A stretch of 64,000 nucleotides of DNA from NCBI GenBank assembly GCA_032358255.1, contig JAULBX010032257.1, positions 1 through 64,000 of the forward strand, given 5' to 3'. This document shows, in pieces, positions 1-64,000 of this stretch. This stretch comes from Heterotrichella gracilis. Taxonomy: Eukaryota > Sar > Xanthophyceae > Tribonematales > Xanthonemataceae. The notes beneath the pieces were generated by a model. The model ran no database searches. It had not been told where the DNA came from and saw only the letters and a program-made list of their open reading frames with translations. The translations under genes and the position numbers were made by a program. The stretch's first letter is position 1; every line of letters begins with the position of its first letter.

Positions 1-1436
1 GAGGCGGGGGGCCAGGTGATGGCGGGGGGGGAGGGGGGAGGGGGAGGGGGAGGCGCAAAGGCGGAGGCGGGCAAAGGAAGAAGCGGCAAGCACAGATCCA
101 GTAATCCAGTGGTTAACCCTTACAAACGCTAAACAGCTGAATGAGCAGCAGCGTGTGTGGGGTGAGTGGGATACCCAGTTGTGGCTCACCGCACTGCCAT
201 GTTGGGCGCGGCAGCCATCAGGAGCTGTTGGCAGATATTGACGCTTGCTCGTAAGCCTTGAGGACTTACTATACTTGCATCTACAGTACTGCTGCTGTCC
301 CATATATGGCGGTAAGGGCCAAGTGGCTTGGCTCCATCGGTTACTGCCACCCTGAATCCTGGCTTGCAATGCAGGCTTCTATGATGTGTAACCAAAACCA
401 ACGTGCAATTCTGCGTTCAGTGCATGCTGGCACTGGCTAAGCCACTCAGCGCAACAAAAAAAGCCCAATATATGCATGCATGCATGCATCTGCCATCTTG
501 CATGCATTGCGTTCCTACACAGCACGATTACCCGCCAGAGTATGTACAGCGTCCTGGTTGCACAGCATACTGCTTGCATCGTAACAGCTTACAACGGCAA
601 AAGCAATACCCAACATACTTAACGGCGACGTATACAGTATCGGATACAGTATCAAAGGGTATCCTGGATACGTCGACGATGCCGTTCATCCCGCGGCGCC
701 TCCAGTCACTTGCATGTTGCTGTTAAACCTTTGACGTGCGCTTCTATGGGTTTCTATTGTAACCATGTTGACTACATTACTAGAGTTGGCGTCAAATTTT
801 GGCTGTGATTTTGTTGGCGCCAGTTCATGCCAACTTGATTCCGGGACGCTCCGGAACGCTTCTATGCATTCTTGACCCTGCACACTTGTACCTGCACCTT
901 TTCACCATCCAATATCTGCTGCAGCGCAGCCTCAGCACAGGGTTCACGATAACCCTGCCCCGTCCCGGTTTGGTGCATGCGCCCAACAGGGAAAACGCGA
1001 TGATTGCTGGCTGCAGGCGCGGCTCTCGCCCTACCCTGGCAGCAGGTGAGGGCCTCCTACTCGCTGAATGCGTAACCACAAGGATTGCACACCTCCCTTG
1101 CCGTACAGCGATTTTTTCTGCATATATGGGCGGATTCACTCAGACTGTGAAACACCAATGCGTACATGCCACACCTCATGTGCTTGCAACTATTGCTTGT
1201 TTTAGTGCTTGCAAGCCAAATCGCAGTGTAAGCAGGCGGCTGGATGTGGTGTGAAACAAGTTGTATGCTGCACCGGGTTCAATGGGTTGTGGTTAATGTG
1301 GTGACGGGGGCTTAGGGTTTTGAGTTAGGGTTTTATGTGGTATGGCAACTTTTTTGATGATGTGGTGTTGAGCTTGGCACGCCACCGCGCCGATAATGCC
1401 AGCAACGTGACCCTGTTGTGCCTCCCAGGGAAGCAG
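1..1436. other. 5' flank of the Cys-rich gene, no gene seen
   Basis: The window opens with a G-rich purine tract (about 1-80). A run of GCATGC-type repeats lies at about 474-490, and a TTAGGG-like stretch lies just upstream of the first exon (about 1310-1335). Short open frames occur on both strands, but none has cysteine periodicity, a recognisable domain or consistent splice partners, so none is called. The stretch probably holds the promoter and 5' UTR of the + strand gene starting at 1437; no TATA box could be assigned with confidence. Confidence 0.5.
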
Positions 1437-4400
1437 ATGGCACCTTGGACAGGCTTGCTGCTGCTCCTGGTGGTGTGCCAAGCGCAGCTGGATGCTGGAG
1501 AGGGGGCTGAGGCGTATGCCGGGCGGCGTGTGCTTGCTGCCGCCCCCTCTTGCAAGGCTGGAGGACCTGGCTGTGCACAGTGCATGAAGTTTGAACGTAG
1601 CGAGGACATTGAAGTGTTCTGCAGCAAGTACGCCTTCCACTTAAACTTGCATGGATTTGAGACAGCAATGTCTCGATCGAGATCAAATGCTGTTGCATGA
1701 TTGCACCTTACCATTACAAGAAAAGCTTCCTTGGGAAGCAATCTGTGTACTGTGCCATGAGAATGCACCTTAACTAGGTTCATGTTCAAGATCTATCAGA
1801 AACTTTTACTGCCACCAATACCAAGCACAGCTGCACCCTACAGGGTTTGGCCATGTGGCATGGACCCTTGCCACACTTTTTGACTGCCGAGCCTGCTTGT
1901 CCCACAGTCTGAAAAACACCTTACATTAACCTGCGCTGCCAGTCCATTGCACTGCTTGTACATGAAGATCACACTCGTCCTCGTGAGCAAGTGTCAGTCC
2001 GGGTACACTCTGATCGGCACCTATTACGCTGGTTCCCACTGGGCAAAGTGCTTCAGCTGCAGCAAGGAATTGCGCTGCCCCAGTGGAGCCTGCCTGCCAG
2101 GTGCGCACCATAAACCATCCACAGGTCAATCACCAAGCCTTGAGAACACCTTCGAAGTCGTAGTGAACCAATACCCTTCTAGGGGATGTAATAGCAGGGC
2201 ACACAGTGCACAAGAGCCGTGGTTGGACATTGCCCTCCTATTTATGAATAAGAGTAACAATGAGTTACCCACCGCGGCTTAAAATACCCATTGCCCCCGC
2301 TAAGCTGACCCCTGCCCAAATCATCATCCCAAACCAATGGCGAGGTCCGATAATCTGGACACTTTGGCCAACAGCATCCTAAAGAAAAGGGGAATACAAG
2401 TAGAATTAACGCATAGAAGGACTGACAGCTCAGCACTCTCATCCTCCTCCATCTTCTTTGTAATTGGCGCATGTGCAGGTCTTGGCTGCAGCCAATGCGC
2501 AGGTGGGGACATCCTCATGCGAGAGCTAGTCACCACGTACTATGATGACACATACTCCGGTGCTGACCCAGCTCCAAGTGAGGAGAACGCAGTGGTGCAG
2601 CGCTGCGTGCCGCCCAAATCCCTGGGGTGCGCAACGGCGGTTGATTTCTTGGGCTGTGCCACATGCCCTGCAGGTGAGCACAAAAAATGCCATGCGACTA
2701 ACATCTGCATCAGCATTTGAGATAGTTTGCTGAACACCCTTGCAATTGCTGCCCACAGTGGCTTGTTGCAAAACGGTTACGGTATAGCATTGAGGGTTTG
2801 CTAGTAGCATGTCACATGCTTGGCTGTGAGGTTCGTTGCAAATAATTCCAAGGCAGCCGCTGAGGCTCAGCATTGAATGGCAGATGTGAACATGCAGGTT
2901 TGCAAAATGCTACTCGAGTACATGTGTAGATGTGCATTTGATAAAACCCACAATCGTGCGCCGTGTCTGCCCCCACACCACACCACTATTCCCAACAGTG
3001 TGACACTGGTTCATGTTTTCAGGCACATCCCGAATTCTGGAGGCATATTACTACAACGCACAAGCCAATCCAGCATATATGGGATATGACGTTGCAAACT
3101 TCACCGCTTACTTAACAGGTAGCGTGGATGGATGGATATCTGGTTCCCATTAACACTGGTGGACCCAATTAAATCCTTTCAAAGACCGGGCAGGGTAATG
3201 ACACATGAATAACTATCCGCGTACAGGTGCAAGAATGTCAAGAGTATTTCTCCACTGCTGCTCTTCCTCATTCAATGTCCTAATAGTTGAGAAGAGGAGC
3301 CTGATTTAGGTTGTTTTTATTTATCTGATATACATATTTAAGAGCACTGTGCCCTGTTCATTTGTTCTCTGACATATTATTTTTGGTGAAAATCTGCCAT
3401 GCATCCTGATAGCTCAGCCCTTGTGCAGGGTTTTCCTGCGTGCCCTGCTCCAGGCTGGGTTGCAGCGCTGCTGCTTGCAAAGACGCAGTTGGTTGCACAT
3501 CCTGCCCTGCTGGCAAGTACCTAGGGTTTAGCCCCGACCCTCAGGTGCCCATCTCTGCACGCACGTGTGTCCCCGCTGCTAGCCCAACAAAGATGAAGTG
3601 CAAGTGAGTATCAAAGAGTAATCATGCAGCATTGAACACAGTCAGCACTAACAATGTTTGCAAGGATATTGCGGTATTGCATGTTTGAATCGCGCTATAG
3701 TACAAGGGACAGCATCATATCTTGATCACTGTGCACGCTACAAATGCACATCAGCAATCAGATATGCTATTGCTTTGCTAATTATGCTTGCCATGGCCAT
3801 TGTGTAGACACATCACACATTGTCAATGTCCCATAATACAGAGCCTTGCTGGCAAAGCAAGAGCAGCAGGAGGATTGCTGATAGCTTATATTATTTTCAG
3901 GCTACATTGTTGAGTGTGAAAGCTCACACAAGCATGAAATTTTGCTGTACCAGGGTCCCTTTGTAACATCTGCAGGCAATTTGCCCCCAACGGACCATGC
4001 ATCAAGTGCGCCGAGGGCTACATTTTATACCTCCCTGTGCCGTTCAACTATGCGTATGACCTGCCCCTCAACTTGGCCAACACACAGTGCAGAAGCTGCT
4101 CAAAGCATGGCGGGTAGGTGGCACTTTGAAGAACCTCCCCTGGTACCGTGGTATGGGACATGGTGGCCTGGAGAGACATGATTTTCTTTCCAAATTGGCA
4201 AAGTACTCTCAGCCCAAATTTACTGGAAATCCCTGTCCAAGAATGGCTTGTACATATGGTTGCTATTCACAATAAACCGCATTGTGCCTGAATCAAAAGT
4301 TCAATCTGCTTATGCTGCACTATCATGGAGTGGGGATAAGCAAAAGATGACAAGCCAAACCCTACTCTTAAACCCTTATATGTGGTGGAGGTGCCGCTAT

Positions 4401-7400
4401 CGCTGCAGTATTAACAATTACTGCAATGATTTCCCTGATGGAAAGCTGAATGGAAAGTATGCTTTCATTCCATGCAGTGCACACCGTCGCCACAACTAGA
4501 GAGTGGTGCAGTGGTGGATACAGGCACAGATGGATGAGTACTCATCAAGTCTTAGAGGGCCCTGTAGTATTTCACTCTGTGCTCTTTGTGTCCCAGGTTT
4601 TGCCATATCAATGGATTGATCCTATCGAGAATTGTCTGGCATGCATGGCTGTTTCCCCATCCCTGGCGTTGGATTTGTTTTACTTCTGCAGGGTTGCTGT
4701 ACCCAAATCAGTGACTGACTTGGGTTTAGACACTTGTCTTATTTAGTAACACACATTACTTCTCTGAAATTGCCACCGCAGAGATGCTATCAGGAGTGCC
4801 AGCCTGGGCTGACTACAGAGCACAGGACTGGCTGGTGCAAGGCATGCAGGGCATCAGCTAATATTGCCTCCAAAAAGCGTTTAAATAACCAATAAAGTCT
4901 ACGCTGGGGTGCTACAACGGTCGACCCAGCCGTTGGCTCAGCACCTGAATTTGAGTTGAGTCTCGAGTTCAACTAAGCAAGGGGTCGCAGGTTCGAATCC
5001 TAAGGGTAGCGATATTTTTCGAATTTACCTGAACTCTGCGACGGGATAAAATGGGGAGCATGAAAGTGCGGTAAGCGGTACGACTGGTTGGCCACCATCT
5101 GCCACACTCGAAAGAGTGTCAGTTAAGCCTTGGCTCTAGGACTGGGGTGAGGCATACCCAGACATGCTAACCTGGCTTCGAAGCTAAAAAGCAAATACTT
5201 ACTTACTTACTAAAGTCTACGCTGGGGTGCTACAGGTGTGCCAAATGCGACTCAGTCAAGGGTTGCACCCTCTGCCCCAAGAACTTCCTGCTGCTACCAG
5301 ACTTCAACAATACCCTAGGGTCCAAGGTGTGCCGCGGCTGCCAGGAGGTGCTGGGATGCAAGGAGTGCAATGGGAAAACGGGGTGCACTAGCACCTGTCC
5401 AGGTGAGGCATGCAGGCTGTCGTCATGGTGACGAATGATAGTGGGCAGAGATGTTTATTAGGTGTCACATTGTATTTACACAGGGACATATCAATCAAAA
5501 CCGAATTATTCTCTCGTGTACACATAATGCGTGCACAAACAAAAACAGAGCAGTGGATGCTCATCAACCCGGGAGTGACTGGGTTATGGCAGAAGCATGG
5601 TCGCATGCGACACATGCATGTAGCTGCCTGGAGGGACCATTTGGGTATTACAAGAATGCCCACATAACATGGGTAGATGTGCGCTACAGGTGGTAAAATT
5701 GCGCCCTGGCGTGAGCCTTGTGGCTTGCGATTCAGCCCACTGTAGCTAAATCCGTAATGATGGCTGACAGTTGTTGTTTTCCAATAATTAAGGTTGCATT
5801 TACCTTTACACGTTAAATCATATTCAGTGTAATTTTTTCAAAGTAGAATTCTTCCCCTTTACCTGCTGTGTAGCTGACTAGTCTTTGAGGCACCCTCCGC
5901 GTGTTTGCAGGCAACTCTTTCTCAGCCACTGTGGGCAAGTATGACCAGAAATACCCCGTGGCTGGCCTCAAGGCATGCGTGCCCTTTGGCAATAGCCTGT
6001 GCGCAACCAGCAAGGCAGAAGTGGGGTGCACCGCATGCAAGGCGGGTGCCATGTTGACCAGCCTCTCAGCCGGGGAATCCCCTTCCAACCCCTACATAGT
6101 TGACTACCAAACTCCTATTGACGTGGCTCGCATGTGCATGCCCTGCCAGGGCTGCGCTACCTGCAACTCCACTGGCTGCCTGACGTGCCCTAAGGGCTCC
6201 TACATGCCCAACTGCTTCCGCTGCAGTGAATCGGTGCGTGGTAAAGCCAAGATTTCAACCCAAAGTAAACAATTTCAAACAATTTCAAGCAACAGAGTAA
6301 CCACTTAGTTTTATAAAAAAAATCATCAGCGTAGCTGAGAATATTGATGCACCCCTTATCTCAAGCATGAGGGCATGTGGTTGAGGAAGAGAGAGCCAGC
6401 CTTGGAGGCTAATCATATGTATCGGTGCATTGTGTTCTCAGAACTGCGTGCACAGCAGACACCAGGTGCTAGGTGCCCCTCCCTGGGTGCTTTGAAGTGT
6501 TCCTGCTGCGCAGATACATCTCACGGCTCCCACGCCCACAAAAAGAGCGTGATTCCAATATTGGCCCTTGCAACGAAACGTGCAGCAGCCTAGCAGTGTG
6601 GCTCAAATGCATATGGTTCAACATTGCTTGCACCTACCCAACGCTGTGAATTTATGAAATGGCTAAGCTTTTATCTTACTGTGTGCATGTGCAGTATGGG
6701 GCTGGCTGCTCCGCCTGCAACGAAACAGTTGGGTGCACCTCCCCGCCACCCAAGGGGTATTTCAGGGTGAACGATACGGAGTATAATATACACGCGCGTA
6801 TGGTAAAGTGCCCCTCCAATTGCGCCAAATGCGTGGACAACAAGGGGTGCACAGCCTGCAAGCCAGGGTACCTGTACCAGGGCTGGCTTGCTGAAGTCTC
6901 TGTCATTGACCTGATCGATAGCGATGCTGCTAGTGGGACTTGCATTGCCGTGTCCAGCCTCAACTGCGCCAAGTCAGATGCCAAGGGGTGCACGACATGC
7001 AAGGCGGGTTACTTCAAACGCAAGGTGTGATTCAAACCTTAAACCCTACAACAGTGCCATGCATCTTTTGACATCCTTGCACTTGGTTTATTAAGGCCCT
7101 TATTGGACCAACCGCCACGCATCTTTTCATTGAAGTTGGAAGGTTTTACTTTCATGGTATCAGACCCCTGTCGTGGGCGCCACCTCCCACAAGGGAAACA
7201 TGCGCAAGCCTTATAAGACAGACACTTGCTAATGCACACACAGGCAAGGGAGACTTTTGGTAGGTCATATTCAATATGTCTGACCAACAATGTGCCCTTC
7301 ACGGGATCGATTATATTTTGCATTGCCCACTACCATGTACCCTGATTGCATGGGCACCCACAAACCAGTAACAAATGTTGCAGCTGCTTGGCACCTATTA

Positions 7401-9583
7401 TAACCTGTTCCAACGAGGTCATTGACCAGCAGTTTTTCGCCTAATTATTTCAGCTTTTCCTGGGCAGAGGCCATTCTACCAGGGCAGCATCAGTATGTGC
7501 GTGCATTAAGCTTGCCCCTGTTAAGCTGCTACATTACCCCAAACCCTAACCATATGCGCAGGAACCATACTACAAGGGCTACATCAACGTGTGCGTGAAG
7601 TGCCCCGCCAACTGTGCCGGTGCTTGTGTGGCGGACGTGGGGTGCGTCAAGTGCAAGGTGAGCTGGGCAGCTTTAGCCTGAGCCGATTGCATTGGTTCAC
7701 ACCAGACTTGTATGGAGTAGCCTCACTGGTAGGCGAAATTGGGTAGCATCATGCAATTCCTGGAAGGTACGTTGGTTTGCACAAGTGTACTGACATCAGT
7801 GGCTTAATTAGTGTGAGACTTACTCATCAGCAACGCCGCATCTGGCTGAAATGGCTGACAAACCCGCTTTGTCTTGTCAGCTTTGGTAGTAAATCTGTCA
7901 TTGCGCGGTAATCAAATGAACCTCCATTGACGTATTAGTGACTTTTGGCGCTCAGATGACTGCTCACAGCGGCAGAAGTCCATTTGTACAACAGGACAGT
8001 ACCATCAACTATACAACATATTATATATATCATATACTTCATATTCGTATTACAATATATGAAGTTGGAGATGCACTTGAAACGCTTTGCTATAGTACTA
8101 CCAGCAAACTATGTGCCCCGTGCCCCAGGTTGGATATTTTGCCTCAGACGCATCCACACCTTGGAGAATGGACTCTGACGGCACCAGCTCCTATACAGAA
8201 TGCCTGGCATGCAATACCCTGGTGGCTGTGGACGAGCCTGACTTCCGCCCTGGCTACCAGAAGGGAGACAATAGTTGTACAGCTTGTAGCTACGAACATG
8301 GCTGCTCGTCCTGCAAACCAGGATACTACAAGTGAGTGTTGTCAGTCGGTGCTTGAGCATAGCATGGCATGAGGTAGTCCCTACAGCTCCATGTGTTGGC
8401 TGACCATGTAGTGCCATGGCCATGGTTTTGAAATGTTCTATGTGTGCGAGTGTGATTTACAATGTACGCAGTCTCTGTCTACTGGTGTGCATCCCTGGCC
8501 TGGCCAGTGTGTTTGGTTGGCAGTAATAGAGTATTAACCTGTGTGGAGGCAGTCCCCGAAATTAGGGCCATTTTAAAAATGCAACAGGTTACAGCAGGTC
8601 TGCTGATGGTGTATGAGTCATTTCTCTTTCCGAGAGTTCCGAGTGTGAATACTTGTGTTCCCATTCCTATTGGTATTTAAAGGTGTCCTTTTGCCCTCGG
8701 TGCACCTAAGAATTTGAAGTGGTGATAAGGATCTGCGTAGGGACGGGGCTGGGGGGGACATCTAGTAAATTATTCACTGAATGTACATTCAACTTTTGCG
8801 TGTGCAACTGTAGGTGGAGATGCCCTGAAGATCCAAAGTATGGCAAGTGCCTGCCCTGCAACGCGTCCCCTACTGTGGCAACTACCACAGTGGCGGACTG
8901 CAAGGCGGGCAAGTGTGTGGATGGCAAGGGCTGTAGCCAATGCCCAGCGGGATATGTGCACTTCCCTGCCACCCCTGACATTTGTGAACCCCCCACCTGC
9001 AAACAGTGCAATGTGCTCGACATGGGCTGCACCGACTGCGATGCTGTCAAGGTACGCATCTTTGGCCACTTCAAATATTTATTATAAGCACTATTGTAGT
9101 TTCTCCTCCTCATATTACAGTACTTCTGTGGCTTTCTTAGCACAAGCAATGTCCAGGCCTGAAATAATGTTATTGTTTATTGTGGCTTTCTACCAAAAAT
9201 CAATTATCATGCGCAGCAATGTAACTTACCACTGTATTGTAACCTACTAAGCATCATGGGGGAATTAACACCAGGTATCTTCCTTTCAGGGCTGCAAGAC
9301 CTGCCCCAAGGGGTACTACAAGATGCCTGGCACACCCACCATCTGCGCCCCCTGCCCCACCGGCTGCGCAAAGTGCGTGGATGGGAAGGGCTGCACCAGC
9401 TGCGCACCAAACTTCTTTGAACATATGGGTATGAGCAGCCTGCAGTGCTTCAGCTGCCCTCTGCACCTTGGCTGCCAGGGATGCCACCCCACTAAAGGCT
9501 GCACCACGTGCCCTCTGGGGGACAAGCCAACAAAGGCAGCTTTGGAGGATCCATCCGCGCTGATGAAGTGCACGGTGGCGTAA
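1437..9583 (+). CDS. Secreted cysteine-rich repeat protein (869 aa, 14 exons)
   Basis: Exons: 1437-1627, 1988-2100, 2479-2673, 3023-3118, 3429-3603, 3976-4113, 4784-4834, 5236-5402, 5911-6233, 6695-7024, 7562-7657, 8129-8331, 8814-9051, 9290-9583. All phases close and give 869 residues plus TAA. The start is chosen at 1437 because it opens a classic signal peptide (MAPWTGLLLLLVVCQAQ). The mature chain is a long series of furin-like/growth-factor-receptor-type Cys modules, with recurring GC(T/S)xCxxGY and CxxCxxGC patterns such as GCTTCKAGYF, GCTACKPGYL and CAKCVDGKGC. No C-terminal membrane span or GPI signal is evident, so it is probably secreted or in the cell wall. The pattern recalls cysteine-rich surface proteins of protists. 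I recognise no named family. Intron 7 contains a SINE, and intron 10 holds a decayed copy of the start of exon 11. Function unknown; the exon model is strong. Confidence 0.88.
4893..5234 (+). mobile_element. tRNA-derived SINE with 24-bp target-site duplication
   Basis: The element body is 4917-5210 (294 bp), flanked by identical 24-bp direct repeats at 4893-4916 and 5211-5234. It has a pol III box A-like segment (about 4934-4946), a canonical box B GGTTCGAATCC (4990-5000) and a 3' end of TTAC repeats (about 5198-5210). These are the hallmarks of a tRNA-derived SINE mobilised by a LINE reverse transcriptase. The identical duplication implies a young insertion. It sits in intron 7 of the Cys-rich gene, and the right repeat ends one base before the acceptor G at 5235. 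The body is not a functional tRNA gene, since no complete cloverleaf can be drawn. Confidence 0.9.
7461..7508 (+). repeat. Exon echo of Cys-rich exon 11 (acceptor side)
   Basis: Segment starting with a CAG that copies the beginning of exon 11 (7562 onward). It reads PFYQGSISMCV where the exon reads EPYYKGYINVCV, and then runs into a stop. It lies about 95 bases upstream of the true acceptor. Confidence 0.75.
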
Positions 9584-10097
9584 CGCAGTGGGGCAATCGC
9601 TTCACAGAATGTTTGCTGCGCCAACTGGGCCTGGGGCCTGGCTCCAGTACAATCATGCCGATTGTTGTTTACTTATTTATGGTCATTTCTTTTCACTACA
9701 TAAAAAATGGTTGCTACCTTATATTTCCCCTTCCCTTTAATGACTCCGGCACAATGACCTTTGCGCATCGCTAGGGGTTAGGGTTTAGGGTCCATGTATG
9801 GTGGGCATGGCAACAGAACAGTGATGCCTGCCATTGTTTTACCCATGCATGAGCTGACTGTGTTGGCCAACATCCACGTGTTGTTGAATCACAATGGTTT
9901 TATTGCGGATGTGTATCATAAATCATGATGTATATATGTGGATCAGCACCCGCTGAGGTATGCTGGTAAGTGTGGTCCCTCATAGCGGGGAAAGGGATGG
10001 GAGCCCTCCCCATGAGTGCCCCTGGGGATGCCGGGAGGTATCCCGGTGATTATATTCCCACACTATGGCGGGAATCCTGGGTATATAATCCAGGATG

Positions 10098-10176
10098 ATA
10101 TTTGCAATCTGGTTTCCTTGCTGGCGTGTACCAGATTGCAGATATTGCCTGACTGAAAAATGAACAAGTCAGGCAA
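10098..10176. repeat. Two consecutive stem-loops
   Basis: First stem: 10098-10112 pairs with 10131-10145 (15 bp, one mismatch, loop about 18 nt). Second stem: TTGCCTGACT (10145-10154) pairs perfectly with 10167-10176 (loop 12 nt). Both lie between two copies of a 14-base direct repeat, so this may be a small non-autonomous element or a structured RNA. Function unknown. Confidence 0.65.
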
Positions 10177-10326
10177 TCAATATTCCAATGATATTCCCAT
10201 GAGTGCCCCTGGAGCACTCATCGCCATGGCAAGGGTGCGCTCTCATGCTGCGGGAGGCGCCACGGTGGCGTCATGTGGCTTAGGGTTTAGGCTTCAAGAT
10301 TGAGGGTGCTAACTACTGAGTGTTCC

Positions 10327-10526
10327 ATGCCCAGATGCATGAATGTGGCGCCTGCACGGATATTGACCATTTTGGCAATGTTGGTGTCCTCGCTACAAGG
10401 GGCAAGCATGCAGTCATCATTCCAGATCTGCATGCCTGCCCCTTGTAGCAATGAATTATCCATGTAGGGCACCAACATTGACAACATAGGTCACCTAAGG
10501 AGTATTCATGCAGGTCGGTCTGGGGC
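10327..10526. repeat. Long imperfect hairpin, candidate small-RNA precursor
   Basis: The core is a 22-bp inverted repeat with one mismatch (10392-10413 against 10428-10449, 14-nt loop). Beyond it the arms keep pairing in blocks: a CAATGTTGGTG block with its complement near 10470, then TGCATGAATG near 10336 with ATTCATGCA near 10505. The arms total about 85-100 nt with small bulges, the geometry of long algal miRNA/siRNA hairpins and of inverted duplications. No open frame explains it. Confidence 0.6.
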
Positions 10527-11511
10527 AAGACATCAATGCTCAGCTGTCTGACAGCCACAACCCATGTGCTCCATGTCCCGTAGAAGGGTAACTTTTACTC
10601 TTGAAAACGAAAAGAATACACCGGCCGCTGCCCCCGCCCCCCGCGGCCCTTCGTGTGTACGACCGCCAACCTTGGAGGCGGAGGCGGGCGTACGAGCTGC
10701 ATGCCAGCTGGCAGCGGGCAGCTGCAGAGGAGGACGGCCTAGGCATCTCAACGAGCCTTTCAGGTCACGTTGATCGCCGTATCACGTTGTAGTCGCTTTG
10801 TTGAGGCTTGTTCCGCAAGGCCTATTTAACAGCGAGGGCTTGCTGCCTGAGGGAAGTCTGCATTGGAGCACTGTACAGCCTCTCGCTTGGTCCATAGCTT
10901 GTGGGATACAGCACCGCGACCGTAACAGGCCTTGCCCAGATTTGGCCAAGGCTGGCGAGACGTGGGTGTACACACTGAGAAGCCCCAGCACACGCTTTGG
11001 GTGAGTAGCTAGCGCAAGCTTTTTGCACGATCGGTGTCTGAATTCGCTTGCAAGTTGCATGCCCCCCCGGGACCTGCACGTGCATGCACAACAACTGTGC
11101 AACCACGTTTGGCCCATGCCCTTGTCCCAGTACTGGTCCAGTCTGCCATACTCCACACACGAGCCTCAGCTGAGGTGCACTCTGCACCTGAACCGGGTTC
11201 GAGGACACCAGCCATTGTGCACAGTGACTGTTGAACAGCTTGCACAGCATTTTGGAATGTGGGGCACTACCGTGTGAGCCCATTGCTTGCGCTTGTGCCC
11301 TCCAAATCCTCGTTTGCGCATCAAACGAACTTTCGTGAAGTTGTACTTATTTGGGGGGAAAAGGCCCTTTCTTACCCTTGGTCTTCTATACTAAGTTTTC
11401 ATTTTGTGCTCAGGAACATGGCCCACTAACCCAGTCCCCCAATATTCAGCAACAGCTTATGAAGCAGTGAAACTTCTTGCCATGTACATGCAGGGGCAGC
11501 AAGTTAGACAC

Positions 11512-13915
11512 ATGGGCTTGAGGGCGGTTGCCCTGTGGGCGGTGGTGGGCCTGGTGCTGGTGGCACATGTGGGGGCGCAGGGAGGGGAGGGGAGGGATCT
11601 GCTGGGCAGGCAAGTCACTCGGTCGGACTGAGTGCAACACAATTTCCTAATGCGAGAGGAATTTTTTATCTGTATATCTATATATACCATTTGTTATTGT
11701 TTGCCAAATGGATGTACATACGCTGCTGCGTGTATGCATTCCTGCGGCAGGGTGCGCTACCTGTCCACCACTCTCGCCAGCGGTGTTGTACTTCATCAAT
11801 TAAATGTCCATTTATTCATCAGAGACATAGATGCTGGATATTTTTATCTGCAGGGTGCGGCACCTGTCAGCACACTCCCGCCAGCTCCACCAGCCTAAAC
11901 AGATCCATTTATTCATCTTATATATTCACCATTTGCAGGGTGCGCCACCTGTCCACCCACTCCCGCAAGCTGCACCAGTCCTTTGCTAGCGGCTCCACCT
12001 CAACCACTGGGGAAGGGGGATTCCAGAGCGTCAGCCTCTCAACGCCCGTGAGCAACCTTTAGGGCTGGTGTGGCCCCACACAACAAATATATTAGAAAAG
12101 AGACATTAACAATACTACATTACTTGCCCATACACATGCACGGTGGTCAACCAGTGCACCCTCACTTGCACTGTCCTTACCAAGTAAAGTGTGATGTTGG
12201 AAAAGGAGGAGGCATCCATAGGTGACAGTGATTGGTCGAAGTACTTAGCATTTGTTTCCAGGAGCGCATAGCGTGTTTCACCAGGTATATATATACCTCT
12301 GAAAAACAGCCATGGATAGCAAGACATTCCGAGCCAGTTTCAGCGCACCTATGCATGAAGAATAAACAGACAAAACGCCCCCACACATGGCTGCGCACCA
12401 CGCCCTTACCTGCAGTTGCAGTTTGCATTTGATGAGCATATCATGAAGCTGCGTGTTTTTGAAAGCGGAGGTGCATGTGGCACAGGGACAGCAAGTGTCC
12501 CAGACCCTGTCTGAACCTGGGCCCTAAACCCTAAACCCTGAACCCTAAACCTCAAACCTCAAACCTCAAACCCGAAACAGCATGTGGCGCATGCAGGGGC
12601 AGCAAGTGTCCCAGACCCTGCCTGGACCTGGCTCCATCTCTCTGACTCTGCCTGGGGCAGTCGCATCCCCGCCGCCACCCACGGTTGAGGCGCCAGCGCC
12701 CGCTCCGGTCTCCGCACCCCCCCCACCCCGCGTGGAGCTCCCGGTGGTTGGTCTGGTCTCAGCATCCCCCCCTCCCCGCGTGGAACTCCCGGTGACAGGT
12801 CAGTTACACGTGACATTTGGTTTATAGTTGAAGTTCCAATTGACGTTTTCATATTTACAAATACAATTAACAAGTTACGAACACAAATGTTAAATTGCAA
12901 TATTGCACCTACAATGACAGGAGGCGTGCACGTGTCCAGGTCAGCTCTGCAGCCACAACCGTTGCCAATCAGTGCAGTGCAGTGCAGTATAGCTGGGGTG
13001 TTTTAGGCTAGGCTAAGCGGAACCTGGCCTGGGAACTAGTCACTGACTAATAGTTGTTGGTGGGGCTACCGTGTCGGGGGGCGTTTTGTTGCTTTTCTCA
13101 GAAAGCAAAATTCTTTCTTGGTGACTGCCGCCTAGATAATCCCGGATTTGAAATGATTAGGATTATCCTTATATTTCCATTGGCACCGAATCGATGGGAT
13201 CATTATGTGTCTTCTAAAGGGCTTTACATTGGGAACTTTCCTCGGAGCATGGAGCACCACCAGTAGCCTGAGTCAGTTGCACATGGTTGGCTGCAGAGTA
13301 TGGATCAAGTGTATTGTTGACTCCCCTTGTATGCTTGGCGTTACAATCACTGGGGTTTATTCAATTAGTGACTTGGTGCTGCGCATATGCCCCAGGGGGC
13401 AGGTCGAGGTCAGGTTGATTGAAGCTGCTAATGTAACATGTAAACAGTTTAAGCCTGTAGTTCCGAGTGACCGGCAGTGAAATCGTTACAAGGAATTGTT
13501 AGGGTGTCACAGAAACTCTGCCTCAATGTATGCCATTGGCTTCTATACTGCTTCTAAAAATTCAATTGGCCTGAAGGCGTTCTGATCACTGCAAGTGTAT
13601 CAATGGTCAAATTGAACAAAGTACTGCACAATGCACTGGTAAGAAAACAAGGTGCTTGCGCAGCAACCCAAGAGCGCCCAAGTTATATGGATGCAAGGGA
13701 ACATAAATCAACTAACGCGAGTATTGCAGCATCGGGAAATTCCCGTGCCCATAATAAGAAAAATAAAAAACCAAGCACCGTTCCGCTGGTGTTAATATGT
13801 GCTCGCAATGCTGCATGCAGGTGGTCGCGCGGCGTCCCCTCCCCCCCCTCCTCCCCCACCGCCACCACCACCACCGCCACCACCGCCACCAACCACCATC
13901 ACTGCTTCCGGTTGA
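11512..13915 (+). CDS. Small secreted proline-rich (HRGP-like) protein, 167 aa
   Basis: Exons: 11512-11609, 11939-12047, 12597-12798, 13821-13915 (504 nt, phases close). The start opens a signal peptide (MGLRAVALWAVVGLVLVAHV). A basic segment follows (RVRHLSTHSRKLHQS), then Ser/Thr-rich sequence, two related blocks of the form (S)xPPPRVELPV, and a C-terminal run of about 17 prolines ending TTITASG. Secretion plus poly-Pro suggests a hydroxyproline-rich extracellular-matrix or wall glycoprotein. Intron 1 uses a GC donor (GCAAGT at 11610). Two further copies of the exon-2 start precede exon 2 and one copy of the exon-3 start precedes exon 3. The short length and low complexity leave the last exon less certain. 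No homologue recognised. Confidence 0.62.
11745..11896 (+). repeat. Two exon echoes before exon 2 of the HRGP-like gene
   Basis: Copies at about 11745-11782 and 11849-11896 each start with a CAGGGTGCG acceptor context and repeat the first 30-45 bases of exon 2 (true copy at 11939). The intervening intron sequence with ATCCATTTATTCATC-like text is also repeated, so the duplicated unit is about 90-100 bp of intron end plus exon start. Confidence 0.82.
12481..12522 (+). repeat. Exon echo of exon 3, HRGP-like gene
   Basis: Copies the acceptor and first ~37 bases of exon 3 (12597 onward), starting CACAGGGACAGCAAGTGTCC, with three or four substitutions, then passes directly into CCCTAAACCC repeats. 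Confidence 0.8.
12520..12580 (+). repeat. Telomere-like CCCTAAA tract
   Basis: About 60 bases of CCCTAAA units degenerating into CCTCAAA and CCCGAAA. It lies between an exon echo and the true exon 3. Similar shorter tracts occur near 14952, 27168, 33365, 34735, 39621, 43671, 46430, 48537, 54023, 58840, 58956 and 60420. Confidence 0.85.
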
Positions 13916-14958
13916 GCCCTAGAGGTCAGCCAGACAAAGTGCTGCTTGATGTACTGGCTTGAACAAGAAATCTCTCAGACTTTGCGCTGGCAGCTGCGTG
14001 GACCAGCACACCCACCCACCCACAGCCCCCGTTGGGGGTGAGCCACAGCAGGCCATGTGGCAGCTGGTGCCAACATGTGTGCGCGTGCGTCTTGTTGCGG
14101 TGTGGTAGCAGGGCTGGTGAGGAGGTTGCTGTGAACCAGTAGTCTATTTGAACACTTGTGGTCAAAGTGATGCCAGTGCTGCCTGGTAATTTGCACACCA
14201 GTCCTGGGCTGCATGCTGTCAGTGTAGAATGGCCAGTTTGCCCCGTGGCCGTTGCTGTAACCCCATTACTGGGAATGGTGCGGATGAGAGGGGATGGCAC
14301 GTGGACACAGCTGGCAAGCCTGTTGCCCAAAAGCAGCCGGTATCAAGCCAAGCTGCTGTCCCAGTGCACGAGGCTCCCCACATGCATGCTGCCAGTGCAC
14401 GCGACCAGTGCAGCCCCCTGCCCCGGAGGGCCCCTGCGCACCGCCGCTAGCACTTGCGCCCCACGATCTGCTTGCGCTGCGCGGCGTGCCCCGGCTGCAG
14501 CACCACGCACAAGCAAGGGTCAGTGCACATGGCATAGGCGTGTCAGCGCGCACGGCATATACAGGGGGATGGCATAGGTGTGCCAGTGCACAAAGGCAAT
14601 GAGTGTCAGTGCGCAAGCCTTACACAGGACAATGGCGCAGGGGTGTGAGCGCACAAAGGCAATGCGTGCCATTGTGCAGGGCATAGACAGGGGAATAGCA
14701 TGGGTCTGCCAGTGCGCAAAGGAGAGGGCTTGTTGGTGCTCAAAGGGGTGGGCCTTGCATTGCATGGCGTGAGCCAGCGAAACAAATCCAAACGAATGCC
14801 CCTGCTGGTAATTAATGCCCCCTTTCCAATTGCAAAGAAAAAAATGAAAATAAACGCTTGATAAATAGAATTGGAAAAAAACCTAATTTGAAAGTGCTCT
14901 GCTGGTTCTGCACCTGCGCCTGCACCTGCGCATCCACAGCGCTGCACCTGCCTAAACC
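13916..14958. other. Intergenic, convergent gene ends; degenerate minisatellite
   Basis: Between two convergent genes. From about 14520 to 14770 there is a degenerate tandem pattern around GTGCCAGTGCGCAAAGG/GGCATAGG with a period near 60 bases, producing overlapping spurious frames on both strands. A CCCTAAA run (14952-14972) contains the stop of the minus-strand PHD gene. Confidence 0.5.
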
Positions 14959-17900
14959 CTAAACCCTAAACCATGCCACAAGGCTGCAAGGCACAGACTT
15001 CATTTCCAGCCGCGCGCGCACCTCTGAGTGTTCTTCGCAGAACGCCACCGGCGAGCCCTCGTCTGTGAATGTCATGACGTTCTCCTGCGCCCTCCCGCAC
15101 AGCACGTGGAAGCTGCAGGTGCATTTGGGCATGCTGCAGTGGCTGCAGGGAAGGGTGGGATAAGGGGTGAGGGTGTGACGGTATAGGAGTGGCAATGGGG
15201 CCATGCAGCCATGCCGGCGTGTGCAAGGCCTGTGGTCCAAGAATCACCACCCCATCATGGCATGGCATTGCAGCCTTTCTTGTCACCGTTACACCCCCCC
15301 CACATGACCATGCACCCCTCCGTCCACCCCACCCACATTACCTCACACCCATGCACCCACCCCACCCACTCACATGACCGCGCCGCCCGCCTGCCTGCAC
15401 TGCATGCACTCCTTCAGCGCCGCCTGCCTGGACAGCCCATCCAGCACCACTCCACCGATGTTGTCTGGGTCGCGCAGCAGCACCTCGGGCACCCAGAGCG
15501 CGCAAGCCAGGTGCATGAAGCAGCGCCCAGAGGGCAGGCGGGGCACGTGGCCGGGGGCTCGCCACCGACCCATGGACTCAACCTATGGGCAAGGGTGGTG
15601 GTGAGCGTGGAAATCTTAATCCATGAAGGAAACAATTCTACAAGACGAAACAAGGTATTATCAATTTTCAGATTTTAGCCCTTTGGGAAACGAAGTATGA
15701 AAGCACAAGAAGTGACGATAAACAACATGGTTGTACATATATTACTGTAATGTGGATGCTTGCCACCGCCCCATGAAACTGTGTTTAGGGTTTAGGACTT
15801 GGGTTGAGGGTTTGGACTGTCCTCCCCTGCAGTGCACATAGCCCCAATCCCACATGCACCCCCCGCCCCGCCCACACCTCCCGCACCACATGCCCCGTGA
15901 CAGGGCACAGGCAGCAGTTTGCTCCCGCTGGGTTCAGCTTGGCTTTGCACCCGTCGCATATCCACTTCCCGGTGGGCACCGCCTTGATCCCGTAGCACAT
16001 CTGGTGCACGCACACGCTGCAGCCGGGGCCGTCGCAGAACACAATCATGTTCCTGCACGAACAATATCCCACAAAATCGGATAATATAACAATTACATAA
16101 GTAGAAATTGAAATTGAAATATGTGCGAGGGCCTCTCAGCAACCACTGGTTATGGTGCAGGCCTCGAGGTTGAGGGTTAAAGACACAAATGCCATGTGCA
16201 TACGTAAGCTGCAGCCGGGGCCAACGCAAAACACAACCATGTTCCTGCGCGCGCGCAAGGGCCTCTCAGCAACCGCTGGAAAGGGGGTTCGGAAAGATAA
16301 GTAGGACACCATTCATCCCGCGGGGTGCTTCCAAGCCTCCCCCACAGCGCCCCCCCGCCCACATACAGGGCACCGCGCACGCACGGATATCTCCCCCACA
16401 CATTGGACCAACACACACACCCTCACCCCCCACGTACCCATCTCCTTGCTCCGGGTCCCCACACACGCTGCATGCCTCGTCCTCCTTGACCTGGTCGGGG
16501 AAGACAAGCGTCATCTGCACAAGGGAGGCGTTTGGGGGTCAAGATTGGGGGTTCACACTGAGCCGCACCAGGCAGGGGCACATGTAATGAGTATTCGTAT
16601 TTGTTATTTGGTTTTCCATTTGTTACAGCGCAAGGCTAATGCACGCACCGGTCTGAGCGTGGGCAGGCGGTCTGGATCCTCCGCCTCCTGCGTCTCTGCA
16701 GTCCGCGCAAGCAGCTCGATGCCCGACACGTCCTCCCCGCGCTGGTGGCTGCTCAAGGTATCCCCCTTGGACTTGCGCCGCGTCTCAACGCCCGAAGAGG
16801 ACTCGGCAGCAGGGACCAGCAGGCGCCCAGCAGACGCCTCGGCCTTTTCCCGGGCCTCCCTGAAGGGTGGGGCATTTTGAGGCATGAAGTAATTGAAAAT
16901 AAATGACAATTTCCGAAACGAAATCAGAACACCAACGCTTTGAAAGTCCAAATTCAACGAATGAAAGCTAACATAAAAAGGAAAAAATACCTGGGCGGGT
17001 TTGCGAGCCGAGGCGCGGCGCTCGGCGGCCTGCCGGGCTTGCCAGACGCCACCGATGCATTGTCAACGCCCCCCGGGGCGTGCCGCTCGCCCTTGCGGGG
17101 CTGCTTGTCGCCAGCGCCCTTGGCGGGGGCGCTGGCGGGCCGCGCCGCCTGCTTGGGCTGCGGCTTGGGCTGCGCCGCAGGGGCGTCGCCGCCAGGCTGC
17201 TTCCCGCCCTTTCTGCCCACAGCCTTCCCCAGGGCAGCATCAGGATGGGCCGCCGCCCCTGCCCCCCGCGCCGCCGCCAGCTTCCCATCCACCGCCGCGG
17301 CTGCCGCAGCAGCAGCGGCGGCTGCCGCCGCCGCCTGCGCCTCGACCACCTCCCTGGCACGGCCCGCGGCCAGCGCCGTGAGGCCGTCGGCGGCGTCGGG
17401 GACGCGGCGATCCGACTCCATCTCCACATCCATCTTGCTGGATCCCCGGCTGGGCGCCACGCTGTGCGTGCTGTCCTCCAGAAGCCGAAGCACCTCGCGC
17501 TTCAGGGGCTTGGTGGGCTGTGACGGCGGCGGGGGTGTCGCGCGCGGCGTCGGGGTGGCAGACGCCGGCCAAGTGGCGGGGGCTGGCGCTGCTGCCGCCG
17601 ACGCCTTCTTGCCTTGCTGCTGCTGCGTGGGGCGGGCGAGTGGCGCCGGCGGTGGCGGTGGTGTCGCGGTGGGGGGTGGCTTTGCGGCTGGCTGTGGCGG
17701 CGCAGGTTTGGCGAGCGGCTTCGGCTTGGGCTTGGGTTTGGGTTTGGCTGGCGCAGCGCTGGGTGGTGGTGGTGGCGGCGGTGGCACGGGCTTGGCTGGT
17801 GCTCCAGAGCTCGAGGGCGGTGGTGGTGGAGGTTCTGGCGTGGGGTTGGTGGTTGCCGCGGTTGACGCTGCAGGTGGGGCCGGTCCCGCCTTGGCCGCTG

Positions 17901-20900
17901 CAGCACTTGGTGGTGGTGGGGGGGGGGGTTTGGCAGCTGGCTCAGGCGTCGACGCTGGTGGCATGGGCCTGGGAGCTTGAGAAACGCTTGGTGCTGCTGT
18001 TGGTGGTGGTGGCGGTGGTTGCGTAAGCTTGGCAGCCGGCGCAGTGGTTGATGGTGGTGGCGGTCTGGGTTGGTCCGTTGGTGCGGCTACTGGTGGTGGC
18101 GGCGTGGGCTTGGGAGCGGGTGCAGCAGTTGATGCCTGGGGCTGCTTGGGCTTGGCTGGTGCAGCGCTGGAGGGAGGCGGTGGCGTGGGCTCGGCAGCCA
18201 GCGCAGGTGCTGCTGCGGCTGGTGCGGCAACTGGTGGCGGCGGCGTGGGCTTGGCAGCAGGCGCAGGGGTTGACGGTGGCGGCGTGGGCTTGGCGGCAGC
18301 CGCAGCGGTTGATGGTGGCGGTGTGGGCTTGGCAGCGGGTGCAGCGGTTGATGGTGGGGGTGGGGGCTTGGCAGCTGGTGCTGCCGGTGGGGGTGGCTTG
18401 GCAGCTTGATGGTGGTGGGTAGTGGGCGCAGCGCTTGCGGCTGGTGGCAGCGTGGGCTTGGCAGCGTGGGCAGCGGTTGGCGGCGGGGGTGGCCTGGATC
18501 TGGCTGGCGCAGCGCTGGATGCTGGTGGGGACATGGGCTTGGCAGCTGGTGGCACTGCACTTGGTGATGGTGCTGCACTGGATGGTGAGGGTGGCCTGGG
18601 TTTGACCGCCGCAGGCCCTGATGCCGCCGGAGGTGGCGGCCTGGGCTTGGGGCCTTGCGCGGGCGAGGGCCTGGGGTTGGCTGGCGTGGCGCTTGCCGGT
18701 GCTGCTGGCCTCGCAGGCTGTGCAGCGCTTGATGGCGGGGGCGGCCTGGGTTTGGGCCCTTGTGCAGCTGATGGCCGGGGGTTACCTTGTGTCGCGCCTG
18801 GTGGTGCAATCGGCCTGGGTTTGGCACCTTGGGCGGGGGTGGGCCTGGGGTTTGCTGGTCCACCGCTCGCCGGAGGTGGCGGCCTGGCGGCCTGTGCTGC
18901 GCCTGCTGGTGAGGGTGGTCTGGGCCTGACGCCTTGCGCGGAGGCGGGCCTGGGGTTGGCTGGCCCAGCGCTGGAGGGCGGCGGGGGCCTGGCACCTGGC
19001 GCAGCGCCTGGTGGCGTGGGTGGTCTTGGCCTGACGCCCTGCGCAGACGCAGGCCTGGGACCCTTTGCTGTCCCCGCGATGGACGGCCGTGGTGGCGTGG
19101 GCCTGAGACCCTGACCTTGCATAGAAGAGGGCCGAACTGGGCGCAGAGAACCCGGCCTCGACGGGGTCGGGGTTGCAGAAGGGGGCCTGGATGAGGCAGG
19201 CCCCCCTGCGCCTTGGGGCCGCGCCTGGGGCCGAGGGGTGGCGGCCCCACCCCCACCCGCCGATGCAGGCCTGGCCGGTGGCGGTAGTGGCGGCAGCGGT
19301 CGTTCAGCTGGTGGCGGTGGTGCGGCTGGTGCGGTGGGTGTGGGTGTGGGCGGGCGCAGATGGGTGCCGGCTGTCGTCGCTGGTGGCCGTGGCAATGGCC
19401 GGGGATTGGTGGCCGCTGCAGACGTTGGCCGTGGCTGCGGTTGTGGAGGCGGCGGCGGCAACGGGGATGGTGCAGGCGGCTGCTGCGCTGCGGGCGCCTT
19501 GGGGAGCATGTGCACAGCCAGCTTACGAGCCGCAGCACCCCCATTAGCCGGCGCTAACGGTCCCTTCCCCGCAGGCGCTGGCTGCGCGCCATGTGGCGCC
19601 TCCTGGCCACCGACACTGGCGCCAGCCTGCTCCTCCACCACCTCCCCCTCCTCCATGGGCGTGGCCGCCTGTGCGTCGCTGGCCATCCGCTGCTGTGCGG
19701 CAGGGCCGGCAGGCTGGTCCTGCCTCGCCGGCTGCGCGATGGGCGGGGGCGCGGGCGCAGGGGGCATCACCACCGCCCCACCATCCACCAAGGGAAGCCC
19801 GGGGCCTGCGGCAACCACCTGAGTGGGGGCGGACAGCGCCGCAGAAGGCTGAGGCGCTGTTGCAGGCAGATTGCCAGGCGGCGTGGCGGCTGCAGGCGCC
19901 GCATGCTCCATGGGAGGCGCCTGCACTGCGGCTGGGGCTGAGGGCGTCCCTGGGTGCGGCGCAGCACTGGGTGTGGCCGTGGGTGCTTTGGGCTTGGGTG
20001 CGCTGGGTGGTGCGGCTGGTGGCTGTTTGGTGATTGGGCCCAGCGCCAGCTTGCCATTAACGGGCATGCCAGAGGGCTGCGCGGCGGCCCTAGCTTTCTT
20101 TTTGGGAGGCAGGCGCTGCTCGGGGATCGGCTGCGCTGCAGGGCCCTCGCCATTTCCTGCGCCAAAAGCATATGTTGTGTCATTAGCAGTAGGCACCGGG
20201 ATAACAGTAAAACAGGGATATATAACAATGTGTATATTAATACATGTAACCATATGCAATGAAGATCCCAACAAGGATCATGTGCTCACATTCCCCGTTT
20301 CTACCATTGAGGTTTCCCGTCACGAATGCACTCTATCCCCGTTGTATGCAAAGCACGAATCACGTGCCTCCTTCAGTTGTATGCGAATAGACCGCTCCCT
20401 TAGGCCTTAAGGCGTGCACGCAGTATGCGACATGAACAGCAAGACACTAGGTGGTGCTGCAGTGCATGCAAACAAGCTTGCACACCATGCCCATGATGCT
20501 TGCCAGCATGCGCCCTGCCTACCCTTCATGGACCAGCAGCAGATCCCACAACCACATGGATCCAAAGACTACATGCCAACCCATGGCCCCAACTCGCAAG
20601 CACAAGGTCCAACCCCACACCCAAGGGCCTCATCATGGCCCATGGCGTGCCCACCTATGTGCCCATACATGTGTCACCAACCCCTGCCGCATGGCGCGGT
20701 TTTTGACAGCCCATGCGGCCTATGCGCATTTGGCATACATTAGGGCAAATGAAGAAGTGCTCCTCGGCTAATTTGCCCTCTCTCTGCCGCTATGCTTAAG
20801 ACTACAAGTGCAGCTATTGCGTTGATGAATGATGCTCATTATGAAACAAATGGCCACAAACCACTTTTCTTTTTTGTAAAATGAAGTACATGTTGTTTAT

Positions 20901-22538
20901 GTGCTTTTCAAATAAGAGATTTTGACCAGGATGTGCGTCTACTAGCTGCACCATGCAAAATTTTACTTCCTTCCTCACTACACACATCTGCACCGCACCT
21001 TGGGGTGCGCCAGGTGCCTGCAAAGGTGCCGCCTGCAAAGGGCCAGCCACTGCCCCCTGTGCAGCGCCTAAGGCCTGGGGCGCCGCCAGCTGCTGTGCAG
21101 CCTCCACATCCGCCTTGCGTTTGCGGCCACGGCCCTTGCCCTTGCTGCAGTGACATGGTGGGGGCATGAGTGCGGTATCCACGATACTCAGCGTTTGAAT
21201 TTGCCAACTTGAAACAGCTGCCAAGGCACAAAGATTTGGCCTATAGCTTAGAAGCGAGTCTCCTCAACAGCCCCCGCCGTTGGCCCAAACACCCAAGATG
21301 TGCTTATTAAAGTATAAAATGCGCTTTTATGGGCTGGATGCAAGTTGCAGGTCCAAGCAAGGGCGGTGGGGACCAAAATCTGCTGATACTACAGCAACAC
21401 CTTGGTACGCCCTGGCACGCATTCTTGGTGCCTAGCCAGCTCAGTGCAGTTGGCGATCCCTTATGTCAAAGCATGATGGTTGTGAGCATTAGGACCTGTC
21501 TGGACAAGGCCTCCAGGGTATGGCGGTGCGTATAGGGCAAGCATGCCCAGCGTCAAGGACAACGTGGTGCCGCATGCACACTGCAAAGTGCATGCTCTTC
21601 AAAGGTATTGAGAACGTACCCAGGGCCAGGCTCCTTGCTTGGTTTGGCAGTCGCTGGGCTTGGCAGCTGCAAAGGGGAAAGGACACTGTCAGCAATGAGC
21701 AGGGAGGTACAGTGCTGTGTGAGGGGGTGCGGATTGGAAAGGAGGGATTGCCCTAGGCGGAACCACACCTGGTTTGCAGGGCTTGGGGCATGTAGCGCAG
21801 CGGGTTGCAGCGGTTGCACGCTTGCAGCTGCTGGCAGATGGTGTCCCAGGAAGAACAGGGACTGAGGGCAGAGTCCCTGGGACTCGAGCTGCTGGTTCAG
21901 GATCTCCTTCAGGTTTGCACTGTGGACTATCTGCTCAGCTAACAACTGGAGCTGGGGCACTGTGAATACCTGTGGCAAGGGTGTGTGGATACAGTTACGT
22001 GTGTGCCCCAGGTGGGGTGCGTCCACCAGTGGTCACACGCCTATGTCTTTCGGCGCTGACCTTGCAAGGTTCCATATCTGGGGAGGCCAGGTTTGGGCAA
22101 GGGTGCCCGAGGCGGCAACTCTGCAAGGAGTGTTTCTCTCCATCGACCTCTATACAACCCTGATGCATAACCCTGGTTCTACAGGCCGCCATAGGGCAAG
22201 CGCATACACCCCCATTGCCCCCTAGGCACATTATGCTTTGAACCCACACTGGACACAACTTGGTTTGAACACTCTACAACTGCACTAAAGCACCCCGCTA
22301 GTTGTTCCAGTGAAGCAAGTCCCTCCTAAGGCAGCGGCAAGAACCAACACCAAGCAACAGGCTCGCGTTGCAGTGGCTGAGATACAGCCTAATATGCATG
22401 CAACGCTGTACTACAGCATGAAACGTCAACCCCTGCAGTGAATCCTTTCCATGACACCCCACAGGCACAGCAATACGTAGCTTAGGAACCTACCTGGTGT
22501 TTTCGGACGTATTCCATCTGCTGCAGTGTGAGATACAT
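14959..22538 (-). CDS. PHD-Zn-knuckle-PHD chromatin protein with giant Pro-rich region, 1486 aa
   Basis: Exons in minus order: 22538-22494, 21969-21769, 21666-21620, 21144-20999, 20156-16991, 16859-16649, 16514-16438, 16052-15878, 15582-15374, 15142-14959; all phases close. Residues 1-82 are helical and Gln-rich (MYLTLQQMEYVRKHQ, then EIVHSANLKEILNQQ-like text). About 98-146 holds an AT-hook/NLS-like GKGRGRKRKA. Residues 147-1201, one exon, are Pro/Ala/Lys-rich low-complexity repeats with AQGxxPRPP units and a KKKAR cluster. The C-terminus has PHD1 (CSVCGD, CDGPGCSVCVHQMCYG, WICDGC), a zinc knuckle (CCLCP, CFMHLACALWVPE) and PHD2 (CMQC, CTCSFHVLCG, FCEEH). This is the PZP module of BRPF/JADE/AF10-type histone readers, expected in the nucleus. 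The stop lies in a TTTAGGG run. The 5' end could extend upstream. No bromodomain or PWWP is visible. Confidence 0.88.
16195..16250 (-). repeat. Exon echo of PHD gene exon 8 (acceptor side)
   Basis: Minus strand copy of the GCAG acceptor and first ~50 bases of exon 8 (true start 16052). It preserves the GCAGGAACATG start and the GGCCCCGGCTGCAGC stretch with several substitutions. Confidence 0.8.
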
Positions 22539-23182
22539 CGTTCTGTATGGCTCCTGGCAACGTCACTCCAGCAAGGGATTCGCCATTACAACTTGATGTG
22601 CCCCACGCGAGCCGACACTAAGCACAGTCTCCTCAGGGTTGCCTTTCAGCTGTTGTCCACTTGATGTTAAAAGGGAATCAGGCACTTGTAGAGCCCTACA
22701 GGGTCAGGCACTGGGTCCATTTTGCACAAAGGGGGGTGCGTACATCGCAACACTTTGAAGAAAGAAAGGGAACACGACACTGGCGGTTGGGCCCAGAGTA
22801 CTCGAACACTAGCCTGGACAACATTCCAGCCTCTATCAGCCGTTTATTGACACCTCTCTGCCAGCTTAGGCCTTGTTTAGAACAAGGAAAACCTTGCTGG
22901 AGTGTCAAAAGTGTCACTACGTACAGGACTTCCGCCCGCAGAAATAGTCCGCCGGGACAACCGGGCCCACCCGCGCAACATGCTGGCAACATGTTGCGAC
23001 ACTCTGAGTTTTCCTTGCCTTTATCGCACTCCGAAACCGTGACCCGTTCACTACACCTTGGTGCCCACCTGCTAACACAACCCAAAAGAAGTCAGCGAAT
23101 CTGCAAGCGTGCCAACAAGGTCACCGTACTCACCCCCCAACCTGCTTTGGGGGGCGCCGCGCGCTCCAACCCACCCTCGACA
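22539..23182. promoter_or_regulatory. Divergent promoter region, PHD gene / xylulokinase
   Basis: About 640 bases between the start of the minus PHD gene and the assigned start of the + xylulokinase gene, so promoters for both should lie here. The frame of the xylulokinase exon stays open back to 22661, and an ATG at 22991 would add 64 basic, Ser-rich residues. Part of this stretch may therefore be coding. No specific motif could be assigned. Confidence 0.45.
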
Positions 23183-26100
23183 ATGGCCCTCTTCATAGGC
23201 GTAGACGTGGGCACCCAGGGAGTCAAGGCTGTTGTGTACGATTCTGTGTCCCACGCGGTGGTCTCCACAGCATCCTGCCAGTACGACATCATCAGGACTG
23301 ACAGCCCAGGCAGGGCCGAGCAGGACCCTGCAACGTGGATCGAGGTAAGCGTGCACATTAATAACCCACTGGCAACGTAGACAGCGGTAGATGCTGGTAC
23401 TCTTGCTTGCCCACCGTTTAGCTTAGTGTCGCCAATGCATGCATATCCAGCCTGCACTTTGATGTGGCATGGCCGACACATGCCAGGAAGGCCATGTTGT
23501 GTTTCTCATGCGTTTGCAACCAATTCACCAAACACCCACCCAGCAACCAGTAGAATCTATTCAAACCATGCGTCAGTTGCAAACTACCACGTACAACATC
23601 TGTATGTCAGTGTACTGATGTAGCCCGGTGCCTGCAGGGAGGCGTTGCCGCCATCACGCAGGCCCTGCAGCACGTCAACAGGAGCGCAGTGATGGGCATG
23701 GGCGTGAGCGGGCAGCAGCATGGGTTTGTGCCGCTGGACGCAGAAGGCCAGGTGGGTGGGTAGACCGAAGCTGAAAATGTCCACTTATTACTATTTATGT
23801 ATTATTATTGGCTTGTGATCCACCCAGGGGGATAGACGACGCACGCACCCAGGATGTTAAGCTCGTTTACCAACTTAATAACAATTTATTGAATAAATTT
23901 CCTCAGGTTGCATTTTGCCACTTGCAATGGCTAGACTAGTCGCCCTGATCGCCTACACTCCTGACCATCGCCGCGAAATGACATGCAACAAAATGTACTA
24001 CTTAGTGGCATTGCAAACGCACTGCCAAATGACCCCATGCCTGCAGGTCATTCGCCATGCCAAGCTGTGGTGCGACGTGGAGAGCGCCACCGAGGCGGCG
24101 GAGCTGTCTCAGGCCTGGGGATGGACCCTGGTTCCGGGGTTTACCGCCTCCAAGATCCTGTGGCTGAAGAGGCACGAGCCGGAGAACTTTGCCAGGCTGG
24201 CGCACGTGCTGCTGCCCCATGACTACTTCAACTACTACCTTACCGGGAAGATGGTGATGGAGGTAATTTATTTAAAAACCAATATTAGTATTTCTACGAA
24301 CCATTTCCCTCTCTCTATTAAAAAATATGTGGATAGGTTTGCATCCCGCTTGAAAGCAAAATTAGCAGTCTCTGAAGACAGTAAGACATGCCACAAATAC
24401 GTGGATAGACCAGCATGCAGCTTGAATCCAGGGGAATGAAGTGTGCTACTTGCCAATGTGGCACAGCAACCTTACAGGATAAAGCACACACCCAATCTGA
24501 CTCCTCGCGCCCTCGTCACGCCCTCGCATGATCCTCCCCTTGCAGTGCGGCGATGCCAGTGGCACCGGAGTGTTTGACACAGTAGGCAGGTGTTGGGACA
24601 CAGCCCGCATGGCGACGATCGACCCAGCCCTCCACACCATGTTTCCAGCTCTGATCGGTCCCGATGATGCCATCGGCCACCTTACGGCTGATGCTGCTGC
24701 AGCCTTGGGTTTGAACCCATCGGTCATCGTTTCACCAGGTAGGGATTGGGGCGGGTAGGGTTTTGGGTGTAGGGTTCAGGGATTAGGATTATGCTGAGCC
24801 CCTTGCTTTGCTAGCCCCTCTTCCGTAATATAATCAGAGCACGTTCAAGGACAGTATTGGTGACTTTCCTTCTGTCTTTCTAGGCAGTGGGGATAATATG
24901 ATGAGTGCGCTGGGAGCAGGCGCTGTGGAGGAGGGGGTGTGGGTTGCATCACTGGGGACCAGCGGCACCCTGTTTGGGGCTTCTGAGAAAGCTGTGCTGG
25001 ACCCCAGCGGCAGCATCGCCCCCTTCTGTGATGCCACTGGCCGGTGGATGCCGCTGCTGTGCACCATGAACTGCACAGGGCTACTGGAGGAGGTGCGCCG
25101 GTCCCTTCATGTCGCTGTTATGTGGTGATATGATTTTAAAGGCTATTGCAATGTATTCCACATAAAGGTGAAAATAGAACTTTAGGTCACAAACAAAGAA
25201 AATCAATGCATGCTAGAAATTACTAGGGTTTAGGACTAACTTTAGGTAGATGTACGCAACTTATACACAAAGTACGTAAGGAATAATGTGTAATATAAGG
25301 CTTACCCCTCATGCATCGCAGGTTTGCACCGCGTCCTTCATCAATTAACACGCCATGATATGCATACATCAAAGTCTATGATTTGACCCAGACATCCACT
25401 CCACCTGTGCTGCAGGTGCGCGCCGCGTTCTCCACCGACCAGCATGCCATGGACCATGATGCGCTCACCAGCCTGGCGGAGCGCGAGCCCCCTGGCTGCT
25501 CAGGCATGACCTACCTGCCCTACATGACTGGGGAGCGCACACCAAACTGGCCGCATGCGTCCGGGGCGCTGCTTGGTGCGCTGGGTTGACAGGGTTGACA
25601 GCACAAGTACAAAGCCAAATGTGGAACAGCGTGCATGCACTTCCTGTGTGTGACATTGTGGAGTAATGAATCTGAATAATCCTTGAAAATGCAAGCTTGA
25701 AAAAAGTGGGGCATTTCTTAAGATGCTCTTGACAAAAACATTCCTAGAAAATAGGAGAAGAAATAGTATTCCGCTGCGCACACAGGGCTGCGCCCGGGGA
25801 TGCTGCGGCCGGGCCTGCTGTACCGATCCGCGATGGAGGGAGCAACCTTCTCCCTGCTAGCGGGGTTGAGGGCCATGGAGCGCCATGGCGTGAGCGCGTG
25901 TGAGCTGAGGCTGGTGGGCGGTGGCAGCAACAACAGGCTGTGGCGGCGCATGATGGCGGATGCCTTCCGGCTGCCCATCCGGCTGCCCACGCAGCCTGAG
26001 TCGGCGGCGCTGGGCGCTGCACTGCAGGTGGGTGCCGGGGGTGGGTTTAGGGTTCAGGGCCTTCACAATGCTGCATTGCATGCGGATTTGGTTATTTGGT

Positions 26101-26682
26101 ACGCGTGTCTTAGCGGAAGTTGTTTGTGAGTTACAGCTATATGCATAGGGAGTTGGGCACTGCATCCAGTCTCTGGATGATCCAGGTGCATATTTCTCCT
26201 AGTTGTGGGTATTGTGTGCCATGGCGCGCATGGTGTGACATGTTGGATTGGGGGAGGGGTGCTGCTGTTTGATTACGATGGAATTCAACTGTTGTCCATG
26301 GGCTTCCTATTTGTACTGTTGACAACCAATTTGCAGGCTGCGGCAGTGACGCAAAGCATTCCGGTGGCAGAGTACGTGGCGCGGTACCCGCCGCCAATGT
26401 CAGACGAGGTATGTGATGCAGCTGTTTTCCATTGGCCTGGTGCACACAATTGTTAACACTGCTCAGCATGTTAACACTGCTCAGCATATTGCATGTCATG
26501 GCATGCTGTCATGCCCTTGGGATGTCACATGGTTACAAGAAAATTCCGGCTGCAAAAAATGTCAACCAATGTACTGCTTGATGTAGGTGGTGGAGCCTGA
26601 TCCAAGTGTGGCAGCTGCATACGCGGAGGCCTTCAGGAAGCACCAGGAACTGGGAGAGAAACTGTTTGGCAACTCGGTGTAG
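23183..26682 (+). CDS. Xylulokinase (FGGY carbohydrate kinase), 487 aa
   Basis: Exons: 23183-23344, 23638-23751, 24047-24262, 24546-24738, 24884-25092, 25416-25575, 25786-26027, 26337-26408, 26587-26682; phases close to 487 aa, usual for the family. It phosphorylates D-xylulose to xylulose-5-phosphate for the pentose phosphate pathway. Visible motifs: N-terminal phosphate loop GVDVGTQGVKAVVYD, substrate segment GVSGQQHGFVPLD, KLWCDVES, catalytic Asp in SGDNMMSALGAG, nucleotide segment ASLGTSGTLFG, and GGGSNNRLWRRMMAD. The sequence looks closer to bacterial XylB-type kinases than to animal ones. An in-frame ATG at 22991 adds 64 residues rich in Ser/Arg/Lys and poor in acid, which could be an organelle transit peptide, so localisation is open. 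Tail-to-tail with VMA21. No exon echoes were found in its introns. Confidence 0.93.
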
Positions 26683-26868
26683 AACATAGAAAGGGCGACG
26701 TAATGGGTGCGGGCAGCAGTAGCAGGCTGCAGCAGCGACCGCATACAGCTCTGCGCTTGATTCATGCAATGAAAATGCTGGAGGCAATGATGCGCGAGCC
26801 GCATGTTTGTGATCTATCCTCCCTCTGTGTCCAACCAGATTGTCAAGCCAGTGCAATCCTCTTTTCCC

Positions 26869-27746
26869 CTAGTCTCGCTTGTCTTGTTCCTCTTGAGGTG
26901 GCACGCCAGGAGTCTTGTATGCTTGATACACATACGCGCCTAGAACCTGTGGCAATAAACATAATAGTTGTGAAGAAACATGTGGCTGTAAGAATGACCC
27001 ACATTTATGGGATTTTTAATGACAAGAACCACACCAACAAGGGAGACACAAGGAACTGCAAGATAACAGAATTCACTCTGTTCAACTACTGCACAGTGCA
27101 GAGAGCAGTGGTCCAGACCCAGACCTGCCAGGTGTCCACGTGCACTGCCACCTTGATGCGGCGTGTAGGGTTTAGGGTTTAGTGTCTGTCACGCACGGCT
27201 CCAAAGTGGATGTAAAGTCCATCGTGTGGGTGCACGAGTGGGTGCACATGGTTGAGCACAGCAGGAAAACACCAAGTGGGTGCGAACGTGATGCGCAGAC
27301 TGGGTAAGGCTTGAGCTCGAGAACTGGTAGGGTATTGGTAGGGTTTTGGTACGTTGGCACTGAGTGACGGGTATGATGCACCATATGATGGTTGGGCCGG
27401 GGAGAGCAGTGGTTCAGGCCAATCCTTACCAAGTGGACACATATGACTGCCATGACGCCAGCTACAATCGGCCTTCCATTGTCAGTGATGGTCCCCATCA
27501 TTGGCTCCAAAGCCACTGCGTAAGAATATCGTGAAATTGGCAGGATGATGTCCAATTCTGTTTGTCAACTAGCAAGTTGCGCATGAGAGAGGTGGTGTAG
27601 ATTATTTTGTGTGTGCACAGCACAACAGGTGACCACTCACGGTCAAGCTTGCCCTGTGTGAGGGCATAGAACATGGCCAGCGGCACCACCGCCAGCGCCA
27701 GCGAGAATATCAAAAGTTCTTGGACTGCAGCAGCTCCGGTTGCCAT
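26869..27746 (-). CDS. VMA21-like V-ATPase assembly factor, 89 aa
   Basis: Exons in minus order: 27746-27641, 27515-27430, 26946-26869 (270 nt, phases close). Two membrane spans: ELLIFSLALAVVPLAMFYAL and a second one around IVAGVMAVICVHLVLGAYVY, joined by a short lumenal loop ending TDNGRP. This is the VMA21 plan: an ER protein that chaperones assembly of the V-ATPase V0 sector. The tail PPQEEQDKRD is hydrophilic and near the C-terminal lysines of yeast Vma21, though not an exact dilysine signal. Length is in the family range of about 75-100 aa. Intron 2 holds a donor-side echo of exon 2 and a TTTAGGG pair. Convergent with xylulokinase (stops 186 bases apart), divergent from the TLC gene. Confidence 0.9.
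27103..27165 (-). repeat. Donor-side exon echo of VMA21 exon 2
   Basis: Minus strand copy of the end of exon 2 and the start of intron 2 (true junction at 27430). The shared ends are a GGCAGT(G/C)A core in the exon part and a CCACTGCTCTC block in the intron part. Divergence is about 30 percent and the GT donor is altered to GC. Confidence 0.7.
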
Positions 27747-28570
27747 ATTGAAACTTTTCCGTACAGCAGCAGTACCTAGCTTATCTCAACTTGTTTGAGA
27801 TGGGTTTCAATGCTGTGTCATCACCACCACCACCACCTGATGTGTGAACATTGTGGGTCCACAACCTCTGCCCAGGCCTGCTGTGACCCAGCTGCCTAAA
27901 TTTATGTAACGTATATTGCGGGTCACAGTGAGTACGAGCACAACTACTGTCAACGTTGTGACGATAGTGCAACATCACCCACGCCAAAACCGCGCCAAAC
28001 CAGGAGGGACAACCCAAAGTGGTGCTGTCTGTTACGCTGACAACCCTTTCTGTTTCTTCCAAACCTGCAACATGTGTTCTGCGCTGTAGACCGTTTGTAG
28101 CCGAAAGACCCTGGAGTGTTAAGCCTATACCACTTCAGTGCAACCGTGTATCCCGGGGGGGAATGCTTGAGGGTATTTACGGGTTCTGACAATGGCATAT
28201 ATATATCCGGTTGGGACACTGGTGCAAGTATCCCGTTCGACCTTAAAAGGACAACAAGCAGAGCAGCAACACGTTCTGCATATACGTGGGAAGCAGGCGG
28301 CCTGTCGCACAGCGTCTTCTGGGTATTGTTTCCACATTGCATCTTATTATGTGCTGTGGACGTTGCTGGGCGTGAGCTTGAACGGCCACTGACGTTCTTT
28401 ACTTGTTTACCAAACATATTTGTTTCCTTGCCTATTCATTTGTATCTGCGTCGCGGTTTCCTCGTTTGAAGGTTGCAAAACCGCACTCGCAGTTCTACAT
28501 TCAATCCTGTGAGCGCAGTGGGGGTAGCCACTAATACAGTTGGCAGACCTGAGCAAGGTTTCGTCGCACC
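27747..28570. promoter_or_regulatory. Divergent promoter region, VMA21 / TLC gene
   Basis: 824 bases between two divergent starts. Short open frames on both strands have no domain or splice logic and are not called. A short ATATATAT stretch at about 28198 could be a TATA-like element, which is inference only. Confidence 0.4.
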
Positions 28571-31394
28571 ATGCCGGGCATTCGTCCCTTGGAACACCAC
28601 GAACTCGCCACCGTGTTTTACTCTGGTGGTACGTCCATCATATGCATATGCATGCATAGTAACCCAACAGGCGTTCCATATGCATGCAAGCAGTCAGAGC
28701 CCAAGTCTGGTGCTATCAGCACCCTAAACCCTTCTATACGTTATGGCAGTGGCAAGGCATATGGTCCTAACGAGGGAATTAAAGTCCTTTCTTGACAGTA
28801 TCAACCCATTCCGTTTTGTATTGTTGGGGCAGTGGCAGGTGTCTTACCCTGTCAGGTCGCACGGTGGGTGTCCCCATCTTGTGTGCAAGGCTATGCACAG
28901 CCAATCAGAAGTGTGCCTTGCATACAACCACCACAGGGGTCAACTTCTCCCATACAGGCACCCAACCCTGTTGTGGTGTTCAACACCCTAAACCCTTTTG
29001 TTCATTTTGGCAGTGGCGGGTGCCTTGACGTGTGAGGTGGCGCGGTGGGCATCCTCCATCCTGTCACCCAGGATATGGACAGCCTACCGTGGTCTGGACG
29101 TTGCCAAGAGGCGCAACTGGGACACGCGCTGGTCCTCCACCCTGCACTCCCTGGTGGTCACGGCGCTGTCTGTGTGGCTCACGGTCTTCTCTGGCCTGTT
29201 CAAAGACGACAACCCTGATGAGGAGGTGCGTGGGAACCTTAAGGAGGGCACATATATATATAGTGCGTTTCCACAGGAACATGAACAGTACGGTGATGTT
29301 TATTGGCATGTATATTGCAGGGGTGCACTAGTGAACAAGATTTAACCTCCCTTGAACGTGATTCAACCTCCCTTAATTGTAATTCAACCCGTGATTAGTG
29401 CAGGTTAAGCACTAGGAAATGTGTGTGGTGCAGACGGGGCCTGTTGGGAGCCATGGGGGCACGCGTGCAGCAGGCTTGCATTCCTGGATGCTATTGTCGC
29501 CTCCATGGATGGTTCTGCATTGTGTGGCATCCTGATCCGGCACTAAGCAACGTGTGTTGGGTGCAGTTGGCGCCTATTTTCCGGACATCTTTCTGGACAT
29601 TCGCCACCCTGGGATACACCCTGGGATACTTCCTTCTGGATTTCTTCCTGCTGATCGTCTACTTCCCAACGGTGAGGGTTGACAGCTGTGCCACTGCAGC
29701 CACAGGAGGTTTAAGGGTGCTGATATTATACTTTGGTCCAATATTTGACAAGGTCAAAGACTTGACCATCTTTGGTCATGCTGCTTTGGTGGCCACATTG
29801 CAATTGAGTAGGAGGGAGATGGGGATCCACCAAGGGACGGTGCTGATGATCCATGTGCTGATTAACCTAAACTCATTTTAAAAATATCACTGTGGGCGGT
29901 ATGGAGATGGGCACCACCATGTAGCGGCCCTGGCGATCCATATGCTCAGCAGTTTAAATTTAACCAAAACAAAAATCTCTGCTAAATTCCTGCTGCTGTG
30001 GTGGCCACGTTGCAGTTGGGTGGCATGGAGATGGGCACGCACCATGTGGCGGCGCTGACGTGCGTGGCTGCATGCATCCTCCAGCCCCAGGCAGCAAACT
30101 ACACCCTTGCCATGCTGGCCACTGAGGTCACCACGCCATTCATCAACGTGAGGTGGTGGATGGATGAGGCGGTGAGTGACAAGGGCGTAGCACGTGCCTC
30201 TTCACCTTGGATTACCATGCCCTGCCTTCAGTGCCTGCTAGCCAAAAGAAACTGCTCTTATATATTGCGCCCTCGAAGCCTTTTCCCATGATTCTTCAAT
30301 GCTTTCGATGCCTCCATCCCCTGCCATGCGCCATGCTATAAGTACCTTGTGGACCCGCTACCAGCCCTGTGATTGAATGCCCAGTCAAATGGCATTAGCA
30401 CTGATGTCACCATGCCCTGCCTCCAATGTTTGCATACCCATGCCCCCTCAAAGTCTTCGGCCATGCCCTTGTAATGCTACTGATACCCTTCTTCCCTGCC
30501 ATGCTGTGAGCATCTTTTTGGGCCCTCCATCGAAATGCCTGATTCTGGAGATGTAACCCTGTAGGGCATGTGTGCAAGGGAATTTTCTGTGCATTATGTC
30601 CGTGAATGTACCCTGCAGGGCATGAGGAAGTCGCCCTGGTACTCCATCAACGGCGTGTTCATGCTGGTCTCCTGGACGCTCTTCCGCATCCTCATGTTCC
30701 CGCTGTTCTTCCACGACGTGTGGAAGCACAGGCAGGACATGCGCCACGTCACATGGCTCACCATCATACTCATCACCGCCATACCAACCCTCCTGTTTGC
30801 GCTTAACCTGGTTTGGTACCTCAAGATCGTGCGCGGGGCGCTCAAGCTGTTCTCTGGCAAGCTGAAAGCGGTAAGTAAGAGCCTGAATGGTAGAAAAAAC
30901 ATGTAAAAAATGCAATGCTGTGGGTCCCCGTCCGCCAGTGTGCATACCTTCCTTCCCTTTCTTTCTGGGGGATTGGTAGCTACTGTTGGCAAGCCTTGGC
31001 GATCAGTGTGTGGTCTGATCAATGCGAGTGGGACGTAGGGCGGTTTGTGCTGTTCTCTGGGAACTGAAAGTGATGAGTTTTTTGCCAGGTTATGCCATTG
31101 CTGTGGCTGTGGGTAGCCACAGTTTGCAAATAACGTACCCTGGGTGCGCAGTACGTGTGGGGTTTGGGGTGCGGTGAGAGGTGGGGCAGTGCCGGCTGGT
31201 GTTGCTGTCATCAGAGACACAGGGGGGGAGGTGTTTTGTGTTTTGAAGCCCTGTTACACGGTGGGTTGGGTGATTGGAGATGGGGCCCTTTTGGGTGGTG
31301 GCCTCACAACCTCCTCTTGATGCAGGATGATGATTTGAACGCCGGAAACAACATCTTCAGCCAGTCACCCAACACCAGTAAGAAGTTGATATGA
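28571..31394 (+). CDS. TLC-domain (TMEM56/TLCD4-like) membrane protein, 283 aa
   Basis: Exons: 28571-28628, 29014-29225, 29567-29671, 30016-30171, 30619-30870, 31326-31394; phases close. TRAM/LAG1/CLN8-type features: basic WDTRWSSTLHSLVVTAL at the start of the domain, FATLGYTLGYFLLDFFLLIV, the GTHHVAALT histidine pair, the acidic EVTTPFINVRWWMDE turn, and long hydrophobic helices around FMLVSWTLFRILMFPLFF and LTIILITAIPTLLFALNLVW. About six spans are likely. It ends SKKLI, where KKLI fits the KKxx ER-retrieval signal, so ER/early secretory membrane is inferred. TLC proteins act in ceramide synthesis or lipid sensing; the TMEM56 subgroup has no firmly assigned reaction. Introns 1 and 3 hold echoes of the following exons. 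Confidence 0.87.
28826..28902 (+). repeat. Exon echo of TLC exon 2
   Basis: Repeats the GGCAGTGGC acceptor and the first ~65 bases of exon 2 (29014 onward), with about 25 percent divergence. A weaker relic of the same boundary, preceded by CCCTAAACCCTTCT, lies near 28725-28770, making a ladder of two echoes before the real exon. Confidence 0.75.
29779..29950 (+). repeat. Two exon echoes of TLC exon 4
   Basis: 29779-29863 copies GTGGCCACATTGCAATTG and the following exon start. 29896-29950 copies GGTATGGAGATGGGCACC and onward. The true boundary is at 30016. Both copies carry stops or indels. Confidence 0.8.
30213..30520 (+). repeat. Tandem duplication inside TLC intron 4
   Basis: Two diverged copies, at about 30213-30335 and 30405-30500, share ATGCCCTGCCTXCA, the CCCTCXAAGXCTT stretch and CCATGCTXT(A/G)AG. 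The unit is about 195 bases and lies wholly in the intron. A small copy of the exon-5 acceptor (CCCTGTAGGGCATG) sits near 30558. Confidence 0.6.
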
Positions 31395-33391
31395 GGTTCA
31401 CCCCAGTCGGCACCCCTCCAAATTGCCACACTTGAGCCTGGAATGCTACAGATGTGACGCTAGCTCCGCCCAGTGGGGCATGGCATTGACTCTTGGAGAT
31501 CGATTTCGAATCTTGTGCTTTGTGCTTTCTATACAGTGCAGATCCTGTCCTGCCCAGATTGGGGCTAGTAATGCTGTGGATACGTTATGAGACAGTGTGA
31601 TTTGCATTTTCAGGTGGCTTGCTTCTGTAGTGTTTGCAAAATTGGCATAGGCGAGTGCGGTACCTCGGCGCGTTTCGCCCCACTCTATTTTTTGTATGCA
31701 ATAGTTTCATTGTTGTTGTTGGAAGGCATGCAGTTCAGGTTTTGCATGCAACATGCACCCATTTGATCGTGAAACGTTCAATTCCTTGTGGTCCTTAGCA
31801 AACAAGCCTTGCATGCATATCCTGTAGGACCCATGACCATTTTTTGCTATTTTTCTGTACCACGCCATGGTGTTCTGCACCTATGCTATGCTCCCCCCTT
31901 GTCGCTCTCAGACTGGTCCTAGGCACCATTTTGCTGCGATGGTCGTGCCCATGCTGCATGTTTTAGTGTGCTATTTTCTAAGAGGCATTCTTTTGGACTG
32001 GTATGCTGTCCAGATTGCTCCAGGACCTTCTCTACCAGGTGGTCCACCACAATATGTCCTGTAAGATACCCATGCAATCTTGTTGCAGCTGCTGGATTCA
32101 GGCACTGCCAGTAGGCTACGGTGAGAGACTGCAGTAGGGTTTTGACGAAAACATACTATAGGGTTCCTAGGGTAATCTTGATGCCATCGGATTTGGGACG
32201 ACGTCACCAGCTGGTGTCGGAGCTGTTGAGAAGACATGACCACAGAAACCTTTCAAAACGTCAAAACAGCAGGCATCGCCCCAATTGTATCCCTGTCTAT
32301 TGCAAAGAACCAGTCTATTGCCTCTTCGAGACGTGTCACACACGAAGTATGATTGCATGCTGCCAGTCAGCCCTCAGAAACTGCACAGCACCCACATGCA
32401 GCGAGAGTGCTAGTTCACGATATCAGCACAAGGGCTCCATGGACCGACCTGCTACTTGTCAAGGCGTCCACAGCGTTGGAGGCTTTGTACCGAGGACATC
32501 AACAAGACAGGTATGGGCTTTTGGTACCTGTGCTGCAAGTTGTGCATCGTTTGGGCTATGCAACACCACCCACGAGCGTTTGCAGAGCCAACTGGGCTGC
32601 ACACTATTCACACACAAAAAAAACGACATTTCTATTATGGTGGTAGTGTTTCATGGTTTATGCGTCTGCACAGTGGCATCGCCAGCACAGCCTGAGAGAT
32701 GCATGCATGCATATATCACTGACGAACAGTAGTGGACCTGAAGACGAGCCTTGGTTTCCCTCCTTGCTCTGCCCTCGGCTTCATAGATATTGACTGTCGG
32801 CTTGCGCATCTGTGCACCTCCTATCGATGTTGGCACATGCCTTTAACACGTGAAAAGCCACTCCAGCACATGAAATAGCACCCCATCCCATCCTTGCACC
32901 ACAGGCCTCAAGGCGGACCCTCCACACAACTCATGTGCTCCATCAAGGCAAGCCAGGCCGCAGCGACAACCCACTTAAGCACGACATACTTGACAAAGCA
33001 GAGCTGGAGATAAGCGGTAGGGGTGTGCACCAGCGTACACCAGTCAGTGCTGCCACCGCACGCAACAGAGCCAGCACTAAGCATAGGGGCGGCCATATGC
33101 TGTTTGGAACCAGGCTTGGATATGTATGGTGCAAATGGGAACGGTGTGGCGGTGCGCATGAGCCAAGCTGCTGTGGACCACTGCCTGGAACTTGTCACCC
33201 CAGTGGATATAGGATGCTGCCAATAGTGGTAGGAGCCATGTTGCCACTTCCACGCCCTCCCCACAACCCACTGACATTAGGAGGCGTATTTGCCTGTTAA
33301 CCATAGACCCGAAAGTCTACACCCAGTGCGTGCACTGATGCGCCTAGTCCTGAAAACCCTAGACTCTAAACCCTAAACCCACTGTGCGCAG
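31395..33391. other. Unresolved region upstream of the EF-hand gene
   Basis: The EF-hand gene must begin here, because its first confident exon needs a preceding base and has no start. Open stretches with protein-like character are the segment flanked by CAG and GTATGG at about 32400-32509 (RVLVHDISTRAPWTDLLL) and a frame around 33060-33225 (GAAICCLEPGLDMYG). I could not join either to the downstream exon in phase, so neither is called as coding. A 203-codon frame at 32121 has no domain. Confidence 0.4.
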
Positions 33392-36300
33392 GGTACTGTG
33401 CCTCCCTGCCTGTGGGTGATACTTGCGACGAATGCTGGCGCACCTACATGTGGTTCGAGAAGAAGCGGGTGGGTACCCATGCGTGCACTTTTGCCTGTCT
33501 TGGCACGCCTCCTGCACATCATGCACACCTTGTTTGCAAAGTACGGTAGCCCTCGTCGTGTGTGGTGTGGTGTATATGTGGTGTGTGTGGTGTTATGATG
33601 GTGTGTGTGTGGTGTGTGTGGTGGGGCGGGCAAGGCCACATGCATGCAACCTGGGTGTGAACCTTCCTTCCCTGCATGCGAGTAATCTTGGGCCATAGGT
33701 GGGCAGAACCTGCTGAGTCACCACATCAAACCTATGGTCTGGAAGGACTGCAGGGGCATTTGGTCATTGATGTGTCATAAGTATGCACCTTGCACACTCG
33801 TTTGTGCCCCGCTCCTTCCCGCGCAATAGCTCAACGTCTTCCATGCGCTAATTCTGTTCATTGATTTGTGCCCCTACCCCTTCCTGCGCAGGAGGGCGCT
33901 GGGGCCATGTGTGCGATCGCTCCCTAGACCCTAAATGCCAAAGCCAAACCCTAAACCCTACTGTCCTGCTTGTGCAGGAGGATGCTGAGGCCCTGTGCAG
34001 GAGTGAGGTGGAGGCGGGCATTCGAGGTCCGGGATGCGCACAACTGGAGAGGTTGGATGCCCTAGCGCATGAGATGCTGTATGCAGGTAGGGTGGGTCGC
34101 TGGAAAATGAGATATCGATCAAGCCAAACTACACATGTTAGGGTGCAGTCATGCAGTTGGATTTGCATGTTCGGTTTTCGTCCCCTAGCACAATCTCACG
34201 TGTTGACCCTCTCCCAGGCCAACGTTTTGGGATATAGCCGGTATACCACTGTGTTTGGTTTGGAGGTGTTGCTTGCATCATTCAATGCAATCTTGCCAAG
34301 GGTTGATCGACATTGCATGGGCAAGTGGCGGTTATAGTTGTGCATGTAGTTGTAGTTGCACTTTTAGTGGCTTTCCTAGCTGGTGTAATCGGATTTTTGA
34401 TTGTTTGCAGGCAGCTCCGGTCACCTCATTGAGGCCCTGGCAGCACTTTTATTTGTAATTATGATTGCGACTGATTATGATTGTAATCGATAATTGTAAT
34501 CGGAGGTTTGATTATTTGCAGGCAGCACCGGTCACCTCATTGAGGCCCTGGCAGCACTTTGGTATCTGTCATGTGATTGTAATTGTGAGTGTAATCGGTA
34601 ATTGTAATCGGACGTTTGATTGTTGTGCAGGCAGCACCGGGCACCTCATAGAGGCGCTGGCGGCACTGGCGCACTCAGACAGACGGGCACAGGCGGGACG
34701 CAAGCCAGGTGCGGTTTAGGGGTTGGAGGGGTTGTTTAGGGTTTAGTGTTCAGGGTTTAGGGTTTAGGGCGCAGGCGGGCACAGGCGGGGCACAGGCGGG
34801 CACAGGCGGGGCGCAAGCCAGGTGCGGTTTCGGGGTTGGGGGTCCAGCCATTGTGTGCATTGTAGGAGGGCGAAGGTAGCGGATGTTGCTGGCTTGGGTG
34901 TGGTGACACGGGACGGGGTTGGGTGATGGAGGGTAAGTGGCTTTTGAGTGCGCTTGCGGCTGTCTTGAATGTGCATATGCATGTGGCAGGTGAGTGGAGA
35001 GGTCGCTTGTGATTGCGGCGGTACATGCATTTGGATGTGACTGCTTCAGGGTATGGCATAGCTGCGGCTGAAGCCCCCTATGCATGCATGTTGCTAATAC
35101 CTGCGCGTGGCCATAGCTGGAGAGTTCAGCTAAGAGGCAGGGCGGTAGATCAAGAGGCCATTTGAACCCATGGATGGAAGTCAGGACGTGTGTATGGAAT
35201 GCCTACCATACGACAACTGTTACGTGGTTAATCACAAGCGTTCCGGCACAATAGCCAGATCAGCAATCAGCCTTGCGCCTGCCGTATTTTTCATCGGTCT
35301 ACCCCATCGGATGCGCCTGGAGCCCCTTTATGTGCGGCTGTAGCTGCGGCTAAACCCCAAAGCCTAAATCGCAATCTAAACCCTAGAACACTGTGTGGGT
35401 GCAGCTGCGGCGCGTACCGATGACGCGGTCCTCACCTTCCCAAGCACCAAGGATGACTATGCAGCTGTGGCGGAGCTGCCCGACGCAAAAAAGGTGGACA
35501 CGAAGTCTAAACCCTCAACCAAGCATCAGAACCCTAAACACTGAACCCTGAACCCTGATTGCACCAGGGATGGCCACGTAGCAGTGGCGGAGCTGCCCGA
35601 CTCAAAGAAGGTGGGCACGCAGCCTCCAGGAGGGCCCCCAGGTGTAGGGTGTAGGGTGTAGGGCACATGCACAGAAAGCAATGCCACCTCCCTGACAACC
35701 CCCTTATGCCCCCTCCTTACCCCCCTTGCACCCACCTCCACACCCTCCTCCACCTGCCTCCATATCTACACCTTTCGTCGCATCCCTTTGCAACTCCCTC
35801 ACATCCTTTGCAACCCCTACCCCTTCCTTCACCTCACATGCCCGTTACTGATACCTCCTCACCCCCCCTCCTCCACCGCCCTCCTCCCTGCAGGACATGC
35901 TCCTGAACCTGTTTGACAGCGCCGACAGGGACCACAAGGGCAGGCTGGATATGGACCAGTTCCTGGGTGAGTCAAAACCCTAGGAGAGGGTTTGTAGGGT
36001 GTATGATCCAAAGTTATGTAATAATGGCTCAGGTTGTCGATGGGAAATGGCACCAGGTTTCCATAAGCATGCACAAAATGATCCTGGGGTATGGCGAAAG
36101 CATTGGCGAGCACAGACTGCAGGCCGTGGCCTCTCACTCCCCTTGCCCTCATTATCGTTTCCCCCATACGGTACCCCCCGTAGCACCACCACGAGTGCCT
36201 CACCCCCTCACTCCCCAGATGTGATGCATGCGCTTGGCGACAACCTCCTCGCCCGCACTTGTGCAACTTTTCCCCGTGATGCATGCGCTCGGCAACGATC

Positions 36301-36970
36301 TCCATACCCTTCCCCACTCACCTCTCCCCCCCCCTCTCCCAGGTGTGATGCATGCGCTTGGCGACGACCTGAGTGAGCACAGCATGCAGGTTATCATGGA
36401 GGCGCTGGAGGGGCATGGCCTGGTGGACAGGCAGCAGCTCATGGACGTGGTGGAGGTGAGGGAACACAAGCTCTGAAACCCCAAACCATCAACCCCAAAG
36501 TTGGGGCCACGGGCGGGTGAACGGGCAGCATCTCATGGAGGTGGTGGAGGTGTGGGAAGCACAAACCCTAAATTAAAAACCCTGAAGACGGGGAGCGGCC
36601 TGGTGGACAGGGCGCAGCTCATGGACGTGGTGGAGGTAAGGAACACAAAGGCTTGATTTCGGAACCCGTTTAACTCTGAAAATGAGGCGGGCTGGGGAGC
36701 CAAAAACCCTGAAGCAGAACCATAAGACGGGCGGCAGGGATCTGCCTCGAGGCTGCCCTTGCGCGCACCTGTTCCAGGAGGTGTTTATTTCTACATTATG
36801 TTATTTTTGTTTCTCTAATCAATATTCAATTTGTAATTATTAATTAGCTTTTGCTTGCATGTGGGCAGGCTGAGGAGGTGCGCGCGCACAACCAGCTGGC
36901 CAGCGTCCTCAGGCGCATGCACCTCAGGCCAGGCTGGTGGACGGAGCCGCAGGTCAAGTCGGAGCTGTAG
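33392..36970 (+). CDS. EF-hand protein, N-terminus unresolved (212 aa visible)
   Basis: Exons: 33392-33468, 33978-34086, 34631-34708, 35405-35493, 35894-35966, 36343-36455, 36869-36970; phases agree between all seven. The visible chain starts with a CxxC region (GDTCDECWRTYMWFEKKR), continues through an Ala/Leu-rich helical segment (TGHLIEALAALAHSDRR), and then an EF-hand with loop DSADRDHKGRLD followed by MDQFL. The next helix pair (EHSMQVIMEALEGHGL, RQQLMDVVE) looks like a degenerate second EF-hand. Calcium binding by the first loop is plausible; the partner is unknown. The C-terminus ends WWTEPQVKSEL. Exon 35565-35620 could be an extra or alternative exon. Nearly every splice junction in this gene has echo copies, more than in any other gene here. 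Confidence 0.7.
33881..33915 (+). repeat. Exon echo before EF-hand gene exon at 33978
   Basis: Copies CCTGCGCAGGAGGGCGCTGG, matching the CAGGAGGATGCTGAGG start of the true exon. An even more decayed copy of the upstream intron text lies near 33806-33835. Confidence 0.65.
34385..34560 (+). repeat. Ladder of two exon echoes before exon 34631
   Basis: 34385-34450 and 34496-34560 each contain the intron end (GTAATCGGA...TTTGATT), the CAG and the first ~45 bases of the exon (GCAGCACCGGTCACCTCAT in the second). The copies are about 90 percent identical to the true boundary. Period about 110 bases. Confidence 0.92.
34768..34842 (+). repeat. Donor-side echo of exon 34631-34708
   Basis: Repeats GGGCACAGGCGGG two or three times and then GCGCAAGCCAG followed by the donor and GTGCGGTTT, as at the true junction 34708. 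It lies about 100 bases downstream, just after TTTAGGG repeats. Confidence 0.88.
35565..35621 (+). repeat. Donor-side echo, or alternative exon, of 35405-35493
   Basis: Copies the last ~50 bases of the exon and its donor. The frame stays open, reading DGHVAVAELPDSKK where the exon reads DDYAAVAELPDAKK. It is preceded by an AG and followed by GTGGGC, so it could be spliced as an extra cassette. Confidence 0.8.
36210..36302 (+). repeat. Two exon echoes before exon 36343
   Basis: 36210-36250 and 36271-36302 copy GTGATGCATGCGCTTGGCGA and the following bases of the exon start, the first with its own CCCCAG. Confidence 0.85.
36506..36650 (+). repeat. Two donor-side echoes of exon 36343-36455
   Basis: 36506-36565 and 36588-36650 repeat the exon end CAGCTCATGGACGTGGTGG and a donor. 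The second is nearly identical to the true end over about 45 bases and keeps a strong GTAAGG donor. Confidence 0.9.
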
Positions 36971-39018
36971 GCGACTCCCCAGCTGATCAGACTACACTGC
37001 ATAACTACGCTGAATCCCCAGCTGATCAATCTGGGGTTTAGGTGGGATGGAGGAGCTAAAGGTCAAAGCGGATGCTGTAGGTGGATTTGAGTCGAGGTGG
37101 GCGGAGCCACGACGTCAATCCGGAGCTGTAGCTGTAGCTTTACCATTAGTTGGATGCTTGGATCAAGGTCACAGCTCCGGCTAGGGTGACAGCACCTGTC
37201 CCTGATTTAAAGCGAGGCTGTTACTTTTGGATGGATACATGCATATGCCACGGTGGAGTTTGCCAGTGGCAGAGCTGTTTTAAGTAGATGCAAGTTTTGG
37301 AGACAATGTACATGGCGTTGGGAATGCTTTCGAGTATGGAATTTATTTACCTGGCTTGGAGACTCGGTGGAAATGTGTGGGGATCCAATGTTGTACAGTG
37401 AATCTGATATTGATCACTTGCTTCATGTTATCAACCAGAACTCAATACTCATTGCATGCAGTGACTGCATGCGTTCTGGACCTTTTGTTGTGAGTATTGC
37501 TACAGATTCTTTTTATATACTAATAGTATGTGCCTGCACCTGTTACACAAATGCCAGTATACTTCCTATAGTCTTGGTACATGTACACTTTATTACACAT
37601 GTGGCAGAGTCTGACAGCCAAGAGCAGAATTACTTGCGTGCTTGGATTCATATTATGTGTGGGATACAACGTTGTACAACAGCAACAATTAGCTAATATC
37701 CATGCAGCAATATTAGCTATTGTTGCGTGAATGGGATCAATTCATTTTTTGTAACATTTCATAGGCACGATTGCACCCAAAAATCAGAAACACATGTGGG
37801 AGTGCTGCGTTGGGAGTCCGTCTTTTGAAGTTGGTTTGAATCAAGGCTTGTCAATGAGTAACCGCCGCAGCCGTTGCACCCAGAAGTTGCAGTCTGTTCA
37901 TGGTGACCATGAACAGACGGTCTTCACTGGTGCCGCGGCGCTCAGCTCAGGCTGTATATCGACTAGGTACTGCAATTTTATCCCCGGGGGGGATGGGGGC
38001 GTTCTGTTTCTTTCTTTCTTTCTTCTTCCCTGGACAACAGCTTCTGGACTGGTTTCTAGTCCTGTCATGCGTGCTTTATTGCAAGACTTGCAAAAGTCTC
38101 AGCAGAAGCCTCTCCGTACCCTGCACCCTAACCCTAAACCCTTCCCATTGCAATGGGACATGTCAAAATCTCCACTGTGGCAAATCACGTGCATGCGGCA
38201 ATTGGGTCGATTCGTGCTGGGTTCCACTTCACTCGCACCGAGCGCTTTCAGGCTAGCAAGCAGGGAATCTTTACCAACGCAGTGGGGTTACAGCTTGCTA
38301 CTCCTCGACTCGTTTAGAGTCTTTCAGCGCACCCTCCTGAGTCAGACAGTGTGACAGTTCACGGTGAACGTACATAACCGTGAGAGGCTCTGTACTGGCA
38401 GCACTCTCACAGGCAGTCTCAAACTAGACACCAGGCTCGGACAACCCACTGCGTACCTTTTCTCCAGTGACTACCAGTCTGGCTGCAGCCACAACTTCAG
38501 ACTGTCTGCAAGAGGTGAGGGGATTACCTGGGTACTACCTTTGAAGCTCAAAAGTTCCTCACCCACCTAAAGGGGGTGCCTATAATAACACCAGTGGGAA
38601 GGCATAGGCTCAGCCTGTCACTGTGAGCACAGTCCCTTGTGTTTGATTTCACTTGCAGATCTGCACTGAGCTTCTGAGCTGTTAAAAAACTATTTGCTAA
38701 ATGGTTGGCACAGGGCAGCTGATGGGATACTGGAACACATTGCTCTGAGATTGGCAATACATGAAGCTTAAAGTCTCAGGATTGTGGGGAGGGACACTAC
38801 CACTGCAGTGGATCTGCTTTGGATTCTCTGCGGCACCAGCTGAACCTGGTGCAGTGACCATCACCACAGAATACTCAACCAGCAGTGCAGCTTCCACCAA
38901 TCTGATACAGTGAACCTGACAATCGCAGCTTTGGCATTCAAGCCCTGCCCTCCACTTGACCAGCGTGACAGCTCATCACACATCCTACCCAGGGCCACCA
39001 ACACCACCACCCCCCACC
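36971..39018. other. Intergenic, with echoes of the EF-hand gene 3' end
   Basis: Contains two decayed copies of the last coding segment of the EF-hand gene including its GGAGCTGTAG end (about 37045-37082 and 37095-37140), a 27-base palindrome (37892-37918), a TTTC microsatellite near 38010, and the upstream flank of the next + gene. Open frames (for example 37253, 37794) lack domains and splice consistency and are not called. Confidence 0.5.
37892..37918. repeat. Perfect 13-bp inverted repeat with 1-nt centre
   Basis: GTCTGTTCATGGT, one G, then its exact complement. This is long enough for cruciform extrusion or a dimeric protein site. Nothing nearby explains it. Confidence 0.8.
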
Positions 39019-41950
39019 ATGGTGCTGGCCTACACCCTCCAAGCCAGCTGGGCGTTCATCAAGGCCCTGTTCATGGTGCTGCGGGTGTCTGCCTTTGGCC
39101 TCATTGCTGGCTTCCTGTGGATCTACATCATCGAGGATTATGAACCAAGGGCTGGCAGGCGCAAGAGGCATGGGGTCAGGGGTGGCACCTATCGCACACG
39201 CACCTCAGCCAACCATCCACTAGTGAGGGTTTCTCGCCCAGGGAAAGCTGCCACGCGAGGTTCTCAGGCACAGGGGGTAAGCCCAGAATCAGGTGATGCA
39301 GTTGCCACTGGGGTGGCAATGGAAGATGCCAAAGTGGGCCAATCAGCAGTCGCAGAGGCTCAGCATGTGGTCCATCCCAGCAAGGCAAGCACAGCCGCAG
39401 CGACCGACGGACATGGGCAACGGGTGGGGTCCACAAGTGCGCCAGTCACTGCAAGGGTGTCTCCACGGTCATTGACGGGATCCAAGGCAGGTGAAGAGCA
39501 TGTGCCTCCAGATGAGCCATTGTACCCAGAGGGCGTGGTTACCCCAGTGCCACAATCACTCAAGGCCACAGCTGCTGCAGTAAAGCAGATTCTCAAGCTG
39601 CCACTTGCCAAGGTGGAAGCTAAACCCTAAACCCTAAATGTGGCCATTCACTGTAACATGGTGCATATAGCATTCACTGCTATATGCACCATGTTACAAG
39701 CCTTTGATACGTGGCAGTGCCACGCGCGCGCTAGGCACAATGTGGCTGTACTGTAAATTGTTTGTGATATTCTGGCTACCTAGTGTTTGACAGTTTTGTG
39801 TTCAATCCGTTTCCTGTGTTGGATCTTCACACAGGTGCATTTCAATGTAAACTGTTCAGGCTCATATGTAGAGCTTTTCACTTCTCACTTTTACATCTTG
39901 GACCTAAGCTCAAAAGCAAATGGTGGAGCATAGGTGCCGCATGTAGTACATGCTGCCGCCCATTCCATCAATTTGAACTGGCAACAGGGAGCATGCAACC
40001 ACGAACTGTCGAAACGTGCGTGTGACTCATCAACTCAGAGGCTGATGTCCTTCTCAGTTCCTATACTTCATGGCAGAGCAGGACTCTGAGTGGCCCATAA
40101 AGCTTGGGAACTACCGGTGGACATCAGCCTTTGAATTGGCAAATTGCAGGCGTGTTCCAACAGCTTGCCACATGAAAAACGGCTAAATACCCTTTACTTG
40201 TATTCTGCGCCATGCCATTATCTATCAGCAACTTGGGGATTTATGTACAGTCATTTTTACCCAAACCAAGGCGGCGATGTTGTGTTCTTTCCCTGCAGGC
40301 CAAGAACCACAAGAGCATCCCTACCGTGCCCGCTGACTCCTCGCCTGCCTCTGCACCCACCAGACGGCAAGGCCACCAGGGCAGCACGACCGCCGATGCC
40401 CCGGATGCACGTGCCTACATACCTCTGACTGAGCGCAACCTCAAGGAGTTTGAGCAGGAGCAGGTAGGAGTGACCTTGATCCAAAAACCCTTGACATGTA
40501 ATTTCTGAAACCTGGCTCGCCCTCACTCTCTGTCTTGCTCATCCCACGCCTTCCGCTCCTTACGCATATGTATTTGGGACGATCATTTCTGATTATAAGC
40601 TGGGCCTAATAAGGTACAGATTTTGTCCATCCCCCTCCCTCCCTAGGAAAAGTAAACATATAAAGATATCTGGAACATTGTGTTCTTTAACCTATTTCCC
40701 TTTGACCAGGAGATGCACCATGACAGTCGCGAAGGCAGCAAGACAACCGCAGCAGCCACAGCGGGGACTGCCACACCCTCGCCTGTGACCATGGTCTCAA
40801 CACCCGCTGTACAGGAGCAACGCCAGAGCAGGTACTGGGCGGGTTGCACCTTCTCAACCATTATCGGCTGGCAGCATAATTTTTGCACCGGGGTTTAGTG
40901 TTAGCAGGAAGAGATGTACCATGGCTGGTTGCTTTTTCCCTGTTTTTCCCTGTCTCATTGCGAGCCATGATAACGGGCAACATGTGCCCCTCCCCCCAGT
41001 TTATTTTGTTATTTTAACCGCCCCGGATCTGGTAGAACTTCCATCATCACATATACCTGCATCTCACACATACCCTATACCTATACACAACATATTTTGA
41101 AAAATAGACCCATAATCAACACTGACTCTGCGCCTCCAATGCTGCATCTCAAGCTACACAGCGCCTGCGGGAGGCCACAACCAGCCAGCGGCGCCTCAGG
41201 ATGCCCAGCGGGACGATGCCTCCATCACCTCCAGCGAGGAGGAGGAGTACCACCATGCGCACGTGATGGGCCACCCGCACCACCACACCCGCAAGAAGGG
41301 CCTGGTCAACAGGAAGATCGACGACTGGTTTGTCAAGCCCTACGCCAGCAAGTACGAGCACTTGGGCAAGGGCGTGATGGTGGGGTTCAAGCACATGGGC
41401 CTGCAGTTCCAGGTGGGTAGAGAAGTTGATAATAGTTACCAAGGTCACCTGGTATGTGTGGTTCTGTGCTCCGCGGCGCAATTCGCATGGCTAGCAGTAT
41501 ACACTGCCTATTATTTACTAAAAAAGCACTGTAAATGCTAGCAGCATCATGCGGGTTGTGGCATCGGCAGGGCCGTATGATAATCCAAAGCTTGTCAAGG
41601 GAGCCCCTCTATCTTTCACAATTTTTTCAAGAAAATGGCAAAGGCTGCACTCCTTTGATTACACTGAATATGTTTGTTTTGTATATTTAATAATTATTTC
41701 ATTATCCATGTATTTTGCGCTCAGTAGTCCATTTTCCTGGTTGCAGGATGGCCTGGCCGACATGTCCGACATGCTGGATGGCGCCATCCGCGACGCAGGG
41801 GTGCACGCAGTGGACCGGGTGGACCAGGTCATGCGTAAGTGGGTCCTGTTCTGCGCCCTCACCACAGCCGCTGCCCTGGTGCTGCTGCCAATCAAGCTGC
41901 CCTTTGGGAGAAAGGAATCAGGGAGCATGTGCCAGCCAAGCCAGTGGTGA
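39019..41950 (+). CDS. Unrecognised protein with N- and C-terminal membrane spans, 447 aa
   Basis: Exons: 39019-39612, 40299-40463, 40710-40831, 41154-41412, 41747-41950 (1344 nt, phases close). The start ATG opens a membrane helix (FIKALFMVLRVSAFGLIAGF, residues about 14-38) followed by basic RAGRRKRH. Then comes a long Ser/Ala/Pro-rich region, an acidic EEEEYHH patch, a conserved-looking KIDDWFVKPYASKYEHLGKG block, an amphipathic DMSDMLDGAIRDAG region and a second span (WVLFCALTTAAALVLLPI, about 412-430). No family recognised. The donor at 39612 is weak. A stronger GTAAGC donor at 39277 would give a 361-aa form, and read-through ends at 39630 (204 codons including stop), so alternative forms are possible. 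Convergent with eIF2B alpha. Confidence 0.65.
39652..39698. repeat. Perfect 21-bp hairpin with 5-nt loop
   Basis: 39652-39672 is the exact reverse complement of 39678-39698, loop TTCAC. It lies 22 bases after the in-frame stop at 39628-39630 and 40 bases after the proposed donor, so it would sit in an intron or in the 3' UTR of a short form. Confidence 0.9.
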
Positions 41951-42924
41951 AGGCGTGGCACTCGCCAGCAAGGCGGTGGATGAGTTTGGACCAGGTGTGG
42001 GCCGGCAGCGCCACGTGTCACCTTGCCATCATCAGGGCTTGTTGTGTGCCCTCACCACCGCCGCTGCCCTGGTGCTGCTGCCCATCAGGCTGCTCGTTGC
42101 GCACACCTACAAAAGGAGCATAATACATTGCAAGCATGTGCAATCCTACAGCAAGTGTGCAATCCTATGGCTTGCTTTGCATGCGCTTAGCATGCGCCGC
42201 AAAGTTTGAGAACTGACCTCAGTTTTACACCAATTGTTCTCTCCGGTTTGTCAAGAGGTTTATCAGATGTGGTAGCATCGAAAGGCATCGCCTGATTGTT
42301 GTTGCTGTCAACCTGAATCTTATTAATTTTTTGAAGGGACATGTCTTTACACTAGATGTAGCAACCTGTCTGCATGCATTATAGATTGCTGGCTTGTGGT
42401 ATGCTGCCCAGTGTGGGTGCGTTTTAACGCGTTATGCTTCTTTCTGATTCTTGTAAGTAGTTACAGCAGAATAAGCCGATGACGCCTTTTGTTTGTTTGT
42501 TTGTAGTTACAGCAGTGGGGTAGTGTCAGCCCCACGGTGGCCCAGGTGCTACTGCAGCTGCAGATGTTCAGGGGGGGCACTGCCCAACAAAGTCAAACTG
42601 ACACGACTACCTGTAGGGTCAGCAGTGGCTCTACGCGATCGCATGTAACACATGTGTACCAAAGTCTTTCAAAATGGTATCATCCGAGTAATTTACTGGC
42701 AATTGAAAAGTTGAATGCACATGCTTCCCTTTGGCCATCCAGCTGGCCACACAGAGGCCCAAAGTGCCCACTCCCAACTGCTGAAGTCAATGACTGTACT
42801 CCCTATCCTGTCCATCACTGCTTTTGCATCCAATTAACATGGCGAGCTGCTGCCATTATAATGACTGCGCTTCGGTTGCTGGCTGACCAGCGGGGATGCC
42901 CATGGTCCCCACTCCCCTTACAGT
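41951..42924. other. Convergent intergenic region
   Basis: About 970 bases between the ends of the two-span protein gene and eIF2B alpha. It holds the terminal-exon echo and a short TTTG microsatellite (about 42489-42505). No gene is supported; a 135-codon frame at 42537 has no domain. Confidence 0.5.
42030..42098 (+). repeat. Echo of the terminal exon, two-span protein
   Basis: Downstream of the stop, repeats the second-span coding segment (GCCCTCACCACCGCCGCTGC and onward) with about 85 percent identity. Fragments of the preceding exon part precede it (about 41950-42010). Confidence 0.82.
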
Positions 42925-45900
42925 TTACACATACAGCTGTATGAGCTCATCTGAGACAGCGGCAGGGGTGAGCACACCCAAATCAGTGAAGAGTAGGGAG
43001 ATGTAGCCTGCAGGCGAGGGTGCGGGGTAGGGTATTTCTCAGGGTATNNNNNNNNNNNNNNNNNNNNNNNNNNNNNNNNNNNNNNNNNNNNNNNNNNNNN
43101 NNNNNNNNNNNNNNNNNNNNNNNNNNNNNNNNNNNNNNNNNNNNNNNACAAGGGTGTTGGTGTTACGGCACAAGGTGGTGAGCACACCTAGGTCGGTGAA
43201 GAGTAGGAAGATGTAGCCTGCAGGCGCGGGTGCGGGGTAGGGTATTTCTCAGGGTATACAAGGGTGTTGGTGTTACGGCACAAGGTGGTGAGCACACCTA
43301 GGTCGGTGAAGAGTAGGAAGATGTAGCCTGCAGGGGAGGGTGCTGGTGTAGGGCGCTGAACAGGGTTCGCTAGATTTTAGTAAGGTATACCAAGGGTGTG
43401 GCTAAGGTATACCTACTTGACGAATAGAATTGCGTTGGTTAGCCTGGCCAATACGCAAGGGTGATGAATCGCCAGTCATTGGCATGGCAATGTAGGCTGC
43501 GAACAAGGAACAGAGGCGATGATTGCAGTGCCCAGCTGCAGTCCCGGCTAGGGTTCACAGCTGTGGTTTATGATTAAAAGTTGTGGGTCAGGTACTACTA
43601 TTGTGGCGCCAACCTTTGGTCCCAGGACAGCTAGTGTATCGGTACCACCATCAAGGGTTGAAAACAGCGGTTTAGGGTTTTTAGGGTTATAGGTTTAAAC
43701 TCACATGCTGGCGTGTAGTCCCTGCTAGGGTTTCGGATGGTTGTGTTTCCTGGCAGCAGCGGCCCAAAGTCCACGTGCTTGGGCTCCATGGGCAGGTCGT
43801 CCTGGCTCAAGGGGTAAAGGCGGGCAAACTGCAGCAGGGGGAAGGGAAGGGGATGTATTGACAAGACAATAATACTAAGTGATGATGATGAATGATAAAG
43901 AAAAAACAATAAAAAATAATTGGGTTCAGGGGGTACAGGGGGTAATTGCAGCAGAGGAGAGAACGGGACATCATGTATAGAAGGAACATATCTGGCTTTT
44001 CAACATTATTTAGATATTTTGAATGTAAATAAACAAAACGAATTAGATAACATTACGTTTACCGTTCTTATTATGTTTGCAACCCACCTTGTAGCTCTCG
44101 GCCGCCACGTAGAAGGGCACATTGTGCGCCTTGGCCACCAGCGCAATCTGGTATGTCCCCAGCTTGTTGATGACCCCCCCGTTCTCCACCACCCCCTCCG
44201 CCCCCACCAGCACCATGTCCACGTGCTTCATCAGGTAGGCCACACCGCTGTCAAGCACCACGGTCACGGGCACCTTCAGCTCGTCCAGGGCACGTGCCAT
44301 GAGGAGCCCGGTCTCATCGGGGCGTCCCTCTGTGACCACCACTGTGAATTTGCTGCCCTGCGGAGTAAAAATGGCAATTTTGGGCATGCTATTAACAATG
44401 AAGATGCCACCACCGCAAATTTGCTGCCCTCTAGTGCGGAGGGCAAATTTGTCTCAAGCTCGTCAGGAATTGAAGGCATTTGCATTTATGGGATGTTGGA
44501 AACGAGGCATCACAGTCACGGATCCCCAGAGCTTGTCACAGGGGCCATGAGGGGTTGTACTACATATTCAAGCTGTCGTCCACAGAGGGAGCACTGTCCC
44601 CGTCCCCACCTCCGCCCACAATCAGTGATTTGAAACCACGCACCTTTTGCATCGCATGCCGCAGCAGTGCCAGGACCACCCTGGAGTTGCCATGGCACAG
44701 CACCGTGCTACCTGCCTGATGAAGCACCACCCCCTCCTCCTTAACTTCTCTACCCCCACCTGCTCAACCGCTGCATACCTCAGAGCAGCACCACCCCCAC
44801 CACCCCCATCCCAACCCCACCACCCACCTTTTGCACCGCATGCCTCAGCAGCGCCAGCACCACCCTGGAGTTACCATGGCACAGCACCGTGCTCCCCTGC
44901 CTGATGAATCGCTGCCCCTCCTCCGCGATTGCTTGCCGCGCCTTGGTGGAGGTCTCCGCAAACATCCTGCCACGCTGCGGGGGGGTGAGGGTAATTGCGT
45001 GAGCTGTGCGTTCATTTCATGAATATTATAATAGCATTCAAGCCAGTCTTAGCAATCCTGCCGCGCTGCGGGGGGTGGGGGATAATAGGGTGAGCATAAG
45101 ATTCGTTTCATGAGCATTTTATAGCATTTGAACCCAGTTTTGGCAAACACCCTGCCGCGCTGCGGGAGGTGGGGGGTGGATGCGCTTAGCGTGGGTGCAT
45201 AAATTCATAACCGTAAGAACATCATTTATGAATCATAAATGATAAATTATGATGCTTGTCCCCATGGGGTGGCTACATCCTGCATGCGGTGGGGTGCAGT
45301 ATCCATGAGCGTGTCAAATGGATGACAGCCTCCCCATGAGCTGTATGATTCCTCCCCCCTCTCCCTCCTCGCCAAACCCGAGGTTCAAGCTCAGAGGGGC
45401 GCATGGTGCAGCGCAGGGGTTTCCAAGCCACTCCCACACCCTTGCAAGGGCTTTCCACACACCAAACCCAGAGTCCAGCCCGCCCAATGCCCCCACTCCA
45501 GCCCCAAACCCCAACCAAGGGTCTCCCACCCACCCACCCACCACACCCACCACACCTCTATGAGCCTCCTCTTTGCCGCGTCAAAGTCCTCTAGCTCCAG
45601 CTCCGATGTGCGGGTGGTGTAGCGCAGGAACAGCTCGCAGCCAGCCTTGAGGGAGATGCCGGTGGGGTTCACGCTGCGGGGCGGATGATGCGGCGTTAGG
45701 GTTTATGTATTGGGTCTATGGTAAGGGCGAGGGTGAGGCATTGGGGTTTGCCATTGCATTAGGGTTAATCCTTAAAGTAAAAATTACCATCCCATAAGGA
45801 TTTCCCGTTGCATTAGGGTTTACCGTTGCTGAGCGGCCTCCCTCCTCCTCCAGCCCCCTCCCTCTCCAGGCCCATCACAGTCGAGGGTTTGTGATTGACA

Positions 45901-46652
45901 ACTACTCAGAAGGTGTCTGTCAAGGGTTTAGGGTTTACCGTTGTAGCGCCGCCACTACTTCATTGAGATCCCTCCCCAGCCACATCGATGATCATACTCT
46001 GGGGTTTAGGGTTTCATGTGTTGGGGTTTCGTGGCAAGGGTTTAGTGTTTACCGTTGTAGCGCCGCCGCTGCCTCCTTGAGCTCCCGCTCCAGCCCCATC
46101 ATGGTCTGGGAGGTGCTGTTCAAGATGACCTTGGTCAAGGCCTGGGAGGAGCCACAGGGTGGTGGGTTAGGTGATGGTGGGTACGTTAGGTGATGGTGGG
46201 TGTGGTGGGTGACGATGGGTGTCGTGGGTTTTGATTGGTGCGGTGGATGATGGTGGATGCGGTGGGTGGTGGGGGCGATGGGTGTTTCGCCTCAATTTGG
46301 GGGTTGATCCTCATGGTACGGTTGATGGGTGCAGTGGGTAAAGTACCAATCAAATCGAGAATAAATAAGAGCGGGGCGGGTGGTGCACACAGGAGGATGG
46401 GGCGGGGTCCCCTGGCAGCTACTTAGAAAACCCTAAACCCTAAACCCTGCCAGGGAGCTGCGACTTGCCTTGATGGCCGCCACCGCTACTTGAAGAACCC
46501 TAAACCCTGAATCCTACACTATAAATCCTGGTAGGGCCCCTCGCACTTACCTTGATGGCTGCCACCGCTACCGCTGTGTCCGGTGACCGAGCAAGCGCTT
46601 CATGGAACTCCCGCACTATGGGGTCGGTGGCGCTGCTGCTGGCTGCACACAT
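42925..46652 (-). CDS. Translation initiation factor eIF2B subunit alpha, 310 aa
   Basis: Exons in minus order: 46652-46551, 46141-46053, 45673-45556, 44974-44828, 44357-44088, 43828-43705, 43007-42925; 933 nt, phases close, 310 aa against about 305 in human. eIF2B is the guanine-nucleotide exchange factor for eIF2; the alpha subunit senses eIF2 phosphorylation. Diagnostic stretches: [70 protein letters not shown], and the family C-terminus [20 protein letters not shown]. The start is an ATG that opens the first exon ([20 protein letters not shown]). All seven exons lack indels. Echo copies lie in five of the six introns and upstream of the start, and an assembly gap interrupts the echo array before the last exon. 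Confidence 0.95.
43048..43147. other. Assembly gap (100 N)
   Basis: A run of exactly 100 N, the convention for a gap of unknown size. Both sides carry copies of the same 110-base repeat, so the gap probably hides additional collapsed copies. Confidence 0.97.
43148..43370 (-). repeat. Tandem array of eIF2B-alpha last-exon echoes
   Basis: 110-base units (43148-43257 and 43258 onward). On the minus strand each contains CTGCAG and the exon start coding [14 protein letters not shown], then breaks into intron sequence. The true last exon starts at 43007 on the other side of the gap. Confidence 0.93.
44396..44440 (-). repeat. Echo of eIF2B-alpha exon 5 start
   Basis: Minus strand copy of GGGCAGCAAATT and the following ~25 bases (true exon start 44357). 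Confidence 0.75.
44640..44714 (-). repeat. Donor-side echo of eIF2B-alpha exon 4
   Basis: Repeats the last ~70 bases of exon 4 (true end 44828), including AGCACGGTGCTGTGCCATGG and the AAAAG/GTGCGT donor, with few substitutions. It lacks the first half of the exon. Confidence 0.92.
45050..45175 (-). repeat. Two acceptor-side echoes of eIF2B-alpha exon 4
   Basis: Around 45055-45082 and 45148-45175 the boundary CCGCAGCG(C/T)GGCAGG recurs, separated by intron text (TTCATGARXATTXTAWARC) that is also repeated. Period about 95 bases; true boundary 44974. Confidence 0.82.
45815..46000 (-). repeat. Two donor-side echoes of eIF2B-alpha exon 2
   Basis: 45925-46000 and 45815-45895 repeat the exon-2 end and donor (GGCGGCGCTACAACGGTAAA in the true copy at 46053), with increasing divergence away from the exon. 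Confidence 0.82.
46455..46495 (-). repeat. Donor-side echo of eIF2B-alpha exon 1
   Basis: Copies AGCGGTGGCGGCCATCAAGG and the donor with few changes (true end 46551). It lies directly beside CCCTAAACCCTAAACCC. Confidence 0.82.
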
Positions 46653-48057
46653 GCACAGGAAACAGCTGCTTAGTGACCGAGTTACATATGAACCCGAGCC
46701 CCGTCCTTATGGTGAACAGGTTGAAAATTGAGGTGGGCACGCTATTGAGGAGTCGTGCTCGCATGTGCAAGCATTGGCTAGTGCGCCTAATTGACCTCTC
46801 GCACTATGGGGTACTGTGGCGTTGCTGCTGGCGGCACCCATGCATGTGCAACAGTTACTTAGTGGCGGGAGTGAAGGTCCAACACATATCAAAGACGCAG
46901 TGGGTCAGCGCAGGTCTTATGGTGCTTGTGGTGTACCAAGAGGTGGATGCCCTATTGAGGAACCACGCCAGGGTGCACATGCAGTGGACAGTGCCAGTGC
47001 TGCTGCCACAGTTGCTGTCGGTGCTTGGTGGCTCGAGCTTCCAGTTCATAGCTGATGCAACCATACTATGCAACTGCTGCTTAGAGATTACACAGCAGTG
47101 CTCTGTGGTGCACTGGTCTGGCGTGAAGTTGCGTGCCTGCCCTGTCGATGCAGGGGCACAACGCACGCTTTATGCATGCATATATTTGCGGTCACCTATG
47201 CATATGCATGCACACGGCAGCGGTCGGTTCCTTACCTAACGAGTTCATCGTGACTCAGTTGTTGCTACCCTCTAGCTGGGCAGCGTTGTGCTGGAACCCC
47301 CGGCAGGGCAACAGAGGTGGTGTGAAGTTTGCCCCCTTCCCACTCACAATGCACTGACGACTGCCGGGGCAAAGGTCGTTCCTTTGTTGGCACAGAGAGG
47401 AACGCAGCGGAACACGGCTAATATATTGAAGGACGCAGCTGCGTTTTGTGTGCCCAACCACGGTTGCTGCTTAATCAAGCGTCCAAGCAGTGGATGCGGT
47501 GATGGACCAACAAGCTAAGTAAAGCACCGGGTAAGGGGCGCAACCTTGCGAACTCGATGGCACTGGCGATGTTGGAACGTTTGGACAGAGTAACCGTGTC
47601 GGTGCAGCCCTCAAGCCTACAGTACACCCAAAGCTGCGTTTGCATGCAAATGTATTCGTGTGCACGCGCCACGTGGATAGGCCTGGTTGAGCGGATCCGT
47701 GGATGCATGCAATGACATAACTTACGACACATCAACGCACGACCGCCAATACACCGAGGTTGCACTGGCAGTTAGTACCTCACCCCGGTAGGTCCTACCC
47801 CGTGCTTCCAAACAAGGACCAGCCACTTACGCAGTTGCAAACAACTGGAAGACCTAGCCTGGGTTTAAAACTCTCAGCCCATCCCTTGTCGTACCACCTT
47901 CTCAGCAGCCCCACCTCCCCTCACAGCCACCCCCCTCTGCTCGACATCGCTTCGGTGTGTGGAAAGCATCAACCTTGCACCCTCTGAAGACCTCCTGGTA
48001 TCGAACTCCCAACCCCACCAGCTGTTGACGTAATAAGGGACAGCTGTACGCCGCAAT
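46653..48057. promoter_or_regulatory. Divergent region, eIF2B alpha / OAT
   Basis: About 1.4 kb between the two starts. At 46795-46865 there is a copy of the eIF2B-alpha first exon including an ATG (minus frame MGAASSNATVPHSARG), and a weaker relic near 46975-47000. The remaining sequence has no supported gene. Promoters for both genes should be here. Confidence 0.5.
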
Positions 48058-52756
<4,699 letters not shown>

Positions 52757-53679
52757 GCTAGGGTTGGGCAGGCGCTGGCAGGGTTTGACGGGGAGTCGAC
52801 CCACGGGGGTTGGAGAACCCTAGCCTAAGGGTCGGTACATATTCACGTTGAGGCAGTGCTTACCACACTTAAACCCTAGCTTAGGGCCCAGGTTCTATGG
52901 CCTGGCCGGGGTCAGGACCCGCGGACCACGCTCATTCTGCAGCACCACCAGTTTGGTCAACGTTGGTATCAGTTGTGGGCATTTTCTTTTCTTTTTTTCA
53001 TCTTGCGTCTGGTACCCCTGGTACCAGGCTGTAACGTTGACCGCAACAGACAAGCAACATACCTTTCAAACAATCAATTGAGCACGGTGACAAACAACAG
53101 AAGACTTCTGGGAACCAAGCTGACAACTTCCTTTTCATGTTTTCTCATAATTAGCGCCACAGGTCCCAGGGACAACCCATCTCCATGCCTTGGATTGATT
53201 GGCATTGTCGTTTGCACCCGTAGCAGTGCCTTTTAAGATTGCACATACTCTTGCAAGCCTTAAATATAATGGCAAAGCGTCACCTTCAACCAGCAGCAAG
53301 GTTTTGCAGTGCATTCTGCATATTCCAAACTCGAGTTTATGCATGCATGCATGCCCTTCCACCAAGTGGGTAACCTCTCAGCTCTCCCTCCCTGACCCTT
53401 ACCTAGAACAGAACTGTAGCTCTGCCCAGATATCTCAGCGGTCCTTTCTTGTGCGTTGATCCCGAATGGTCCGTTATAGGGTTGGTTTCCAGAGCGAGAG
53501 CTCTCACATCGCATAGGAGCTCCCAATCTATGCTTGTGCTACCTTCCGTGATCCGACATTTTTCTGACTTCTAACACAAGGTTTCAGGACCACAAGCCCG
53601 TTCTAGATTTACTACAGTATCCCATACAAAGCCAACCTGAGTCACTCGTCTGCCAGCCACCCCAACTTATTGCCAACAG
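52757..53679. other. OAT 3' flank and unresolved upstream part of the next gene
   Basis: Holds the OAT 3' UTR (a TGTAA signal of the kind used by chlorophytes lies near 53031) and probably the unrecognised first exon(s) of the gene whose exons start at 53680. No exon with consistent phase could be chosen. Confidence 0.4.
52845..52895 (+). repeat. Echo of the OAT coding end
   Basis: After the stop, repeats the terminal CTGACCACGCTCAAACCCTA segment as CTTACCACACTTAAACCCTA with following bases. Confidence 0.78.
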
Positions 53680-54860
53680 GGCCTCAGCATAACCCTAGAA
53701 TACCCATATTTCGCGGCAAGTGGTGCTGCTGAGGCTGTCGCAATGCTGACCCTCACCCTTGGCAAGCCCTTGCTTGCTGAGGTGCCATGGGATGGCCCTG
53801 GCAGCATCCCAATGACGCCCGCAAGCGCAGGCCCCAGCAACCCCCTTGGTACGCATGCACAGGGTGTAGAATGCACATTTCTTTCACCCATGAGCACGTA
53901 CTGGCCGGTCACCATGTCCTACAACCCACCAAGTGTTGCTCACAGCCCACCTGCGCATGCACCCTTAACTGCCGGGTCAGCACCATGCTGGGGTGCTGCC
54001 GTGTCTGCCATTGCACTCGCATGGTTTAGGGTTTAGGGTTAACACCTGGAGCGGCTTAGGGTTCACAGCTGGTGCCTGACTCCTGCTGTGCCTGCGCAGG
54101 TCTGGACAGCCATGAGCCAACCTGCACGCCCACCTATGGGTGCCGCCTGTGCAAGTCCATGGCACCCCGCACCTGGACCTTGGTGCCTCCAGCCACAGCC
54201 ACAGACGCCAGCTTGTACCGCACGCCTGTGCAGCACGCAACAGCACAAGAGCTGCTCCACCCAAACCCGTCAGCATCCATCCCAGTACCACTGCCGGTAC
54301 CCATCGGGGGTCTCCCCGTCACCTTTTACGTCGACAGCGACGTCCCCCCTGGCTCCACGCGCGCGCCGGTGGCGCAGCGCGCCAGCGTGTCTGCCCGCGG
54401 GAGGGTCGCCAGCTCCACCACCTACGACCTTGGCTTTGCCGGCAGGCTCACGCTCAGTGCAGTTGTGGATGCAGCCACATTGGGCACCTCGGCTGCGCAC
54501 ACCATCACCGTGGGGCCCCTGAGCCACCGCATGCAGGCAGCAGACTACATCCACAACGTGGCCTTCCTCCAGGAGCTGTCGGTGCGGCTGGAGCAGCGGG
54601 TGTGCGACGCGCTGGGGCTGAAGTCGCCGGGCGCGGTGGGGGTGGCGGTGCGGCTTGCACACATAGAAGTTGCCGCGGGTCCGCTGGGGAAATTTGAGAT
54701 TGAGGTGCAGCTGACTGCGAGGCCAGCGGGGGGGTGCAGCGTGTCGGTGTCGCAGGTCCTAACCCTACACAAGGTTAACACGCTCATGCTGCTGGCGGTG
54801 ACGTTGTCGGGGCTGCTGGTGGGGCTGGCGCTGGGGCCGCAGGCGGTGCCGGCTGTGTAG
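53680..54860 (+). CDS. Unrecognised protein with C-terminal membrane anchor, N-terminus unresolved
   Basis: Exons 53680-53848 and 54100-54860 join in phase (about 309 aa visible). The first reads GLSITLEYPYFAASGAAEAV. The second has a small Cys cluster (CTPTYGCRLC), Pro/Ala/Thr-rich sequence, a run that looks beta-rich (GFAGRLTLSAVVDAATLG, HTITVGPLSHRMQAADY), a helix (FLQELSVRLEQRVCDALGLK), more strands (VAVRLAHIEVAAG, FEIEVQLTAR) and a final hydrophobic span (NTLMLLAVTLSGLLVGLALG) two residues from a short tail, so a tail- or type I anchored protein is likely. The open frame of 253 codons with coding-like composition supports the second exon strongly. No family recognised. Confidence 0.65.
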
Positions 54861-56340
54861 TGGCGCATTGACCACACTGGGTGGCGGCGGTTCTACTTAC
54901 TTACATGCCTGCCGGCGATGAAGCCAGATTAGCAGCCAATACTGCTTGCGCTGTACCAACCAGCCCTGTCCCTTTGGCACGCAGGCAAAAAACAATACTA
55001 ATAATAATAGCTCTGTCCTAGCGGCGCTTTTGCAGCTGAGCATTGGGCAGATATCCTATCCATATCCATCAGTGCTATGCGCGGAGACAGCTTGGATGTG
55101 ATTTGCCAAGCCTTAGGCATGTCTGTATGCAACGCCGTGGCATGCGTATGTTTTCCTGGTACCTGGCATGATGTTGGGCAAGCCTGTTTGTTGTTGCAAT
55201 TGCTCGTGTATTATTACAAATTATTGGGTAAACTAGGTTTTTTCTATTAGCTTTTTGGTTTTTATTGTTTTTTATAAGCTCATCTCCACGCATTTCAGCT
55301 TGGGGCAGGCCTGATGATAAGGCCTGGCCAGGCCATTTAGTGTCAAACAGAGCCTTTTTATCAAATACGGTAGCCCTTTATGACAAGGCCTGCCCCAAGC
55401 CTTGAAGTTCCTTCTTCCCTTAATAAGCTGTACAATTTTATGGCTTATATAGCTCCTACATATCTGTGTATGTTCCGCTGTAGCTTGTAAAAGTATGGCA
55501 GTCTGAATTTCCTTCATTTGGGCGCTGGAACTCCACTACAAAAGAACGGGAGCACGGTGGTGTGGTGGGCAAGGCAAGGTGTGGTGAGCAATGCCCCAAA
55601 AGTGAACCACAATGGGTGTGCCAATGGCTTAATGGTGAGCGCAAGTAGGAAAGAAATAGACAGGTAGCTGCAAATTGCCACAAACCCTAAATACCCTTAA
55701 CATCGCTCTTCTCACTGCGGATATATGACGGCGTCAGACAGCGTGGTTCCTTATTACAGCACCTGTCACACAAAACGCCTGTGTTATGCTCCAAAGTCTG
55801 TCCGCAAGGCTCTAGCTAGGTTGCAAGGGGTCCTTGACGCCAGTTGTGGGTGTGTGGTGACGACGTTGCTCATCTTGAAGGTGGGTACTACTGAATCGTG
55901 CAGATTTGCAGGAACGCGTTGGCGTTTTCAAAAAGGTAAACTATATAGTGGTAGGTGAACCGTGCATCAGTTGCGGTCTGGTCGGAGGGTGACTGACGAG
56001 TCCCACCACTTTGACCCCCCTTGCTTGGCTGTGAGAAGTCCAGACTTGGGTGCGCCATAGTCAGACGTGTGCGCTGTTATTCCATAAGGAGCAATGGGCA
56101 CAATGGGTCCTCTTTCATACTCTCAACCAGCATATGCAGGGGCGAAGATATATGCATGCATTTTAGTGCATGCATGCATCAACGCCCCACCATGCCGACA
56201 CAGGCGCCTGTGTACCTGCCAGCTGCTGCACCAACCCAACTGCATGACCTAAGTGCTGAAACAAGTCGGCAATCCTGACTCCAGGTGTGCTGTGCAGGTA
56301 GCGAACCACAGCCTCAACCCACCCTCAAGTCCCGCCCACC
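54861..56340. other. Intergenic, no gene seen
   Basis: Contains an inverted repeat (55298-55312 with 55386-55400), AT-rich stretches near 55200-55280 and a GCATGCATGCATC run near 56160. Open frames are short and without domains. Confidence 0.5.
55298..55400. repeat. 15-bp perfect inverted repeat, 73-nt loop
   Basis: GCTTGGGGCAGGCCT at 55298-55312 is exactly complementary to 55386-55400. Shorter GGCCTGGCCAGGCC self-complementary text lies inside the loop. Confidence 0.75.
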
Positions 56341-57539
56341 ATGGCTGACCCCCCACAGCCCTTCCCCTTCCACTCCCTGCCCGAGCCCATCCTGCAGGAG
56401 GTGCTGGGGTGGTTGGATGTGGACGAGCGCGTGCGCGCCCAGGCGGTGTGCAGGCGCTGGCGGGCGGCCCTGCAGGCCTGCGGGGACCCAGCGCGGCGTG
56501 GCCCAGCGTAGTCTGGCAAAGGAACAGTGTCCAGGGCCGTATGGCAGAGTCAAGCTATGAAGACTTTGTGGCGTTCCTGACAAGCGGCAGCAGCTTGGCG
56601 TTGGCTGGCAGTGGCACACAGGTCCATCCCATCAGCAGTGGGGACAGCACAGGGTATAAGCCCCGGCTGACTCACACCACCCACCTGCGCCTCGGTGTTG
56701 ACTTCACGCATTACGCATACCTCTACTTAACCGCGACCAGCGCAGTGCACCTACAGTCCCTGGAAGACGTGCACACGCACAGTATACCGGCCCCCGAATA
56801 CACAGCACGCAACGTGCAGGCGGTGAGGACACTGGGGAGCCTCACCAGCCTGCAAACCCTGCAGTTGAGCTGAATAGCTGTTAGGACACCCCCTGAGACT
56901 AGGGAGCTGGGCAACAGCCTTGCCGAAGCCCTCAGCAACCTGACCAGCCTTCAAATCCTGCAATTCGACCTGAAAGGCCGGCATCTCGAGCCAGGGCCTC
57001 AACCCAGCCTGGGTGCCATGGCAGCGTCAGTCGCGGGTGGGCTGTCCAGCTAGCAGCGCCTGACCCGATTGGATTTTGCTGTTGAGTGCTTGACTGCCGA
57101 GACATGGTACTCACCGCCCAGCCTCCCGCCGCTGGCCAGACTGGCAGTCCTCCACCTGAACCTCGATGGGGCAGCCTTGCGAGAGGGGGATGGAGAGGGG
57201 TGGCTGGCAGCCCTTGACCACATGCCTCAGCTGACCGACCTGACCATTGAGCTGGAGTCCACCAGCCTGCCGAGGCGGCTACCGCTGCCAAGCGCCACTG
57301 CCCTCACCAGCCTTTACTTGTTCCTGTATGTGAAGGAGGGGGCAGCCAGTGGCGCGCTACCAGCCCTTGCGCTGCCAGCCTCCCTCAGGGAGCTGATAAT
57401 CGATGGGGACAACCTGGACCCCGATGTGCCCCAGCTGACCCTGGCCTTGAAGCCGCTCACCCAGCTCACAATCCTACACATGCCCATGCTCCAAGATGTG
57501 GATCGCCGAGAGGTGCTTGCTGGCCTAGTGCTGGATTGA
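56341..57539 (+). pseudogene. Broken F-box / leucine-rich-repeat gene
   Basis: ATG at 56341 opens an F-box (LPEPILQEVLGWLDVDERVR, CRRWRAAL), as in SCF ubiquitin-ligase substrate adaptors. The frame then ends at a stop near 56509, while the expected continuation (AAWPSVVWQRNS) is in another frame, with no GT-AG pair between them. The second frame carries leucine-rich repeats (LTSLQTLQL, LSNLTSLQILQFDL, LARLAVLHLNLDG, MPQLTDLTIEL, ATALTSLYLFL, LTQLTILHM) up to 57539 but is broken by TGA at 56871 and TAG at 57051. One frameshift plus two stops in about 1.2 kb means a recent pseudogene of the host's own family, unless unseen introns or assembly errors explain all three. No introns, unlike every neighbour. 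Confidence 0.78.
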
Positions 57540-59303
57540 TCGTAGTGGTCAACGGTATCACTGGGCCTCCCACGACCGTCAATCCTTCCTCACCTGCCAA
57601 GGCTGGGTGTGGGTGGGGCTTGCACCCCACCTTGGGAGCCAGAGCCCTGTGATCGGGTGCTGGACCTCTTGTACCGAGCTGTGGCTGGCCTCAAGCCCTT
57701 GGCACTCCCGCATTGTCAACCTTGGCTTGGCGCAACTGCAGAGCTTCCACTGCTTTACAACTTTACAGCTTTATAGCTTGCGTGTGCGGCTTCAGCAGTG
57801 GGTGTCACAGCAATTTGAGCCTTTGCAAAGCAGCTGAATCAGATAGTTATTGTTAATGCCATCACCAGTGCCTTATAATTCCAGTGATAGCATTCCCAGC
57901 AAAAAAGAATTCCAGCAATAATTTCAGCAGCAATTGCAACTGCGTAGCAAAACTACAAAAAACAACAGTATTGCACAGAATATACCCATTGACAATTGAA
58001 ATCATTTGTGGCTTGCAATGTTTGAGCAGCATCCATACGTGACATTCAATATGAGGTAGTTATCCTTGAGCCAATATTATCAGCAGTTGTTTTCTTGTTC
58101 TACATTGATGAAAGCGTACCGGTACCATTTTGAAATTCACAATAGCCAATTAAATTTGATTGATTGTCGGCGAGGTGGAACATGCCCTGTTGATTGTCTA
58201 AATACGCCTCTTTGCGTAACGCAACGTAACGGTTCCCTTCCTTCCTTCCTGTGTGTGTTGTGCCTGGCTGTCACCTGTGGGCGTTTTCTTTCCTTACTCT
58301 CTTTCATATGGTATATGCATTGCACAATTTGGAATGAACTATTTGCCCACGCCATCACAGACGAGCCTGGAGGCATGCATGAATGTAGGAGCCTCTCTTG
58401 AGGCTAGTATGTTGTTGTGGCTCCTGGACCAGAGAGTTGATTCATGACAATGTCATGCAGTGTACAACTTAAAAGCCTCGCCAAACATTTCTGATACCTG
58501 GCAGCCAAATTGAATGGTGTCAAATTATTTTGTATTTTAAAACGAAACCCAGTAAACAAAACCAAGTCCCAGCCTGCCAGTGGTAGTAACTGACGCTCTG
58601 TACACTGTGGCAGCCATACCTGCACAGGGCAGCCATGCTGCATGGTATGCCAGCCAAGAGATTGCCATCAATGATTTGTGTGCACCCCATTATACCAGAC
58701 GCCCTTCGCTTCCTCACTTCTAATGGCAGTGCGGCATCCGAATATGGTTTACACTTAGCCTAATCTATAGACGAGTGCCGGAAAGCGCCCCTGCCCCCCT
58801 CCCCATGTCTGCCGCACCCCTGCGCAGAGCAATATAAAACCTTAAACCCTAAACACCCTCTGCCAGGGCATGAGACCCATTAACATGCTCCACCCCAAAC
58901 CCCATCTCGTCAAAACACCCAAGGAAAGGCGTACCCATCCACAAAAACCAGCAAACCCTGAACCCTAAACCCTAAACAGCTGGAGCGCGCAGCAATCGCT
59001 GGCCTGCCACCACCACCCCGCCATGGTGCCTAGTTGTAATGCTCCTCCCGTGTGATGTGAGATAAACGTTTCATCGCGCCACGATGCGGCGCAATATCCC
59101 CTCGCCCTACTTCCCCCGCACAACAGGATCCCGTGAAGCACCCGCTGGTAGCAGTCGTACTGCCTCGACCTCCATGCCTCCAGGCTGTTGCTGATGAGCC
59201 CCAGCACCACCTCATTGGTGGAAAAAGGGAGGAAGGGCGCTGGGGAGGTCAAAGTGCTGGATGAAGCGGGGAGTGTAGCGCGACCAACTCGCCACCCAGC
59301 CCG
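57540..59303. other. Intergenic, with an echo of the PI4K 3' end
   Basis: About 1.76 kb. Largely AT-rich and featureless from 57850 to 58750; CCCTAAA motifs at 58840 and 58956; a copy of the PI4K terminal coding segment at 59110-59225. A 76-codon frame at 57607 continues LRR-free and is not called. Confidence 0.5.
59110..59225 (-). repeat. Echo of the PI4K coding end
   Basis: Minus strand copy of the last ~95 coding bases (EVVLGLISNSLEAWRSRQYD in frame), where the original reads EVVLGLISDSLDAWRSRQYD. It runs past the stop position with LHGILL. Confidence 0.93.
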
Positions 59304-62300
59304 CTACAGTATCCCGTTGAGCACCCGCTGGTAGTAGTCGTACTGCCTGGACCGCCATGCATCCAGGCTGTCGCTGATGAGCCCCAGCACCACCTCCACG
59401 CACTGGCCCTCAGTGAGATGCAGGCAGAAGCGGCGCCGCAGGGCCGCCAGCACGCGTGGCCCCGATTTGAAGCACGGCGCGCCGCATGGCGCCATCATGT
59501 CTGCTAGGAGGGTGATACGGTCCGCGTGCTTGCGGCAGGCCAGGAAGCCCTGGATGCACAGGACCTGCGGAAGGGGGAGTGGGGGGGTGGAGTTCAACGG
59601 CACAGATCCTGCAGGTGTGGTGGTGGTGGTAATGGTAATGGTAATGGTGGTGGTGATGGTGTGGTGAGGATAAGGGGGGTGATCGGATGCATGGCACATC
59701 ATGTTTGCGAGGAGGGTGATGCGGTCGGCGTGCTTGCGGCAGGCCAGAAAGCCGTGGATGCACAGGACCTGGGGAGGGGGAGTGGTGGTGTTTGTGTAAG
59801 GGAGGGGGGAAATGAGGCGCAGGACAGTGGCGGTGGTGGTGAAGGGGGGATGCATGGTACTGTCTGAGCGTGGAGGGTGCGGTGGTCCACAGGTATCCAA
59901 TCATCATGGTCAGAGTGCTTTGCATAAAGTACCAACTACATTGCGCACTTGCTCGCCCTACTTAACCCTACCCAAACCCTCCCCCACACCCTACCTTGAA
60001 GTAGCCAAACAGCTCGCTCCCTCTCCCCTCCGAATTTGAATCCATCACCTCAAGCAGCTTCCGCGTCAGATCCCAAAACCCTACTAAACCCTACCACACC
60101 CCTCCCCCAAACCCTACCTTGAAGTAGTCAAACAGTTCGCTTGCCCTCCCCTCTGAGTTTGAGTCCATCACCTCTAGCAGCTCGCGGGTGAGCTTGAAGG
60201 GGGCGGACTCAAAGTTGACACCCCCGGGGGAATTGGAAAGCATGAACCCAAAATCAATGTGGATAATGTGTCCCGCGTCGTCCAACAGGAGGTTTGCGTT
60301 GTGCCTGCAAGACAAGGCAAAATCATAGGACATAATGATGGCATTAGGTGGTAAACGACAGAAGCATGCATATACCGCATTCATGCTATGTGCTGAGCAA
60401 GTGTTGGCCTGAATAAGCTAGGGTTTAGGGTTTAAGGTTTACCTGTCCTTGATCTGCAGCAGGTAGGTGACCAGGGAATATCCAGCCATGGACTCAACAA
60501 ATGCGCGCTGGGCACAGGTGAACTCGGGCGTGCCCTGCAATGGTGGGGAGGGGGAAGGGTTAAAACAATCCCTAAACCCCGAGAACCATCACTCAGGCAT
60601 GCCCCGCAGAGAATTGATGAAAACCCGCCATCCAATACATGGCTGCTACTACAATTGCTGTGGTTCACTTCTGCAACCGCTGCGCAAAAGGAGCTCCAGC
60701 GGCTGGTCCTTGGTGTCTTTTCTAGATATGATTACACTGTTTATTGCCAATTTACCTCTGTGAATTTTGCGCAGAAGAAGTCCCTGAGGCTGGTCCCCGG
60801 CGGCGTCTTTGCCTTGATGTTGTGGATGGACTGCGTGTCCGGGATCATCTCAATGAGCGCGGTGCGGTTGGAGGTCACAAGCACCTCGTAGGGGCAAAGC
60901 CACAGGGGAAGCTGGGCCTCCTGCAGGTGGGAGTGAAAAAATGGGTTAATGAATAGTTACCCCTTTGAGACCCTGGTGATACCCTAGTAAGACCCTGGTG
61001 AAAGCCCTAGCGACCAGCACCTCGTAGGGGCGACAGGGGGAGCTGCGCCTCCTACGGGAGAGGGGTGGAGTGGTGTTAGCCCCTTATGCACCTTAATATG
61101 CTGTGCATAATCACTAACATCCTCACCAACACCAAATTCTCGTCCTCCACACACCCTTGAAATGTTGCAAATTACTACCACACCCACCAGCCCAATTCCT
61201 CACCCCCCTCTCCCATCCACCCGCCCTGAAACTGTGGAATGCGCGCATGAACCACGCGTCACTATGTCCACATGCAACATGCCATGCCTAACCTCCCCCC
61301 TCACCCTCCACACACCCTGAAAATATCCACCCACCCTGAAAATGTCGTGGAATGCGCGCATAAACTGCACCGCCAGCAGCTCCTGCCTGCAGTCGTCACC
61401 GCTCTTCACAATCACAACACGCAGGTCCCACCCGGGGCGCCGCCCGTGGCTAGACTCACACGCGATGCGGGCGCGCTTGGCGGCAAACCTGGGGGATGGG
61501 AGTGTGGGGTGGGTGGGTGGAACCACGCATGTGGCGCTGTGCTTAGCGGCCAACCTCCAGGAGCGGTTGGGGATTGCAACAACGGTATGGGATGTTAATT
61601 TCATGCATTCCAACACTGCAGGGTCAGGGTTGCATCATGCTCACATGTGCTTGCATTTGCTTGCATGTGCACCACATACAGCCTAGGGTTTGGGGTTTCA
61701 TGGGCTCCACACCGCGTGTGCAGTGCACCTCCCCCACCACCCACCACCCACCTCTCCCCAAACACCGCATCCGCCGCCAGCTTCTTGGCGTCCACCACCG
61801 CCTGCCGCCCCCCGTCGCCCCCACCCTCCGACCCCACGCTGTCGTGGCGCATGTGGGCGCTGAGCTGGGGGGTGGTGGCCAGCTGGTACTGGCTGGGGGG
61901 CCCCGCAGCCACCACCCCCGACTGCTCGGCGATGCGCGACAGGGCCTCGTCGGTGGGGATGCGGCGGTGGCGGGGCGGGTGGGTGCGGATGCGCAGGTCC
62001 ACGCCGCCGTGCACCTGCGGGTGGGGTGGCGGGTGTGGGTGCGTGGGTGTGGGTGTGGACGTGGGTGTTGGTATTGGTGTCGGTGTCAACATCGCAGTGC
62101 TTCTGCCTCAAGATGCTTATGTTACGCATGGATGCCAGTCAACAATGACCCAATGTGTTTGTGCATGCGGAGAAAGACACCTACATATGGCCAACCCCAA
62201 ACCCAGCATGGCCCTCCACCCACCTTGAACGTCACTTTCACGCTAGGCCCAGCCGCTGCCCCAGAGTCCTCCCGCCTCCCAAACCCCATGCGGGAAAGCA

Positions 62301-64000
62301 GCCCCGACCGCCGAGGGGCACCCATCCCCTCTGCCCCCTCCCCACCACCCCCGCCACCCGCATCCGGCTGCCCAGTGGTGGTGGTGGGTGTGTCGGTGTC
62401 GGTGTCGGGTGGTGGTGGTGGTGGTGGTGTGTCGTTGAGTACCTCCAGGTGGAGCGATACAAGTGGCGCCTCCCCGCGAAGGCCAGCCATGGCGGTGTTG
62501 AGGCCCCTGGAGAAGGGAGGGTGGGTGGGTGGGATGTAGGGTGGTGGTGGTGGTGCATGCATGCCATTCAGAGAATGGCGGGGCAAACATTACAACTAAA
62601 AGGCAATAGAAGGGGCAGACTCCAACCAACGAGATACCACGTGGATGGTATTGCAATGCCTGAGATGGATGAGGCGCACATCTGTCAACTTCACATAATT
62701 TCGTCTTAATCCATCTCATGACGTTGGTATCAACCCCCAGCACCCCTCACCTTGTGAAGGAATCCGACCTTGCATGCCCCCCCTTGCCCCCACTGGGCGG
62801 CTTGCCAGCTATTGCCACACCATTGGCCGACCCCAGCCCCAGCTTCTTACTCAGCTGCTTCAGCACTGATTCGCCTGTGGCGGGCTGCGGGTGGGGCGGG
62901 GGCAGCGGCTGCGAATTCGAGGCAAAGGGGGTGGATGGGGCTATGCCTAGGGTTTCGCCCCTGAGCCCTAGGGTTTCGCTCCGAGGCACGGCGGCGTGGA
63001 GGTGATTGGGGTCCGGGTGGGGGGGTGGCCGCGGGTGGGGTGCTGGGGCGGTGGGTAGCCCCAGGGGGGTGAAAGGGGGGGTGGCGTTGGGTGGGGAGGT
63101 GGGGATTGCGCCGTTGGGATGGGGATGGTAGTCGGGGGCGGGCGCTTCAGCGCTGCCGGGGCCTGGGAAAGGGAAACGCGGAGGGTGTTCAGCAGGGTGT
63201 AAATGAACTTCCTTGGTATATAGAGTGGTTGTCATATATGCAAGGTTTTTAACAGGTGCATAGGGTTTTGAGCAGGGTCTAATCGAGGACTCACCTGGCC
63301 CCGCTGCCGCGTGCGACCCCATCCTCCCCTCTCCATCCGCCCCTTCTCCCCCCTCCATGGCCTCCAGGGAGTCGGCAGTGTCCATGAGGGGATCACCATC
63401 ATCACCGTTCAGCACTTCAATGTACAGCATGAAGGGGGCCTTGGTCCTGCGGGGTGTGGGGGTGGGAAGAAATGTGAAAAAAGATGGTTGGGGGGTTATG
63501 AGCACCCAGATGTACAGCATGAAGGGGGCCTTGGTCCTGTGGGTGCGGGGGTGAGAGAAATGGGAGAAATGGTGGTTGGGGTGTTATGAGCACCTTGATG
63601 TAGAGCAGAAGACTTGGTCCTGCCGTGTGGGTGGGGGGAAAAGTGATAAAGAGTAATTTTACGACTCGAGTGACTGAAATTTGAGGTCCAAACTACGTCA
63701 ATATACAGCAATTCTATTTACCTACATTCCAAAACTACAGCCAGATTTGCAGTCAACCTTGCGCATGCGGCGCCAGGCAGTTCAATCCTGGCATCGAGTA
63801 TGCCTTTTGTACTTTGAAGAGGGCCGAAAATCCCCCTCCAACCACACACCTCCCCAACACCCACCATCCCACCCACCCACCTGGAATTGAGCAGCACACT
63901 CTCCTTGTGCGCCAGGCGAAGCACCCTGTCGTTGTGCCTACCCATGGGGAACCACACAGCCACACCGCTGGCAGCCGCGTGCGCAATCTCCCGGCTGATG
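59304..64000 (-). CDS. Phosphatidylinositol 4-kinase beta (type III), 5' part outside window
   Basis: Exons in minus order: 64000-63881 (cut by the window), 63446-63295, 63162-62751, 62506-62224, 62014-61752, 61488-61335, 60920-60756, 60534-60443, 60304-60118, 59564-59304; about 695 aa visible, phases agree. It phosphorylates phosphatidylinositol at position 4 on Golgi and trans-Golgi membranes. N-terminal visible part: KESVLLNSRTKAPFMLYIEV, the start of the catalytic region. Then about 300 residues of Pro/Gly/Ser-rich insert, then VIVKSGDDCRQELLAVQ (nucleotide loop), LPLWLCPYEVL, SMAGYSLVTYLLQIKDRHNA (catalytic loop DRHxxN), HIIHIDFGFMLSNSPGG (activation DFG), and the family C-terminus SRQYDYYQRVLNGIL. 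All catalytic residues are present. Five introns hold echo copies. Confidence 0.95.
59690..59780 (-). repeat. Acceptor-side echo of the last PI4K exon
   Basis: Minus strand CCCAGGTCCTGTGCATCCAC onward repeats the first ~72 exon bases (true start 59564). Six substitutions over the region, four of them synonymous. Confidence 0.94.
59990..60080 (-). repeat. Donor-side echo of PI4K exon 60304-60118
   Basis: Repeats the last ~80 exon bases and the GTAGGG donor (true end 60118). In frame it reads LLEVMDSNSEGRGSELFGYFK; most differences from the exon are at third codon positions. Confidence 0.94.
60995..61065 (-). repeat. Acceptor-side echo of PI4K exon 60920
   Basis: Minus strand copy starting GTAGGAGGCGCAGCTCCCCC and covering about 50 exon bases, with a 6-base deletion and several synonymous changes. 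Confidence 0.9.
61205..61270 (-). repeat. Donor-side echo of PI4K exon 61488-61335
   Basis: Repeats TTCATGCGCGCATTCCAC and the following AGG/donor context (true end 61335). A weaker further copy lies near 61140-61170. Confidence 0.82.
63500..63630 (-). repeat. Two acceptor-side echoes of PI4K exon 63446
   Basis: Minus strand: CACAGGACCAAGGCCCCCTT at about 63540 and a shorter CAGGACCAAGTCTTCTGC copy at about 63625, both followed by repeated GTGCTCATAACXCC intron text. Confidence 0.88.

Follow-up and report, generated by a model that had tools for sequence, protein, structure and literature searches.

Copies of exon borders inside adjoining introns, and telomere repeats at their seams, in the xanthophycean alga Heterotrichella gracilis

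Natural insertions in plants are tandem duplications that have been proposed to come from nearby nicks on opposite strands in gene-rich DNA, and they resemble the partial copies of exon ends ("exon echoes") described here. To our knowledge, no telomeric seam or splice-junction pattern has been associated with them.

A related case is the fill-in of broken ends by CST/Pol alpha-primase, a complex that also fills in telomere ends; followed by end joining, it yields small tandem duplications at breaks, described there as the most frequent class of short (<100 bp) insertion in human (PMC8355091, available portion). These fill-in duplications and the echoes are both local direct duplications; however, as far as that portion goes, the echo units differ in being mostly 80 to 250 bases long, in clustering at exon borders, and in carrying telomere repeat at many seams, and they are known from sequence alone. 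Short interstitial telomeric sequences are inserted at double-strand breaks and sometimes duplicate the break site, which has been read as the mark of a staggered break, although such duplication is a minority in the accessible parts of these reports (3/66 horse, 6/130 rodent, and 4/25 primate loci) (PMC7215372, PMC2246262). They share with the echoes a telomere repeat and a direct flank duplication at the joint, whereas in the alga the motif occurs at 28/74 seams of recurrent exon-border duplications. Finally, the accessible text of PMC3443670 describes a tandem duplication across an intron-exon boundary, as seen here, but there it gave a new intron in one gene, while in the alga existing introns are recurrently lengthened and the signature of intron creation is absent. 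In the literature searched, where subscription journals are thinly represented, we found no account of introns being lengthened by recurrent duplications that span junctions, nor of telomeric seams in such duplications. The telomere-repeat enrichment at echo seams is new here and is the most informative feature.

Exon borders copied within their own introns

We analyzed a 64-kb window (the whole 64,000-nucleotide stretch of contig JAULBX010032257.1) together with other contigs of the same genome, comprising 210 predicted introns in predicted, imperfect gene models. Introns of 80 to 1,500 bases with flanking exons of at least 60 bases entered the border test, in which the own intron was searched for each exon edge and a copy was scored at p<=0.005 relative to flanking sequence taken from other loci. 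The low-complexity stretch of the window at 17.0-20.3 kb was omitted from most counts, and loci L029-L032 were used solely in the family count and its follow-ups.

The donor-side exon end was duplicated within its own intron in 44/210 introns and the acceptor-side exon start in 33/210, compared with 1/210 on either side for the reverse complement, so that the copies reported in an earlier note on this DNA are real. Exon pieces located 60 to 120 bases from the junction had an intron copy in 6/168 and 5/174 cases, those at 120 to 180 bases in 1/97 and 0/107, and far exon ends in 1/139 and 2/145 (4/488 for the last two classes pooled). Border copies thus far exceed the reverse-complement, exon-body, and far-end counts under the control with other-locus flanks, a comparison that the note had itself proposed. 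Its polarity was also correct, with acceptor-side copies upstream and donor-side copies downstream of the exon. Its tally (about 45 copies, nine of twelve genes) was not reproduced: the window, read as five partly merged models, gave 29 copies at 23/93 exon borders (reverse complement, 0). Examples are as follows.

16004..16251, minus strand, PHD-finger gene: exon start 16004-16052 (acceptor 16052), upstream echo 16196-16251, period 192, 82%
28802..29084, plus strand, TLC-domain gene: exon start 29014-29083, upstream echo 28833-28901, period 182
36198..36658, plus strand, EF-hand region: ladder of border copies 36220-36246, 36276-36301, and 36504-36549; exons 36343-36455 and 36588-36635
36410-36641, plus strand, EF-hand region: tandem array
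42967..43366, minus strand, 3' part of the eIF2B-alpha gene: copies 42967-43047, 43177-43257, and 43287-43366
43048-43147, assembly gap of 100 N inside that eIF2B-alpha 3' family, because of which its copy spacing is unreliable
44635..44924, minus strand, eIF2B-alpha: exon end 44828-44924 (donor 44828), downstream echo 44635-44740, 88%, period 184
45813..46106, minus strand, eIF2B-alpha: exon end 46053-46106, donor-side echoes 45939-45993 and 45813-45882
51085..51417, plus strand, ornithine aminotransferase: exon start 51373-51417, upstream echoes 51240-51282 (95%) and 51127-51174 (93%); echo peptides [12 protein letters not shown] / [11 protein letters not shown]
51416..51748, plus strand, ornithine aminotransferase: exon end up to 51523, downstream echo 51605-51748, period 189
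52090..52313, plus strand, ornithine aminotransferase: exon end 52090-52158, downstream echo 52208-52276, period 118
52520..52692, plus strand, ornithine aminotransferase: exon start 52637-52692, upstream echo 52523-52577, 89%, period 114
59123..59791, minus strand, PI4-kinase: last exon 59304-59564, acceptor-side echo 59699-59768 (91%), 3'-end copy 59123-59188 (89%)
59956..60192, minus strand, PI4-kinase: exon end 60118-60192, downstream echo 59995-60065, 87%, period 123
60877..61067, minus strand, PI4-kinase: exon start 60877-60920, upstream echo 61013-61051, 92%, period 136
63411..63638, minus strand, PI4-kinase: exon start 63411-63446, upstream echo 63501-63536
63420-63638, minus strand, PI4-kinase: 88-base tandem array

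Splice-border copies were not confined to the window, since most of the other regions sampled had them too. Loci vary: echo introns numbered 0/4 in L013, 0/6 in L020, and 0/5 in L021, as well as 1/12 in L015 and 1/11 in L018. The ornithine aminotransferase model matches solved structures across residues 203-365 with the echo peptides excluded. Separately, the CCT-zeta gene model holds inserts that are missing from four homologues.

The arrangement of the copies is head-to-tail, direct, and local, as expected of small tandem duplication. Self-alignment of the window (E<=1e-3) gave 40 direct pairs, 29 at a spacing of 100 to 300 bases and 11 wider (7 of these within a low-complexity coding stretch at 17.5-19.5 kb), and its inverted matches comprised 5 self-palindromes and 2 other pairs. 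In 20 regions elsewhere in the genome there were 61 direct pairs spaced by 88 to 446 bases, none at 500 to 10,000 bases, and 4 inverted pairs, every one a palindrome. Matches between different loci numbered 25 (20 direct, 5 inverted) and are put down to candidate paralogues. Among 101 local pairs (E<=0.1, spacing <=500), 64 span a splice junction, 21 are intronic or intergenic, 12 are internal to exons, and 4 are partly exonic. Lag modes at 80-120 and 180-200 bases agree with the periods near 95-210 noted earlier; the lags are mainly 80 to 250 bases, with few above 350. A sharp minimum unit of 88 bases, apparent in BLAST, was discarded, as an ungapped lag scan found lags of 60 to 80 bases. Better preservation nearer the exon, a further claim of the earlier note, held in just 3/6 two-copy ladders.

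Echo-bearing introns are indeed longer (median 379 bases, versus 292 without an echo; P=3.5e-5), and an echo was present in 1/26 introns shorter than 200 bases versus 33/48 introns of 400 to 700 bases. Intron starts were duplicated in 15/41 donor-echo introns versus 9/86 echo-free introns, and the duplicated unit therefore takes in intron sequence. That the copies explain much of the intron sequence was an overstatement, with 9,298/64,013 intron bases (14.5%) lying within a detectable local copy. As a whole, the earlier interpretation is partly supported.

Telomere repeat at the seams

Arrays of TTTAGGG, the telomere repeat of this genome, stand at the starts of contigs C70 and C140. Seam tests kept 74/77 seams, excluding introns of more than 700 bases and seams with fewer than 10 usable bases. 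Within 40 nt of the seam the telomere repeat covered about 14.6% of bases, and the motif was found in 28/74 seams; the species' own telomere repeat stands at the presumed repair joint, as in interstitial telomeric sequences. Echo-free introns had 3.1% coverage at matched positions, the equivalent place in the other copy had 7.1% (seam higher, P=0.005), and sequence beyond the unit had 2.7% (seam higher, P=9e-5); the median for 19 composition-matched heptamer families at the seams was 0.5%. The direction of enrichment was the same in three subsets (0.224/0.029, 0.084/0.035, and 0.100/0.029). Coverage in the second copy (7%) is itself above background, so that some of the repeat was already in the unit before duplication. 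This feature was absent from the earlier note. Two seams in the window illustrate it.

51283..51332, plus strand, ornithine aminotransferase: seam past the nearer echo, with telomere-type heptamers AACCCTA, AAACCCT, and AAACCCT; the intron starts at 50913
60070..60117, minus strand, PI4-kinase: intronic stretch of the first copy, reaching to the seam, with three TAGGGTT-type telomere heptamers; intron 59565-60117

Telomeric arrays sit between border copies at four loci (L035, L046, L051, and L038). In the reverse test, which started from the arrays, 6/28 lay between direct copies (6/20 of the initial and 0/8 of the added ones), versus 38/798 random positions (P=0.0025) and 82/800 random intron positions (P=0.067), an excess over the former but no clear one over the latter. 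Copy edges lay no nearer the arrays than they lay to points chosen at random within introns (4/6 versus 88/130). The heptamers run mainly as TTTAGGG near donors and CCCTAAA near acceptors; this orientation tracks the general strand bias of introns and is thus uninformative on which end was extended. Enrichment of G- and C-type heptamers at intron ends was likewise considered as a reflection of joint geometry and set aside, being indistinguishable from the intron base gradient. Taken for what it is, the telomere repeat at the seams suggests that staggered breaks were repaired with telomere fill-in or telomerase.

Proposed duplication by break repair and its alternatives

We consider it reasonably probable that exon echoes are members of short tandem duplications straddling a splice junction, that such duplications lengthen introns, and that they arise through break repair. 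Against this reading, the exon part of the unit is, at a mean of 66.6 bases, below the 88.7 given by uniform placement (KS P=1.4e-5). Alternatively, ordinary slippage or unequal exchange might act genome-wide, with selection alone leaving survivors at junctions and in introns and with telomere-like tracts serving as a low-complexity aid to slippage. Uniform placement under purifying selection does make the junction-spanning class the largest (0.48 junction, 0.32 intron-only), and polarity and neutral decay are accounted for. However, only 4/60 families are intron-only, compared with 13-18 expected under a rough detection correction that is perhaps too generous. Moreover, intronic noncoding windows contain a noncoding local copy 3-4 times as often as those outside gene bodies (321/2,011 versus 151/3,468), although both are equally noncoding by model; the same comparison outside the 64-kb window at a score of >=17 gave 216/1,654 versus 39/2,236, and these counts are not independent because the windows overlap. 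Slippage should also prefer short units, while the observed lag mode is 80-120 bases, and when 20 heptamer families matched in composition are compared, the enrichment at seams is peculiar to the telomere one. We therefore regard slippage with selection as rather unlikely.

The earlier note had pointed to a proposed precedent in which duplication of an AGGT-bearing exon segment creates introns (the Rogers model); echoes might be the remains of such events. AG at exon ends (0.57) and GT at exon starts (0.32-0.48) are common, and in potato the duplication of an intron-exon boundary gave a new intron (PMC4974935). The predicted likeness between the donor flank and its own acceptor flank, however, appeared in 4/210 introns versus 12/210 for the reverse complement, and echo junctions show no enrichment of AG or GT (Fisher P=1.0 and 0.12), which makes this origin very improbable. 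Intron starts compared with their own intron ends in the sense orientation showed a slight excess (7/170 at <=0.01; KS P=0.08). Two related candidates were rejected: AG|GT recursive splicing, given the same lack of enrichment of exon-end AG and exon-start GT, and a pairing of intron start and end that selects the outer sites, given that the reverse-complement excess of 12/210 was absent from a dedicated test of 170 introns (KS P=0.29).

Echoes might also be functional alternative exons or decoy splice sites under selection, in keeping with the splice dinucleotides that persist in many of them and with a few nearly perfect copies (e.g., L010 4606-4663/4719-4776, 98%). Identity in aligned columns is 83.3% between exon and echo (n=3,874) and 77.4% between intron and intron (n=4,322). 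Mismatches between exon and echo amount to 12.5, 12.2, and 20.5% at codon positions 1, 2, and 3, and 59/65 indels are not multiples of three. The decay at positions 1 and 2 and the frame-shifting indels led us to drop a coding or alternative-exon role, and a functional one in general has very little likelihood. Echoes decay as neutral DNA, while the exon copy stays under constraint. GT is retained in 26/30 and AG in 20/26 echoes, where about 77% is expected from a per-base divergence of 12.5%; the splice dinucleotides in echoes are neither purged nor protected.

That the echoes come from misassembly, or from a dispersed element such as an introner or transposon, is scarcely credible, despite one family abutting the assembly gap at 43048-43147, for the copies have diverged from one another (mean identity 0.86, with 65 indels) and are located on many contigs, and 55/60 families match near home only instead of being shared across many unrelated genes. 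The earlier statement that this is not a transposon therefore holds, and that each family is private to one junction applies to those 55, the other 5 having weak matches elsewhere.

Intron growth as a possible record of repaired breaks

Duplication by break repair could proceed as follows. A staggered double-strand break within a gene would have both overhangs filled in and rejoined, duplicating the overhang as a unit of about 80 to 250 bases, up to about 350, that spans the splice junction. CST/Pol alpha-primase fill-in, or telomerase adding repeats, may act on the broken ends; alternatively, the seam motif might mean that telomere-like tracts are where such breaks happen. The outer donor or acceptor would stay in use, leaving the protein unchanged and turning the inner copy into intron, as the conserved proteins suggest. 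Junction duplications would be tolerated because the outer splice site preserves the protein, and the polarity of the echoes would require no special process, since the protein survives a junction duplication only with the inner copy intronic. Each event would add one unit to the intron, and repeated events would build ladders.

This bears on the origin of intron sequence and on the cause of intron lengthening. Under this reading, the events have left legible traces, namely an exon copy that is still intact, an intronic copy whose decay serves as a clock, and a seam that hints at the repair pathway. Intron growth, the choice between duplicated splice sites, and the handling of breaks within genes thereby become testable in one genome. 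It is tempting to speculate, and we do so tentatively, that telomere-end break repair is a main engine of intron growth in this algal lineage, such that introns would be layered records of breaks repaired in transcribed genes, preferentially near exon borders, with telomeric seams and with splicing as the filter. If true, telomere-repeat seams at border duplications would tie the enzymes of telomere ends to gene architecture.

Copies of exon borders in introns

The window makes up the first 64 kb of a 163-kb contig in an assembly of 68.5 Mb and 903 contigs; the closest chaperonin among the 120 relatives listed, at 83%, is that of Myrmecia bisecta, a trebouxiophyte alga. Genes were modeled with a simple splice-aware finder trained on Pfam-anchored exons, and the models are good, if inexact (the CCT-zeta model holds several inserts missing from four homologues). 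Genes assigned in the window, with the basis of assignment, include the following:

PHD-finger protein (Pfam)
Merged model of an FGGY sugar kinase, a TLC-domain and an EF-hand region (Pfam)
eIF2B-alpha (Pfam)
Class-III aminotransferase, an ornithine aminotransferase (Pfam, then alignment to solved structures)
PI4-kinase (Pfam)

The PHD-finger gene includes a coding stretch (17000-20300) that is repeat-rich and of low complexity, with GC up to 73%.

Direct local pairs predominated in the self-alignment of the window, and 20 regions elsewhere in the genome held 61 direct pairs spaced 88 to 446 bases, none spaced 500 to 10,000 bases, and 4 inverted pairs, all palindromes. A predicted junction was spanned by 64 of the 101 local pairs in the window and sampled regions. 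The window also contains self-complementary stretches (10387-10454, 39652-39698, 40006-40163, 56134-56193, and 61726-62063), one example being 47 bases at 93.6%, and a 100-N assembly gap (43048-43147) falling precisely between members of one echo family, an echo being a partial exon-border copy inside the adjoining intron.

The earlier note had proposed that exon-border copies recurrently lengthen introns and that intron matches to exon flanks be scored against controls. When the 60 exon bases beside each junction were compared with their own intron, using flanks from other loci as the null (p ≤ 0.005), donor-side exon ends were copied in 44/210 cases and acceptor-side starts in 33/210, versus 1/210 each for reverse complements, 1/97 and 0/107 for exon bodies, and 1/139 and 2/145 for far exon ends. 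Thus, 74 of 210 introns hold at least one echo, and these are longer than echo-free introns (379 versus 292 bases; P = 3.5e-5). Echoes occurred in 1/26 introns below 200 bases, 33/48 of 400 to 700 bases, and 0/14 of 700 to 1,500 bases, the last of which we suspect to be misannotated. The lag between direct copies had modes at 80 to 120 and 180 to 200 bases, exceeding 360 bases in 5 of 177 cases.

Within gene bodies, which total 138.8 kb and contain 251 introns, the copies collapsed into 60 families: 50 junction-spanning, 6 touching an exon, and 4 intron-only; 28 were donor-only and 20 acceptor-only. Echo frequency varied by locus, from 6/11, 7/9 and 7/10 introns in regions L009, L019 and L028 to none found by the border test in L013, L020 and L021.

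Decay and placement of the copies

Because pairs aligned through the junction, the duplicated unit comprises exon and intron sequence; its intronic share would be detectable by itself in 22/56 families. In these alignments, identity was 83.3% for exon facing echo and 77.4% for intron copy facing intron copy. Exon/echo alignments showed mismatches of 12.5, 12.2 and 20.5% at codon positions 1, 2 and 3, and 59 of 65 indels were frame-shifting. In our reading of the sequences, echoes would have drifted by about 12% at the neutral rate, with exon changes synonymous only, and paired intron copies would have drifted on both sides. The inner splice dinucleotides left in echoes were retained in 26/30 (GT) and 20/26 (AG) cases, so that splicing at the outer sites would have to bypass intact inner ones. 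A 58-base border copy in L010 (4606-4776) is 98% identical to its source. By eye, its adjoining intron parts are dissimilar; gene conversion may account for this copy, as may a very recent event.

A junction duplication leaves the protein unchanged if the outer site is used, unlike a duplication within an exon. Uniform placement predicts 0.48 junction, 0.32 intron-only and 0.14 exon. A rough detection correction gives 13 to 18 expected intron-only families versus 4 seen, a shortfall that makes a genuine preference of duplication for exon borders possible, though the correction is weak. Exon shares of units were shorter than under uniform placement, which hints at border preference or at trimmed alignments. 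Local noncoding duplicates were found in 16.0% of 2,011 intron windows and 4.4% of 3,468 noncoding windows outside gene bodies, where windows overlap and part of the outside DNA may be unpredicted genes; reverse-complement rates were 0.6% in both. A small intergenic-labelled set had local duplicates in 3/130 windows, and DNA outside gene bodies has the same coding score as introns.

Telomere repeat in introns and at seams

AAACCCT/TTTAGGG is the telomere repeat of this genome, and contigs C70 and C140 begin with arrays of it. Genome-wide, four-unit matches numbered 209, overlapping ones included (100 places listed), and four units of the backward heptamer pattern had no match. AAACCCT/TTTAGGG is also the commonest heptamer family in introns (839 of 62,837 heptamers in the window and L009-L028), at 13.1 per kb, compared with 3.8 for DNA beyond gene bodies, 0.48 for exons and 1.0 for shuffled introns. 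Density was 17.2 per kb in echo introns versus 8.6 in echo-free ones (P = 2.5e-5, or P = 7e-4 when only introns of at least 250 bases are counted). Across the window and L009-L028, TTTAGGG lay in the first intron half 332 times versus 68 in the second, and CCCTAAA in the second 270 times versus 169 in the first; base composition shifts strongly between donor and acceptor, G dropping from 40% to 15% and C climbing from 16% to 43%, and intron-specific pairing between intron ends was not found in these introns. L013, L015, L018, L020 and L021, almost without echoes, all have low heptamer densities (0 to 3.6 per kb).

At up to 40 bases from the seam joining two copies, heptamer coverage was 14.6% (n = 74), versus 3.1% at the same splice-site distance in echo-free introns, 8.4% on the echo's outer flank (P = 0.015), 7.1% at the corresponding site of the other copy (P = 0.005) and 2.7% beyond the unit (P = 9e-5). 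Nineteen other heptamer families of equal composition had a median seam coverage of 0.5%, and the direction of enrichment was the same in three subsets; some seams carry runs, one example being the AAACCCT units in L027. Seam coverage above these comparison sites indicates that the repeat marks these duplications. In the reverse test, starting from 28 arrays of at least four units, 6 lay between direct copies and 0 between inverted ones, more often than random positions (38/798; P = 0.0025); for random intron positions the comparison gave 82/800 (P = 0.067). Four of these arrays, in L035, L038, L046 and L051, directly abut copies, some in ladders; copy edges were no nearer to arrays than to random intron positions between copies. 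The repeat may have been added at the duplication event or may be a sign of the breakage site.

A probable staggered-break origin

The observed local, neutrally decaying duplications with enriched seams most likely arose when a gene suffered a staggered break: both overhangs would have been filled in and the ends joined, telomere enzymes would have acted on some broken ends, and the outer splice site would have been used thereafter. Published accounts offer precedents, namely, small tandem duplications at breaks made by CST/Pol alpha-primase during repair (PMC8355091) and, at staggered breaks, occasional duplication of the break site with interstitial telomeric insertion (PMC7215372, PMC2246262). 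Intron lengthening by these duplications is a real, recurrent process made of known kinds of event; what is new is the combination, telomeric seams in duplications of exon borders.
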